Source of the DNA: a virus
Direction: 5' to 3' (one strand)
Virus record (IMG/VR): IMGVR_UViG_3300028133_000281
Span: 1-47,629 of that record
Length of the DNA: 47,629 nt
Shown one piece after another: positions 1 through 47,629 of the stretch (the first letter of the stretch is position 1; each line of letters begins with the position of its first letter). The position numbers and the translations under genes are program-made. A model generated the notes under the pieces. That model searched no databases, was not told the DNA's origin, and was given only the letters and a program-made list of their open reading frames with translations.

Positions 1-423
1 TTTTAGTATCTCGTGACTGTAATATATTGCACTAGGCATATACGTAGGGGTTTCATTGCATGCATATCCAAACATAATGCCCTGATCGCCTGCTCCGAAG
101 TCATCTGTGCCTAGAGCTATATCAGGAGATTGTCCGTGTAACTCATTGTATACTTTTAGTGTCGCCCAGTGGAACCCGTCTTGTTCGTATCCAATCTCTT
201 TCACTGTATCACGCACAATACGTTCAATCGCCATCTTATTGAACTTATCGCTTTTGTATTCGCCGGCTATTGTTACCATGTTAGTTGTGACCAGAGTCTC
301 AATTGCTGCTCTGTGAGATAAGTTGCCATCTAGCAGATATGTAGCGACTCTGTCTGATATTAAATCTGCTATTTTATCTGGATGGCCTTCACTTACACTT
401 TCACTAGTGAATTCATATATCAT
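1..423 (-). CDS. metK: S-adenosylmethionine synthetase, N-terminal part (cut by window edge)
   Basis: MetK makes S-adenosylmethionine from methionine and ATP in the cytoplasm. Only the first 141 codons lie in the window; the frame is open to base 1, and the rest of a roughly 380-400 residue enzyme would lie beyond it. The translation begins MIYEFTSESVSEGHPDKIAD, a near-exact match to the MetK N terminus, with the catalytic-loop HPDK at residues 14-17. The ATP/methionine-site signature GAGDQG is at 110-115, followed by IMFGYACNET. The start ATG at 421-423 has a purine-rich site (AGGAAAA) just upstream. It is the last visible gene of the minus-strand accessory operon, 32 bp after the SCP2-like gene. 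That gap is too short for a SAM riboswitch. A phage-borne metK is uncommon; a radical SAM enzyme in the same operon gives a plausible consumer of the product. Family assignment is firm; activity cannot be judged without the C-terminal two thirds. Confidence 0.95.
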   Translation of the reverse strand, partial: MIYEFTSESVSEGHPDKIADLISDRVATYLLDGNLSHRAAIETLVTTNMVTIAGEYKSDKFNKMAIERIVRDTVKEIGYEQDGFHWATLKVYNELHGQSPDIALGTDDFGAGDQGIMFGYACNETPTYMPSAIYYSHEILK

Positions 424-455
424 ATTTTTTCCTGTGTTTGTTGTCTAAGATCTGT

Positions 456-776
456 TTATTTTACAAAGAGTCCTTTGATTTCTCTGCCCTTTTTTAAATC
501 ACCATTGATTGTCATCTTTCCACCCATAACTAATCCCATAGGGTTTACACCTTGCGTGAACATTTCAAGCATAGTTTCATTGTCTGTAAAACCAACTATG
601 ATGTCAGATTTTTCCAAGTGACCTTGTTTTATTTCGCATGCACCCGTGTGCACACTAACAGAAAATTTTCCATCTGATGCGCCTAGTACAGTAACATTGA
701 TATCAATGTTTATGTCGGCTGCTATCTCAGGATTAAAATTTTCTTGCAGTGTTGTTGCTACGTTTTCAAAATTCAT
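456..776 (-). CDS. SCP2 sterol-carrier-like domain protein
   Basis: This is a 106-residue protein made of a single domain that resembles the SCP2 sterol/lipid carrier fold. The recognisable part is the C-terminal half, about residues 58-104. It has the pattern SDIIVGFTDNETML, then a GVNPMGLVMGGKMTINGD stretch, then a short helix ending GLFVK. This matches the SCP2 layout of a strand, a helix lining the pocket, a Gly-rich turn before a Gly-Asp, and a final helix. Length is normal for a free-standing SCP2 domain. Known family members bind lipids, acyl-CoA or other hydrophobic ligands in a tunnel; the ligand here is unknown. The start directly abuts the stop of the SH3-like gene, so the two are probably co-translated. 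No signal peptide or membrane segment is visible. The assignment rests on motif reading and should be confirmed with a profile search. Confidence 0.72.
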   Translation of the reverse strand: MNFENVATTLQENFNPEIAADINIDINVTVLGASDGKFSVSVHTGACEIKQGHLEKSDIIVGFTDNETMLEMFTQGVNPMGLVMGGKMTINGDLKKGREIKGLFVK

Positions 777-1034
777 TTAAACCTCTTCTGGGTAACCTTC
801 GTACCACTTCTCTACTGTGTTTACACGGAAACTTCTCCATGCCTTTTTATCCAAGCACCACACCGCAAAATGGTCTGAGCCTGAGTCGAACTTGCTTATT
901 TTCGCATTGCCATCACTTACTTCTTCATTAAGTGTGCATGGCATCACACGTAATTCATTTGTGCCTAGTTTTCTAAACTCTACTGTTACTACACCTGCTA
1001 ATATTGCTGATGAGAATTTTTCTCTATCTTTCAT
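777..1034 (-). CDS. Small SH3-like beta-barrel protein (DUF2693-like)
   Basis: This is an 85-residue protein beginning MKDREKFSSAILAGVVTVEF. An in-frame upstream extension to 1067 exists, but the ATG at 1032-1034 forms an ATGA overlap with the stop of the radical SAM gene, so the shorter start is preferred. Residues 8-40 (ILAGVVTVEFRKLGTNELRV followed by MPCTLNEE) read as alternating beta strands. They resemble the small SH3 barrel proteins often found in T4-like marine phages, where the phrase 'change in residue/number, then MPCTL' recurs. The C-terminal half carries VWCLDKKAWRSFRVNTVEKW, again strand-rich. Function in this family is unknown. It sits between the radical SAM and SCP2-like genes in a tightly coupled run. 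It could be a small nucleic-acid or protein adaptor, but nothing in the sequence decides this. Confidence 0.6.
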   Translation of the reverse strand: MKDREKFSSAILAGVVTVEFRKLGTNELRVMPCTLNEEVSDGNAKISKFDSGSDHFAVWCLDKKAWRSFRVNTVEKWYEGYPEEV

Positions 1035-2665
1035 TGTAATGCATCCGCCTCCTCGCATAAAAACCAAAAATCTGCCATTTCAGGAAATGTACCTAAAAAG
1101 TTTGTGTCTCGTCGTATATCGTGTTCTGTGAAAAATTTATAAAAATCTGTACGGTTACGCTGTAGATTATCTATAGAAATGTCCTGCTTCATTAATTCTA
1201 AATTACGTTTTGCTTTTGCTATCTCAAAATCCTTGAAACCTTTATAGTCAACATATTCTTCGTTTGCTCGATTTGCTTCCATAAACTCGATTGCGTCTGT
1301 CATGTATTCTTGATAAGTTCCTGGCAATACTTGTATATTTTGCCAAGCTGGATTTCTCAGTACAGGTATATCAAACCATATACGTTGTTCTGGGACTTCC
1401 CATCCCATTGCATATTGATTCTCCTTACTCCATTTTTCCCTAAGCTCTAATATTCCTTGCAGAAAATCTTTAAATGTAGTTACACTCAAACAGTTAAATG
1501 TGTTAATAAAATTTATACTAGTGAATCTAGTTTCGTCTAGGAATCTATGGCAGTTATTCCACAACTGCTCAAAATCCATACCACTACGCATATATTCTGC
1601 CTGTTCTCCCCAACCGTCTAGACTTACAAACACACTGAAATTATGGTATGCTTTATCTCTATATTCATATAGATATGTAAAGCTATTGTTGTCGTGCTCT
1701 TCGCATTGACCTATTTCTAAAAATGTTTGAGGTATGTCATGTCGTTCTATAACTGGCAACTCACTGTCGTGATAGCGTTTTGCATCTTCCCCTATTATAT
1801 AATGTTGCCATGTTTGCCAGTCAGTGCCGTCGAGTGGATCTTTAACATATACTTCTGCACCATGCGGTACATCATCTAATTTTTTTACACTTGTTAAAAA
1901 TTTTACAAACAATGCATCGTTGACAGGGCACATGTTAGATGTTATGCTTAACTCTAGATCTTTATTAGGATTCTCGTGCACGTAGTCTAGCACCTGGAAT
2001 GTATTTTTATCCATCAGCGGCTCACCGCCTGTCATTCTAAATACTCTTAAAGTTTTATACATTTCAGGCCACCATTTCCAAAATGCTGTAACATATGGAT
2101 TATCTTCTTGGCTGACTTTTAAGGGCATTAGTCCTTTATTACGTAAACTATCTATATTGTTGTGCGGTGATGTTGTCGGATACTCACCGAACTCTTCAAT
2201 CTCTTCTTGCCATGCTGTGCTTAGATGCGGTGAGCAATAACTGCATTTAAAATTGCATGCCTGGTTAAAATTTACTTCTACATATCGTGGATTGATGTTG
2301 CCACTTGCGCCGGCGTCCATGATATCTTCTTTACTTTCTTGTGCCCAATACTCGCCGCTACGATACACTCGATCACTTCTAGCACCTGTATCCTCAATGC
2401 TCCAACAATAACTGCAGCCTTCAGGCCGCTCGCCTTTTAACATTTGCCTACGCTGTTCTTTCTTTTCTTCTGTGTTATGTAGTGCTGTTATGTTGTTATC
2501 TAACTCTTTTAATGGAATTTTGTGTGTAGGTGGATGATAACAACTATGCGTTGTACCATTTGTTAGGTGCATAGATACTTGGCTCCACTTTGCATAACAC
2601 ATTGATGGGCTGATTGTATCTAGCTGTTTTTTAGCCTTATCGGCGGCTTGGTCGTATATGCTCAC
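1031..2665 (-). CDS. Twitch-domain radical SAM enzyme
   Basis: This 544-residue protein is a radical SAM enzyme. Residues 137-144 are CNFKCSYC, the CX3CX2C motif that binds the SAM-reducing 4Fe-4S cluster. GGEP at 213-216 is the SAM-amino-group motif. Before the core, Cys23 and Cys42 precede a Cys84-X2-Cys87 followed by WSIEDTGARSDR. This arrangement matches the extra-cluster (twitch-type) N-terminal segment of radical SAM proteins seen in many marine phages. A later region with FVSLDGWGEQAEYMR fits the barrel's substrate side. The start is GTG at 2663-2665, whose G is shared with the TAG stop of the upstream gene. The first ATG would remove 21 residues and leave Cys23 at the extreme N terminus. 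The substrate is unknown; peptide, sugar or nucleotide are all possible. With metK in the same operon, SAM supply and use are linked. Enzyme class is confident, reaction is not. Confidence 0.92.
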   Translation of the reverse strand: MSIYDQAADKAKKQLDTISPSMCYAKWSQVSMHLTNGTTHSCYHPPTHKIPLKELDNNITALHNTEEKKEQRRQMLKGERPEGCSYCWSIEDTGARSDRVYRSGEYWAQESKEDIMDAGASGNINPRYVEVNFNQACNFKCSYCSPHLSTAWQEEIEEFGEYPTTSPHNNIDSLRNKGLMPLKVSQEDNPYVTAFWKWWPEMYKTLRVFRMTGGEPLMDKNTFQVLDYVHENPNKDLELSITSNMCPVNDALFVKFLTSVKKLDDVPHGAEVYVKDPLDGTDWQTWQHYIIGEDAKRYHDSELPVIERHDIPQTFLEIGQCEEHDNNSFTYLYEYRDKAYHNFSVFVSLDGWGEQAEYMRSGMDFEQLWNNCHRFLDETRFTSINFINTFNCLSVTTFKDFLQGILELREKWSKENQYAMGWEVPEQRIWFDIPVLRNPAWQNIQVLPGTYQEYMTDAIEFMEANRANEEYVDYKGFKDFEIAKAKRNLELMKQDISIDNLQRNRTDFYKFFTEHDIRRDTNFLGTFPEMADFWFLCEEADALQ

Positions 2666-3669
2666 TACTGTATGAGGCCTTTCTCAAGTAAGTCCTGTAT
2701 TTGTTTTTCACGAATCATTACACCCCATCGTCTTGGATTAACATATGTTTGTTTGAAGAACTTGCACATTTCCGGTGCTGGATCAAACAGCATCATCTCA
2801 TTAATATCTGTGTTTAACTTTCTTCCCAAACTACAAATTTCTTTTTGCAGCATATTACTGTCCCATTCCAATTTGGTATATCGGCATTGCTGATCGTTCA
2901 TGCCGGAGAAGTTTGGTGCTACTTGGCTATTGAAAAATTCTTTGAACCATTCGTAATCCGAAATTAAGTTAGTGTCCCAATCAGTAAGCACAGTCATTTC
3001 GCAGCCTAACCGGGCGCCGTAGATAGCCCATAATCCATTCTCTACATCACTGCCTATGTTACACCATGTTTGAAGTCGATTATAATTTTGCCACCAAACT
3101 TTTTCTACAAACTCATCTGGGGAAATTCTTGCACCCTGGTCCAAACTCATTTTAACACCTTCTCTAAACCCTGCTCTAAAGGCTTGGAAAGGACTTGCTG
3201 TTTGGTGCACTTCACTGAACGTATCGTTGAGTTGTATATAGTTTAACTTCCAGCAAAACTCCATGCCCTCGCCGTCTGTTGCGGCTTCATGTGTGTTAAT
3301 GCTTTTAGTATATTCGGTAGGCCAACACTTTAGTCCACCATTGCCGTACACTAACCCGTTTAGAATGTTCTTTGCATTCCAACTAAAAATACTTTCGGAT
3401 ATGTTGTTACCGTCATGATCCTGATCAGGAACATCTAATACTTGCTCAAAGAAATCTGGCATAACAATATTATCGCCATCAACAGTGATAAACCTGTCTG
3501 TTTCGCTTTGATTAGCGCATGCTTTGTGCGCTGCATCGAACCCTTTTACTCCATGTACACGTTTAGCCCACGGAACTTTATTTAATAAGTCTGACCAATG
3601 TTCTTCGCAGTTAGGTTCGTCATAGGAGATATAGAATATATCGAGTTCAGTTACATCGATTCTAGCCAT
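2665..3669 (-). CDS. GT-A-fold glycosyltransferase-like protein
   Basis: This 334-residue protein opens with LDIFYISYDEPNCEEHWSDL, a Rossmann-like first strand and helix. It then has FDAAHKACANQSETDRFITV and a DGD at residues 64-66. The spacing of the first strand, a helix carrying the 'AHKAC' segment and a D-X-D acid pair is that of GT-A glycosyltransferases, where the acids hold a metal and the sugar nucleotide. Close relatives occur in T4-like marine phages next to radical SAM genes. The second half (Trp- and Tyr-rich, from about residue 110) has no motif I recognise and may hold the acceptor. A strong AGGA site precedes the ATG at 3667-3669, and a late-promoter-like element lies about 30 bases further upstream. 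It overlaps the radical SAM gene by one base. Donor and acceptor sugars are unknown; the acceptor may be a virion protein, DNA or host glycan. Confidence 0.65.
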   Translation of the reverse strand: MARIDVTELDIFYISYDEPNCEEHWSDLLNKVPWAKRVHGVKGFDAAHKACANQSETDRFITVDGDNIVMPDFFEQVLDVPDQDHDGNNISESIFSWNAKNILNGLVYGNGGLKCWPTEYTKSINTHEAATDGEGMEFCWKLNYIQLNDTFSEVHQTASPFQAFRAGFREGVKMSLDQGARISPDEFVEKVWWQNYNRLQTWCNIGSDVENGLWAIYGARLGCEMTVLTDWDTNLISDYEWFKEFFNSQVAPNFSGMNDQQCRYTKLEWDSNMLQKEICSLGRKLNTDINEMMLFDPAPEMCKFFKQTYVNPRRWGVMIREKQIQDLLEKGLIQ

Positions 3670-3701
3670 GTGTTTGTCCTGTGTTTAGTGTATAGTGTTA
3701 G

Positions 3702-3733
3702 TATTTATCTTCCACAGAAAACAACTGTTTTAT
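3702..3733 (-). promoter_or_regulatory. T4-like late promoter with upstream palindrome-like box
   Basis: On the minus strand the 8-mer GATAAATA (3702-3709) matches the T4 late -10 element TATAAATA in seven of eight bases. Eight bases upstream lies ATAAAACAGTTGTTTT (3718-3733). It keeps the TAAAACA half of the box seen at the gp25, gp48 and 10378 promoters but is an imperfect palindrome. It would start transcription about 25-30 bases before the GT-A gene. The upstream box overlaps the last codon of the preceding hypothetical gene. Confidence 0.6.
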
Positions 3734-4332
3734 TTTCTAGCGTATGTGATGCTATCAGACTTATGTGTGTATATACTAAAGGCTTCCTCGTCACTACTAA
3801 GTTTCCTAGCAGTAGTAACTTGGCCGTCAACAGCATCCGCTATATTAAACATAACTCTTTCTAGTAACATATGCGGGTCCTTGTGTGGTGTTACATACAC
3901 CACTAGATTTTGCTTAGACTTTGTGCCCTCTGTAATAGTTAGGTACCAGTTTTTGTCAGTGTAGGATATTAAATAATCTGCATCTTCTCCGGTTTCAATC
4001 TCTTGTAGGAAATCTCTGTCACTTTTAATTTTTGATGTTTCTGTTGTCCGCAGTTTAATGTGACACACATCGTGCTCGTCTTCTTCTATATAGAACTGCG
4101 CTACACTTTTTCCGTTCTCGTCGATAATTTTTGTATCAGGCGTATTGAATTTATAGCACTTACAAGCGTCAAAATCGCTCATGTCCGGCTGTTCGATACT
4201 TTTATACAGTATAGTACCACCAGTATCATAGACCATATACGTATAAGCCTGTGATTCTTTTAGAGCATTTTTCAACCCGCCGTGCTTATCCTTGAGTAGA
4301 GCTAATCGTTCACCTGCTGTTAATTCTGTCAT
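3730..4332 (-). CDS. Hypothetical protein
   Basis: This is a 200-residue soluble protein I do not recognise. It starts MTELTAGERLALLKDKHGGL, a short amphipathic helix. An alternating hydrophobic and polar stretch follows (YMVYDTGGTILYKSIEQPDM, about residues 32-51) that reads as beta strands. The C-terminal third has LLERVMFNIADAVDGQVTTA, likely helical. It has two Cys in CKCY near residue 58 but no metal-site pattern. It overlaps the upstream glycosyltransferase gene by an ATGA-type junction and has a good AAAGGA site in front of the ATG at 4330-4332. The position between two glycosyltransferase-like genes suggests a part in the same process, but the sequence gives no direct clue. The ORF and codon pattern look real. 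Confidence 0.8.
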   Translation of the reverse strand: MTELTAGERLALLKDKHGGLKNALKESQAYTYMVYDTGGTILYKSIEQPDMSDFDACKCYKFNTPDTKIIDENGKSVAQFYIEEDEHDVCHIKLRTTETSKIKSDRDFLQEIETGEDADYLISYTDKNWYLTITEGTKSKQNLVVYVTPHKDPHMLLERVMFNIADAVDGQVTTARKLSSDEEAFSIYTHKSDSITYARK

Positions 4333-5207
4333 ACTGTTGTCCTTTTTCCAAAATAATTTACTTCTAGTTGTTGTATTTTATCTCTAGTCATCCAATCCTT
4401 GTCAACATAATGGAAAGGAAAGTTTATCTTAAAGTTTCCAAGTTTAAAATCAGTATAATCCTTATAGTAACAAGGTATACTATCGCTCCAGTTTTCTTCT
4501 ACTAAACTAGAAGGGATGTTTTGTATGTAGCTCTTCATGTGAATAAATGTAGGCATATCTGTTATATGATCCATCGTGCATTCGTCTTCTATGCCTAACA
4601 ATTGTATAGCCAATGCAAATGCCACATCTGCACTTAACCATTCTGGTTTTCCTTTTGGCATATACTTAAAATAAAATCGTTCCCAATTATTGAATATAAT
4701 TTCTATCATCTTAAAAAGTTCTGTTGCAGTATCACTCTTTTTAAAATAGAAAAATGCTGTATAAACATTAGGCAGGTTATTCTTTTTAAAAAAAGATCTG
4801 TAGTAATAATCTTCAACAAGTTCATTTCTGTATGTTTTTACATTTGTGCAAGCCCATACATCTTTCATACTTAAATGATCCCACCAAAAACTTACATCGA
4901 CAGGGAAGATCATGTCTGTATCTAATATCACAGTCTCATCAAATGGACTCATATAATAATACTTCCATTTGTTGTTTATTTTCCAGTCTTTGCCGTCTGC
5001 AGCATCGTCCCATGGGATATCTATTATGTGATCAAAAACTGCTTTGTGTTTTTCTGTTATAAGTTTTTTTGTAGAAGTGTCTACGCACACAGCAATATTA
5101 TTGACAGTGCTCTGTGTTAATTTAAGGTTGAGTGCTAATGCATACGCTTGGGCAAGATAATCAACCTTACCAGAATTCTGTGCGATTACAATATAGCCTT
5201 TGCTCAT
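4329..5207 (-). CDS. GT-A-fold glycosyltransferase-like protein (paralogue A)
   Basis: This 292-residue protein begins MSKGYIVIAQNSGKVDYLAQ, followed by a helix and strand. The key segment FDETVILDTDMIFPVD carries D-T-D at residues 96-98, the metal-binding D-X-D of GT-A transferases. The phrase 'DETV(I)LD-D' is typical of GT8-like enzymes. A Trp/Tyr-rich region follows (YFKYMPKGKPEWLSADVAFA, about residues 178-197), as expected for the nucleotide-sugar side. It is related to the gene at 5519-6406: both share the opening pattern and the DETIxxD-D block in the same order and length. Start ATG at 5205-5207 overlaps the tiny upstream gene by ATGA, with AGGAAA upstream. Sugar donor and target are unknown. 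It could be an inactive relative, but the acid pair is intact. Confidence 0.66.
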   Translation of the reverse strand: MSKGYIVIAQNSGKVDYLAQAYALALNLKLTQSTVNNIAVCVDTSTKKLITEKHKAVFDHIIDIPWDDAADGKDWKINNKWKYYYMSPFDETVILDTDMIFPVDVSFWWDHLSMKDVWACTNVKTYRNELVEDYYYRSFFKKNNLPNVYTAFFYFKKSDTATELFKMIEIIFNNWERFYFKYMPKGKPEWLSADVAFALAIQLLGIEDECTMDHITDMPTFIHMKSYIQNIPSSLVEENWSDSIPCYYKDYTDFKLGNFKINFPFHYVDKDWMTRDKIQQLEVNYFGKRTTV

Positions 5208-5368
5208 TTACTTTTCCTATATAGCGTAGGAGTTATAAGTGTATATACGTGTTTCTTAGTAGTTAGAGACACACCGTCGAAATTAACAACTTTTTCTTCT
5301 TTTGTTTTTTCAAAGTAATCTCTGAGTTGGCTAAGGCTATTCCAATTTCTTTCCATTATACTAGCCAT
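5204..5368 (-). CDS. Tiny hypothetical protein (54 aa)
   Basis: This is a 54-codon frame starting MASIMERNWNSLSQLRDYFE, with an N-terminal amphipathic helix, a Lys/Glu-rich middle (KTKEEKVV) and a basic, strand-like tail ending LYRKSK. It is supported by context: its stop overlaps the ATG of the next gene as ATGA, and its own ATG overlaps the stop of the previous tiny gene within 8 bases. An AGGAT site lies upstream. Such linkage implies translational coupling along the operon. No signal peptide, membrane segment or known motif is visible, and the function is unknown. Confidence 0.65.
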   Translation of the reverse strand: MASIMERNWNSLSQLRDYFEKTKEEKVVNFDGVSLTTKKHVYTLITPTLYRKSK

Positions 5369-5501
5369 TACTCGGATCCTGCTGCTGTTTTATCCATTCT
5401 GCTATTCTCTTTTCTTGCTCTTTAATTGCTTCTGCTTGATCTTTAATAGATTTCTTTTGAAACTTTAATTTATCACTTTGATGTTTTTGCGACTGTGTCA
5501 T
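5361..5501 (-). CDS. Tiny coiled-coil protein (46 aa)
   Basis: This is a 46-codon frame starting MTQSQKHQSDKLKFQKKSIK, very rich in Lys, Gln and Glu, and predicted to form one long charged helix or short coiled coil up to residue 41. It ends QQQDPSNG. An AGAGGT ribosome site stands 7 bases before the ATG at 5499-5501. Its stop lies inside the start region of the following tiny gene. It follows the glycosyltransferase-like gene by a 17-base gap. The role is unknown; a small helical adaptor for the adjacent glycosyltransferases is possible but unproven. Confidence 0.65.
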   Translation of the reverse strand: MTQSQKHQSDKLKFQKKSIKDQAEAIKEQEKRIAEWIKQQQDPSNG

Positions 5502-5518
5502 ATGTTGTTACCTCTTTA

Positions 5519-6406
5519 TTATTCTATATAATTCATTAGTTCAGAACTAATCCTGTTTATAGCCCATTTATTCATTACGTGAACATCTAAATTTTTCCAT
5601 CTTGTTAACACGAAGTCGCCTAGAGCTTTGGGTTTTTCTAAATAAAAAATTATTTCGTTTTTACACGGAATAGAATGTATGTCGTCAGTATCAAATGTTT
5701 TGTATAATGCAGGCAGTGGCAATTGGGGTATTCCCCTTTCTTGAAAGCCACCTAGCATATGAGCTGCGACACTAAAGCTGTAGTCGTTTCTATATAGGTT
5801 GCCTGGCCATTTATATACATCTTGATAATACTGTCGGTTGTCCCGCACATGCTTCACTGTCTTAAAAAATTGTTCTGAGAAATTGCACTTTTTAAAGTAT
5901 ACTACTGTTGCCCAATACATAGTTATGCCGCTAGGGTGCAGTCTACGTAACGTAGGATCATCTCGCTCAACCATTATATCTTGATATGACCAATTCATCA
6001 TAAATTCGTTATCATGATTCCAGCAACTGTTTAACACATCACTAAGTATTAGATAGTCAGCATCTATTAAAATTGTTTCATCGTACGGACTTAAATCGTA
6101 TGCATCGCATCTGTCTAAATTGTAAAATGGTAAAGATTTTGCAGTATGACTAGTATCTTTATATGTCCTAACATTACTTCTCTTGAAGGTTTTGTCTTTT
6201 TCTACAAATACTATATTAGAAAAACTGTCGGTTACAAACTCTTCTCCCATAGTGGCGCAGGTATAATCGTAACTATGATGATTTGTAACTACTGTAACAT
6301 CAGAGATGCTGCAATTTTGTTTTATTAATCTTGCGTTAACAGCGGCTAGTTTTAAATAATCAATTTCCTCATTGTTATGAGCAAAGATTAAGAATCCTTT
6401 AGTCAT
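5519..6406 (-). CDS. GT-A-fold glycosyltransferase-like protein (paralogue B)
   Basis: This 295-residue protein starts MTKGFLIFAHNNEEIDYLKL and shares its layout with the product of 4329-5207. A YDETILIDADYLI block places D-A-D at residues 115-117, the expected D-X-D metal site of GT-A transferases. A Trp-containing stretch (ITMYWATVVYFKKCNFSEQF, about residues 160-179) and NDYSFSVAAHMLGG follow in the same order as in the paralogue (AFFYFKKSD, then SADVAFALAIQLLG). The two genes probably arose by duplication and have diverged strongly. The start ATG at 6404-6406 overlaps the stop of the upstream gene. The protein is soluble with no membrane segment. Donor and acceptor are unknown. Annotation as a glycosyltransferase rests on fold-level motifs. 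Confidence 0.62.
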   Translation of the reverse strand: MTKGFLIFAHNNEEIDYLKLAAVNARLIKQNCSISDVTVVTNHHSYDYTCATMGEEFVTDSFSNIVFVEKDKTFKRSNVRTYKDTSHTAKSLPFYNLDRCDAYDLSPYDETILIDADYLILSDVLNSCWNHDNEFMMNWSYQDIMVERDDPTLRRLHPSGITMYWATVVYFKKCNFSEQFFKTVKHVRDNRQYYQDVYKWPGNLYRNDYSFSVAAHMLGGFQERGIPQLPLPALYKTFDTDDIHSIPCKNEIIFYLEKPKALGDFVLTRWKNLDVHVMNKWAINRISSELMNYIE

Positions 6407-6755
6407 CGTCTATGTCTATTAGTTTGTGGACCTTTCTGCTTTTTTTAAGTTTAGAATAGTCTGCAAAGTATTCGTTTGTTGCTTCGAAATATCTGCTTAT
6501 TAATTCTTCTAAAAAAGTGTCCAGGTTTTCGATTTGGATAGGGTTGTTGTAAACGTCAAGTAACACTGCATCAGGCATTTCCCTATCTACTAGTAATTTT
6601 ACAAATGATATTAGCTCGTGCGATATGATAAATGTTCCGCCGTTAGTGCTATAACTGAGCAGAGTCTGCACTCTGGCCTTCATATTATTATGCTGTATAT
6701 TTAACGACGATCTGTAGTTTGCAAATTCTAGTGCTTTTGTTAGTTTATTACTCAT
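6399..6755 (-). CDS. Conserved T4-like marine phage protein, function unknown
   Basis: This 118-residue protein starts MSNKLTKALEFANYRSSLNI and is predominantly helical. The pattern 'KALEFANYR..LN.Q..N.K.RVQTL' followed by 'NGGTFI' and a later 'LLDVYNNPIQI..LD.FLEEL...YFEATNEY' is one I associate with a conserved hypothetical of T4-like cyanophages, often near tail-fibre genes. The C terminus is basic then acidic (KLKKSRKVHKLIDIDDD). It is the first gene of the accessory operon, just after the terminator at 6773-6806. A late-type element lies 5 bases before its ATG, so no ribosome site would remain on a T4-style late transcript. Function is unknown. Confidence 0.8.
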   Translation of the reverse strand: MSNKLTKALEFANYRSSLNIQHNNMKARVQTLLSYSTNGGTFIISHELISFVKLLVDREMPDAVLLDVYNNPIQIENLDTFLEELISRYFEATNEYFADYSKLKKSRKVHKLIDIDDD

Positions 6756-6760
6756 AGCTA

Positions 6761-6768
6761 TATTTACC
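6761..6768 (-). promoter_or_regulatory. Candidate late promoter element
   Basis: On the minus strand GGTAAATA lies exactly 5 bases upstream of the ATG at 6755, the same distance as GATAAATA before gp25 and before the gene at 10378. It lacks the upstream 16-bp box because the terminator hairpin occupies that place. It would re-start transcription directly after termination of the structural operon. The match is weaker (two differences from TATAAATA). Confidence 0.4.
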
Positions 6769-6772
6769 AGTC

Positions 6773-6806
6773 AAAAAAAAGCCAGCTTCTGTGAACTGGC
6801 TTTTTT
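6773..6806 (-). terminator. Rho-independent terminator
   Basis: A stem GCCAG/CTGGC (6781-6785 with 6796-6800) is extended by runs of A and T on both sides to about 11 bp, with a loop of about 10 bases. The flanking tracts (8 A on one side, 6 T on the other) make it usable in both directions. It lies 17 bases after the stop of the minus-strand structural gene at 6824 and before the accessory operon. Confidence 0.88.
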
Positions 6807-6823
6807 ATTAGTTTTAGTAACTT

Positions 6824-7864
6824 TTACAAGTTGCTTACTGCTGCATAAGTCGGAGCTGAAACTGTAATACCGTTGTTAGCACGACTAGTCTGAATTGTAC
6901 TTGTTGTAGTACCGTCTACGGCATCTACATATCCAACAGTGTCGTCACCATTTCCGTCAACGCCGTCAGCACCAATGCCATTACCTAGTGCGTGGTCATC
7001 TCTCATTGTTACAGTGAATGTTAACTGTGTTGGGTTACTTGTACTATTTACTTTACCTGTGATCTGGTAGTAGTTACTTGCGTATGCACCAGAACCGTAC
7101 TTGATATAAAGTTGTACTTGGTTTGTTGTTAGTTCGTAAAAACCCTTACCATTACTAGAACCTGTTGATCCTGAACTAGTTAAGTTGTTTAAGTCAAACG
7201 TTAATGTACCCATGGAACTTAATAGTGATGTCCAGTTTGAGTTCTGTGAACCAATTGTGCCTGCGGATGATCCTGATGTGCCGCCGCTTCTTGCGCCTGT
7301 GAATAATATTTTACCACCTGCGTTAAAGAATCCTCTACAATGTGCTTCACTTGAAAATGATACAGTAAATGTATGTGCAATTGCAGGCTCGGATGCGCTG
7401 CCCCAACTAGTTGATCTGCTACTAGCACCATGTGCCGCTGTCGTTAAACTGCCGCTTGGTACTGAAAAGCGATTATCAAAACATGTTTTTGCATCGTTCA
7501 TTAACTGGTTCCAGTGCGCTGCTGTAATTGTATTACCTGCTGCACGGTCTGTTGGACCTGTTAGTGATAGGCCAAGGAATGATCCTATAGCTTGCACTTC
7601 ATCCTGTAGATTTTTAAAACCGTTATCTGTGCTATTTGCACGGATAAGTTCACCTGCTGCAGCATCTAAACTGCCTACAGACTGGTTGTAGCCGTAAATA
7701 CTACTGGCTGTATATGTACCTGTTGTGTGGTCTGCTGGTGTACTCAACTGACGATAAACATTATTCTTCATGTTATCGTAATCTGCGTCATCAATTACAT
7801 CCCCGCTTACAACCTGGGTCATAGTGAAGCCACCTGATACGCTTAGTGCTGATCCGCTTGCCAT
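6824..7864 (-). CDS. Virion structural/fibre protein
   Basis: This 346-residue protein is rich in Ser, Thr, Gly and Asn, as expected for a beta-structured virion protein. The first 135 residues hold two helical modules. One is 'DYDNMKNNVYRQLSTP...GYNQS' and the other 'ITAAHWNQLMNDAKTCFDNRF'. Both resemble short repeats in marine phage structural proteins. The middle carries AHCRGFFNAGGKILFTGARS (about residues 174-193), a phrase I recognise from T4-like marine phage virion proteins, followed by Gly/Ser-rich strands to the end. It is the last gene before the terminator at 6773-6806. AGGAG precedes the ATG at 7862-7864. No enzyme motif is visible. It is likely a fibre or appendage part, but its exact place in the particle is unknown. 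Confidence 0.72.
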   Translation of the reverse strand: MASGSALSVSGGFTMTQVVSGDVIDDADYDNMKNNVYRQLSTPADHTTGTYTASSIYGYNQSVGSLDAAAGELIRANSTDNGFKNLQDEVQAIGSFLGLSLTGPTDRAAGNTITAAHWNQLMNDAKTCFDNRFSVPSGSLTTAAHGASSRSTSWGSASEPAIAHTFTVSFSSEAHCRGFFNAGGKILFTGARSGGTSGSSAGTIGSQNSNWTSLLSSMGTLTFDLNNLTSSGSTGSSNGKGFYELTTNQVQLYIKYGSGAYASNYYQITGKVNSTSNPTQLTFTVTMRDDHALGNGIGADGVDGNGDDTVGYVDAVDGTTTSTIQTSRANNGITVSAPTYAAVSNL

Positions 7865-7893
7865 TGATTATCTCCTACAATTAATAATATTAC

Positions 7894-7901
7894 TATTTAC
7901 C
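7894..7901 (-). promoter_or_regulatory. Weak candidate late promoter element
   Basis: GGTAAATA on the minus strand lies about 29 bases before the ATG at 7864, with a normal AGGAG ribosome site between. It overlaps the last base of the preceding fibre gene. No palindromic box is found upstream, so support is only the 8-mer and its position. Confidence 0.3.
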
Positions 7902-9724
7902 TATTTTACGCCAATAACTGCTTCTACTGTGCCAATATCGCCGTCATTTTTATCTTCTAGGCTCCTACCAATTACTGCTCTTGGATCGTATTCTTCGTCA
8001 CTCATTGCCCATGCAACACCTGGTACTGAAGAGCTAATTAATCTCTCACCCTTCTTAACTTTTCCTACTACTCGAACAGGAACTCTTCCGGTCATAGCAA
8101 TAGCTATTCCATCTGCTTCGCTGTTCATTAAGTATGCAGGAGTTGTCGATACAACACCAAAAACGTCTAAATCGTTATGGTCTGTAGTCTGTGTCATTTC
8201 TGCATCACCGCCGATTTTAACAACAGTGCCTGCTTCGTAATTCTCATCAGCAGTATATTTCTCAGCTAAGTCAGCGTATTTTGCACTTGATGCAACGCCA
8301 TCGAATAGTGTTGCTGTTACTGTTCCGCCAACATCTAAATCGCCGCTAATATCGCCCACTGTAGCATCTAATGTACCAACAAACAATGTACCGAATCTAC
8401 TTGAGGAAGAACCGATATCGTGGTTGCCTGCTGATAGAATGTCACCGCTGTAAGTGTTATTTCCAGAAAATGTGTTGTCGCCGCCTAATGTAGATGCCGC
8501 ACCTGCTGAAGGATCAACTAGTGGGTTTCCGTTTATATCGTAAATTGTTAAACCGTAAACGCCGTTGTCGGTAATCTTTTTGTCACCAGACGCATCTAAG
8601 TATACTTCACTTGACCAAATTTCATCAATCAATGCAGTATTACTGCCATATGTATCAATGTTCAATCCAGTAATGCCGCCACCGTCTTTGATAAAAATGT
8701 TATCCACATATAAATTATCAACTGGAGCTGACTGCTCACCAATATCTAGTAACACTGTAGCACTAGATTTCTTAATGTACCTAGCTGACGAGGATGAAGG
8801 ATTACCAATTTCAATATCGTTAATAAACAATTCACTATATCGATTTGCTGTATTACCCATCGGAACAACGTCAGTGTTGTCTGGTATTAGTGCTGTACTA
8901 GATGCTGTAAATACTTTACTGCCTACTACGTTACCTGACGCAGTAGATATTGCATTTGAAACATCTGCATAGATACTACTGTTTGCTAATGATACTGCTG
9001 TGCCGGCATACTTGTTTCTCAAGTTCATACCAGGTCTAATAGTTGATCCGATACCGTCACTGTCATTAAACTGATTATATAAGTTTACATCACCTAAACC
9101 TTCTACTTTAGCTGGCGCAGTTGTACTAATGTCGAATTGCGCATGGTCACTGAATACAGCCATAATGCTTTCGCCGTCAGTATAGCCTGCGTCTGAACCG
9201 TCACTCACATACATTAAACCTAATACAGCTCTATGTACACCAGTATCATCTACTAGAAAAATTGTTCTAAGACGTGTTCCGTATTTACTCGGGCTTCCCA
9301 AGTTTACATCATTGCTAAATTCGTTTGTAACTTTACCTGCATAACTAGCATCAATAAACTGAGTGCCGTCATGAACTTTTAATTTGTCATCTACTGTATC
9401 GTAGTATGATGTACCCGACTCTACTCCATCTGTTGGCGCTGTCGCACTAACAGTGATACTAGCTCTTCGCCAAGAAGCGCCATCATAGACACGGATTACT
9501 TCCTCTCCCTTGTCGTACCAAAGTTGTCCTTGTAGCAATTGATCGTCGCTTGGTGCTGACGTACTGGCAAAGTTCTCTAAATGTCTTATGGCGTTTTGTA
9601 CAAAGTATTGTCCGTAGCCAGAAACATTACGACCAACCAGTGCAATGCTAAAGGCGGAATTGACTTGACTTGCGGCTACATTAATGGTTTTAGAACCATC
9701 TGTATTTTGTACTGAATATGTCAT
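7901..9724 (-). CDS. Tail fibre / virion structural protein with self-processing-like C-terminal domain
   Basis: This 607-residue protein has an N terminus MTYSVQNTDGSKTINVAASQ that reads as an attachment domain. It includes 'LQGQLWYDKGEEVIRVYDGASWR', a phrase common in marine T4-like virion proteins. The middle (about residues 130-470) is a repetitive beta-rich shaft with repeated 'DIGSSSSRFGTLFV' and 'PMGNTANRYSELFI' type units. Residues 479-607 begin SSAKYADLAEKYTADENYEA and contain GRVPVRVVGKVKKGERL. This C-terminal domain is widespread at fibre tips in marine phages and resembles self-cleaving tip domains (Peptidase_G2-like), although the cleavage site is not evident. It sits between two other structural genes. 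It is likely a trimeric fibre, but whether it is a long-fibre or baseplate-attached fibre is not shown. Confidence 0.75.
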   Translation of the reverse strand: MTYSVQNTDGSKTINVAASQVNSAFSIALVGRNVSGYGQYFVQNAIRHLENFASTSAPSDDQLLQGQLWYDKGEEVIRVYDGASWRRASITVSATAPTDGVESGTSYYDTVDDKLKVHDGTQFIDASYAGKVTNEFSNDVNLGSPSKYGTRLRTIFLVDDTGVHRAVLGLMYVSDGSDAGYTDGESIMAVFSDHAQFDISTTAPAKVEGLGDVNLYNQFNDSDGIGSTIRPGMNLRNKYAGTAVSLANSSIYADVSNAISTASGNVVGSKVFTASSTALIPDNTDVVPMGNTANRYSELFINDIEIGNPSSSSARYIKKSSATVLLDIGEQSAPVDNLYVDNIFIKDGGGITGLNIDTYGSNTALIDEIWSSEVYLDASGDKKITDNGVYGLTIYDINGNPLVDPSAGAASTLGGDNTFSGNNTYSGDILSAGNHDIGSSSSRFGTLFVGTLDATVGDISGDLDVGGTVTATLFDGVASSAKYADLAEKYTADENYEAGTVVKIGGDAEMTQTTDHNDLDVFGVVSTTPAYLMNSEADGIAIAMTGRVPVRVVGKVKKGERLISSSVPGVAWAMSDEEYDPRAVIGRSLEDKNDGDIGTVEAVIGVK

Positions 9725-9745
9725 TTTATGTCCTCTAAATATCCT

Positions 9746-10378
9746 TTAATTTAACTGCACTCTCACAGTGTATATAATTTCGATGCTTCTATTTGCACTT
9801 TTTTGAACAGGGTGAAAGATCACATGCGTTAACATTTTACTATCTGCGGGGTCTGTCGCATAACTTAGTAAACCTAATTCGTCGAAAACGTATAAACCAT
9901 CCTGCGTTGTACTTGAATCGAATGTATCCTGTCCAGCGGGTTCATTATAACCCAACGTACAAGTCATTTTTAAATCTGTATAACTTGCCCCTGTGATAAT
10001 TTCAATCTTATCAGTAGATGTGTTGTTACTTATAACTTTTTCGTATGTACGACTATAAAGAGTCGCACTGTTTTCAAATGACTCACTGACACGTGGGTTT
10101 TTATATAACACCTTGCCAGCACCGTCAACACTAGTAGCACCGTTACCAAAAGCCATAAAATGAATATAGGACCCTGCTTCATTAGTTAGTGCACGGGCAA
10201 TTATATTTGCCATGTTACCATAATGTATAGCATTTCTTTTGTTAACAATTTCTTCTTTTGTCTCTGCATCTCTGATTAAAATATGCCCAGACATCTTGAT
10301 GCCGGCATTTTCGTCGGCCGATTTATTCTTTTCCATATTTTTATTCTGCTCATTCTGCAAATTGCTACTATTGCTCAT
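9746..10378 (-). CDS. Conserved virion structural protein
   Basis: This is a 210-residue protein counted from the ATG at 10376-10378. A GTG 15 bases upstream (10393) would add five residues but lies inside the promoter element, so the ATG is chosen. The first 30 residues are Asn/Gln/Lys-rich and probably disordered. From residue 29 the sequence GHILIRDAETKEEIVNKRNA leads into IHYGNMANIIARALTNEAGS and then HFMAFGNGATSVDG. This block is conserved in T4-like cyanophages in a structural protein of unknown place. The rest is beta-rich and ends RSIEIIYTVRVQLN. Its transcript would start at or near the ATG if the late element works as in T4. The neighbours are the giant virion protein and the fibre gene, so a baseplate-to-fibre connector is plausible. 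Confidence 0.78.
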   Translation of the reverse strand: MSNSSNLQNEQNKNMEKNKSADENAGIKMSGHILIRDAETKEEIVNKRNAIHYGNMANIIARALTNEAGSYIHFMAFGNGATSVDGAGKVLYKNPRVSESFENSATLYSRTYEKVISNNTSTDKIEIITGASYTDLKMTCTLGYNEPAGQDTFDSSTTQDGLYVFDELGLLSYATDPADSKMLTHVIFHPVQKSANRSIEIIYTVRVQLN

Positions 10379-10383
10379 AGTGT

Positions 10384-10415
10384 TATTTATCACTTATTGT
10401 TAAAAACTGTTTTAA
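10384..10415 (-). promoter_or_regulatory. T4-like late promoter with upstream palindromic box
   Basis: GATAAATA on the minus strand (10384-10391) lies 5 bases before the ATG at 10378. Eight bases upstream is TTAAAACAGTTTTTAA (10400-10415), a near-perfect palindrome that overlaps the stop codon of the giant gene (10412-10414). Box, spacing and 8-mer match those before gp25 and gp48. It would drive the three fibre/structural genes separately from the giant gene. Confidence 0.75.
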
Positions 10416-13400
10416 TTACTGTCAAAGTTGTGTAAGAAGTCAACTATACTGTCATTTGACTTCAATACATCTCCTCGGTCTGTTAAACTTGTTGCTTTCT
10501 TAAAGTCTTCTGTTGCTGCATCCCATCCGTTTTCTTCATCAATATCGTATGTCAATGTATGTCCACTACCAGTAAACTCAATAACATTGTCTCCGGTACC
10601 GTCCCAAGCACTGTCTAAACCAACCGATACGTTGCCCGAATCATATGTTAGTCCTGCTGCACTTAGTGAGCCCGAGCCGTCCCACGAATTATCAAGCGGT
10701 ACTGATATCGAGAACACCTCTACTGGTTTCAACCAATTGAAGTCTTCTGGGTCTCTCAGTGCCTCTCCTTTTCCGTTTCTAAGAGCTATGTTTTCTGTTT
10801 CTTCTCCGTTATACAGTTCAGCACCCACTTGCACTAATAAATTAATAGTAGTTCCGCGGACACCTCTTGTAATCCCAGAAATACTTTTATCTAGGACATT
10901 TATTGTTGTGTAACTTATTAACTCGCCTGATAGCCACACACTTGCTGGTCGTGTTGCAGATGCAAATGGAAGATTAGTAATATCATTTAAGTGTATTTTG
11001 TCTTCCCAATTATTTACTTGCTGTGCAACAGTTGTCAATGGATTCATCGATCGTCTATAATAATCAGTTCTACCAAATAGATCCATAACTAGTAGGAATC
11101 TAACATCACTACTTGTTGCGCTAATTTCAGTATTACCCAATGTTGTAATATCCATTACAAGTGTTTCTAGAGGTTCTACAACTATTAACTCTTCTGGACG
11201 ATCTGGGCCCGTTCTGTGTTTGAGGAATGTAGTGCCATCGAATCCGTATACAGTTTCGTTGTCAATTCTGTAATTAACATTGCCTTGTGTGCCTTCATCG
11301 AATATACCAACAAAGTTGTTTACATCAACATCCTTATCCCATATATCAGTATCCCATCCATACACATCAAACCCTAGTGCGTCATTGTACACATAGGATG
11401 GGTGTTGCCCAGGAACTATATCTAAGAACGTTGCGCCGTCAACTAGTTCTGCATTCAATGATCCGCCAACTGCATTTCTTACCATACTAAGAACAGTGTC
11501 TAATTTTCCTGAGTCTATCATGCTAGTAACAATGCTGACATTTTGTATAATGTTTGCATCTACTGCTGCACCCGATCCATATTCTGTCTCGTATGCTTTT
11601 GTTATTTCCTGTCGAATCTCAGGATTGAATTTATAAACACGCTCCGGTGCTGTCCAAACTTGCTCAACATTTGAAATATTTGCAATACTGTTAGACTCTA
11701 CATTTACAAGGTTTTTCGCTATGCTAACGTTAATAGTTTCCATTGTAGGATCATATCCTTCGAAATATGTTAATTCGATCAATGCCCCGTTTTGAGGTAT
11801 ACCTATTCTGTTGTTAACATTCGCGTCATTAGTAAAGGAAAGGAAACTATCTGCAGTGTTAATCGTGTAGTTGATTGTTGGGTCTATGCTAGTAATTTGG
11901 CCGAATGTTCCACTTACATTTCTGTAATCTATATTACGTGTCACATTTACTGTTGTTGTCTTTTCAGCGTCTGCATAAACCTTTGTGTCATTGTATTCGT
12001 TATATCTTATTGATGTAATGACTGCTTCGGTTTCTTCACCTAAAGGCGTTGTATAAATTACCTTGCCACTTGTTATAGTAGACAAGTCAACTGAGTCTAA
12101 TACAGTTGAAGTAGTAGGAACAGCCTGGGAGTTTACAAAACTTTTTATATCATCGAAATCCACAACAATTTGTTCGCTAGTGGTTTTGTTAATAGTAATA
12201 TTTGTATTACCTATGTTGACACCGTTAGAAATAACATTAACTAATTTAACGCCCTGTACTCCAATTGGCATACTATGCCCTGGTGCAATAATAGTAGCTG
12301 TATCGCTTTCATTTATATCCACAAAATACGTTTGCCCGTACAGCGACACTATAGGGCCGTCTGTGAACTCTATAGTACTGTTGCTATTAATAGCAGATGT
12401 TCTATCAGTAATAATTGACACATTAGACAATTCTGTTGTTGTGAATTCAATGTCTGGTGCAATGGACTGTCCAATTTCTTCATCCCACACACCTGGCGCA
12501 GTGTTACTAGGATTATTTGGATCAGTGTCCCATGGATTCAAATCCCAAGATGTATTTGCAACAATGATATTACTCATCTGCTCATCTCTAAGTACAAACT
12601 TGTCGCCTACGTTTTGATTGTGTGCGGTTGTCGTCATGTTAAAGCTAGATATCGCACCGTTTGCATCAATGTCGATGTCAACAATTATAGATGTACCAAA
12701 GTCTGATCTTGCTACGAGATTTGTAAACGATCCTTCGTTTCTAAATACGTTTGCTTCAGCGTCAGTTACGACAGTTTCGACTGTGCCAACCACATTGCTA
12801 ATAAGCTCATTATCAAATGCTGTCGGTGGTACTAAATCACCATCAACTTTCACTTGCAATCTAGTAACATCTTCTACTAGTGTGTTAAAGCTAAATCCGC
12901 TTGAGATGCCATCTGCTCGGAATGTTTCAATTTTTCCACCTGTTGCATTCTCGTACAATGCACCTTTAACACGGTCAAATACAATTTGTGTGCTTGTTTT
13001 ACGCACTTGTGCATTACTGCTCACAAAGCCTGCATACTCACTAGCTGTATTGAGTATGTCGACATCAAATTCGTTTGCAGTATCTAGTATCCTAACTTCT
13101 TTCGATTCCTCATCATAATAAGGAGGTCTATCGAAGTCTGTTGTACTACCAGCTAATATTTCCACTGGAGCTTTTTTAATATCTAAGTAGTTTCTAATCT
13201 TACTACTGTAGGGTTTAACATCATTAAAATATTGTAATGCTTTATCAAAATTATCTACTTTAAAGCCTTTAGTAGGCACTAGATCAGTTTCTTCCTTGAT
13301 AATGTTCAAGTAAGTTGTTTTGAACGCCCAGTCAAGTTCTCCTTGCTCTGAGTATGCATATTTCATCATCTCATAAAAGAACTTGTTCCAATAAATTTCA

Positions 13401-16400
13401 AATGTGTTTATAAACACACTGCTGTAAAGTATACTCAATACTTCACGTATCTCTTTACCCATTTTAGTTGAATTAGCATCAGTATATATGCTTGCTTTCC
13501 ACTCTACAGTTTCATTTTCAATAGCAATTAGTTTGAAACTATTTGTTTTCTTAGCATACTCATACAAACTATATGGTGAGTTACTGTCTTTTTGTACTTG
13601 TATGATACTGAGATCTACTAAATTTTTGATCAAAGCAAACTTAGTATTGTCTGTCACTTTACGTAGAGGTCTATATGTATCATCATAAAATACGTCTGAG
13701 TTGTCGATTTTATTAACTCTTAATTTTTCATACCAGTCGACTTGTTGTAAATATGTAAGATCCGATGGTAGTTGTGTTTGCCAATCTACAAACGTTGTAT
13801 TCATTTTCAATTCTTTAAATATTGAGTTTAGTACATCGTACATTTGCTTTCTAGCTTTACTTAGATCTTTAAACATCGTTTGTCTTGGTCTAAACTTGCT
13901 ACCGTACCGTTCGAATGCACTCAGTCCTTCTCCAGGAACAGTCTGGCCCAGCGCATCCATGCTGGCTAAACTGTCTATTAACTTAACAGACAGTACATCA
14001 GGAACCTTAGAGTTAGGATCACCTTCAGCTGACAATGTCCACGATGTATGCTTTTCAGTGTCACCTTCCATTCTTCTCAAGAACTGTGTGCTAAAAATAC
14101 TTCCATCAGTTTTGATCAGTGGAGCGAGTTGGTTAACGACTATACTATCTGGTGAAATGTAGCCTGCGTAGCTAACTCTTTCTCCGTTAATATCTGAAAG
14201 CAACCGCTCTATTTCAACTGTAGATCTTTCTTTTTGTAAATTATATCTAGCAGTATTACCCACTGTTTCCTTACCGTATACCCAGAAATAGTAATAAACG
14301 GTTGCTTTGCCGCTAGTTTTATTGTAAAATTGCTGCTGTATAAACTCGCCTGTTTCAATAGGGAAGCCGCCACCGGTGTATGCTTCAGGTGGGGTTATAC
14401 TTTCTACCCACTCGTAAATTCTAATAACACTACCCGGGAAATGTTCACCCCATGATGCAGCACGTTCAGTGTTGTTGTAGCCCGTAGGACCATATGTTCC
14501 TTCACCCTGTTCATACCAAGTGTATCGTACTAAATTCGTATTCCACCATCTTCTTCCTATCTGTTTCTTGCCCCATGCACTTCTCGCCATGTCGTACACA
14601 ACAGGATCAGACTTGGTAGTATAGTCAATTTCTTTTTCTATATATCCGGGTATTATTCCCTTGAACGGATCGAATAAGTTAACATCAAATTCTTTTTCTG
14701 CACTTATTTCATCAAATGTAAATACATCCCGTATTAATTTTGTATCGACTAACGGTTCTTGTTTTCTTATGACATTGCCGTTCTGCAAATATGCCCAACC
14801 CTTACCATCGTAATTATCGATCCATGCATGAGAAATATTTGCAAGGTCTAAATTACTTTCTGTAGCATGCCGCATACTCTCCAGCGCATGTACATCTACA
14901 CGCTGTCTGTCTTTGGTATTAGTAGGAATAATACTTGACTGTCCGTCTAAATTAGTGAGCTTGTATTCGTATATGTCGCCTTCGACTTCTGTTGATGCCC
15001 ATAACGGGGTCGACATACTTTCTAGTCTTGTTCGTTGACCGACTGGAATTTGCGACAATGCTGCTTCACCTGCCTGAGGGTATGAGAATCTAATACCTTT
15101 GTTTAGGGTATCTAGGTTAGTTCTCGGATCAGCTCCCAGAGTTGATGTTCCGTCTTGATTAGGTAAATTAACAAGGAAATCTCGCTCGCTTGGGTCGCCG
15201 CCACCGGGGCCGCCGCCTCCGTCAGGATCTTCGACAAATACTTCCCTAAATTTCTCTTTTACTGGCTCGATTTCAGGAATGACCGCGTTTGTTGTTGCTC
15301 CCGTTGGTAAGTTTAGTGCTCTTATCAGTCCAGGATTATATGTATCATCAAATTGAATGCCGTCAATGTCATCGCCTTCGACAACAACTTCTGGCAGACC
15401 ACCTGGTCCAAAATTCAGTGCAGCAGTATATAACGGAAAACCATTGGGATCAGTTGGTGCATAATCGTTTAACGTGTTAATGAAATGCTCGATTGGATCC
15501 GGTGCTTCATATACACCTGGGTCTACTCCAAATTTGCTTAGTGTGTCGGACTTCACTGTGCAATCAGGTAGCGCATGCGCTGTTAAGAATACTCTTCCGC
15601 CAGTGCCGCTTCCACCAATTAGAGGTAGACCACTATCCAAATCGCTCGGGAACTGTTTGTATACCCCTCGTTTTTTCAAACTTAATCTTTGCACTCCGCC
15701 CAATGGATCTACACTGGTCACAATAAATTCTGCTGGCTGTATTTTCTGTAGTGAATTTTGCTGGGATTGATCGAATGCTGGAGAAGATGTAAAATGTTCT
15801 ACCATTAATTCGGCTCCTTCCCCATCACCGATAATGCTAACACTAGTAGCGCCACGCTCAATACTATATCCTGAATTATCTGGGCTAATATTACTGCCTG
15901 AGCCTTTAGTACGCATCAGTATTCTACTGCCGCCAGCTAAGCCAACTATTGCTCCTGTAGCATCAACATCGAGTGTTGCATAGTTTACTCTTGCCTTCTT
16001 TCTACAATCGCCGTTAACAATAATTTTGAGGCCAGCTTTGTTATACCCAGTGCCGCCAGCGACCACTTTTAATGCTACTACCGAAGACAATGCTTCAAAC
16101 GGTCTGTTCGAAGGATTTTGGTCTGACATCAATCCTGCAGCAAGTGCTTCTTGTAGAGTTGCTGGCACGCCGCCTACAACTGTTACTACATCGTCGACTC
16201 GATAACCTGCACCATTCGTTTTTGTTATAGTGGAAGGTGTATGTGACGCTGCTTTTTGTTGTGCAGTAATAGTATTATATATGTAATTAGTTCCGGACGC
16301 TGTTGTATTCGTACTACCAAAATCGCCTGGATTGGCAACAACTTCTGGAGGATCATCTGACGTCTTCGCAGTCATCGGTGGCATATTAATAGTAACACTA

Positions 16401-19400
16401 GAAGTGCGTGTGCTTGTTCCTGCTAGTGACGAACTTTCTGAATATGCATGATTTACGTCTCCACGCACAGTATAGTGTAATACTTCTTTTAAATTACCAG
16501 ATATTCCACAGCCGTTATCAAGCGAGATCGGCGGTGCATCGCAATATGTTGATAACGGTGAAAGCATTACACACGTAGCACCATTAGTTGTATAGCGATG
16601 CGCCTTGAATCGATTAGTTGACTGACTCGCTCCAGCAAGGTTAATAGCATCTATCAGACCCTCTATGTCATGTACACCGGTCATCGAAATTGCAACACCG
16701 TTAACTTTAAAGTTATCTCCTGTGCTAACACCATAAAGTCTGTCATTAGTTACGCTATCCGCAAAGTAGAATCCGTCGTCTGATAAACTTCTAGGATCGT
16801 CGGAAGCAGAGAACGTGTCCGGGCATAGCGGAATTCTACTCTTAGGTTCGCATATTGGCATGTCTGATGTGCCAACTTTTTGCATTACTCCATTTGCATC
16901 TTTTTTCAACGCAGTCACAGTCAGTATCGGTGTAGTAGATGCAGCTTGATTAGACTTTAAGGAACTATACGGATTACTTGCAACAACACTGTTGTTTGCT
17001 TTGGCTTTTCCAGCAATAGTTTTTTGATAATCAATTTGTTGAATGCCTGACACTGTCGGAACTGATGCCGTAATAGGCATTGGTCCTACAATTGTATTTG
17101 TTACGTTCATCTTATTACCGTAGATACCAGTTCCAGGATCAATAGTCCCAGGATCAACAAATACGATTCCATTTGAATCAGCTGAATTTGTTGGTGTACG
17201 GCTGGCATATCCTGTTAGTGAACTAGCAGACGGTGTAGCAAATGGGTTGCCAGACAAACGTCTAGAATTTGTTGTTATAGCTTGACTTATTCCAGCCGGA
17301 GCAACATTAGGGATGCCAATAAATCCGGTCCAGATTGGTGAAGGAATAATAGCTGCCGTCGATGATCCAGCTGAGGCATTGCCGCCCATGATTTGTTTTC
17401 TAGGCACAGTGTTTGTGCCGTCTGTAGGCAGAGTGTTTTCATTTACAATTAACACAGCAAAACACTCGTGTGCATGCGAAGACGTTTGGCTTTCCGTTGT
17501 AAACGTAATAAATCTTCCTTGTGTTGCGTCATATGTGAAAGTAAACTTGCCGGCCCATTTGACGAAACCAGTTGTACCAGTTTTAACAAAGGGTCTAAAG
17601 GTACTCGAGTTGTTGAAAGAATCAGATAGGTCTGTATCTCTACTGCCCTGGAACGCAGACTCTTCAGCCTTAGTCAAGTTAGTGAGTGAAGAATATGTTC
17701 CGCTCGCCTTAACGCCACCAACTTCAACACGTTGACCTCCTAGAGAACTGTGTTGATACACTCGTGTTCGGTCATCAGCACCCGCATGATTAAACATCAC
17801 AGTTATTGTGTATGTTTGCGAGTCATCTTCCGTGAGTTGATATGTAACGGAAGTTGTTGTTGCCTTATCTTTATTCGGGTTATCCCAATATACTCCTACA
17901 TTTTCTGTGCGTATTGGCGGAGGTGGAATAACTATATCTTCACATTGGCCAGTGGTTGTATTGTATAATTGGTCTGGGCCACATGTGGGAATATCGTCGA
18001 CACAAACACCATTTTCTAAGTGCTGTCCAGGCGGACATGTAGGGGGTGGTGGGTCTGTGCATATCGGATCTACATAACCAATTTCAGCATTTGCTAGTAG
18101 TCCAGTACTGGGTGTACAACTGCCTGAAGCTTGCTGTGCCAGTGCACTGATGTTTAATCCATTGGTTGCGCCACCTGTACTTGTACTAATTAAAGCATTT
18201 TTATTAATAAGACCTATTGCTTGAGCGCCTGTAGGATTGCCGCCTGTTACATGTCCGAAAGTTAAGCCGTCTACTACACCTGCGCCGCTAAACGATGTTG
18301 ATGACGGTGATGAGGATGCCATTTTGCCACTGTTTAGACTAGATTTTCCAGGTCCACGGATTGCTTGTGTGTTGCCTAATAAACCGTTGAACATATCAAT
18401 AGGTGAGCCGGTTGTGTTCTGTGTTGAAGGATCATAGCCTACCGCTGCATAAAAAGATGTTGTCCATCCAGCAGCCATTTGCTGTGATGCTTCGTTAGCT
18501 GTGTATGGCTTAAAGCCATTACTAGTAAAATTGTTTAGTAACAGATCTGATAGTGTACCAGGTCCTTGATTTGCACCAGGTCCCCATGACGTTTCTTTAT
18601 TCGCTGGGTTGTACGAAGCGCCGCCGAGACTATATCCGCCGTCTAATGATTTGCCTTGTGCAGCTAAAGCGTACCCTGCGTTTGGCATCGTTTGTAAAAC
18701 TTGATTAGGTAACAGTGTAGCGTTTTGCATACCGCTTTGGAAGCCAGCATATGCTGTGATCATAGCCAGCTGGTCCGAAGGAGTCATTGTCCCTGATCCT
18801 AATTGATCATACATCATCTGTATTGGATCTTGTGCACCTGTTTTTGGTGGGGATACAATAGTTGATCCACCACCCGGAACATTTGTATTTGGATCACCGG
18901 TTTGGGGTGGTAGCACTGATGCAGGTGGCGCAGTACTGCCACCGCCGTTGCCAACTGGGGCGATGCTACCTGGAGGAGTGTACCCGGGCGGCATAATTGG
19001 CCCGAATTGCACACCGGGTGTTGCCGGGATTGTAACAGGTGTACCTGTTCCCGGTGAAGGAACTGTGGGGTTTGGGGTAAAGCCACCGCCTCTGCCAGGA
19101 GCTCCATAGCCGCCTCTGCCTCCACGGCCACCGCGAGTGCCGACTGGTCCGCCAATATTAGGGTTGACAGGTATGTGCCCTGTTCCTATTCCGCTAGAAA
19201 TTAGATTCTTTGTAGCGTTGTCTAATCCACTAAAGTTGCCGAATCCATCCAAGGCGGGCATGACCATTCCGAACGATCCGCGTTTGTAAACACTGCCTTC
19301 TTTTGCTTCTTTGATCCGTTTTAATTCTCTAATATATTCATCGACACCAAAGGACGGATAAACACCCTTAAATATTTCTGCGCCGTTAATAACAATATCG

Positions 19401-22400
19401 GCTTCATCGTTAAACCACAAGAACGGCAGTAATTCACGGTCATCTTTGCCGTCTATTTTAAATGCTTCAGTGGTTCTCTTGTCGTAAAACTCTTTGCTAA
19501 CGTATGTTTCACTGTTTACAGTGTACGGATGATTGAATCCGTAACCCGTTACTTTAATAGTTGTAGTCGTCGGTACTTCTTGTACTGTCCAACTCCAGTT
19601 ATAATGTGCCGGTGCAAAATCAGCGACAGTTATCTCTTTTCCTAGAATCTGACTGTCGTCTAAATCATAATCATGTTCACCGTCAGTAGTTATAATAATA
19701 TTACTGTTAACTAACGTGGAGTAGCGCCATCTAGCGTCACTAAATGTTAAAATATCTCCTGCGGAAACACTAACTTCGTTCGATAATTCTATGTTACCAG
19801 TTAAGTCAAATCCCAATATATAAGTTTCTGCTGGGATTGTAGCAGTATCAGATAAAAGCTGATAACCCGTCTTTAATCCATCTAACTCATCTGCACCTGC
19901 ATTAATTATGTCGCTGTCGGTAACTGTTGTTGCTGATGTTTTTTCTATTAGAATAGGCTGAACATAAGGTAAGTCGAACAACAATTTATTATTAACAGGA
20001 TCAACACCTTTAACAGATTGGAAGCCGCTGTATGAGCCTGCTGAAATTAACTTAACAAGATCGCCGTTATATATGCCGGTTGTCGGGCCTTCTAGCACAA
20101 CATTTGTGCTGTTCACTATTCTGAATGTTAAATTATCAGAGTCAACACTTGCTGTTAGATTAGGAGCATCAATTGAGAATACCGTGCTTATTGCTCGGCT
20201 CCCTGGGTTGCTTTCATTATAGCCGCCTTCAACAAATATTATATTGTCGCCGATGTTAAAGCCATCTAGCTCCTCTTCGAAGACCACAGTGTCTATACGT
20301 AGCGGGTATGCATGTTTAAAGAATACATCCGTGTCGTGCTTAACTAATACTGGACTGCTTAGTGTAATAGTAGTGCCGTTAATGCCTACAACAGTTAATC
20401 CGTCGTCGAATGATGCAATTCCTGGAATTTCAACAGGATCACCTATAACAATGTCTGTTGGTAAAAGTTCATTGAGTACAAACGTAGCTGAATCTATTCC
20501 TATCGACAGCTCTTGAAACTCTTGTGCTAGTACAGCATATTGTTGTTGTGTAACACCGGAGTAATCGTCACTTGCAAAATCAACAAATGCTTGGACAAAC
20601 ATTCTTCTACTTGCTGTTACGTCAGATTTGTAATTTACTTCTTCTACACGAGTAGGAGCAATATCTGTTTCGACATACATCCCGGGCTGTACTTGCTCTG
20701 CAACTCCATTAGTCAGTGTTATTGTCTTACCGTTAATACTATTTACGGTATCGCTATAAACATCAGCGTGTGTTACAATAAAGTCACCTAATTCATTTTG
20801 TCCATCTGGATTTCCTATCTGAACAGTCTTATCTACATCTAAAATTTGGTATGTATTACCGTCAATCGATGTTCCCGATGCATCAGTAAATGTCACAAAC
20901 CCACCAGGTACTAAATATTTTTGTACTGATGTATCTGTCGAAGGATCCATTGTGGCGGATATTATTACTTCCTTATCTGTATTGTTTACAGTGCCGCTGT
21001 TTGTTAATAAATCCTTTTGGCTGTCACCTAGATATATTCCAGACTCAACTCTGAATGTATTCGGAGTAGCATTCTTTATTTTAAACTCATCACCGGCTTC
21101 GCCTGCAATGTTATTAACATTGAATAACACAGTATCGCCTGTGCTATAACCATGGTCTTTGGAATATACCTGTACACTGTACCCATCAGCATTTGCATTC
21201 CCTTCGAAATTATATTGTCCATAATTGACAAATTGCACATTTGCTCTAGGTATACTATCTGCAACACCTGATAGTGTAGCTAAGTTTGCATATAGTCTAA
21301 CATTGTTAGAATCTATAGATGCAACACGGTACATATTGGAAGAAATATTTGCTGCTGTAGGGTGATCTGACTCTATCCATATGCAATCGTTAATCTGTAA
21401 TCCGTCCAGTTGTCCTTTCCCTAGTGAGAAAGTCATCGATCCATTAAATGGCGCTGACGTTGTTTTTATTTCTGCTCGTCTTAAAATACTATATGTGTTA
21501 AATTCTTGCTCTATGTCTGCAGATGCTGGGATTTCTAGGCTTCCCACAACGCCAGTATAAGCAGGTTCTACGTAAGATATACTTGCACTAACTTCAGGTA
21601 CTATACTAGATATTAATGTTGTTGTGGGAGCAGCGAACTGAATGTTAGACATAACGACTGCTTGCTCGTTGATTAGTTTCTCTTCGCTGAATCTAGTAAC
21701 AGGTGTATTAATAGAAAGTATTCTAGGAGAATATATTAATTCGCCATTTTCGTAAACTAGTGATCCTTGGTAATCGTCTATAGCTGTAAGACCTTTTAAC
21801 ACAAGAACTCGATCAAAATATTCTGTGTGGTCTGCGGGACTGTCAGTATTATTGCCGTCTAATATCCCAGCATCAGAAATAAGACTAAAATCTGTATACA
21901 AGTATGTTGTTCCTGCGTTAGGTTGCCATTTAATATATGAATTACCTTCCAGGAGAGATATATTATACACATCAAAATCGCCATGCTCACTGTTTGCAAA
22001 ATGCACAGTACTATCTGTGTCTGGAATTTGAGATGCTAGTTTTCCTGTTGTTTCAAACAGGGTCTCGAAGTCGTATATATTCCATGCTTGGTGGTCCACT
22101 GTATACTTTGAGATATAACCGGAGTTTGGTAATTTTTTATATGCTTTGTCTGTAATACCCGAATAGTCTACTGCTGTAGTTGTGGGCCATAAGCCGTTTG
22201 TTGATAAATCTGTAGGCCTTGTTACTAGCCTGTCTGCGTCATCAACGTCTATCATAATAGTTGCATCGGCCTTGTTATCAGGATATATCTCGTAAGTTCG
22301 GATACTTCTTAGCCTTGCTGCCAGTGCATCGTTTGCAAATACTTTTATATTCAATGTTCTGCCAGGGAGGTCTCCTTGATATGCATCTACAAAGTCTATG

Positions 22401-25400
22401 GTTGCATATTCAACAACTTCTATCTTTGCATCTGCTTTTAATTCTCCGCCTGGTAAAGACGCAATGTCCAGTAAAGTTATTGTGTTTGTTGTTGAGTCGC
22501 CTGTGATAGAAAACAGTGTTTGCTCATTTCCAGGAAGTTTACTTCCATTAATGAATACGTCAACGTGTGGGTATTCACCGTTGATGATCTGCAAGTTATC
22601 TGCGGCTATAGTATCTGTTAATTCTCCATTTGGACTAACTGGTGCGAATGTATATGACACACTGCCGGAGGTCTTTCTTCCGCCAATATGATTAATTGTT
22701 GTTCTACTGCCGGCATCGAATTCCCATAAATGGTCTCCAGTTGACCCGACAATATTCCCCGATAACCCAACACTATCAACAGAAAGAGAAACATCTGTAT
22801 ATACTGTGCTGTTAGCAGTTTCAAAACTATAACGCTGTCTTGGCTGGTATCGCTTTGATTCTAGTTTGAGAATGTCTACTAGATCGTTATTAACATTATC
22901 GCTTAGAGAAAAGTCATTACCTCTCAGTGTAATTAAAAATTCCTCTCCGGCATCTGTAGCAATTCTGGAAGATGATACAGTAAGTGTAGATGTCCCTGAA
23001 AATCCTAAACTGTCGTCTAATATTATCTGCGAGATTGTATCTTTAAATGCTGCTTCTACATCGGCAACAGTTGTTGCCGTAGATAAGTCTACTACGCTGT
23101 CTGCATAGGCAGAATTAGCAAAATGATCTGTTATTGTAACATTAGAAATTCCTGTTACATCACCATTATTTGCAACATAACTAGTTGACATAGCCCACGG
23201 TAAAGTAAATGCTGTAGTAATATTTGCTGTTAATAGTTCTGCTGCTACTACTGTTACTGCTGGATTAATCGTGTAGCCGTAACCTGGATCAGTAACATCG
23301 ACACTTGTGATAGTGCCATCGGCTCCTAAGTTAACTATAGCTGTTGCTGTTGTGCCGCCGCCGTATACAAAGCTGCCAGGTATGTCTGCGGGTGGTGGTT
23401 CAATTTCCAGTGTAGGCCTACTAAAAAACTTTGTTGTAGGCGCTAGTACTTCTACGTTAGTAACTTCACTAACAGTGTCTTCTGGATACGAAATCGAAAC
23501 TAGCTGTTTTTCGTTTCGTATTTCATCTTTGTCTATTTTTAAATCAACAGTTTGATAGTTGTCTACATCACCGAAGTCGCCAGATTTTAATGCCCACTCA
23601 TCGTAAATACTTACGTTGCCTGGGATAAACACTTTTTCACTGTTCAGCAATATTTCTAAACTGTTTTTAGTTCCTTTATTTCTGATCATACCTGCATAAA
23701 AATCGTACTGGTCATCGAAAGTCATTTCAAATTCACGCAAATACTTTCTTTCATCGTACCCGTACTGTCTACGTGTCAGGTCATATAGAGTTTTGTCAAC
23801 AGGAACATGACCGATTTCGTTGTATTTGGCCATGTCTGATGCTAGGGTATCAAAGTTTGCTAACAAGCTGTCATTGTTAATAATATAACCGGATGAGGAC
23901 AATGTGCCGTTCCAGTCACTTGTTCGTTTGCCTCTAATTTTTAATCTGTCTTGGCGTTGGTTGTACACATCCGAATAAATTGTATCACCAAATGTAGTTT
24001 TGTTAGATATCAACAACACATGTTCTATTTCGTCGGTGTACAATATAATACCAAAAATCTGTCTATCGTCTAGAGCTGCAATTTCGATTGTGTCACCGTC
24101 TCTAATAATCTCGCACTGTTCTGCACGTATAGACTTACCTTCTTGGTCAACTATGCTGTATTGACCTTGGTCTACATCAAAGATTTTACTAACTCTGCCT
24201 GTCTGTGCTTTAAAGAATATACGTGTCGCAGATGGGCTCAAACTTAATGTATTACCTGTTGCCCACTTACCTGCACTCCAAAACAAAAACTGTTTTGCAG
24301 AATATGCCCAATCGTTCAAATCGTTTATTTCAACGTTGAATTCGCCAAAACTAAATCCTAGTGCTTTTTGTCTTCGGCCTAGGCTAATTAAAAAGTCATA
24401 CAGTTCTGCTTCTGTTGTAAACTCTGTATCGTATTCTACTTGTAGTATTTTTCCTGTGCCTTGCAAATACAGTGTTGCTTCTGCACCACCAACTGTTGGT
24501 AATGCTGGTAATCTTTGCCAAATTGTTGTGTCTGTGATACTGCTGCCTTTTGGCGCAGCTGTCTTTGACCTATAAAAATTGTAACCAGATTTTACTATAA
24601 CATTAGCAGAATAAAAGTTAGCAGATTCGTAGTTAGTAGATTCAGCCGGAGCTCCAGCGACACTAACGTCTTGCCTAGGACCTGACGTGTTACTTTCTTC
24701 TATCTCAAAAAATCGCTTAATGTTATTATAACCGGATACCTTATATGTTTTCCGATCTGTTAACGTAATATACACACCAGTATAATCGTTTGTACTAGAG
24801 TATGGACTTTGATGTATGTCAATTTCCACATCTTCTTGAGGTAGTATTAAACTAGAACTATTGCCAGTTGTACTATAGCTATCACTATATACGGTCATAG
24901 TATCTTTATCGACAAATCCTGCAAACTTGTGTCCGAGCTTACTGTTAATTGTTCTGAATGCTGGGACAAATTCTTTTGCTGTGGATAAGCCACGAAACTT
25001 TAGATAGCAATCGATAAATTGTGTAAAACCGGTTGCTGTTATTAATTTGCCGTTGTCGTCTCTATTACCATGTATAGAGGTTGACTGTATCTTGAAACGT
25101 CTATTTGTATCTTTGTCTATTACCTGCTTGGTATTTGCTTGCGCAATTGTAATATTTTGCGGCTTGCTGAACGCAGACACAAATTTACCAGGCTTAGAAA
25201 GAAGCAATGCTTGTGCTACTGCAAACGGATAAGCAGAAGTCATTTTCCATGCTTGTTCGACAGGAGCACCGTCTCCGAACCTCCAACCACTTGATAAATC
25301 AGTTTCATTTAATATTTTAAATGTTGCTGTCTTCTCACTAGTTACTCTATATACCGGAGTATTAACTGTATCTGAAGTAGCAATTCCCAATCTATTCATA

Positions 25401-28400
25401 CCTAGCTCGAGCGGCTGTTGTGCGAATTTAGGACCTATAGTATACGGATATTGCGGCTGACCGGCATCATCGACTGTTGCAACATAGTAATAAGTGCCGT
25501 TAGGAAACTCTGGAGTTTTGCCCCATCTTCCGTTGAATTGGTCTAGGTCGCCTTCACTATCCACATATTCGTAATCTTCTAGGAACTCGCCGCTGTATAT
25601 GCCGCCAACAACACTGTCTCTGGTACCTTGCTTTAGCATGTAACTAGTTGTTAATCGCCTAATATCACTGTTATTGTTCAGACGGTCATGATATCCGTAA
25701 GGTCCGTAAATTGGCAGTCCATCAAACGCCCAGCCCACTATTGGCGAGTGCTCGTCTGCAGACTGCGGACCTGTTACAGCAGAGTCAGGTTGAATATATC
25801 CGTAAGTGCCGTTACTATCAGGGCACCCATTTGCACTATCTCTGCCCTGTCTATTTGAATATCCTGAATTATAATGAAGCGATGTATCCAATTCATGCGG
25901 TAAATTGTAATCTGGTGACGTTATTACTGCACCATTTACTGCAACACCTATTGCGCCGGTGCCGATGGATGTAGCACTAGTAAAATGCGATGCTCGCTGT
26001 GCTGCATTACCTAATTGCGTTGTTGTTCCAGTATATACTGGTATTGTATAGAATCTAGGTCTAATTTCTATCTGGTTATTATTGTGACTATTAGGAAATT
26101 CACCAACTGCATGATTAATTATACCCTGCGATGATATGTTTAGTGCTGTATCTACGCCAGTATATTCTGCAACACCCAAACCAGCTGCATCGGAACTAAA
26201 TGAATCTCCTATGCCTAGTGAGGCTGTGCCTGTTGTAGTATTGACCCATTCTAATACTTTATTTGTATTTTTAGTTGAAAGTATTTTAAATGGTGATAAT
26301 AATTCTCCGGTCTCGGATATAGGATAAACATTAGATAGTCCTATTCTTCTATAACTATTATCGGTTTTTAAGTATTTGTTGTTTGTTATATTTTCTCTAT
26401 CACCTTGACGAATGATCCCGTTCTCTAAGTCTTCCCATAGCAAAATATTAGTTAAATTATAATCAACTCCGTACTCGGATTCCCACCAACTTGGCTTGGA
26501 CGTGAAACCTAGCATCTCCCACGGTGTTGTATGTGGGGTTTCCGTATCGTACAAATATGCAAACAACCCTCTCCAATGTCCTGGATTCTCATTTCCTTGA
26601 TCATAGTTCCATGTCAACTCGTTGTCTGAATCATAGAAATCGTTTGCAAAATAATCTAAATTGTTAGTGTTTACAAATTTATTAAAACTAGGTCTTAGCA
26701 AATTATAGATTCGCTCACGTGGGCGTCCTATCTTTCTAAAATATCCATCTGTTATTTCTGTAAAGTTTAATTCTAAATCACTTATACGATCTCTGTAAGT
26801 TTGCATTATGTTGTTATAAACACGAATCTCAAACTCCATCAATATTTGATCGTATACATCATTCGTTGCTAGGGTTTTGCTCCCATCATGGCCAACTATA
26901 AAAGTCATCGGTGTTTGGAACGTGTTGTCTGTTATAACAGCAGGTTCGTAAACTGGATATATCCCTAGTGTACTAGGCGTTGGAGGTATATTAACTGTAT
27001 CTCTAACATTGTCGTAAATATCAAACGTAAGAGTGTTGCCTAATGTTAAAACATAATCGTCTGTAAATGTTACAGTTATTATGCCGCCAGCTGAAGTTAT
27101 TTTGTAATCTTTGTCAGCGATCAATAGCGTGTCTTTACTAGTACTAGATGCATCGTACACGTATACTGTATTTTCTATTTTAGTAATATCAACAAAGCCG
27201 TTTAATACATATTCTTTTCTTAACACGTTATTAACAGTAATTTGTTCTCTAATTTTCTTATCACCGTGTGCCAACATATATGTATCGGCAAAAACATTCT
27301 TTCCTTGACTGTACAGGCTTGTACCGTCTAAAACAAATTCTAAGCATTCACCGATCGATAAGTCCGACACATCGTTATCATTAATAAATTTTTCTATTTC
27401 TGTTGTTAATCGGTTTTTAAACTTAACATATTCGTCTCCGGAATATTCCATCGCATCTTTTAAGTTAAATGAGTCGTTACTGAACAAGAACGCAGCCGTT
27501 GCTAAATCCTCGTCTGTTTGTACAATCTTCTGTGCCCAATATGTGTCAACATTTAATTCGTTAATGTTGCTTGAACCAAACGCATCTCCGGAAAAGTCTT
27601 CCTGATCTTTAATTAAATTATAAAAATGCTCTGTAAACTGTGGGCTCGAAATAGTTACGATATCATTATTAAGAAAATTACTGTGCCAACTTAATGGAAT
27701 ATCGTACATGCCGTTTAGTGTTTCTTCTTGCAATATGCCGCTAGATGTATGTGTGTACACATCTATAATGTCGTTTAATTTAAACTCGTAGTTTACAAAA
27801 ACAACAGAATTTGTATCAGCTTCGTAAGAAAAGTTTGTAGTTCGGCTTCCATTGACATAAACACGCATGCTTTGTTCTGCATTTTTAGGCTTTGCAGATA
27901 TCTTTACAAAAACCCTATTAGAAGATACATCAGTCTCATTAACGATATGTCTATCTTCGACACGCAAGGCATGTTTTTTATCCTGCTGTCTCCACATGGT
28001 ATCAAAAAGTATATTGCCATCACTATCTATTTTTTTGTAATATTTGTAACCACTAACGTATGCGGTCTCGTTTGATCCAAACGGAATATAGCTTATAGTA
28101 CTATTATCTAAAAAGTTGGTATATGATATTTCGCTAAAATTGTTAAAGTTCTCATATTGCATCGTGAACCCTAATACTGGGTCAACAACTAAATTACTAC
28201 CAGCTGTAGTGTATCCAAATATGTTATTACCGTTACAACTTGTGCCGGGGTATATTAATTGGTCACTTAAACTGTTTTTGTTTTGATCATAAACATTAAA
28301 GTTTATAGGTGTGTTAACCTTGTTTTTGCCTTGTCCTTGTACCCAAGACATGGAATCATTTTGCCAGTAATATTCAGCACCTTGCTTTTTAGATCCAAAT

Positions 28401-30031
28401 TTAACACTGATAATATCAAAGTTTTGTGGGGTGTATGGTGCAAAGTCGGGAGCACCTTCCAGTAATACTACTGTACTTCTAGGATCGGAAATTCTTTTTA
28501 GTATAACTCTGTCTGAGAATATTAATTCTGTGCCTAGGCTTACAGTAACATTGTTATCTAGTGTGATAGTAGTACCGTCTATGCTTTCCACAGTTGTTGA
28601 TGAAATTGGAGAGTTAGGGTCTACTGAAGTTACTTTTGCGCCTATATATACATCAGGATTTTCTTCAGATAGTTCAATTATATTTGTATTCGTTACTGAT
28701 TGTGCTATTGTAGATTGTGTACTTTCTACTACTTCGTAGATATACGGAGATATGTCTTCATCTGCATTAGGGAATATCATCCTAGCGCCTACTGACATAG
28801 ACACACTATCAACAGATGCGCCAATTGGTCTGCCTAATACTTCCTGTAAAGTAGTATCAAATGCAGCAATCTCTACCGATGTTATACCCGATTTACCAAA
28901 ATTATATAATTCTATGTTTCTGTCGAATTCGATAATAGGACGTATAGCTCTATTCTCTTTTTCTGGTAGCAAGTCGCCAGCGTCGATAAAGTTTTGTCTA
29001 TGGTGCCAAAAGTTAATTCTGGACCAGACATTGTTGTCTATCGCACCACGTTGCATCATTATATAGTCGGGTACAGTTTGCGTATTACCACTATCGTAAG
29101 GATCTACGTCAAATGCTCCTTCGCCGCCAACAGTGTATATTAATGGTGAGCCGGCTGGCGCAACAAAATCGGACCACATGAATCCGCCAGTATCTGCATC
29201 AGTTTGATCCAAACTACTAAACAAAAATTCTTGTCCGTTTGAAGCATAATAACGGTAGTTGTTTACACCTATCAACCCGCCACTTAAAAATCTTGTATCT
29301 GCAGGGTCTGTGGTTGTAGCTATGAGCTCATCTGTTGAGTCAATAATTGTTTGGTCGAACGGTATAAAATCTTCTGTACTAAATGATGTAGCATAGTTCT
29401 GATCTTTGTCATGTAAAATAATATTGGAGCCTACGCCCTCGATAACATATCTCGCATTAATGCGTGTTTGGGGTATTACAAAGTCTCCCACAAAAGAAAC
29501 AACCATGCCGTTTCTAAATACAACGCCTGATGGTGAGGTATAAGTTTTTTTACCAATTATATCCTTATCAACATTGATAAAGTTTTCGCCAGTACCTTCG
29601 ATTAGTATAGCTGTAGGACCTTGCGGACTCCAAAAATACTCCTGATAGTTGATAAACTTATCGATGTTTATAGGCGGCAGGAAAGAATAGAAAGTAGAAT
29701 CAAAAATAGGATTTTGATTTGTTGTGTCCACTCCGTAGCTCTTTAAAATATTTACAAAGTCACTCCAGAACACCCTATTAGTGGTTGCGCCAGTTACAGG
29801 CTCCAGTGTATTTACAACTGGTTCTAAACTGAACTTATCTCTGGCTGCGTCTGGCTGGGTAATATATGTATCTTTAAATTCGTATAAAGATACATCCTTA
29901 CGCCCAACATAACCTGATATTGAATCTATTTTCGATTTTGAAAATAATTGCTCAACTGTAGTTTCAAAGAAATTCTTGATTACAGGAGTTTGGTGTACTC
30001 CTGGTAATTTAGTATATTTTTTATCGGCCAT
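10412..30031 (-). CDS. Giant virion protein (6539 aa), probable baseplate-associated
   Basis: One uninterrupted frame of 6539 residues follows gp6, at the place where T4 has gp7. The N terminus (MADKKYTKLPGVHQTPVIKN) lacks a signal peptide. Residues 1-350 include FYSFLPPINIDKFINYQEYF. Around 1110-1220 a Trp-rich block (GHWRGLFAYLYDTETPHTTP) is of a type seen in large cyanophage virion proteins. Residues about 1350-1535 form a YHYH-like domain (VGWAFDGLPIYGPYGY, then YYYVATVDD). Repeats of 'INGTTITL' occur near 488, 3100 and 3220. A Gly/Arg/Pro-rich hinge starts near 3630, a Cys motif (CPPGQHLENGVC) lies near 4000, and a second Gly hinge near 4940. From about 5150 the sequence is again Trp-rich (GRRWWNTNLVRYTWYEQG) and then helical. 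The start overlaps gp6's stop (TAATG). It probably joins wedge to fibres; gp7/gp10 equivalence is by position only. Confidence 0.85.
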   Translation of the reverse strand: MADKKYTKLPGVHQTPVIKNFFETTVEQLFSKSKIDSISGYVGRKDVSLYEFKDTYITQPDAARDKFSLEPVVNTLEPVTGATTNRVFWSDFVNILKSYGVDTTNQNPIFDSTFYSFLPPINIDKFINYQEYFWSPQGPTAILIEGTGENFINVDKDIIGKKTYTSPSGVVFRNGMVVSFVGDFVIPQTRINARYVIEGVGSNIILHDKDQNYATSFSTEDFIPFDQTIIDSTDELIATTTDPADTRFLSGGLIGVNNYRYYASNGQEFLFSSLDQTDADTGGFMWSDFVAPAGSPLIYTVGGEGAFDVDPYDSGNTQTVPDYIMMQRGAIDNNVWSRINFWHHRQNFIDAGDLLPEKENRAIRPIIEFDRNIELYNFGKSGITSVEIAAFDTTLQEVLGRPIGASVDSVSMSVGARMIFPNADEDISPYIYEVVESTQSTIAQSVTNTNIIELSEENPDVYIGAKVTSVDPNSPISSTTVESIDGTTITLDNNVTVSLGTELIFSDRVILKRISDPRSTVVLLEGAPDFAPYTPQNFDIISVKFGSKKQGAEYYWQNDSMSWVQGQGKNKVNTPINFNVYDQNKNSLSDQLIYPGTSCNGNNIFGYTTAGSNLVVDPVLGFTMQYENFNNFSEISYTNFLDNSTISYIPFGSNETAYVSGYKYYKKIDSDGNILFDTMWRQQDKKHALRVEDRHIVNETDVSSNRVFVKISAKPKNAEQSMRVYVNGSRTTNFSYEADTNSVVFVNYEFKLNDIIDVYTHTSSGILQEETLNGMYDIPLSWHSNFLNNDIVTISSPQFTEHFYNLIKDQEDFSGDAFGSSNINELNVDTYWAQKIVQTDEDLATAAFLFSNDSFNLKDAMEYSGDEYVKFKNRLTTEIEKFINDNDVSDLSIGECLEFVLDGTSLYSQGKNVFADTYMLAHGDKKIREQITVNNVLRKEYVLNGFVDITKIENTVYVYDASSTSKDTLLIADKDYKITSAGGIITVTFTDDYVLTLGNTLTFDIYDNVRDTVNIPPTPSTLGIYPVYEPAVITDNTFQTPMTFIVGHDGSKTLATNDVYDQILMEFEIRVYNNIMQTYRDRISDLELNFTEITDGYFRKIGRPRERIYNLLRPSFNKFVNTNNLDYFANDFYDSDNELTWNYDQGNENPGHWRGLFAYLYDTETPHTTPWEMLGFTSKPSWWESEYGVDYNLTNILLWEDLENGIIRQGDRENITNNKYLKTDNSYRRIGLSNVYPISETGELLSPFKILSTKNTNKVLEWVNTTTGTASLGIGDSFSSDAAGLGVAEYTGVDTALNISSQGIINHAVGEFPNSHNNNQIEIRPRFYTIPVYTGTTTQLGNAAQRASHFTSATSIGTGAIGVAVNGAVITSPDYNLPHELDTSLHYNSGYSNRQGRDSANGCPDSNGTYGYIQPDSAVTGPQSADEHSPIVGWAFDGLPIYGPYGYHDRLNNNSDIRRLTTSYMLKQGTRDSVVGGIYSGEFLEDYEYVDSEGDLDQFNGRWGKTPEFPNGTYYYVATVDDAGQPQYPYTIGPKFAQQPLELGMNRLGIATSDTVNTPVYRVTSEKTATFKILNETDLSSGWRFGDGAPVEQAWKMTSAYPFAVAQALLLSKPGKFVSAFSKPQNITIAQANTKQVIDKDTNRRFKIQSTSIHGNRDDNGKLITATGFTQFIDCYLKFRGLSTAKEFVPAFRTINSKLGHKFAGFVDKDTMTVYSDSYSTTGNSSSLILPQEDVEIDIHQSPYSSTNDYTGVYITLTDRKTYKVSGYNNIKRFFEIEESNTSGPRQDVSVAGAPAESTNYESANFYSANVIVKSGYNFYRSKTAAPKGSSITDTTIWQRLPALPTVGGAEATLYLQGTGKILQVEYDTEFTTEAELYDFLISLGRRQKALGFSFGEFNVEINDLNDWAYSAKQFLFWSAGKWATGNTLSLSPSATRIFFKAQTGRVSKIFDVDQGQYSIVDQEGKSIRAEQCEIIRDGDTIEIAALDDRQIFGIILYTDEIEHVLLISNKTTFGDTIYSDVYNQRQDRLKIRGKRTSDWNGTLSSSGYIINNDSLLANFDTLASDMAKYNEIGHVPVDKTLYDLTRRQYGYDERKYLREFEMTFDDQYDFYAGMIRNKGTKNSLEILLNSEKVFIPGNVSIYDEWALKSGDFGDVDNYQTVDLKIDKDEIRNEKQLVSISYPEDTVSEVTNVEVLAPTTKFFSRPTLEIEPPPADIPGSFVYGGGTTATAIVNLGADGTITSVDVTDPGYGYTINPAVTVVAAELLTANITTAFTLPWAMSTSYVANNGDVTGISNVTITDHFANSAYADSVVDLSTATTVADVEAAFKDTISQIILDDSLGFSGTSTLTVSSSRIATDAGEEFLITLRGNDFSLSDNVNNDLVDILKLESKRYQPRQRYSFETANSTVYTDVSLSVDSVGLSGNIVGSTGDHLWEFDAGSRTTINHIGGRKTSGSVSYTFAPVSPNGELTDTIAADNLQIINGEYPHVDVFINGSKLPGNEQTLFSITGDSTTNTITLLDIASLPGGELKADAKIEVVEYATIDFVDAYQGDLPGRTLNIKVFANDALAARLRSIRTYEIYPDNKADATIMIDVDDADRLVTRPTDLSTNGLWPTTTAVDYSGITDKAYKKLPNSGYISKYTVDHQAWNIYDFETLFETTGKLASQIPDTDSTVHFANSEHGDFDVYNISLLEGNSYIKWQPNAGTTYLYTDFSLISDAGILDGNNTDSPADHTEYFDRVLVLKGLTAIDDYQGSLVYENGELIYSPRILSINTPVTRFSEEKLINEQAVVMSNIQFAAPTTTLISSIVPEVSASISYVEPAYTGVVGSLEIPASADIEQEFNTYSILRRAEIKTTSAPFNGSMTFSLGKGQLDGLQINDCIWIESDHPTAANISSNMYRVASIDSNNVRLYANLATLSGVADSIPRANVQFVNYGQYNFEGNANADGYSVQVYSKDHGYSTGDTVLFNVNNIAGEAGDEFKIKNATPNTFRVESGIYLGDSQKDLLTNSGTVNNTDKEVIISATMDPSTDTSVQKYLVPGGFVTFTDASGTSIDGNTYQILDVDKTVQIGNPDGQNELGDFIVTHADVYSDTVNSINGKTITLTNGVAEQVQPGMYVETDIAPTRVEEVNYKSDVTASRRMFVQAFVDFASDDYSGVTQQQYAVLAQEFQELSIGIDSATFVLNELLPTDIVIGDPVEIPGIASFDDGLTVVGINGTTITLSSPVLVKHDTDVFFKHAYPLRIDTVVFEEELDGFNIGDNIIFVEGGYNESNPGSRAISTVFSIDAPNLTASVDSDNLTFRIVNSTNVVLEGPTTGIYNGDLVKLISAGSYSGFQSVKGVDPVNNKLLFDLPYVQPILIEKTSATTVTDSDIINAGADELDGLKTGYQLLSDTATIPAETYILGFDLTGNIELSNEVSVSAGDILTFSDARWRYSTLVNSNIIITTDGEHDYDLDDSQILGKEITVADFAPAHYNWSWTVQEVPTTTTIKVTGYGFNHPYTVNSETYVSKEFYDKRTTEAFKIDGKDDRELLPFLWFNDEADIVINGAEIFKGVYPSFGVDEYIRELKRIKEAKEGSVYKRGSFGMVMPALDGFGNFSGLDNATKNLISSGIGTGHIPVNPNIGGPVGTRGGRGGRGGYGAPGRGGGFTPNPTVPSPGTGTPVTIPATPGVQFGPIMPPGYTPPGSIAPVGNGGGSTAPPASVLPPQTGDPNTNVPGGGSTIVSPPKTGAQDPIQMMYDQLGSGTMTPSDQLAMITAYAGFQSGMQNATLLPNQVLQTMPNAGYALAAQGKSLDGGYSLGGASYNPANKETSWGPGANQGPGTLSDLLLNNFTSNGFKPYTANEASQQMAAGWTTSFYAAVGYDPSTQNTTGSPIDMFNGLLGNTQAIRGPGKSSLNSGKMASSSPSSTSFSGAGVVDGLTFGHVTGGNPTGAQAIGLINKNALISTSTGGATNGLNISALAQQASGSCTPSTGLLANAEIGYVDPICTDPPPPTCPPGQHLENGVCVDDIPTCGPDQLYNTTTGQCEDIVIPPPPIRTENVGVYWDNPNKDKATTTSVTYQLTEDDSQTYTITVMFNHAGADDRTRVYQHSSLGGQRVEVGGVKASGTYSSLTNLTKAEESAFQGSRDTDLSDSFNNSSTFRPFVKTGTTGFVKWAGKFTFTYDATQGRFITFTTESQTSSHAHECFAVLIVNENTLPTDGTNTVPRKQIMGGNASAGSSTAAIIPSPIWTGFIGIPNVAPAGISQAITTNSRRLSGNPFATPSASSLTGYASRTPTNSADSNGIVFVDPGTIDPGTGIYGNKMNVTNTIVGPMPITASVPTVSGIQQIDYQKTIAGKAKANNSVVASNPYSSLKSNQAASTTPILTVTALKKDANGVMQKVGTSDMPICEPKSRIPLCPDTFSASDDPRSLSDDGFYFADSVTNDRLYGVSTGDNFKVNGVAISMTGVHDIEGLIDAINLAGASQSTNRFKAHRYTTNGATCVMLSPLSTYCDAPPISLDNGCGISGNLKEVLHYTVRGDVNHAYSESSSLAGTSTRTSSVTINMPPMTAKTSDDPPEVVANPGDFGSTNTTASGTNYIYNTITAQQKAASHTPSTITKTNGAGYRVDDVVTVVGGVPATLQEALAAGLMSDQNPSNRPFEALSSVVALKVVAGGTGYNKAGLKIIVNGDCRKKARVNYATLDVDATGAIVGLAGGSRILMRTKGSGSNISPDNSGYSIERGATSVSIIGDGEGAELMVEHFTSSPAFDQSQQNSLQKIQPAEFIVTSVDPLGGVQRLSLKKRGVYKQFPSDLDSGLPLIGGSGTGGRVFLTAHALPDCTVKSDTLSKFGVDPGVYEAPDPIEHFINTLNDYAPTDPNGFPLYTAALNFGPGGLPEVVVEGDDIDGIQFDDTYNPGLIRALNLPTGATTNAVIPEIEPVKEKFREVFVEDPDGGGGPGGGDPSERDFLVNLPNQDGTSTLGADPRTNLDTLNKGIRFSYPQAGEAALSQIPVGQRTRLESMSTPLWASTEVEGDIYEYKLTNLDGQSSIIPTNTKDRQRVDVHALESMRHATESNLDLANISHAWIDNYDGKGWAYLQNGNVIRKQEPLVDTKLIRDVFTFDEISAEKEFDVNLFDPFKGIIPGYIEKEIDYTTKSDPVVYDMARSAWGKKQIGRRWWNTNLVRYTWYEQGEGTYGPTGYNNTERAASWGEHFPGSVIRIYEWVESITPPEAYTGGGFPIETGEFIQQQFYNKTSGKATVYYYFWVYGKETVGNTARYNLQKERSTVEIERLLSDINGERVSYAGYISPDSIVVNQLAPLIKTDGSIFSTQFLRRMEGDTEKHTSWTLSAEGDPNSKVPDVLSVKLIDSLASMDALGQTVPGEGLSAFERYGSKFRPRQTMFKDLSKARKQMYDVLNSIFKELKMNTTFVDWQTQLPSDLTYLQQVDWYEKLRVNKIDNSDVFYDDTYRPLRKVTDNTKFALIKNLVDLSIIQVQKDSNSPYSLYEYAKKTNSFKLIAIENETVEWKASIYTDANSTKMGKEIREVLSILYSSVFINTFEIYWNKFFYEMMKYAYSEQGELDWAFKTTYLNIIKEETDLVPTKGFKVDNFDKALQYFNDVKPYSSKIRNYLDIKKAPVEILAGSTTDFDRPPYYDEESKEVRILDTANEFDVDILNTASEYAGFVSSNAQVRKTSTQIVFDRVKGALYENATGGKIETFRADGISSGFSFNTLVEDVTRLQVKVDGDLVPPTAFDNELISNVVGTVETVVTDAEANVFRNEGSFTNLVARSDFGTSIIVDIDIDANGAISSFNMTTTAHNQNVGDKFVLRDEQMSNIIVANTSWDLNPWDTDPNNPSNTAPGVWDEEIGQSIAPDIEFTTTELSNVSIITDRTSAINSNSTIEFTDGPIVSLYGQTYFVDINESDTATIIAPGHSMPIGVQGVKLVNVISNGVNIGNTNITINKTTSEQIVVDFDDIKSFVNSQAVPTTSTVLDSVDLSTITSGKVIYTTPLGEETEAVITSIRYNEYNDTKVYADAEKTTTVNVTRNIDYRNVSGTFGQITSIDPTINYTINTADSFLSFTNDANVNNRIGIPQNGALIELTYFEGYDPTMETINVSIAKNLVNVESNSIANISNVEQVWTAPERVYKFNPEIRQEITKAYETEYGSGAAVDANIIQNVSIVTSMIDSGKLDTVLSMVRNAVGGSLNAELVDGATFLDIVPGQHPSYVYNDALGFDVYGWDTDIWDKDVDVNNFVGIFDEGTQGNVNYRIDNETVYGFDGTTFLKHRTGPDRPEELIVVEPLETLVMDITTLGNTEISATSSDVRFLLVMDLFGRTDYYRRSMNPLTTVAQQVNNWEDKIHLNDITNLPFASATRPASVWLSGELISYTTINVLDKSISGITRGVRGTTINLLVQVGAELYNGEETENIALRNGKGEALRDPEDFNWLKPVEVFSISVPLDNSWDGSGSLSAAGLTYDSGNVSVGLDSAWDGTGDNVIEFTGSGHTLTYDIDEENGWDAATEDFKKATSLTDRGDVLKSNDSIVDFLHNFDSN

Positions 30032-33000
30032 TAATACGTTCCACCGCTTGAGTTATTTGTTGCACTATTTGGTATAGTGTTATTGGTAACATTTTGTTTA
30101 GTAGTTGTGCCTGAGCCTGCTACGCCAACTTCAACCACATAATTTCCGTGGAAGTTTTCTATGCCGTCTGGCATATAAAATGTTTTTCCAAAAAATTCAT
30201 GTGTATGGTATGTTCCACTACCATAAAATTCAGCTGCCGTTGTAGTTGAATACAGCGGATAATATCCATTAATAGCATATGGACCAACATCAGCACCGGG
30301 ATTTTCGTAAGTAGAGAATGTTCCTTGTGCTAGAGGACTTTTAAGATTTGACTTCGTTATCTTATCTACAATTTGAATATCATCAACAGCGGCAGTACTA
30401 ATAAACAGTTCGTCTGGGTCTGCCTTAACTTGGAAAAGATCGCCGAACACACTACCCGCTTTCCTAGGCACAATAACAATACTGCCAATAGCGTTACCTA
30501 CTTGCTGGTGTATAAAGCTACTTAACTCTGTAAAATAAAATGTGTCGCCGAATTCCCAATTGCTAATATCAAAATATGCATTGATAGAACTGATTACTTT
30601 GGATTTAATCTCGTTATCACTTAATGTAGATCCTGCTAATCTAACAACTTTAAATGTTGCTTGCAATTCAGACGCGGCATCGTCGCCGAACAACAGTTTA
30701 AATCTTCCGCTTCTAAATATTAACTGATCACTTGCCGCTTTAATATCTTCTAGATTTTGAAATTCTGTTGCAAGTTGTGTCGTTGTAGGTTCAGTTGGCC
30801 ATGGAGTCCCAGGAACGTTTAGGTAAGTTAAAACTTCATTATAATAAGTTTCTGTTAATACAAACAGTTCCTGTACATTACTGATACTAGGATCTATTCT
30901 AACACTGTTGTCTACATTGTGCTGCCATTTGAAATACACATCCTCGAGGTTACTACTAAGAGTATTTTGTGTAAAACTTTTTCCTATTTTTGCAGTATGC
31001 GAAGAACTACCATAATGCTTGACCACATTTAAATTTGTACTACTGTAAGACAATTGGAATACTTTTCCAGAAGCTGCCGAGTATACTTTTTTGTTATGCA
31101 TTCGACCAACTTGATTATCAAACTGTGCGACAACTGTGTCGTCCTTTACAAGGAAATATTCGTAATTATCTACATCGTATACCGTGCCAAAATCTGTCGT
31201 TGCGTCACCAGTTGACGTACCTGCAATTTTTGTAAATAGTGAATTAAAGTTAATACTATTTTCTCTTCGTAAATCTAAAATATTATCTTTTACAGGACGA
31301 GTAATAGTATAACCATCGAACGTAGGCACGTCTTCAAATAAGACTAGATCATTTGGGCCAACAAACTCATTGAACTGTGTCGGGCGATCTGGGCTATCGT
31401 CACCGGTACTGTTATATGGTGTTACTTGTATTTTTCTTGGATCTGTATAACCATCGGCATACCTAAAGTTACCAACTGCACTCCAAATGATTGGAGCATC
31501 GAGCTTTTCTTTATTAGTTAAATATGTTATTATAACAGTATCCTTGCTTGCTACTCCGCTGCTGTCAAGGGCAAAATGTCTGTTAGTTCTAAAGTCATTG
31601 ACATTGATCGTACCTGTTTGTGCGGACACGTTAACATCTGTTAGTGTTATATGTCCGTTAGCAGATCCATTAGCGGCAGCATAAAAAACGTTTCCTTCGT
31701 ATTTGTATTCAATCTCGCCATTGTTATTCAATATATTGATACCAAACGTGGTATTAGTAAAATTAACATTTAAGTTTTTAGGAATACTGTGTACTACACC
31801 AGTATTATTTGCTATGATAACATTTGTATTACTGTTGATATCGCCTGTGTCGAAATCTGTACCTAGAGATATTGTAGCATTTTGCACAAACGTATTTGTA
31901 CTGCTATCGCCGCCTTTAAAAAGCCCGAAGTTAGAATGCACATCTACTGTTACTTGGTCAAATGTTGTCGCTCTATTCTTCAATGGTAAGTTGTCAAATC
32001 CTTGTCCTACATCAATACTATACCATGAGTCGCCTGAACCGTTTTGAGTGGTGTCTCTCCACTCAAATGTTTCGTCGGAAGAATCGCGAGTATTAAGTGT
32101 GGATAGTTCTACCGTGTCGTATTTTGCTAAACCGGTAAAACTGTCTACCACTCTGTTTTGATTTATGTTATAAAATCTCACTTTCTCGTAACTTTCGAAA
32201 ATATATCTAATTCCTCTAATTTCTACTTCGTAAAGATAACTTAATGCGTCTACAGGAACATAGGAGAATTTTAATAACCATGTTTTGTCTCGATTGTTGC
32301 CTGACTTGTCCTCTGCTGTACCAGAGTCAAACGGGTCATCTACATTTATGTCGTTATTTGTTATTACATAGAAATAATTACTGCTAGAATTATAGCCTAC
32401 GCCAAACGTTTCCTTAGCCTTAATGCGATCGCTAATAGCTTGGGCTTCTGCTTCAAAGAATAGTTTTCTCAATGTTGCAATAACTTCTGTGCCTAGCCAT
32501 CCTGTATCTACTGATTCACTAAGTGTAAAAGGACCAATAATATTCGAACTTTTACTAATGCGTCTACCGTTATCTCTGATGCTAATTATCTTAACCCATT
32601 TAAAGTTTGTTGCGTCAGTAGGATCAACGAATTTTATAAGGTTGCCTGCTTGTATAACTTTTAGTGTAGGATTAGTATTATTAACATCTGAAATAGTGCC
32701 GCCTTGTGTAATAGTTTCAGTCATGTACCCCGTCTCGCTGGAAGGAGTCTTAGGTAATGTTTGCCACGTTACGTTGAACAATGCTAGATTAAATCTGTTT
32801 GGTTCTTTAGCCATCCAGTCAGATCTGAAGGTCGAATAAACAAAATCGTTCAACTCTAGCGTTCTTAGGAAGTTAGGGAAAATCTTTTCTATTTGTTCCT
32901 GTGCTGTATTGTTTTTATCTATCACAAAATCTTTACTAATTGTGACGTCTTCCTTGTATAAAAGTCCGTCATCAGCCACTACAGATGTTGTCTGAAAAGT

Positions 33001-34419
33001 TGATGTAGGATCAGTGATATCTATAAATCGACTGTGTCCTGCATGTGTTTTGTTTGTTACTTTAATTTTAGCAATGTTTATATTCTTTGCTTGTGGTAAT
33101 ACTTGGTAGTCTTGAGCAGACACCATTCTGTCTTGTGCGTAGAATGCTTGTGGGGCACGTTCTTTTATTCCTGCTATTGTTTCCTTTGGCAGGCTGTTAT
33201 TAACTGACTCAGCTAGTCGCATAGTTACAGATAAAACAAACTGTTCGCCACGCTCATTTATGTACGGTATATTTGTAATTACATTTCCTATATCATCAGG
33301 ATTTATAATATATCGCTGACTATCACTAACCCTATAGTGAAACCTGTAATTTCCCACAGGTACACTTGCAAAGTTACCGTCTGCAAACTGTAATCTAATT
33401 CCGCCTGGACCTAAGTTCTGCACGGCATATAATAAAGAGCTGTCCTTTGCAAGTGTATTAAACTGCAATGTTTGCCCTACTGTATTTGGTATTCGTTCCC
33501 ATTTGGCATTTGGTAATCCAGTTACCTCACTGAGTTGTTGTAGATATACATCAGTCTCATTTATATTATCAGTTGTTATATCTTGGAAACGATTTTCTAC
33601 AGGAACATCAAACACAAAATCCTGTGTCTGTAATATCCCTTGTTTAAACATAAAAAAGAAGCCATTATTTTTACTAGATAATCCCAAGCCATCATTCCTG
33701 TGGATTATTCCAAATCTGTTTGTGGGATCTGGATGCTTTTCATAAATTTTATCGTTGTCTTCAAAATCTGCGTTGACTAGTTCGAAATCTTTTTGCACTC
33801 CGTTTATTTGCGATTTAAACTTATGTGCAATGGGCGAGGACACTGGAGTATTAATTTCATATAAGTCCGTAACAATACTGTTAATACTACCAGTCTTAAC
33901 AGGCTTACTGAATCTGTTGACATTGCCGAATGCACTGTTCATTATAGTTACAAATTGCTCATATGCTTGAGGGTTGTTAGCATCGTTCCATGTAATTGTT
34001 TTGTTACCAAGCGGATTGTTTGCGCCGTCAACTAGCGGCTCTGTTGTACTAATACTTGTGACTTTCAGTAGACCGCTTGCAGCTATATTTCTTTTTGGAT
34101 TGTACCCTAACTGCCTAGCTAATTTGTAAACACTGTCTTGTCTTTCTGCAGTTTCTAGGAAGTTTTCACGGGTGTTAATATCCATTCTAAATGCAATACT
34201 TTGACCTAGATATGCAAGCAATTCTATAATTGCAATAAATTCCGAACTTTCAATATAGTCATTGAAGTTTTCTGGGAAGTTTGTTTTGATATAGGTTACC
34301 ATTGCTGATCGAATAGTATCAAAATCGTATGCTTGTAAACTTACTTGGCTGTATGCTTTATACGCTACATCCCAATCTTCTGCCGCAAATAAGTTATTCT
34401 GTCTGCTATTAACTGCCAT
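30031..34419 (-). CDS. 6: Baseplate wedge protein gp6 (baseplate J family), enlarged
   Basis: gp6 forms the inner ring of the T4 baseplate, and the wedges dimerise through it. The N-terminal 130 residues are diagnostic: AIIELLAYLGQSIAFRMDIN followed by TRENFLETAERQDSVYKLAR and QLGYNPKRNIAASG, the typical gp6/baseplate-J opening. Residues about 330-480 hold the beta-rich core (GGIRLQFADGNFASVPVGNY, then MRLAESVNNSLPKETIAGIK and ERAPQAFYAQDRMVSAQDYQ). With 1462 residues it is about twice the 660 of T4 gp6. The extra length follows residue 640 and is mostly beta-rich with a helical gp6-like end (about 1230-1340: FRSGRFKLLFGDDAASELQ and SYFDISNWEFGDTFYFTELS equivalents). It starts 1 base after gp25 and its stop overlaps the giant gene. 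Family assignment is very secure; the extension's role is unknown. Confidence 0.95.
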   Translation of the reverse strand: MAVNSRQNNLFAAEDWDVAYKAYSQVSLQAYDFDTIRSAMVTYIKTNFPENFNDYIESSEFIAIIELLAYLGQSIAFRMDINTRENFLETAERQDSVYKLARQLGYNPKRNIAASGLLKVTSISTTEPLVDGANNPLGNKTITWNDANNPQAYEQFVTIMNSAFGNVNRFSKPVKTGSINSIVTDLYEINTPVSSPIAHKFKSQINGVQKDFELVNADFEDNDKIYEKHPDPTNRFGIIHRNDGLGLSSKNNGFFFMFKQGILQTQDFVFDVPVENRFQDITTDNINETDVYLQQLSEVTGLPNAKWERIPNTVGQTLQFNTLAKDSSLLYAVQNLGPGGIRLQFADGNFASVPVGNYRFHYRVSDSQRYIINPDDIGNVITNIPYINERGEQFVLSVTMRLAESVNNSLPKETIAGIKERAPQAFYAQDRMVSAQDYQVLPQAKNINIAKIKVTNKTHAGHSRFIDITDPTSTFQTTSVVADDGLLYKEDVTISKDFVIDKNNTAQEQIEKIFPNFLRTLELNDFVYSTFRSDWMAKEPNRFNLALFNVTWQTLPKTPSSETGYMTETITQGGTISDVNNTNPTLKVIQAGNLIKFVDPTDATNFKWVKIISIRDNGRRISKSSNIIGPFTLSESVDTGWLGTEVIATLRKLFFEAEAQAISDRIKAKETFGVGYNSSSNYFYVITNNDINVDDPFDSGTAEDKSGNNRDKTWLLKFSYVPVDALSYLYEVEIRGIRYIFESYEKVRFYNINQNRVVDSFTGLAKYDTVELSTLNTRDSSDETFEWRDTTQNGSGDSWYSIDVGQGFDNLPLKNRATTFDQVTVDVHSNFGLFKGGDSSTNTFVQNATISLGTDFDTGDINSNTNVIIANNTGVVHSIPKNLNVNFTNTTFGINILNNNGEIEYKYEGNVFYAAANGSANGHITLTDVNVSAQTGTINVNDFRTNRHFALDSSGVASKDTVIITYLTNKEKLDAPIIWSAVGNFRYADGYTDPRKIQVTPYNSTGDDSPDRPTQFNEFVGPNDLVLFEDVPTFDGYTITRPVKDNILDLRRENSINFNSLFTKIAGTSTGDATTDFGTVYDVDNYEYFLVKDDTVVAQFDNQVGRMHNKKVYSAASGKVFQLSYSSTNLNVVKHYGSSSHTAKIGKSFTQNTLSSNLEDVYFKWQHNVDNSVRIDPSISNVQELFVLTETYYNEVLTYLNVPGTPWPTEPTTTQLATEFQNLEDIKAASDQLIFRSGRFKLLFGDDAASELQATFKVVRLAGSTLSDNEIKSKVISSINAYFDISNWEFGDTFYFTELSSFIHQQVGNAIGSIVIVPRKAGSVFGDLFQVKADPDELFISTAAVDDIQIVDKITKSNLKSPLAQGTFSTYENPGADVGPYAINGYYPLYSTTTAAEFYGSGTYHTHEFFGKTFYMPDGIENFHGNYVVEVGVAGSGTTTKQNVTNNTIPNSATNNSSGGTY

Positions 34420-34420
34420 C

Positions 34421-34798
34421 TTAAACCTCTAGCTCTTCTTGGAAATATTCTACGTATAGACTGTCTGGGTCCAAAAACGGTAAAATTGTGAGCTGTACAT
34501 CTGCTCTGATCGTGTGTTCTAACACGGATAAAAAAACATCGCCTAGCTCTACTCTAGGGTCTTTGGACACAATACGTTTAATTTCGTCTTCTACTTCTGC
34601 AACAACAAAATCGTCTAACGGATTCATGATCATGTCGTGAATAGTAGTTCCGTAATTAGGTCTCATTACACGCTCCCCTTTACGGGTCAACAGCTCGTTA
34701 ACAATGTCTGTTTTAATAAGCTCTGCATCGGTCAGTGTATAGGGTGCTCTGACTTTACCTTTAGTACTAAACCCAGTGTAAATTCTATTTTGTTCCAT
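34421..34798 (-). CDS. 25: Baseplate wedge protein gp25
   Basis: This 125-residue protein has the gp25/GPW lysozyme-like baseplate fold. Key conserved segments are LLTRKGERVMRPNYGTTIHD (residues 37-56) and PLDDFVVAEVEDEIKRIVSK (about 60-79). The RGER..P.FG block is the family hallmark, although the fold has no lysozyme activity. Length is close to T4 gp25 (132). gp25 sits at the core of each wedge with gp6 and gp53. It is the first gene of the long minus-strand structural operon and lies 1 base before gp6. A late promoter box lies directly upstream; only 5 bases separate the 8-mer from the ATG, and no ribosome site fits between them. Confidence 0.96.
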   Translation of the reverse strand: MEQNRIYTGFSTKGKVRAPYTLTDAELIKTDIVNELLTRKGERVMRPNYGTTIHDMIMNPLDDFVVAEVEDEIKRIVSKDPRVELGDVFLSVLEHTIRADVQLTILPFLDPDSLYVEYFQEELEV

Positions 34799-34803
34799 AC
34801 TAG

Positions 34804-34835
34804 TATTTATCCACGAGTGTTAAAACATGTTTTAA
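34804..34835 (-). promoter_or_regulatory. T4-like late promoter with perfect palindromic box (gp25)
   Basis: On the minus strand GATAAATA (34804-34811) is preceded, after an 8-bp spacer, by the perfect 16-bp palindrome TTAAAACATGTTTTAA (34820-34835). The 8-mer ends 5 bases before the gp25 ATG. This is the clearest copy of the bipartite element and should drive gp25, gp6 and the giant gene. Confidence 0.8.
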
Positions 34836-34864
34836 TATGCATGATAAAACAGCCAAAAAAAGAC

Positions 34865-34893
34865 TTGACTTTGTGCCTGTTTCCATACATAAT
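34865..34893 (+). promoter_or_regulatory. Sigma70-type promoter for the plus-strand cassette
   Basis: A -35 box TTGACT (34865-34870) and a -10 box CATAAT (34888-34893) are separated by 17 bp. It faces the three-gene cassette and stands back to back with the gp25 late promoter, so host polymerase and the late form would read outward in opposite directions. Confidence 0.72.
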
Positions 34894-34948
34894 AGTACAG
34901 TGTAGACAAACTTAATTTCTTTCATTCACTAATAAAAGGTTACACGAA

Positions 34949-35218
34949 ATGAAACATGTCTTGCAACGATTTGACAGCATTATTGCAAAAATGCATAGAG
35001 TAAATGCTCAAATTGCTGAAGGGAACACAACGAACACTGGCTTCGGCCCGCGGTTCATTAAATTGATGCATCAATCAGGGAGACGTATAGAGTCTATCGG
35101 CATCTACGATTATCATACCAAAAAATATGTTCTTTTTGATATGGTTAATATGGTAGGTTCCAAGAACTTGCCTAAAGAATTAAAGCAAATGGACTCCATG
35201 CTTAATGTAAATGGATAA
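34949..35218 (+). CDS. Hypothetical protein, first gene of antisense cassette
   Basis: This 89-residue protein starts MKHVLQRFDSIIAKMHRVNA and opens with an amphipathic helix. It then carries FGPRFIKLMHQSGRRIESIG and IYDYHTKKYVLFDMVNMVG, two strand-like segments that read as a small alpha/beta unit. It is basic overall, with no Cys and no recognised motif. AAGG precedes the ATG at a normal distance, about 56 bases after the sigma70-type -10 box. Its stop overlaps the start of the hydrolase gene by 8 bases, so both are likely co-translated. An early takeover or regulatory role fits the promoter type, but nothing in the sequence proves it. Confidence 0.75.
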   Translation: MKHVLQRFDSIIAKMHRVNAQIAEGNTTNTGFGPRFIKLMHQSGRRIESIGIYDYHTKKYVLFDMVNMVGSKNLPKELKQMDSMLNVNG

Positions 35219-35840
35219 TGCCTGCAACCTAGTATTCATACACGGTAGCGGACAAAGTTCTATAAGCTGGAATTTTTATAATGTTTTTTTGCCGGAGTAT
35301 AGATCATTGCACATCGAATATGATGTGCGTGATGATATTTTTCTAGTAAAAAACAGAATACAAGACCAAATACTAAAGTTTGAATCTAATCAACCTATAA
35401 CTATTATTGCGCACAGTTACGGATGTCTTATCTCTGCGTTATTAGTAGATTCTTTGCCTAATCTTAAATGCTTTATTGCATTAAGTCCCCCATGGGGCGG
35501 CAGTCAAACTGCACGGTGGCTTAGCAAAGCATTTAGGTCAAATTCGTTATTCAAAAATACAACACCTAACAGTGCTGTTTTAGAACAAATCAACAAAATA
35601 GAAACACATATACCCGTACATAATATAATCACAACGGGCGGGGCTAATCCACTAGCGGGACTAGGCGAGGAATCTGCTAATGATGGCATGGTAACTGTTA
35701 AAAGTCAAGAAAAGTGCCCTGGCACATTTCATAATCAACAGCACAAACGATTCGGTTTAAGTCACAGCGAGATTTTATTATCATTTGATGCAGTAGAACA
35801 TATAGCACACATCCTAGAAGGAAAAAATCATGACAACTAA
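35211..35840 (+). CDS. Alpha/beta hydrolase, lipase/esterase-like
   Basis: This 209-residue protein shows a full alpha/beta-hydrolase plan. The first strand ends in HG at residues 11-12 (oxyanion region). The nucleophile elbow is AHSYG at 67-71 with Ser69. After strand 6 comes LSPPWGGSQTARWL. The acid is probably Asp158 in NDGMVTVKS, and the base is His185 in GLSHSEI. The order and the 'NDGMVTV...SH' pair are typical of small lipases and PGAP1-type esterases. The elbow is A-X-S-X-G rather than G-X-S-X-G, which occurs in some active lipases. No signal peptide is visible, so it would act in the cytoplasm unless released at lysis. Substrate is unknown; lipid or thioester are candidates. It overlaps both neighbours and is read from the sigma70-type promoter at 34865. 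Confidence 0.85.
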   Translation: MDNACNLVFIHGSGQSSISWNFYNVFLPEYRSLHIEYDVRDDIFLVKNRIQDQILKFESNQPITIIAHSYGCLISALLVDSLPNLKCFIALSPPWGGSQTARWLSKAFRSNSLFKNTTPNSAVLEQINKIETHIPVHNIITTGGANPLAGLGEESANDGMVTVKSQEKCPGTFHNQQHKRFGLSHSEILLSFDAVEHIAHILEGKNHDN

Positions 35841-36027
35841 CGTTGTAGAGGGATCGCACACACATTTAGAGAGTATGCGCAAAGAACTTGCTGATTTACT
35901 TAAAGCTAATAATGCATTAAGGGATCGAATTATTGCACTTGAAACAGCAGTAAGAGAAGAACAAGAAGCAAAATATCGTGCGTATGTTAGAATTGCAGAT
36001 TTGACGAAATTAACTAATCAGGTGTAA
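35830..36027 (+). CDS. Small coiled-coil protein
   Basis: This 65-residue protein starts MTTNVVEGSHTHLESMRKEL. From residue 12 to the end it is one heptad-patterned helix (LADLLKANNALRDRIIALET, then AVREEQEAKYRAYVRI), so a dimeric coiled coil is likely. Its start overlaps the hydrolase stop. Its final 10 bases overlap, tail to tail, the end of the gp5-like gene on the other strand. No terminator separates the converging transcripts, so transcription from the two strands would collide here. Function is unknown. Confidence 0.75.
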   Translation: MTTNVVEGSHTHLESMRKELADLLKANNALRDRIIALETAVREEQEAKYRAYVRIADLTKLTNQV

Positions 36028-38720
36028 AAGGAATAATCCTGCAACTGTACTTCTTTTAAAGCCCAGCTACTAGCCTGCATGAGCCATAGATTGTCTGTAC
36101 CATCAGGTAGAACAAACAACCTTGCTTCAGCTTTTCGACGATAGCTCCATATAGGATCTATTATGCCGAGATTCGACACACTCCATCTTTGAATTTCTGT
36201 TGGTACAGCTGACATATTGCCGGATTGTATAGCACCTAAGACACCGGATCTTAACCAGTTACTGTATCCTATTCCATGACCGAAGCTGACTATAGACATG
36301 AAATGTTGGTTTGAAAGGCCCGGTGAACGTTTTAAACTTTTAGAGATATACTGTCTTGCATTGTTCAAGTCTGCTTCCAGTAATAATGTTCCTTGTTGCT
36401 CAGTCATTGTTCTATCTAACTCGTACATAGTGACTTGACGGCCGAGGTCTTGAACATCGCTTAGTTGCCAGCCGTTGCCTTCGGTGTTACGTGTTGCTCC
36501 CATAGCAGTAAGTTCTGAGTATCGGCGGTCTTTCACTAACCTACTTGCCTGGTCAACTGTCACCACACTACCTGTCGCTGTTCTAAACGGTAGCTCTGCA
36601 GTTGGCTTTACTACTATTGGCCCTGCATGCGTTTCTCCTGCAACATAACTTCCTGGGTTACCTTGTATCACTACATTTCTGTCTAGCTCTACTGGAGATA
36701 AAAAATGGTTTTTTCCAACAACATGGCCGACTAGTTGATTTGCCGGAGTGACATCTTGTTCTTCGCTGTTATCGAACCCTCTGTTACCCCAGTCTCGCAT
36801 CTTACTCATAGCCTGTACCGGTGAGCCAACTGATGTTTTTACAGGAGTATTTACTATTATGCCTGATTGCATTTGTGCCGTTTGTGCCATTTTGTCGGCC
36901 ATAGCTTGATTTGCAGGATCGCCTAATTCTGCAGCTGACTTTAATACAGTGGGCTTAATATTAAAACCTTGTGGCGGTTGTACAGGACCAAACAGCGCAG
37001 TAGTTCCTGTGGGTAGTGTCTGCCCGGGTGGCTGTAGGTTTGCTCTGCTGCCGTTTGGTAATTGATATGCAACTGGTTGTATCAGCCCCACAGTGTCACC
37101 TGGTCTTCCAACTTCTGGTTGTACAGGCGGTTGTGTATCACTTCCTATTGATTGTGGCTCTAAATTAGCTATTGCGGAATCATTATTACTGTCCTGGTCT
37201 ATAGCCAAAGCATTTCCTTGCTTTTTAGTTTCTATAATATGTCCGTACCAAGGCTCTCTAGTAGTCAATTCAGTACATATAGAGACAAGTTGCGTAAGAT
37301 CGCCAGGGCGTTGGCCGTCTGTAGGGAATGGGTTGGTTGAGCCTGACACAGCATCTTCGTCATATTCAAATTCAGGTACAGCATTTGGCGGCTCTTGAAA
37401 CGCAAATGTTTCTAGAAAATCTACAGCATCAGGCATTGTTGCTTGTTCAGCTGACCCACCGTCATTCAAGTGAACCGTGGATCCTAATACATTGTTTCTG
37501 CCACCTGCTTGTGAATTTACGGCTCCGCCAGCTTTAAAATTCATTGATGCTGCTGATGTTATAAACGTGCTTTCACTGGAAGTTAAATTCATACTAACTG
37601 CGGTAGCCATTCTCATAGGCCCAGTTGCGTATAAATCTATCGGGCCTTCGTCCTGTACATCAACATTATAGCCGCCACCACCAGTTTTGTTGTTAATTAT
37701 GCCACTAGACTGAATATTAATTTGTCCGTTTGTATCACCAGCAAGTGCCAGGTTACCAGCGTTAACATTGACAGCAACCTGCGCATCAATGTTAACGTTA
37801 CTGTCTGACTTCAAATTAATATCGCCCCGGGCTCTTACTGTATATGTTTTGTCGGAATACAGATTTATGTCACCGGCCGCATTAATTTCTGCCCATGCTG
37901 TCCCTCGGTGATTTATAACATACAATAATTCGTGCGTGTCATCCATTAAGATTTGAGCGCCGCCGCCTGTGCGTAATCTAATATGTCTTTGGTCCAAGTT
38001 ATCATCCATCACAAAACTATGACCGCCCATTCTATTAGTGCCGTCTACTTTTGCTGTCCCTGGAGATAATTTATCCGGACCAGGAGTTAATATACCAAAA
38101 ACTTCGCTGGGAGATTCTCTACGTGCGCTGGATGTTGTTAGTCCTCTAATAGGATCTAAAATTAGTCCTTGGTTAAGTACAGGTAACGTTGTATTAGGGT
38201 GCAAAGGTCGTGTAGTGGTATAGCCATGGTTGGGATTATTTACCCGACGATTTATTTCCGCCGCTGGAGCTGGTATAGTCGCTCCGGGAACAGACGTGGC
38301 CGCATTGCCCGGGACCATAAATTGTAATTGGTCAGGAAATAAACAAGACACGATAATAGGAAATTTCTTTTTACCGTCTGCAAAAGCTACTAAAACAAAA
38401 TTGCCTGGATCTGGTGGAACCATCCACATGCCGTAGCTCTTTTGTGTGTGGGAGAACTGATCTGTATTTTCTCCAATCTTTGCACTAGGCGTACTTCCTG
38501 CAAATGGACTCGTCCAGTATGCGTAGTAATAACCCGACGGATCGTCCCTATCTTTGCCGAGCATAGGAATATACACAGGAATCCTGCCGCTGTGTGTCGA
38601 GTCTTTCGGGCGTACAATGACTTCACCAATATAGATACCGAAGTCTAGATCTGCAGAACCTCGAAGTTTGTCCCGGGTATTTGTTTTTGAAAGCCTAGAA
38701 CTGTTAGGTGTATATGACAT
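36018..38720 (-). CDS. 5: Baseplate central spike/hub protein, gp5-like, with displaced lysozyme-like lobe
   Basis: T4 gp5 makes the central spike that pierces the envelope and carries a lysozyme. Here residues about 25-130 form the OB-fold start (YIGEVIVRPKDSTHSGRIPV, then WMVPPDPGNFVLVAFADGKK). Residues about 240-400 are the VgrG-like spike (HIRLRTGGGAQILMDDTHEL, then repeated DINLKSDSNVNIDA-type strands). Residues about 770-865 match the C-terminal lobe of GH24 lysozymes: MTEQQGTLLLEADLNNARQY, FMSIVSFGHGIG, then YRRKAEARLF. In T4 the lysozyme lies between OB fold and spike; here it lies after the spike. I could not find the Glu-Asp-Thr catalytic lobe before it, so activity is doubtful. Between are low-complexity Pro/Gln-rich linkers. 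It starts directly after the hub gene stop (TAAATG). Length is 900 against 575 in T4. Confidence 0.88.
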   Translation of the reverse strand: MSYTPNSSRLSKTNTRDKLRGSADLDFGIYIGEVIVRPKDSTHSGRIPVYIPMLGKDRDDPSGYYYAYWTSPFAGSTPSAKIGENTDQFSHTQKSYGMWMVPPDPGNFVLVAFADGKKKFPIIVSCLFPDQLQFMVPGNAATSVPGATIPAPAAEINRRVNNPNHGYTTTRPLHPNTTLPVLNQGLILDPIRGLTTSSARRESPSEVFGILTPGPDKLSPGTAKVDGTNRMGGHSFVMDDNLDQRHIRLRTGGGAQILMDDTHELLYVINHRGTAWAEINAAGDINLYSDKTYTVRARGDINLKSDSNVNIDAQVAVNVNAGNLALAGDTNGQINIQSSGIINNKTGGGGYNVDVQDEGPIDLYATGPMRMATAVSMNLTSSESTFITSAASMNFKAGGAVNSQAGGRNNVLGSTVHLNDGGSAEQATMPDAVDFLETFAFQEPPNAVPEFEYDEDAVSGSTNPFPTDGQRPGDLTQLVSICTELTTREPWYGHIIETKKQGNALAIDQDSNNDSAIANLEPQSIGSDTQPPVQPEVGRPGDTVGLIQPVAYQLPNGSRANLQPPGQTLPTGTTALFGPVQPPQGFNIKPTVLKSAAELGDPANQAMADKMAQTAQMQSGIIVNTPVKTSVGSPVQAMSKMRDWGNRGFDNSEEQDVTPANQLVGHVVGKNHFLSPVELDRNVVIQGNPGSYVAGETHAGPIVVKPTAELPFRTATGSVVTVDQASRLVKDRRYSELTAMGATRNTEGNGWQLSDVQDLGRQVTMYELDRTMTEQQGTLLLEADLNNARQYISKSLKRSPGLSNQHFMSIVSFGHGIGYSNWLRSGVLGAIQSGNMSAVPTEIQRWSVSNLGIIDPIWSYRRKAEARLFVLPDGTDNLWLMQASSWALKEVQLQDYSFYT

Positions 38721-41081
38721 TTAAGGTGTTGTCCCAGTTGGTGGTGTATATTTTGATAAACTCAGCGATGTTAATTTGGGAGACTTGTCCATGTCAACAC
38801 TGAACATGCCTCCGGAAAAAGATACTGTGTAAGATATTATGGAATATATGCCGCTTATAAAATAGCTTGTTCCGACTCTTGCCATATATCCTGTGTTAAA
38901 ATCTTCGTCTTCTACGTCCGGGTCAATAACACGCGGAGTTTGCATAGTAAACAAATAATAGTTATCTGACTTCTCTCTCACAATATACTCAGACGTGGAC
39001 TCGTCTTCCATGTCTGCGGCTGGCAAATCGTTATTGTCCTTTTCTCCTGCCTTATAAGGCTTACCCAAATACCAAGGATCTCCCCGAATACCTAAATTTA
39101 AATCTATGAGGATGTCTGCATGGTTTGCATTATTATACATGTATCCAAATAAAGTAGCTTTATACGAGCCGTCTTCAGTACTTGCTCCTTGGTTTACTAC
39201 ATGTGTACCGTATTCTATGCTAGGTCTAGGATTTGTATCTGCTGGGTCTGTTGTTGCAGCCGTGGCTAACGCCTTCCATGCTGCTCTATTGTTTCCTGCT
39301 TGTACTACTTCGCCAATAACTGTGTCGGAACCTCCTAGGGTGTCGAGCAAATCTGCAGCATATGTAAATCCGCTTGGTTCAGGTTTATATGGAATTGCTC
39401 CGGGTGCCGTAGTTGATGATGTAGTCGAATTATCTGCAGGTGCTGTGTTATAAAATCCTAACGGGTCTTGGCCTCTGTTGTTAAGGTATACTACTTGTGC
39501 TGCAACTTGCTGTCGTCTGCTTTCGTCTGCTGCAACACTAGCAATCCATGCATTGTCTTTGCCCAAACGTTGTGCTAGTGGTCTTAAAGACGCACCGCCA
39601 TTTTGTTCAATGTCGTTGGCTATTGCGTTAACCTGTTTTTTGTCTAATGCTGAACTTATTTCTGCGTTTTGTGTTGTCCCTGACGAATCATGGTTACTTT
39701 TAATATCGGGTGTTATAGGGTTAGCGTTAGTACTGACACTACCCATACTTCCGCCGGACGGGGCCATTAATAATTGTGCATTTTTGTATTTAATGTCTAC
39801 TTTTAATATCTGATCATTCAGTCCTGTAAACAAATAATGGTATGCTTTTTTAACACCAATTTCTTTAATACGAGTTTGCACGGCTGTTTCGTCTAAGTCA
39901 AACTCCTTTTGGCTAACGGCATTCTTTTCATCTGCTGTTTTGTATATAACAGGTTTCCATGTAACTGTTTTGGAATATTTGTTTCTTCGGGAATCGTATT
40001 CACCATATTCCACAGAGCTTTCCAAGCTGTACCACATAGTGAATGTCTCATTTAGATTCAGTCCAGACTCGTCGATTTGCGGATCTTCGAATACTTTCTT
40101 CCGAGATGCTTTATCTAAGAAACTATTACTCATTGCAAATATTGTTGTGAATATCTGCTGCATGGTTGTTTTTTCAGTAAAGTTAACAGTAGTAATTCCT
40201 GAAAACGATTTGTCAGCTGTGATGCCTCCGTCCAAACTCGTAGGATCGTCTTCTAATAATTTTTCAAATTCTTCTCTAGTAGTTACACCCGCCTGCTCTG
40301 CGTTAAGTAACCTATTAATTTGTTCAGCATTTTCTTTTGCTTGGTACGCTAACGACATGTCGCCTAACTTTGTTTCTACATCTGTCATGTCAAATTTAAT
40401 TACATCATGATTTTCTTCTTCGTGTAGATTGTCATCTCTGTATTGCGCAAGTTTAGATTCTAGATCCGTTACATACTCTAATATTGTTTTCCCTCTTAAA
40501 GACATATCTTTAGGGATTTTAAAATATTCGTCTGTATGGGAATTTGTTGATCCAACACTACAACCGAAATCATAACGGCTGCCGACATCATCTATAGCTA
40601 TTTCGACAGTGTTTACTTGCAATTGGTAAACAAACGGCCCAGCGGCTGTGACTGGTACGCCCTTAGTGTCCGGATCATCTATACTTGATTCGTAGCCTTG
40701 AAAAACAATTTCTAAAAATAAGGGGACATCTGCGTATAAATTATGTCCTGTTGTAACACGAGCAGACATTATCTGATCTAACAAATCTGCTGCGCTTGGT
40801 TGTATCAACGTAAAATCTGCTCTAACACTTGTGCCTAGACCTCGTTGATTCATAACAAAATTCATAGAAAGGTCATCTATCTGAACACCCGTAACACTAG
40901 TTTGGGCTATCACAACTGTCTCATTTGGCGGGGCTTTCTTTTCACCATTTTTCCAGTACTGGAAAGGTATCATATAAAGTTTAAGATTGTAGCTTACGTT
41001 GTCGAATTCATCTAATATATTAGGAGCAACGTTGCCACCAAGTATAGGATCGAAGTAGTTGCTGTCGTTTGCTGTTGTCAT
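38721..41081 (-). CDS. Probable baseplate hub protein (gp27-like by position)
   Basis: This 786-residue protein lies directly upstream of gp5, where a partner for the spike is expected. The N terminus has YNLKLYMIPFQYWKNGEKKA, then SVTGVQIDDLSMNFVMNQRG, a beta-rich start like that of hub rings. Around residues 420-450 the phrase KAYHYLFTGLNDQILKVDIK followed by YKNAQLLMAPSGG occurs in tail hub proteins of marine T4-like phages. A helical, charged stretch lies at about 225-290 (EEENHDVIKF to TREEFEKLLEDD). The C-terminal part has ADILIDLNLGIRGDPWYLGK and ends in strands. T4 gp27 has only 391 residues, so if equivalent this is an expanded form. Equivalence is inferred from place and general character; structural prediction would settle it. 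Confidence 0.65.
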   Translation of the reverse strand: MTTANDSNYFDPILGGNVAPNILDEFDNVSYNLKLYMIPFQYWKNGEKKAPPNETVVIAQTSVTGVQIDDLSMNFVMNQRGLGTSVRADFTLIQPSAADLLDQIMSARVTTGHNLYADVPLFLEIVFQGYESSIDDPDTKGVPVTAAGPFVYQLQVNTVEIAIDDVGSRYDFGCSVGSTNSHTDEYFKIPKDMSLRGKTILEYVTDLESKLAQYRDDNLHEEENHDVIKFDMTDVETKLGDMSLAYQAKENAEQINRLLNAEQAGVTTREEFEKLLEDDPTSLDGGITADKSFSGITTVNFTEKTTMQQIFTTIFAMSNSFLDKASRKKVFEDPQIDESGLNLNETFTMWYSLESSVEYGEYDSRRNKYSKTVTWKPVIYKTADEKNAVSQKEFDLDETAVQTRIKEIGVKKAYHYLFTGLNDQILKVDIKYKNAQLLMAPSGGSMGSVSTNANPITPDIKSNHDSSGTTQNAEISSALDKKQVNAIANDIEQNGGASLRPLAQRLGKDNAWIASVAADESRRQQVAAQVVYLNNRGQDPLGFYNTAPADNSTTSSTTAPGAIPYKPEPSGFTYAADLLDTLGGSDTVIGEVVQAGNNRAAWKALATAATTDPADTNPRPSIEYGTHVVNQGASTEDGSYKATLFGYMYNNANHADILIDLNLGIRGDPWYLGKPYKAGEKDNNDLPAADMEDESTSEYIVREKSDNYYLFTMQTPRVIDPDVEDEDFNTGYMARVGTSYFISGIYSIISYTVSFSGGMFSVDMDKSPKLTSLSLSKYTPPTGTTP

Positions 41082-41084
41082 GTG

Positions 41085-41384
41085 TTACCTGATCACTGTG
41101 TTAATTGTTTGTTGTGTGGGTAAAAATATTGTTTTACCTGCTGTAAAATCCTCTAACGGGTCTATAAGTAAATCTGGGTTTCTCAAAGCAAATACCCACC
41201 ACAGTTGTACACTGCCATAAAGTTTAGATGCTAGTAAATCCGGTCTGTTTTCATATCTTGCTTCTATTTCGTAAACAGTATCTCCCATACTCTTAGGTAT
41301 CTTGGGCAGATTATTTACGTCTAGATACAACCCACGCAGTTTTGCATTCTTTAAAAAGCTCTGATCGGAGTGTATATTAGCCAC
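41085..41384 (-). CDS. 53: Baseplate wedge protein gp53
   Basis: This 99-residue protein carries the gp53 core: YENRPDLLASKLYGSVQLWW (about residues 44-63), then VFALRNPDLLIDPLEDFTAG and KTIFLPTQQ. The 'YG...LWW.....N...DP......G..I.LP' pattern is the LysM-like part of gp53 that clamps gp25/gp6 wedges. It is half the T4 length (196), as in other marine relatives. The start is GTG at 41382-41384, with an AGAGGATT site about 14 bases away. It follows the gp48 gene by 2 bases. Confidence 0.92.
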   Translation of the reverse strand: MANIHSDQSFLKNAKLRGLYLDVNNLPKIPKSMGDTVYEIEARYENRPDLLASKLYGSVQLWWVFALRNPDLLIDPLEDFTAGKTIFLPTQQTINTVIR

Positions 41385-41386
41385 TG

Positions 41387-42076
41387 TTAAATAAATCCTC
41401 TATTGTAGTCCTTTCCGCTTGTAAATGCGTCTAGGTCAAAGCGTTTCCTTAGCTTCTTATATGTATATTGAGGGGCCATGTCTATCATAATTTCTGTTTC
41501 AGTTGGCATGTATGTAGTAGTCTTTTTGGCGCCTGAGCCGACTTCGACTGGCACATAATCCACGCTGTCTGGTAAATTAAAACTATAGCTTCTTATAATT
41601 ACAGGAACTTTATTAAATCCAAACTGTCCCAAATATTCAAATAACATTACTGGAGGTGGTGTGCCGTAGTTACCAGCTTCAACTGCACTGTCGCCATAGT
41701 ATGACTTAGTTACACTACGCAGGAAGTGGAATACTGCTAACAAATATTGCGCTTCTTCTTGCGTATTAGCAGTCCATTTTCCCTGTACAGGAATAACAGC
41801 TGGTTTAGAATTTAAGTAAGTGTAAAACGGATAATTAGACCCGTGTTGAGCAGCTTCGTTATAGTCTACTGAACTCTGTAAGAACAAGTTAGGTGTATAA
41901 GGAAACACTATACCGCCCCTATCTTTTAACGGCTGTAGTATACTTCCGTTACCAGACGACATACCGTAAGCAAAGTCTTCGCCGCCTCTCTTCGGGCGTA
42001 TCCGAGCTCGCCAGTCCACCTTGGGTGCTGGCACTGTATCTTGCAAATCTATAAATTTTCCGCCTGCTGTAGTCAT
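41387..42076 (-). CDS. 48: Baseplate tail-tube cap protein gp48-like
   Basis: This 229-residue protein is counted from the ATG at 42074-42076. An in-frame ATG 42 bases upstream would put the late element inside the gene and is rejected, while AGGAG sits properly before the chosen start. Diagnostic segments are GGIVFPYTPNLFLQSSVDYN (about residues 59-78), a NYPFYTYLNSKPAVIPVQGK block, EEAQYLLAVFHFLRSVTKSY and PPPVMLFEYLGQFGFNKVPV. Together they match the gp48/gp54 type tube-initiator proteins that cap the baseplate and start tube assembly. T4 gp48 has 364 residues, so this is a shorter form. It is the first gene of the gp48-gp53-hub-gp5 operon and has a bipartite late promoter. gp54 cannot be excluded as the better name. 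Confidence 0.82.
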   Translation of the reverse strand: MTTAGGKFIDLQDTVPAPKVDWRARIRPKRGGEDFAYGMSSGNGSILQPLKDRGGIVFPYTPNLFLQSSVDYNEAAQHGSNYPFYTYLNSKPAVIPVQGKWTANTQEEAQYLLAVFHFLRSVTKSYYGDSAVEAGNYGTPPPVMLFEYLGQFGFNKVPVIIRSYSFNLPDSVDYVPVEVGSGAKKTTTYMPTETEIMIDMAPQYTYKKLRKRFDLDAFTSGKDYNRGFI

Positions 42077-42093
42077 AATTACTCTCCTAAAAG

Positions 42094-42125
42094 TATTTAT
42101 CTGAATAAATAAAAACATACTTTAA
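42094..42125 (-). promoter_or_regulatory. T4-like late promoter with upstream palindromic box (gp48)
   Basis: GATAAATA (42094-42101, minus strand) is preceded after 8 bp by TTAAAGTATGTTTTTA (42110-42125), a near-palindrome aligned with the gp25 box. Unlike gp25 there are 17 bases to the ATG, including AGGAG. The 8-mer also forms an inverted repeat with ATAAATA on the other strand. Confidence 0.75.
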
Positions 42126-42148
42126 TTCTCAAGTATGCAAAAAATTTA

Positions 42149-42177
42149 TTGACTATTCATGTAAATTTGTGTATACT
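42149..42177 (+). promoter_or_regulatory. Strong sigma70-type promoter for gp55-gp47-gp46 operon
   Basis: TTGACT (42149-42154) and TATACT (42172-42177) are separated by 17 bp, close to consensus in both boxes. It lies 40 bases before the gp55 ATG, back to back with the gp48 late promoter. The late sigma factor would thus be made early by host polymerase. Confidence 0.85.
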
Positions 42178-42217
42178 AGTGTGCGATATAAACGAATCAT
42201 AGTTTTGAGGAGAACAA

Positions 42218-43090
42218 ATGAGCCAACCAAGAAGAGTAAATTATCTTAATAACAAAGATATTCTTAAAGAAATCCATAAAAGTAAACTTACATACTGCTA
42301 TGTGCAGGATGAAATGTTTGCAAATCAAGACATCATTGTCAATAGTCTCGAAGAAATCGACGCTGACACTATTGCAACTGCTAAGAAAAATAAAGCAAGC
42401 AAATTAGCAACAGAACGCTATCAAGCAGCTATTGCCGCAGGTGGCTGGGAAAAAAATAAGAAGCCTAAGCAAAAAGATTTTGCTATAAATCCGGATGATT
42501 TCCCAACAAGTGAAATTGTTTTTCGGGTAATGACATTTGATCACATACCGGATGCACCGGGGCGTAAAAAAACAACTAAAACCGTTGCTGACACAAAAGC
42601 AAAAGTGAACTTTCCACCATGGAAACACTATGTTTTAAATGACTCAGGTATTAATCCTAATGAAGTTGCTCGATCTCACTGGAAAGGTAGTTTAAGCAAC
42701 GGAATGTTTAGTGTTGACCATGGAAAAATTACTAACGAATTAGGAAGAATGTTCATGAAACTTGTTGAACGTTATAGTCAGCGTGGTAACTGGCGAGGCT
42801 ATACGTATGTAGACGAGATGAGAGGGCAAGCATTAGTGCAATTATCTCAAATTGGTTTGCAGTTTAATGAAGCTAAATCCGACAACCCGTTTGCATATTA
42901 CACTGCAACTGTGAACAACAGTTTCACAAGGGTACTAAACTTAGAAAAGCGTAATCAAACAATTCGAGATGACATCTTAATTGAACAAGGACACCTGCCC
43001 AGCTATAGCAGACAGTTAGCACACGAAGAGTCTGTTAAAAATTTACGGACGGTTGCTGAAGCTGCACTAGAATCTCCTACTGAGGAATAA
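42218..43090 (+). CDS. 55: Late transcription sigma factor gp55
   Basis: gp55 replaces host sigma on RNA polymerase and recognises the late -10 element. The N terminus VNYLNNKDILKEIHKSKLTY matches the T4 opening 'YNYVNNKELLQAI'. The sigma region-2-like core is GNWRGYTYVDEMRGQALVQL (about residues 191-210), then SDNPFAYYTATVNNSFTRVL. These align with T4 'GYTQSWKQEMI' and 'KNPHAYITQACFNAFVQRI'. At 290 residues it exceeds T4 gp55 (185) because about 130 extra residues lie between the opening and the core, including a Lys-rich stretch (about 60-125). GAGGAG precedes the ATG. First gene of the early plus-strand operon; 4 bases before gp47. The insertion may contact the unusual upstream box of the late promoters (inference). 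Confidence 0.92.
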   Translation: MSQPRRVNYLNNKDILKEIHKSKLTYCYVQDEMFANQDIIVNSLEEIDADTIATAKKNKASKLATERYQAAIAAGGWEKNKKPKQKDFAINPDDFPTSEIVFRVMTFDHIPDAPGRKKTTKTVADTKAKVNFPPWKHYVLNDSGINPNEVARSHWKGSLSNGMFSVDHGKITNELGRMFMKLVERYSQRGNWRGYTYVDEMRGQALVQLSQIGLQFNEAKSDNPFAYYTATVNNSFTRVLNLEKRNQTIRDDILIEQGHLPSYSRQLAHEESVKNLRTVAEAALESPTEE

Positions 43091-43094
43091 ACAA

Positions 43095-44111
43095 ATGGCT
43101 AATCTTTTTGAGAAGGCTGCGTGTTTCACAGATATTCACTACGGCTTAAAACAAAATAGCAAACAGCATTTGATCGATTGTGAGAACTATATTACTTGGT
43201 TTCTAGCTGAGGCAAAAGCCCGTGATTGTGAAACATGCTTTTTTCTAGGAGACTGGCATCACCATAGAGCAAGCATCAATATTGCAACTATGAATGCAAC
43301 TATCAAGGACTTAAAGCGTCTCAACGATGCGTTTAAGAAAGTATATTTCATAACAGGTAATCATGATCTTTATTATAGAGAAAAGCGTGATCTGAATAGT
43401 ATCGAATTTGCAAGAGACTTGTCAAATTTTGTTATGGTGGATGAATGGTTTGTTAAAGACGGTGTAGCAATAATTCCATGGTTAGTGGGAGACGAGCATA
43501 AGAAATTAAACAAACTAGATTGCAAATACATGTTTGGTCACTTCGAATTACCTTACTTTAAGATGAATGCAATGGTGGAAATGCCAGATCATGGTGGAGT
43601 AAAGGCATCTGATCTAGGTAATCCCGACTATGTTTTTAGTGGACATTTTCATAAACGCCAATACAAAGGTAATATACATTACATAGGAAATGCATTCCCA
43701 CACAATTATTCAGATGTAGCGGACACTGACCGAGGTGCTATGTTTTTGGAGTGGGGAGGTGAGCCACAATATGTAAATTGGGATCAGTGTCCTAAGTATA
43801 TTATGCTAGGTCTTCGAGAATTATTAGAAGATCCTGAACGCTGGCTGGAAGAACAGACACATGCAAGAATAAAAATTGATGTGAATATTAGTTATGAAGA
43901 AGCTAACTTTATTAGGGAAACTTTCCATGAGAAATATAAAGTTAGGGACTTACAACTACTGCCTGTTAAGGAAGAAGAGGAAGCGTTCGAGGGGTCTGAA
44001 ATAACATTCGAAAGTGTTGACCAGATTGTTATTAGTCAACTAGAAACTATAGAGAGTAACACAATTAACAATAAAAAATTAATAGAACTGTATAGGGAAA
44101 TTGACGTTTAA
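43095..44111 (+). CDS. 47: Recombination endonuclease subunit gp47 (SbcD/Mre11-like)
   Basis: This 338-residue metallophosphoesterase partners gp46 in recombination-dependent replication, end resection and host DNA breakdown. All five phosphoesterase motifs are visible: DIHYG with Asp13 and His15, GDWH with Asp53, GNHD at 88-91, GH at 148-149 and GHFH at 183-186. Length equals T4 gp47 (339). GAGGA in front of the ATG overlaps the end of gp55. It ends 1 base before the chosen gp46 start. Assignment is secure. Confidence 0.97.
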   Translation: MANLFEKAACFTDIHYGLKQNSKQHLIDCENYITWFLAEAKARDCETCFFLGDWHHHRASINIATMNATIKDLKRLNDAFKKVYFITGNHDLYYREKRDLNSIEFARDLSNFVMVDEWFVKDGVAIIPWLVGDEHKKLNKLDCKYMFGHFELPYFKMNAMVEMPDHGGVKASDLGNPDYVFSGHFHKRQYKGNIHYIGNAFPHNYSDVADTDRGAMFLEWGGEPQYVNWDQCPKYIMLGLRELLEDPERWLEEQTHARIKIDVNISYEEANFIRETFHEKYKVRDLQLLPVKEEEEAFEGSEITFESVDQIVISQLETIESNTINNKKLIELYREIDV

Positions 44112-44112
44112 T

Positions 44113-45879
44113 ATGTTAAAGATTAAAAATGTAAGTGCAAAAAACTTTATGAGTGTGGGGAATAATCTCCAAGCTGTGAACTTCGATGCTAATCAATTAA
44201 CATTGGTACTAGGCAATAATTTAGACTTAGGCGGTGATGGCAGTAGAAACGGTACTGGCAAAACTACTATTATTAATGCCCTCAGTTACGCAATGTACGG
44301 AGAAGCCCTAACAAATATTCGACGTGACAACCTTATCAACAAGACTAATGGTAAAGGCATGATCACTACTGTAGATTTTGAGATTAATGGCACCGATTAT
44401 CGCATTGAGCGGGGTCGTCGGCCAAACGTTTTAAAATTCTTTGTGGATGGTATTGAAAGCAAGGACGACGAGCAGCAAGGCGATAGCAGAGAGACACAGC
44501 GAGATATAGAAAAAGTCATCGGCTTTCCGCATAATATGTTTAAACACTTAATTGCTTTAAACACGTACACTGATCCATTTCTGTCCATGAAAACTAATGA
44601 TCAAAAAGAAATGATTGAGCAGTTGTTAGGTATTACTGAGATTAGTCTCAAAGCTGAAGTTTTGAAAGAGCGACTAAAAGAAACTAAAGATCAGATGAAA
44701 GAAGAAGAAATGCGCATAAAGGCAGTATCAGATTCTAATAGTCGAATTGAAAAAAATGTAAAAGAGATAGAAACCAGAAGTGCTGCATGGGGAAAGAGCT
44801 TTACAGATAAACTCACACAAATGTCCACAGCATTGACAACATTGTCTGCATTAGATGTAGATGATGAAATTGAACGACACAAGTGCATGTCTGATGCAAA
44901 AGATTTGCAAATGCAATGGGATACTCTAAACAAAGAGTCTAAAACATTAACCAATAGTTGTAATCGTAGTGAAACAAGAATCTCAGATTTAAAAAGCAAT
45001 ATAGAAGATGCTGAAGCAGGTGTGTGCCCTGCGTGTGGACAAGACACCGCACATTTAAGTACGCATGCTGAGTATAAAACTGAATTACAAGAAAAGTTGG
45101 ATTCTGAAATATCGCATCACACAGAACAATATAACAAATTAAAAGAAGTTGCTATTGCACTTAACACCATAACAGTGCCGGAGTGCGATAAGACATTTTA
45201 TCCAACTATCGAAGAAGCATACGAGCACAAACATAACTTAGAATCTTTGACGACACAGCTCGAAGAAAAACGTCTAGAAAAAAATCCGTATGTAGAACAA
45301 ATAGAAGTTCTGAGAGAAACTGGATTTGAAGAAGTTGACTACGAAACAATGAATTCGCTAGATTCGTTAAGAGAGCACCAAGAGTTTTTGCACAAGTTAT
45401 TAACTAGCAAGGACAGTTTTATTCGTAAAAAGATCATTGATCAAAACTTGCAGTATCTCAACTATAGATTAAGTTACTACTTAGATAAGTTAGGCTTGCC
45501 CCACGAAGTTAAATTTAATAACGATCTGTCTGTTGATATAACAGAGTACGGTAGAGATTTAGACTTTGACAATTTGAGTAGGGGTGAGAGAAACCGTTTA
45601 ATACTAGGCATGAGTTGGGCATTCAGAGATATTTACGAAAGTTTAAATCAGCCCATGAACTTGATGTGTATCGACGAGCTTGTAGATAGTGGTATGGACA
45701 CGACTGGTGTAGAAAACGCACTTGCTGTTCTGAAGAAGATGGGTAGAGAGTCAAACAAAAACGTTTTCTTAATTAGCCACAAAGAAGAATTACAAGGTCG
45801 AGTTAACAATGTCCTGTATGTTATTAAAGAAGGCGGATTTACCAGCTACAGTAACGATATTGAAATAGTAGGAACATGA
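44113..45879 (+). CDS. 46: Recombination endonuclease subunit gp46 (SbcC/Rad50-like ATPase)
   Basis: This 588-residue SMC-type ATPase starts at the ATG at 44113, chosen over an in-frame TTG at 44101 that overlaps gp47 and has no better ribosome site. Walker A is SRNGTGKTT (residues 44-52). Two coiled-coil arms (about 170-290 and 320-430) flank the zinc hook CPAC at 305-308. The ABC signature is LSRGERNRL and Walker B is LMCIDELVDSGMD. A D-loop and HKEELQ switch His follow. It matches T4 gp46 (560) closely. It acts with gp47 at DNA ends. The stop overlaps the next gene by ATGA. Confidence 0.97.
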   Translation: MLKIKNVSAKNFMSVGNNLQAVNFDANQLTLVLGNNLDLGGDGSRNGTGKTTIINALSYAMYGEALTNIRRDNLINKTNGKGMITTVDFEINGTDYRIERGRRPNVLKFFVDGIESKDDEQQGDSRETQRDIEKVIGFPHNMFKHLIALNTYTDPFLSMKTNDQKEMIEQLLGITEISLKAEVLKERLKETKDQMKEEEMRIKAVSDSNSRIEKNVKEIETRSAAWGKSFTDKLTQMSTALTTLSALDVDDEIERHKCMSDAKDLQMQWDTLNKESKTLTNSCNRSETRISDLKSNIEDAEAGVCPACGQDTAHLSTHAEYKTELQEKLDSEISHHTEQYNKLKEVAIALNTITVPECDKTFYPTIEEAYEHKHNLESLTTQLEEKRLEKNPYVEQIEVLRETGFEEVDYETMNSLDSLREHQEFLHKLLTSKDSFIRKKIIDQNLQYLNYRLSYYLDKLGLPHEVKFNNDLSVDITEYGRDLDFDNLSRGERNRLILGMSWAFRDIYESLNQPMNLMCIDELVDSGMDTTGVENALAVLKKMGRESNKNVFLISHKEELQGRVNNVLYVIKEGGFTSYSNDIEIVGT

Positions 45880-46667
45880 TACTAGACTTACACCTTGGAG
45901 AAAATGCCGACTTAACGCTGACTTACAAATTATACGATAATTCAGTAAGTCGGCTTTTTTACGAACGTATGTCGACACAAGAAAATCGAGTAGTGAGTAG
46001 GACACAGTTTTATAATTTTGACGAGACTAAAGAATCTGTTGAAGAAGAATTATTACGTATCAGTCAGCAATTACAACAATTGGGACTTATTGCAGATACT
46101 GGTCAGGAAAATTTAAACATGTTGCACGAAAATTTTCCAAGGTTGCACGACGAGCATACCGGAGAAGTCCGGGAACTGTTAAGAATGTTTAACTACAATA
46201 TTCATCACTTAGAAGATATTAGCCGCGGCTATAACGGTAAACGATTTTTATTTGCATGCGAGGATGAGGGTGTTGATCTACCGGAAGAAGCATACACTAT
46301 GTTTACCCCTCAAAAAAAGTTCGGCACTTTATACATGAACTATCCGCATGTTGGCAAACACTTTTTAGAATTATTCGGTGACAGAGACATCGATATTCCA
46401 GCAGAACAAATACAACTAACAAACAAAATGTGCAACACTGTTTACTGTTGGCTTGGCGATGACAAGTTCACTAACCAGCATGATCTCGATAACTTGATGA
46501 TCAGCATGTTTATGTTTTACAGAGATATACAACACAAGATACCGTTTGAATGGCGTGACCCTAGACTTGCAATAGGTTACTTGCCACTAGGCGAACTGCT
46601 CGACCACGATGTGGACATAAGTACCATTACAGAAAACAAATATATACACAGTTGGTCTTGTCGATGA
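45876..46667 (+). CDS. Hypothetical protein downstream of gp46
   Basis: This 263-residue acidic protein is one I do not recognise. It starts MILDLHLGENADLTLTYKLY and then has a helical charged stretch (TKESVEEELLRISQQLQQLG, about residues 50-69). The rest is mixed helical with many His, Tyr and Glu: NPVG-free, LHENFPRLHDEHTGEVRELL at about 83-102 and YMNYPHVGKHFLELFGDRD near 150. The end is IPFEWRDPRLAIGYLPLGEL, then a short tail with Trp. It has no membrane segment or signal peptide. It is coupled to gp46 by an ATGA overlap and to the GIY-YIG gene by another. T4 has small genes of unknown role at this place between 46 and 45, so a DNA-metabolism accessory role is the best guess. Confidence 0.8.
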   Translation: MILDLHLGENADLTLTYKLYDNSVSRLFYERMSTQENRVVSRTQFYNFDETKESVEEELLRISQQLQQLGLIADTGQENLNMLHENFPRLHDEHTGEVRELLRMFNYNIHHLEDISRGYNGKRFLFACEDEGVDLPEEAYTMFTPQKKFGTLYMNYPHVGKHFLELFGDRDIDIPAEQIQLTNKMCNTVYCWLGDDKFTNQHDLDNLMISMFMFYRDIQHKIPFEWRDPRLAIGYLPLGELLDHDVDISTITENKYIHSWSCR

Positions 46668-47089
46668 GTGAGTGGACATATAACGGTAAAACAGTAGATA
46701 CACTTCCGGAAGATTGTGAAGCATTCGTATACTTAATCACAAATAATGTCAACGATATGAAATATGTTGGCAAGAAACTAGCAAAGTTCAAAACAACCAA
46801 GCCTCCCTTAAAAGGAAAGAAGAACAAACGCCGTGGCACTAAAGAAAGTGACTGGCGTACTTACTGGGGCAGTTCAGATCATCTGCAGGAAGATGTACTA
46901 AAGTTGGGCGAAGAAAACTTTACTCGCGAAATTTTGTACTACTGCCCTAGTAGAGGAGTTGCTAGTTATCTAGAAGCAAAGGAACAATTTGACCGCAAAG
47001 TCCTCTTGACAGACGAGTATTATAACGGTATAATTAACGTCAGAGTAGGCGGTTCAAAAATACTAAAAGAATCATTAGACAACACATAA
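46664..47089 (+). CDS. GIY-YIG endonuclease (Seg-like)
   Basis: This 141-residue protein starts at the ATG that overlaps the previous stop as ATGA; an upstream TTG is rejected. The GIY-YIG signature is FVYLITN at 21-27 and KYVGKK at 33-38. A basic loop (KGKKNKRRGTKESDWRTYWG, 50-69) and FTREILYYC follow, and the metal-binding Glu is probably Glu104 in SYLEAKEQF. These are the features of free-standing phage GIY-YIG nucleases such as the Seg family. No separate DNA-recognition domain is visible, so the target is unknown. It may be a homing enzyme or a host-DNA nuclease. The unexplained non-coding stretch directly follows it, which suits a homing-type history. Confidence 0.88.
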   Translation: MSEWTYNGKTVDTLPEDCEAFVYLITNNVNDMKYVGKKLAKFKTTKPPLKGKKNKRRGTKESDWRTYWGSSDHLQEDVLKLGEENFTREILYYCPSRGVASYLEAKEQFDRKVLLTDEYYNGIINVRVGGSKILKESLDNT

Positions 47090-47097
47090 TTATTAAC

Positions 47098-47124
47098 ACA
47101 TGGCACACATGGCACACATGGCAC
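47098..47124. repeat. Tandem repeat, 3 copies of ACATGGCAC
   Basis: Three perfect copies of the 9-base unit ACATGGCAC run head to tail 9 bases after the GIY-YIG stop. Such short iterons can be protein-binding sites or result from slippage; nothing decides which. Confidence 0.85.
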
Positions 47125-47442
47125 TACACAGGTCCATACACCACCCCACCGAGGACAAAATCGGTTTCCTTGAGGCGCCTTAAATAGGCATCAGATCTGG
47201 AATGTATGGCGGTAAATGAGATACAGACACACGACAACAGTATTAGATGATACAGGCTCTGAGAAAAAGCAACCTGTGAAATTGTATAACTGAACTCTGC
47301 AAAGTTATATAGTTTTCCGTGAGTGCGAAAGCAGTGACGGTAGCGTAGGGGAGACAAGGCTCACCACTTCCCATTAATACGCCCGAGCTAGAGATGGCGA
47401 AGCTCATCATGATGACCAGCATGATAGAACCCTTCATATTTT

Positions 47443-47464
47443 TTCACCCGTGCAAGCGGGTGAA
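47443..47464. other. Hairpin (8-bp stem, 6-base loop)
   Basis: TTCACCCG pairs with CGGGTGAA around the loop TGCAAG. No T tract follows on either strand, so a terminator role is unlikely; it may be part of a structured RNA or a protein-binding site. Confidence 0.6.
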
Positions 47465-47491
47465 TTATGGCTCCACTTTCATGATAACTTC

Positions 47492-47513
47492 TTTAGTTCT
47501 TATAAGAACTAAA
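47492..47513. other. Perfect 22-bp palindrome
   Basis: The two halves TTTAGTTCTTA and TAAGAACTAAA are exact reverse complements. An A run follows on the plus strand instead of a T run, so it reads as an operator-like dyad or hairpin and not as a terminator. Confidence 0.65.
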
Positions 47514-47629
47514 AAAACATATCTTACAATTGAATGCATGAGTGCAACGATTGCATGAAAGCAGTAAGGTAAGACACGAAGTGTCTAGAACTTGTGTGTA
47601 ATACTGTTCGAATTACAACTTAAATAGTA

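Follow-up and report, generated by a model that had tools for sequence, protein, structure and literature searches.

A palindromic box at a fixed distance from the gp55-type late element marks baseplate promoters in a group of jumbo phages

Introduction

In the textbook view of T4-type late transcription, promoters carry no upstream element and a single signal serves every late gene. The locus studied here raises the question of whether a palindromic box forms part of such promoters and, if so, before which genes. The window, that is, the whole stretch of DNA analysed (47,629 bp; IMG/VR record IMGVR_UViG_3300028133_000281), comes from a jumbo myovirus related to PA5oct, RaK2 and Atu_ph07. A sequence-only reading of it had proposed a late promoter of two elements, the octamer GATAAATA and a palindrome upstream of it at about -37 to -22, and knew of no published description; our literature searches, covering openly licensed papers, likewise found no report of this box.

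The late sigma factor of the window matches those of Sinorhizobium phage Phosso (47.7%), PA5oct (45.7%), RaK2, CBB and Atu_ph07, and the gene order around its gene is similar in the window and in these relatives. The comparison set comprised about 80 related contigs or loci, most of them chosen around gp55 and near-identical loci included. The window also matches part of a 339,794-bp contig (G001), which was treated as the nearly complete genome of this phage or of one very close to it. The phages carrying the box are jumbo (giant) phages, mostly marine. According to Pfam, G001 (L088-L104) contains host-like genes for an alternative oxidase, ferredoxin-type proteins and ribosomal protein S21, with further matches to ClpS, Hsp20, an SCP2 sterol-transfer domain and CsgG.

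Results

The window contains four copies of GATAAATA, every one on the minus strand. At three of them a near-palindromic 16-mer close to TTAAAACNNGTTTTAA ends exactly 8 bases upstream (Table 1), so that the bipartite sites described at 10384-10415, 34804-34835 and 42094-42125 are confirmed. Since the first base of the octamer is -13 in T4 numbering (PMC2988020), a spacing of 8 places the box at about -37 to -22. A half box had also been claimed at 3702-3733. There, positions 3718-3733 read ATAAAACAGTTGTTTT, with a matrix score of 1.8 against 16.5, 21.4 and 13.9 for the other three boxes, and in five relatives the orthologous gene has GATAAATA with no box found (scores -6.7 to -14). Because of the low score and the boxless orthologues, we consider this site an ordinary late promoter. 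Amid the baseplate genes, positions 10412-30031 of the minus strand hold a single open frame of 6,539 codons, probably encoding a giant tail or fibre protein.

Table 1. Promoter elements and genes of the window
Feature	Position	Strand	Remarks
GATAAATA, ordinary late promoter	3702-3709	-	claimed half box unsupported
phrog_11259 gene, third boxed gene	9746-10378	-	4.3e-62
GATAAATA	10384-10391	-	before phrog_11259 gene; ATG after 5 nt
box TTAAAACAGTTTTTAA	10400-10415	-	before phrog_11259 gene; spacing 8
gp6-like baseplate wedge gene, in gp25 operon	30031-34419	-	phrog_10646, 1020 bits
gp25-like baseplate wedge gene	34421-34798	-	phrog_261 1.5e-17
GATAAATA, late -10 element	34804-34811	-	gp25; ATG after 5 nt (predicted leaderless)
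box TTAAAACATGTTTTAA	34820-34835	-	gp25 promoter; spacing 8; predicted -37 to -22
89-aa protein gene, divergent from gp25 promoter	34949-35218	+	positional candidate for box factor only
gp5-like hub / tail lysozyme gene	36018-38720	-	phrog_13211 2e-35
gp53-like baseplate wedge gene	41085-41384	-	phrog_7145 7.6e-25
virion structural gene, first of second boxed operon	41387-42088	-	phrog_12050 4.6e-49
GATAAATA	42094-42101	-	virion protein / gp53 / gp5 operon
box TTAAAGTATGTTTTTA	42110-42125	-	virion protein / gp53 / gp5 operon promoter; spacing 8
sigma70-like promoter of gp55 gene, TTGACT-17-TATACT	42149-42177	+	read from sequence
gp55-type late sigma factor, 290 aa	42218-43090	+	phrog_12791 2.5e-93, phrog_234 8.7e-24

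When genes were clustered behind GATAAATA, the box was present before the virion protein heading the gp53/gp5 operon in 70 of 75 loci, before gp25 in 53 of 56, before a tape-measure-like gene (a label from a weak PHROG match, 1.3e-5) in 27 of 27 and before the hub gene in 22 of 26, all counts being inflated by near-identical loci and drawn from loci mostly picked around gp55. Portal promoters had it in 0 of 11 loci. A search for gp25 promoters made independently of the box gave 36 distinct ones, 31 of them boxed, all at spacing 8; the remaining five come from more distant contigs. The whole of G001 and six longer contigs contain the same gene set plus the phrog_11259 gene, which is boxed in spacing-8 contigs (G002, G003, G008) and has a weak box or none in spacing-7 contigs. 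A further boxed gene, with no assigned function, lies at 42345 (-) of G001 with spacing 10, and its relative in L256 has spacing 11.

This distribution is too narrow for a general part of the late promoter: G001 has 61 copies of GATAAATA, most just before open reading frames, and only about six are boxed. In G001 and the longer contigs, the sheath, tube, head-tail adaptor and fibre promoters showed no box, and the capsid gene has neither box nor octamer within 400 bases upstream, being probably transcribed with the portal operon. The sequence-only reading had named a lack of the box before other late genes as refuting, and the box is indeed lacking before portal, capsid, sheath, tube and fibre genes. 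Its conserved position ahead of baseplate genes nevertheless shows that the element is real, and its absence before the portal, capsid and sheath operons makes it the mark of a subset of late promoters. The three-site observation is real and the bipartite layout stands for this subset, but its extension to all late promoters is wrong.

Neither element is rare in the window: GATAAATA alone was seen 4 times against 3.6 expected, and the box alone, with up to 3 mismatches, 5 times against 1.3. What exceeds chance is the fixed arrangement of the two. Among the 80 related loci there are 134 distinct GATAAATA sites, versus 15 to 28 for other NATAAATA, and the upstream profile TTAAAAC..GTTTTAA was seen only with GATAAATA. 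The spacing is 8 in one clade and 7 in its sister clade. A matrix trained on the spacing-7 clade only and applied to the distinct GATAAATA sites of the other clade found 41 of 76 boxed, at spacing 8 (34) or 4 (7) only, while its null rate at random positions was 0.8%. At gp25 promoters the box is about 90% conserved, with the spacer near background. Scanning public viral contigs for the composite site, at any spacing between 4 and 12, yielded at least 119 stretches; the distinct stretches among the matches listed had spacing 8 (25), 7 (23), 12 (10), 4 (6) or 11 (1), and the octamer began with G in 53 of these 65. The same pattern matched 45 times in 257 Gb of bacterial and archaeal genomes, at scattered spacing and with G first in only 3.

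The box is A/T-rich, and TTAA-N8-TTAA resembles the alphaproteobacterial CtrA site TTAA-N7-TTAA. It could be a host-regulator site or a structural A-tract, acting through contact with the alpha C-terminal domain or bending, rather than the target of a dedicated phage factor. However, the gap is 8 and not 7, and the site differs from that of CtrA in its fixed inner bases: at the gp25 promoters of the spacing-8 clade the inner C and G never vary, nor does the symmetry. Bacterial genomes, moreover, lack a composite site of fixed spacing. We find this explanation highly improbable.

Spacing is also fixed within genomes of the relatives, as a spacing test suggested by the sequence-only reading now bears out: in 62 of 64 loci the gp25, virion and tape-measure promoters share one value, a concordance inflated by near-identical loci. 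The sister loci L007 and L024 are the two exceptions, each deviating at one promoter. The gp55 tree gives the spacing-7 group one common origin (support 96/93), and the clade-level spacing change is one event touching several promoters. Such a concerted one-base shift fits a protein that touches both the box and the polymerase. Hub promoters fit a strict contact model poorly, as their spacing is usually 4, sometimes 7, and a spacing of 4 puts the box on another helix face. In the spacing-7 clade, gp25 promoters have a strict upstream half-site and a looser downstream half.

Promoter arrangement varies among these phages. The hub and tape-measure promoters (for example at L002 18809-18887 and L014 19429-19530) stand back to back in some and face each other with overlapping leaders in others, each with its box. 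At the border of gp55 and the virion operon, many spacing-8 phages have octamers overlapping head to head as TTTATCNNGATAAATA (L005 9888/9891, L017 9909/9912 and relatives), and in the window the strand of the gp55-facing octamer reads AATAAATA at 42104. Some spacing-7 phages (L048, L062, L070 and relatives) have there one box between divergent GATAAATA, 7 bases from the virion octamer and 12 from the one facing gp55, so that the late sigma gene may have a late promoter of its own.

That shared border box would suit an operator, on which a repressor would cover the -35 region and keep the baseplate operons low or late, for example against overproduction of the low-copy hub and wedge proteins. 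The strong symmetry, the overlap with polymerase-covered DNA and the restriction to genes for low-copy structural proteins also agree with repression. A repressor, however, needs neither base-exact spacing nor a one-base shift common to several promoters, and we regard this possibility as unlikely.

The named relatives differ from the boxed phages. PA5oct, CBB, RaK2 and the examined part of Atu_ph07 contain no boxed GATAAATA; orthologous genes with the octamer have no box, and several of the same genes have boxless ATAAATA promoters. The box was thus gained in one lineage or lost in others. Sequences of CBB and RaK2 such as TATTATACCACA were rejected as boxes, since on the opposite strand they look like a sigma70-type -10 element.

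Two proteins had been suggested to read the box, gp55 itself through an extended contact and an extra dimeric factor. The late sigma of the window, whose best PDB fold match is T4 gp55 (7d7c_F, weak), is longer than T4 gp55. Its extra N-terminal region of about 150 residues (42218-42700), common to the RaK2/PA5oct group, is predicted with fair confidence and gave no informative match against solved folds. A two-part sigma that reads the box through this domain would also agree with the one-base shift tracking the gp55 phylogeny. But the domain occurs in boxless PA5oct, RaK2, CBB and Atu_ph07, whose gp55 is of similar length and aligns over more than 90% of it, and the extended contact is weakened by this. 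Most promoters of the same phage are boxless, and a monomeric sigma leaves the symmetry unexplained. We rejected the N-terminal domain as box reader on account of its presence in boxless relatives, and a sigma reading the box seems improbable.

A separate dimeric factor is the better reading of the two, although no convincing box factor was found among the HTH_39 and small proteins of G001, relatives of T4 DsbA, gp33 and gp45, or the 89-aa protein. The gene for the latter is kept with boxed loci and was not detected in boxless relatives; this co-occurrence is one linked character of one clade. The 89-aa protein has a confidently predicted new fold with no PDB or PHROG match, which leaves it a positional candidate only. 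Its gene lies in a cassette (34949-36027, +) between gp25 and gp5, with genes for a lipase-like hydrolase and a 65-aa coiled coil, conserved in boxed phages and not detected in boxless ones. The HTH_39 protein was rejected: relatives of it occur in dozens of other viral contigs, and it went undetected in partial contigs of the box clade. Among the 25 families listed in each Pfam tally of small proteins from G001, none stood out as a further DNA-binding regulator. No relatives of gp33 and gp45 were found, gp33 being divergent and the Pfam clamp models matching nothing even in controls, and none of DsbA in G001 by phmmer or tblastn, the GapR Pfam model missing T4 DsbA too.

The octamer has a second regularity. 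Of 251 distinct GATAAATA sites, 56 have an ATG after exactly 5 nt, far more than at neighbouring offsets; GATAAATA-N5-ATG occurs at all 56 gp25 promoters and, in the window, at 34798-34811 and 10378-10391. G001 contains 19 copies of ATAAATA-N5-ATG and 3 of the reversed control; the corresponding counts are 8 and 4 in PA5oct and 2 and 0 in T4. With a T4-like start, the ATG would be the first codon of the mRNA, and these genes are predicted to have leaderless late mRNAs, independently of the box.

Discussion

From what can be read directly in these genomes (box, gene set, fixed spacing, lineage and sigma gene), we infer an activating protein that binds the box, with the gp55 polymerase as its partner. 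In the composite late promoter that we propose, a gp55-type sigma on the host RNA polymerase would read GATAAATA at -13 to -6, and a dimeric DNA-binding protein would bind the palindrome. The dimer may contact the polymerase at the place otherwise taken by sigma region 4, or in T4 by gp33 and gp45, which would allow the baseplate, hub and tape-measure operons to be raised in expression or timed separately from the remaining late genes. A dimer touching the polymerase is favoured by the symmetry together with the fixed, jointly shifting distance. We give this reading, a gp55-type -10 element plus a palindrome-bound dimer setting baseplate operons apart, a probability of about 0.55. The confinement of the palindrome to the baseplate set suggests a dedicated regulator for building the baseplate. 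More tentatively, and with the odds slightly against it, we propose that a lineage of jumbo phages has split its late genes into two regulons, the baseplate operons having their own activator box at a set spacing from the gp55 -10 element, and that most boxed promoters followed when the geometry of activator or sigma changed by 1 bp in one clade. If the box is confined to baseplate genes, assembly modules would divide up the late phase, and a new regulator would await discovery; contact geometry can be tested directly through the one-base shift shared across the clade.

An activator box in the -35 region is familiar from T4 middle promoters, where the MotA box, centred near -30, replaces the -35 contact for one promoter class. 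The MotA box lacks symmetry and goes with a sigma70 -10 element; the box described here, in contrast, is a palindrome and accompanies a gp55 -10 element.

The late motif reported for CBB and GAP32, of the same wider phage group, is ATAAATA with A/T-rich DNA downstream, nothing further being given (PMC5259590), and it likewise lies before structural genes. T4 DsbA is, as our factor would be, a small protein of its own, and its A/T-rich sites overlap late promoters; they were reported at two promoters, with low affinity and without effect in the standard in vitro system (PMC2988020). As the sequence-only reading had stated, T4 late promoters lack an upstream box, reviews giving no conserved -35 sequence (PMC2988020, PMC7892883). 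On T4 upstream DNA gp33 contacts only the backbone and gp45 encircles it, with no sequence preference (PMC7892883). The T4 late promoter resembles those described here in its octamer, nearly TATAAATA at -13 to -6 before virion genes, and in its phage-encoded sigma of the gp55 family. Two features found here set them apart, G as the base at -13 and, for a subset of promoters, a palindrome between -37 and -22; such a box in gp55-type late promoters has no counterpart in T4. Thus, the boxed baseplate subset departs from the T4 type by its conserved -35 region, while the other late promoters of the same phage conform to it.
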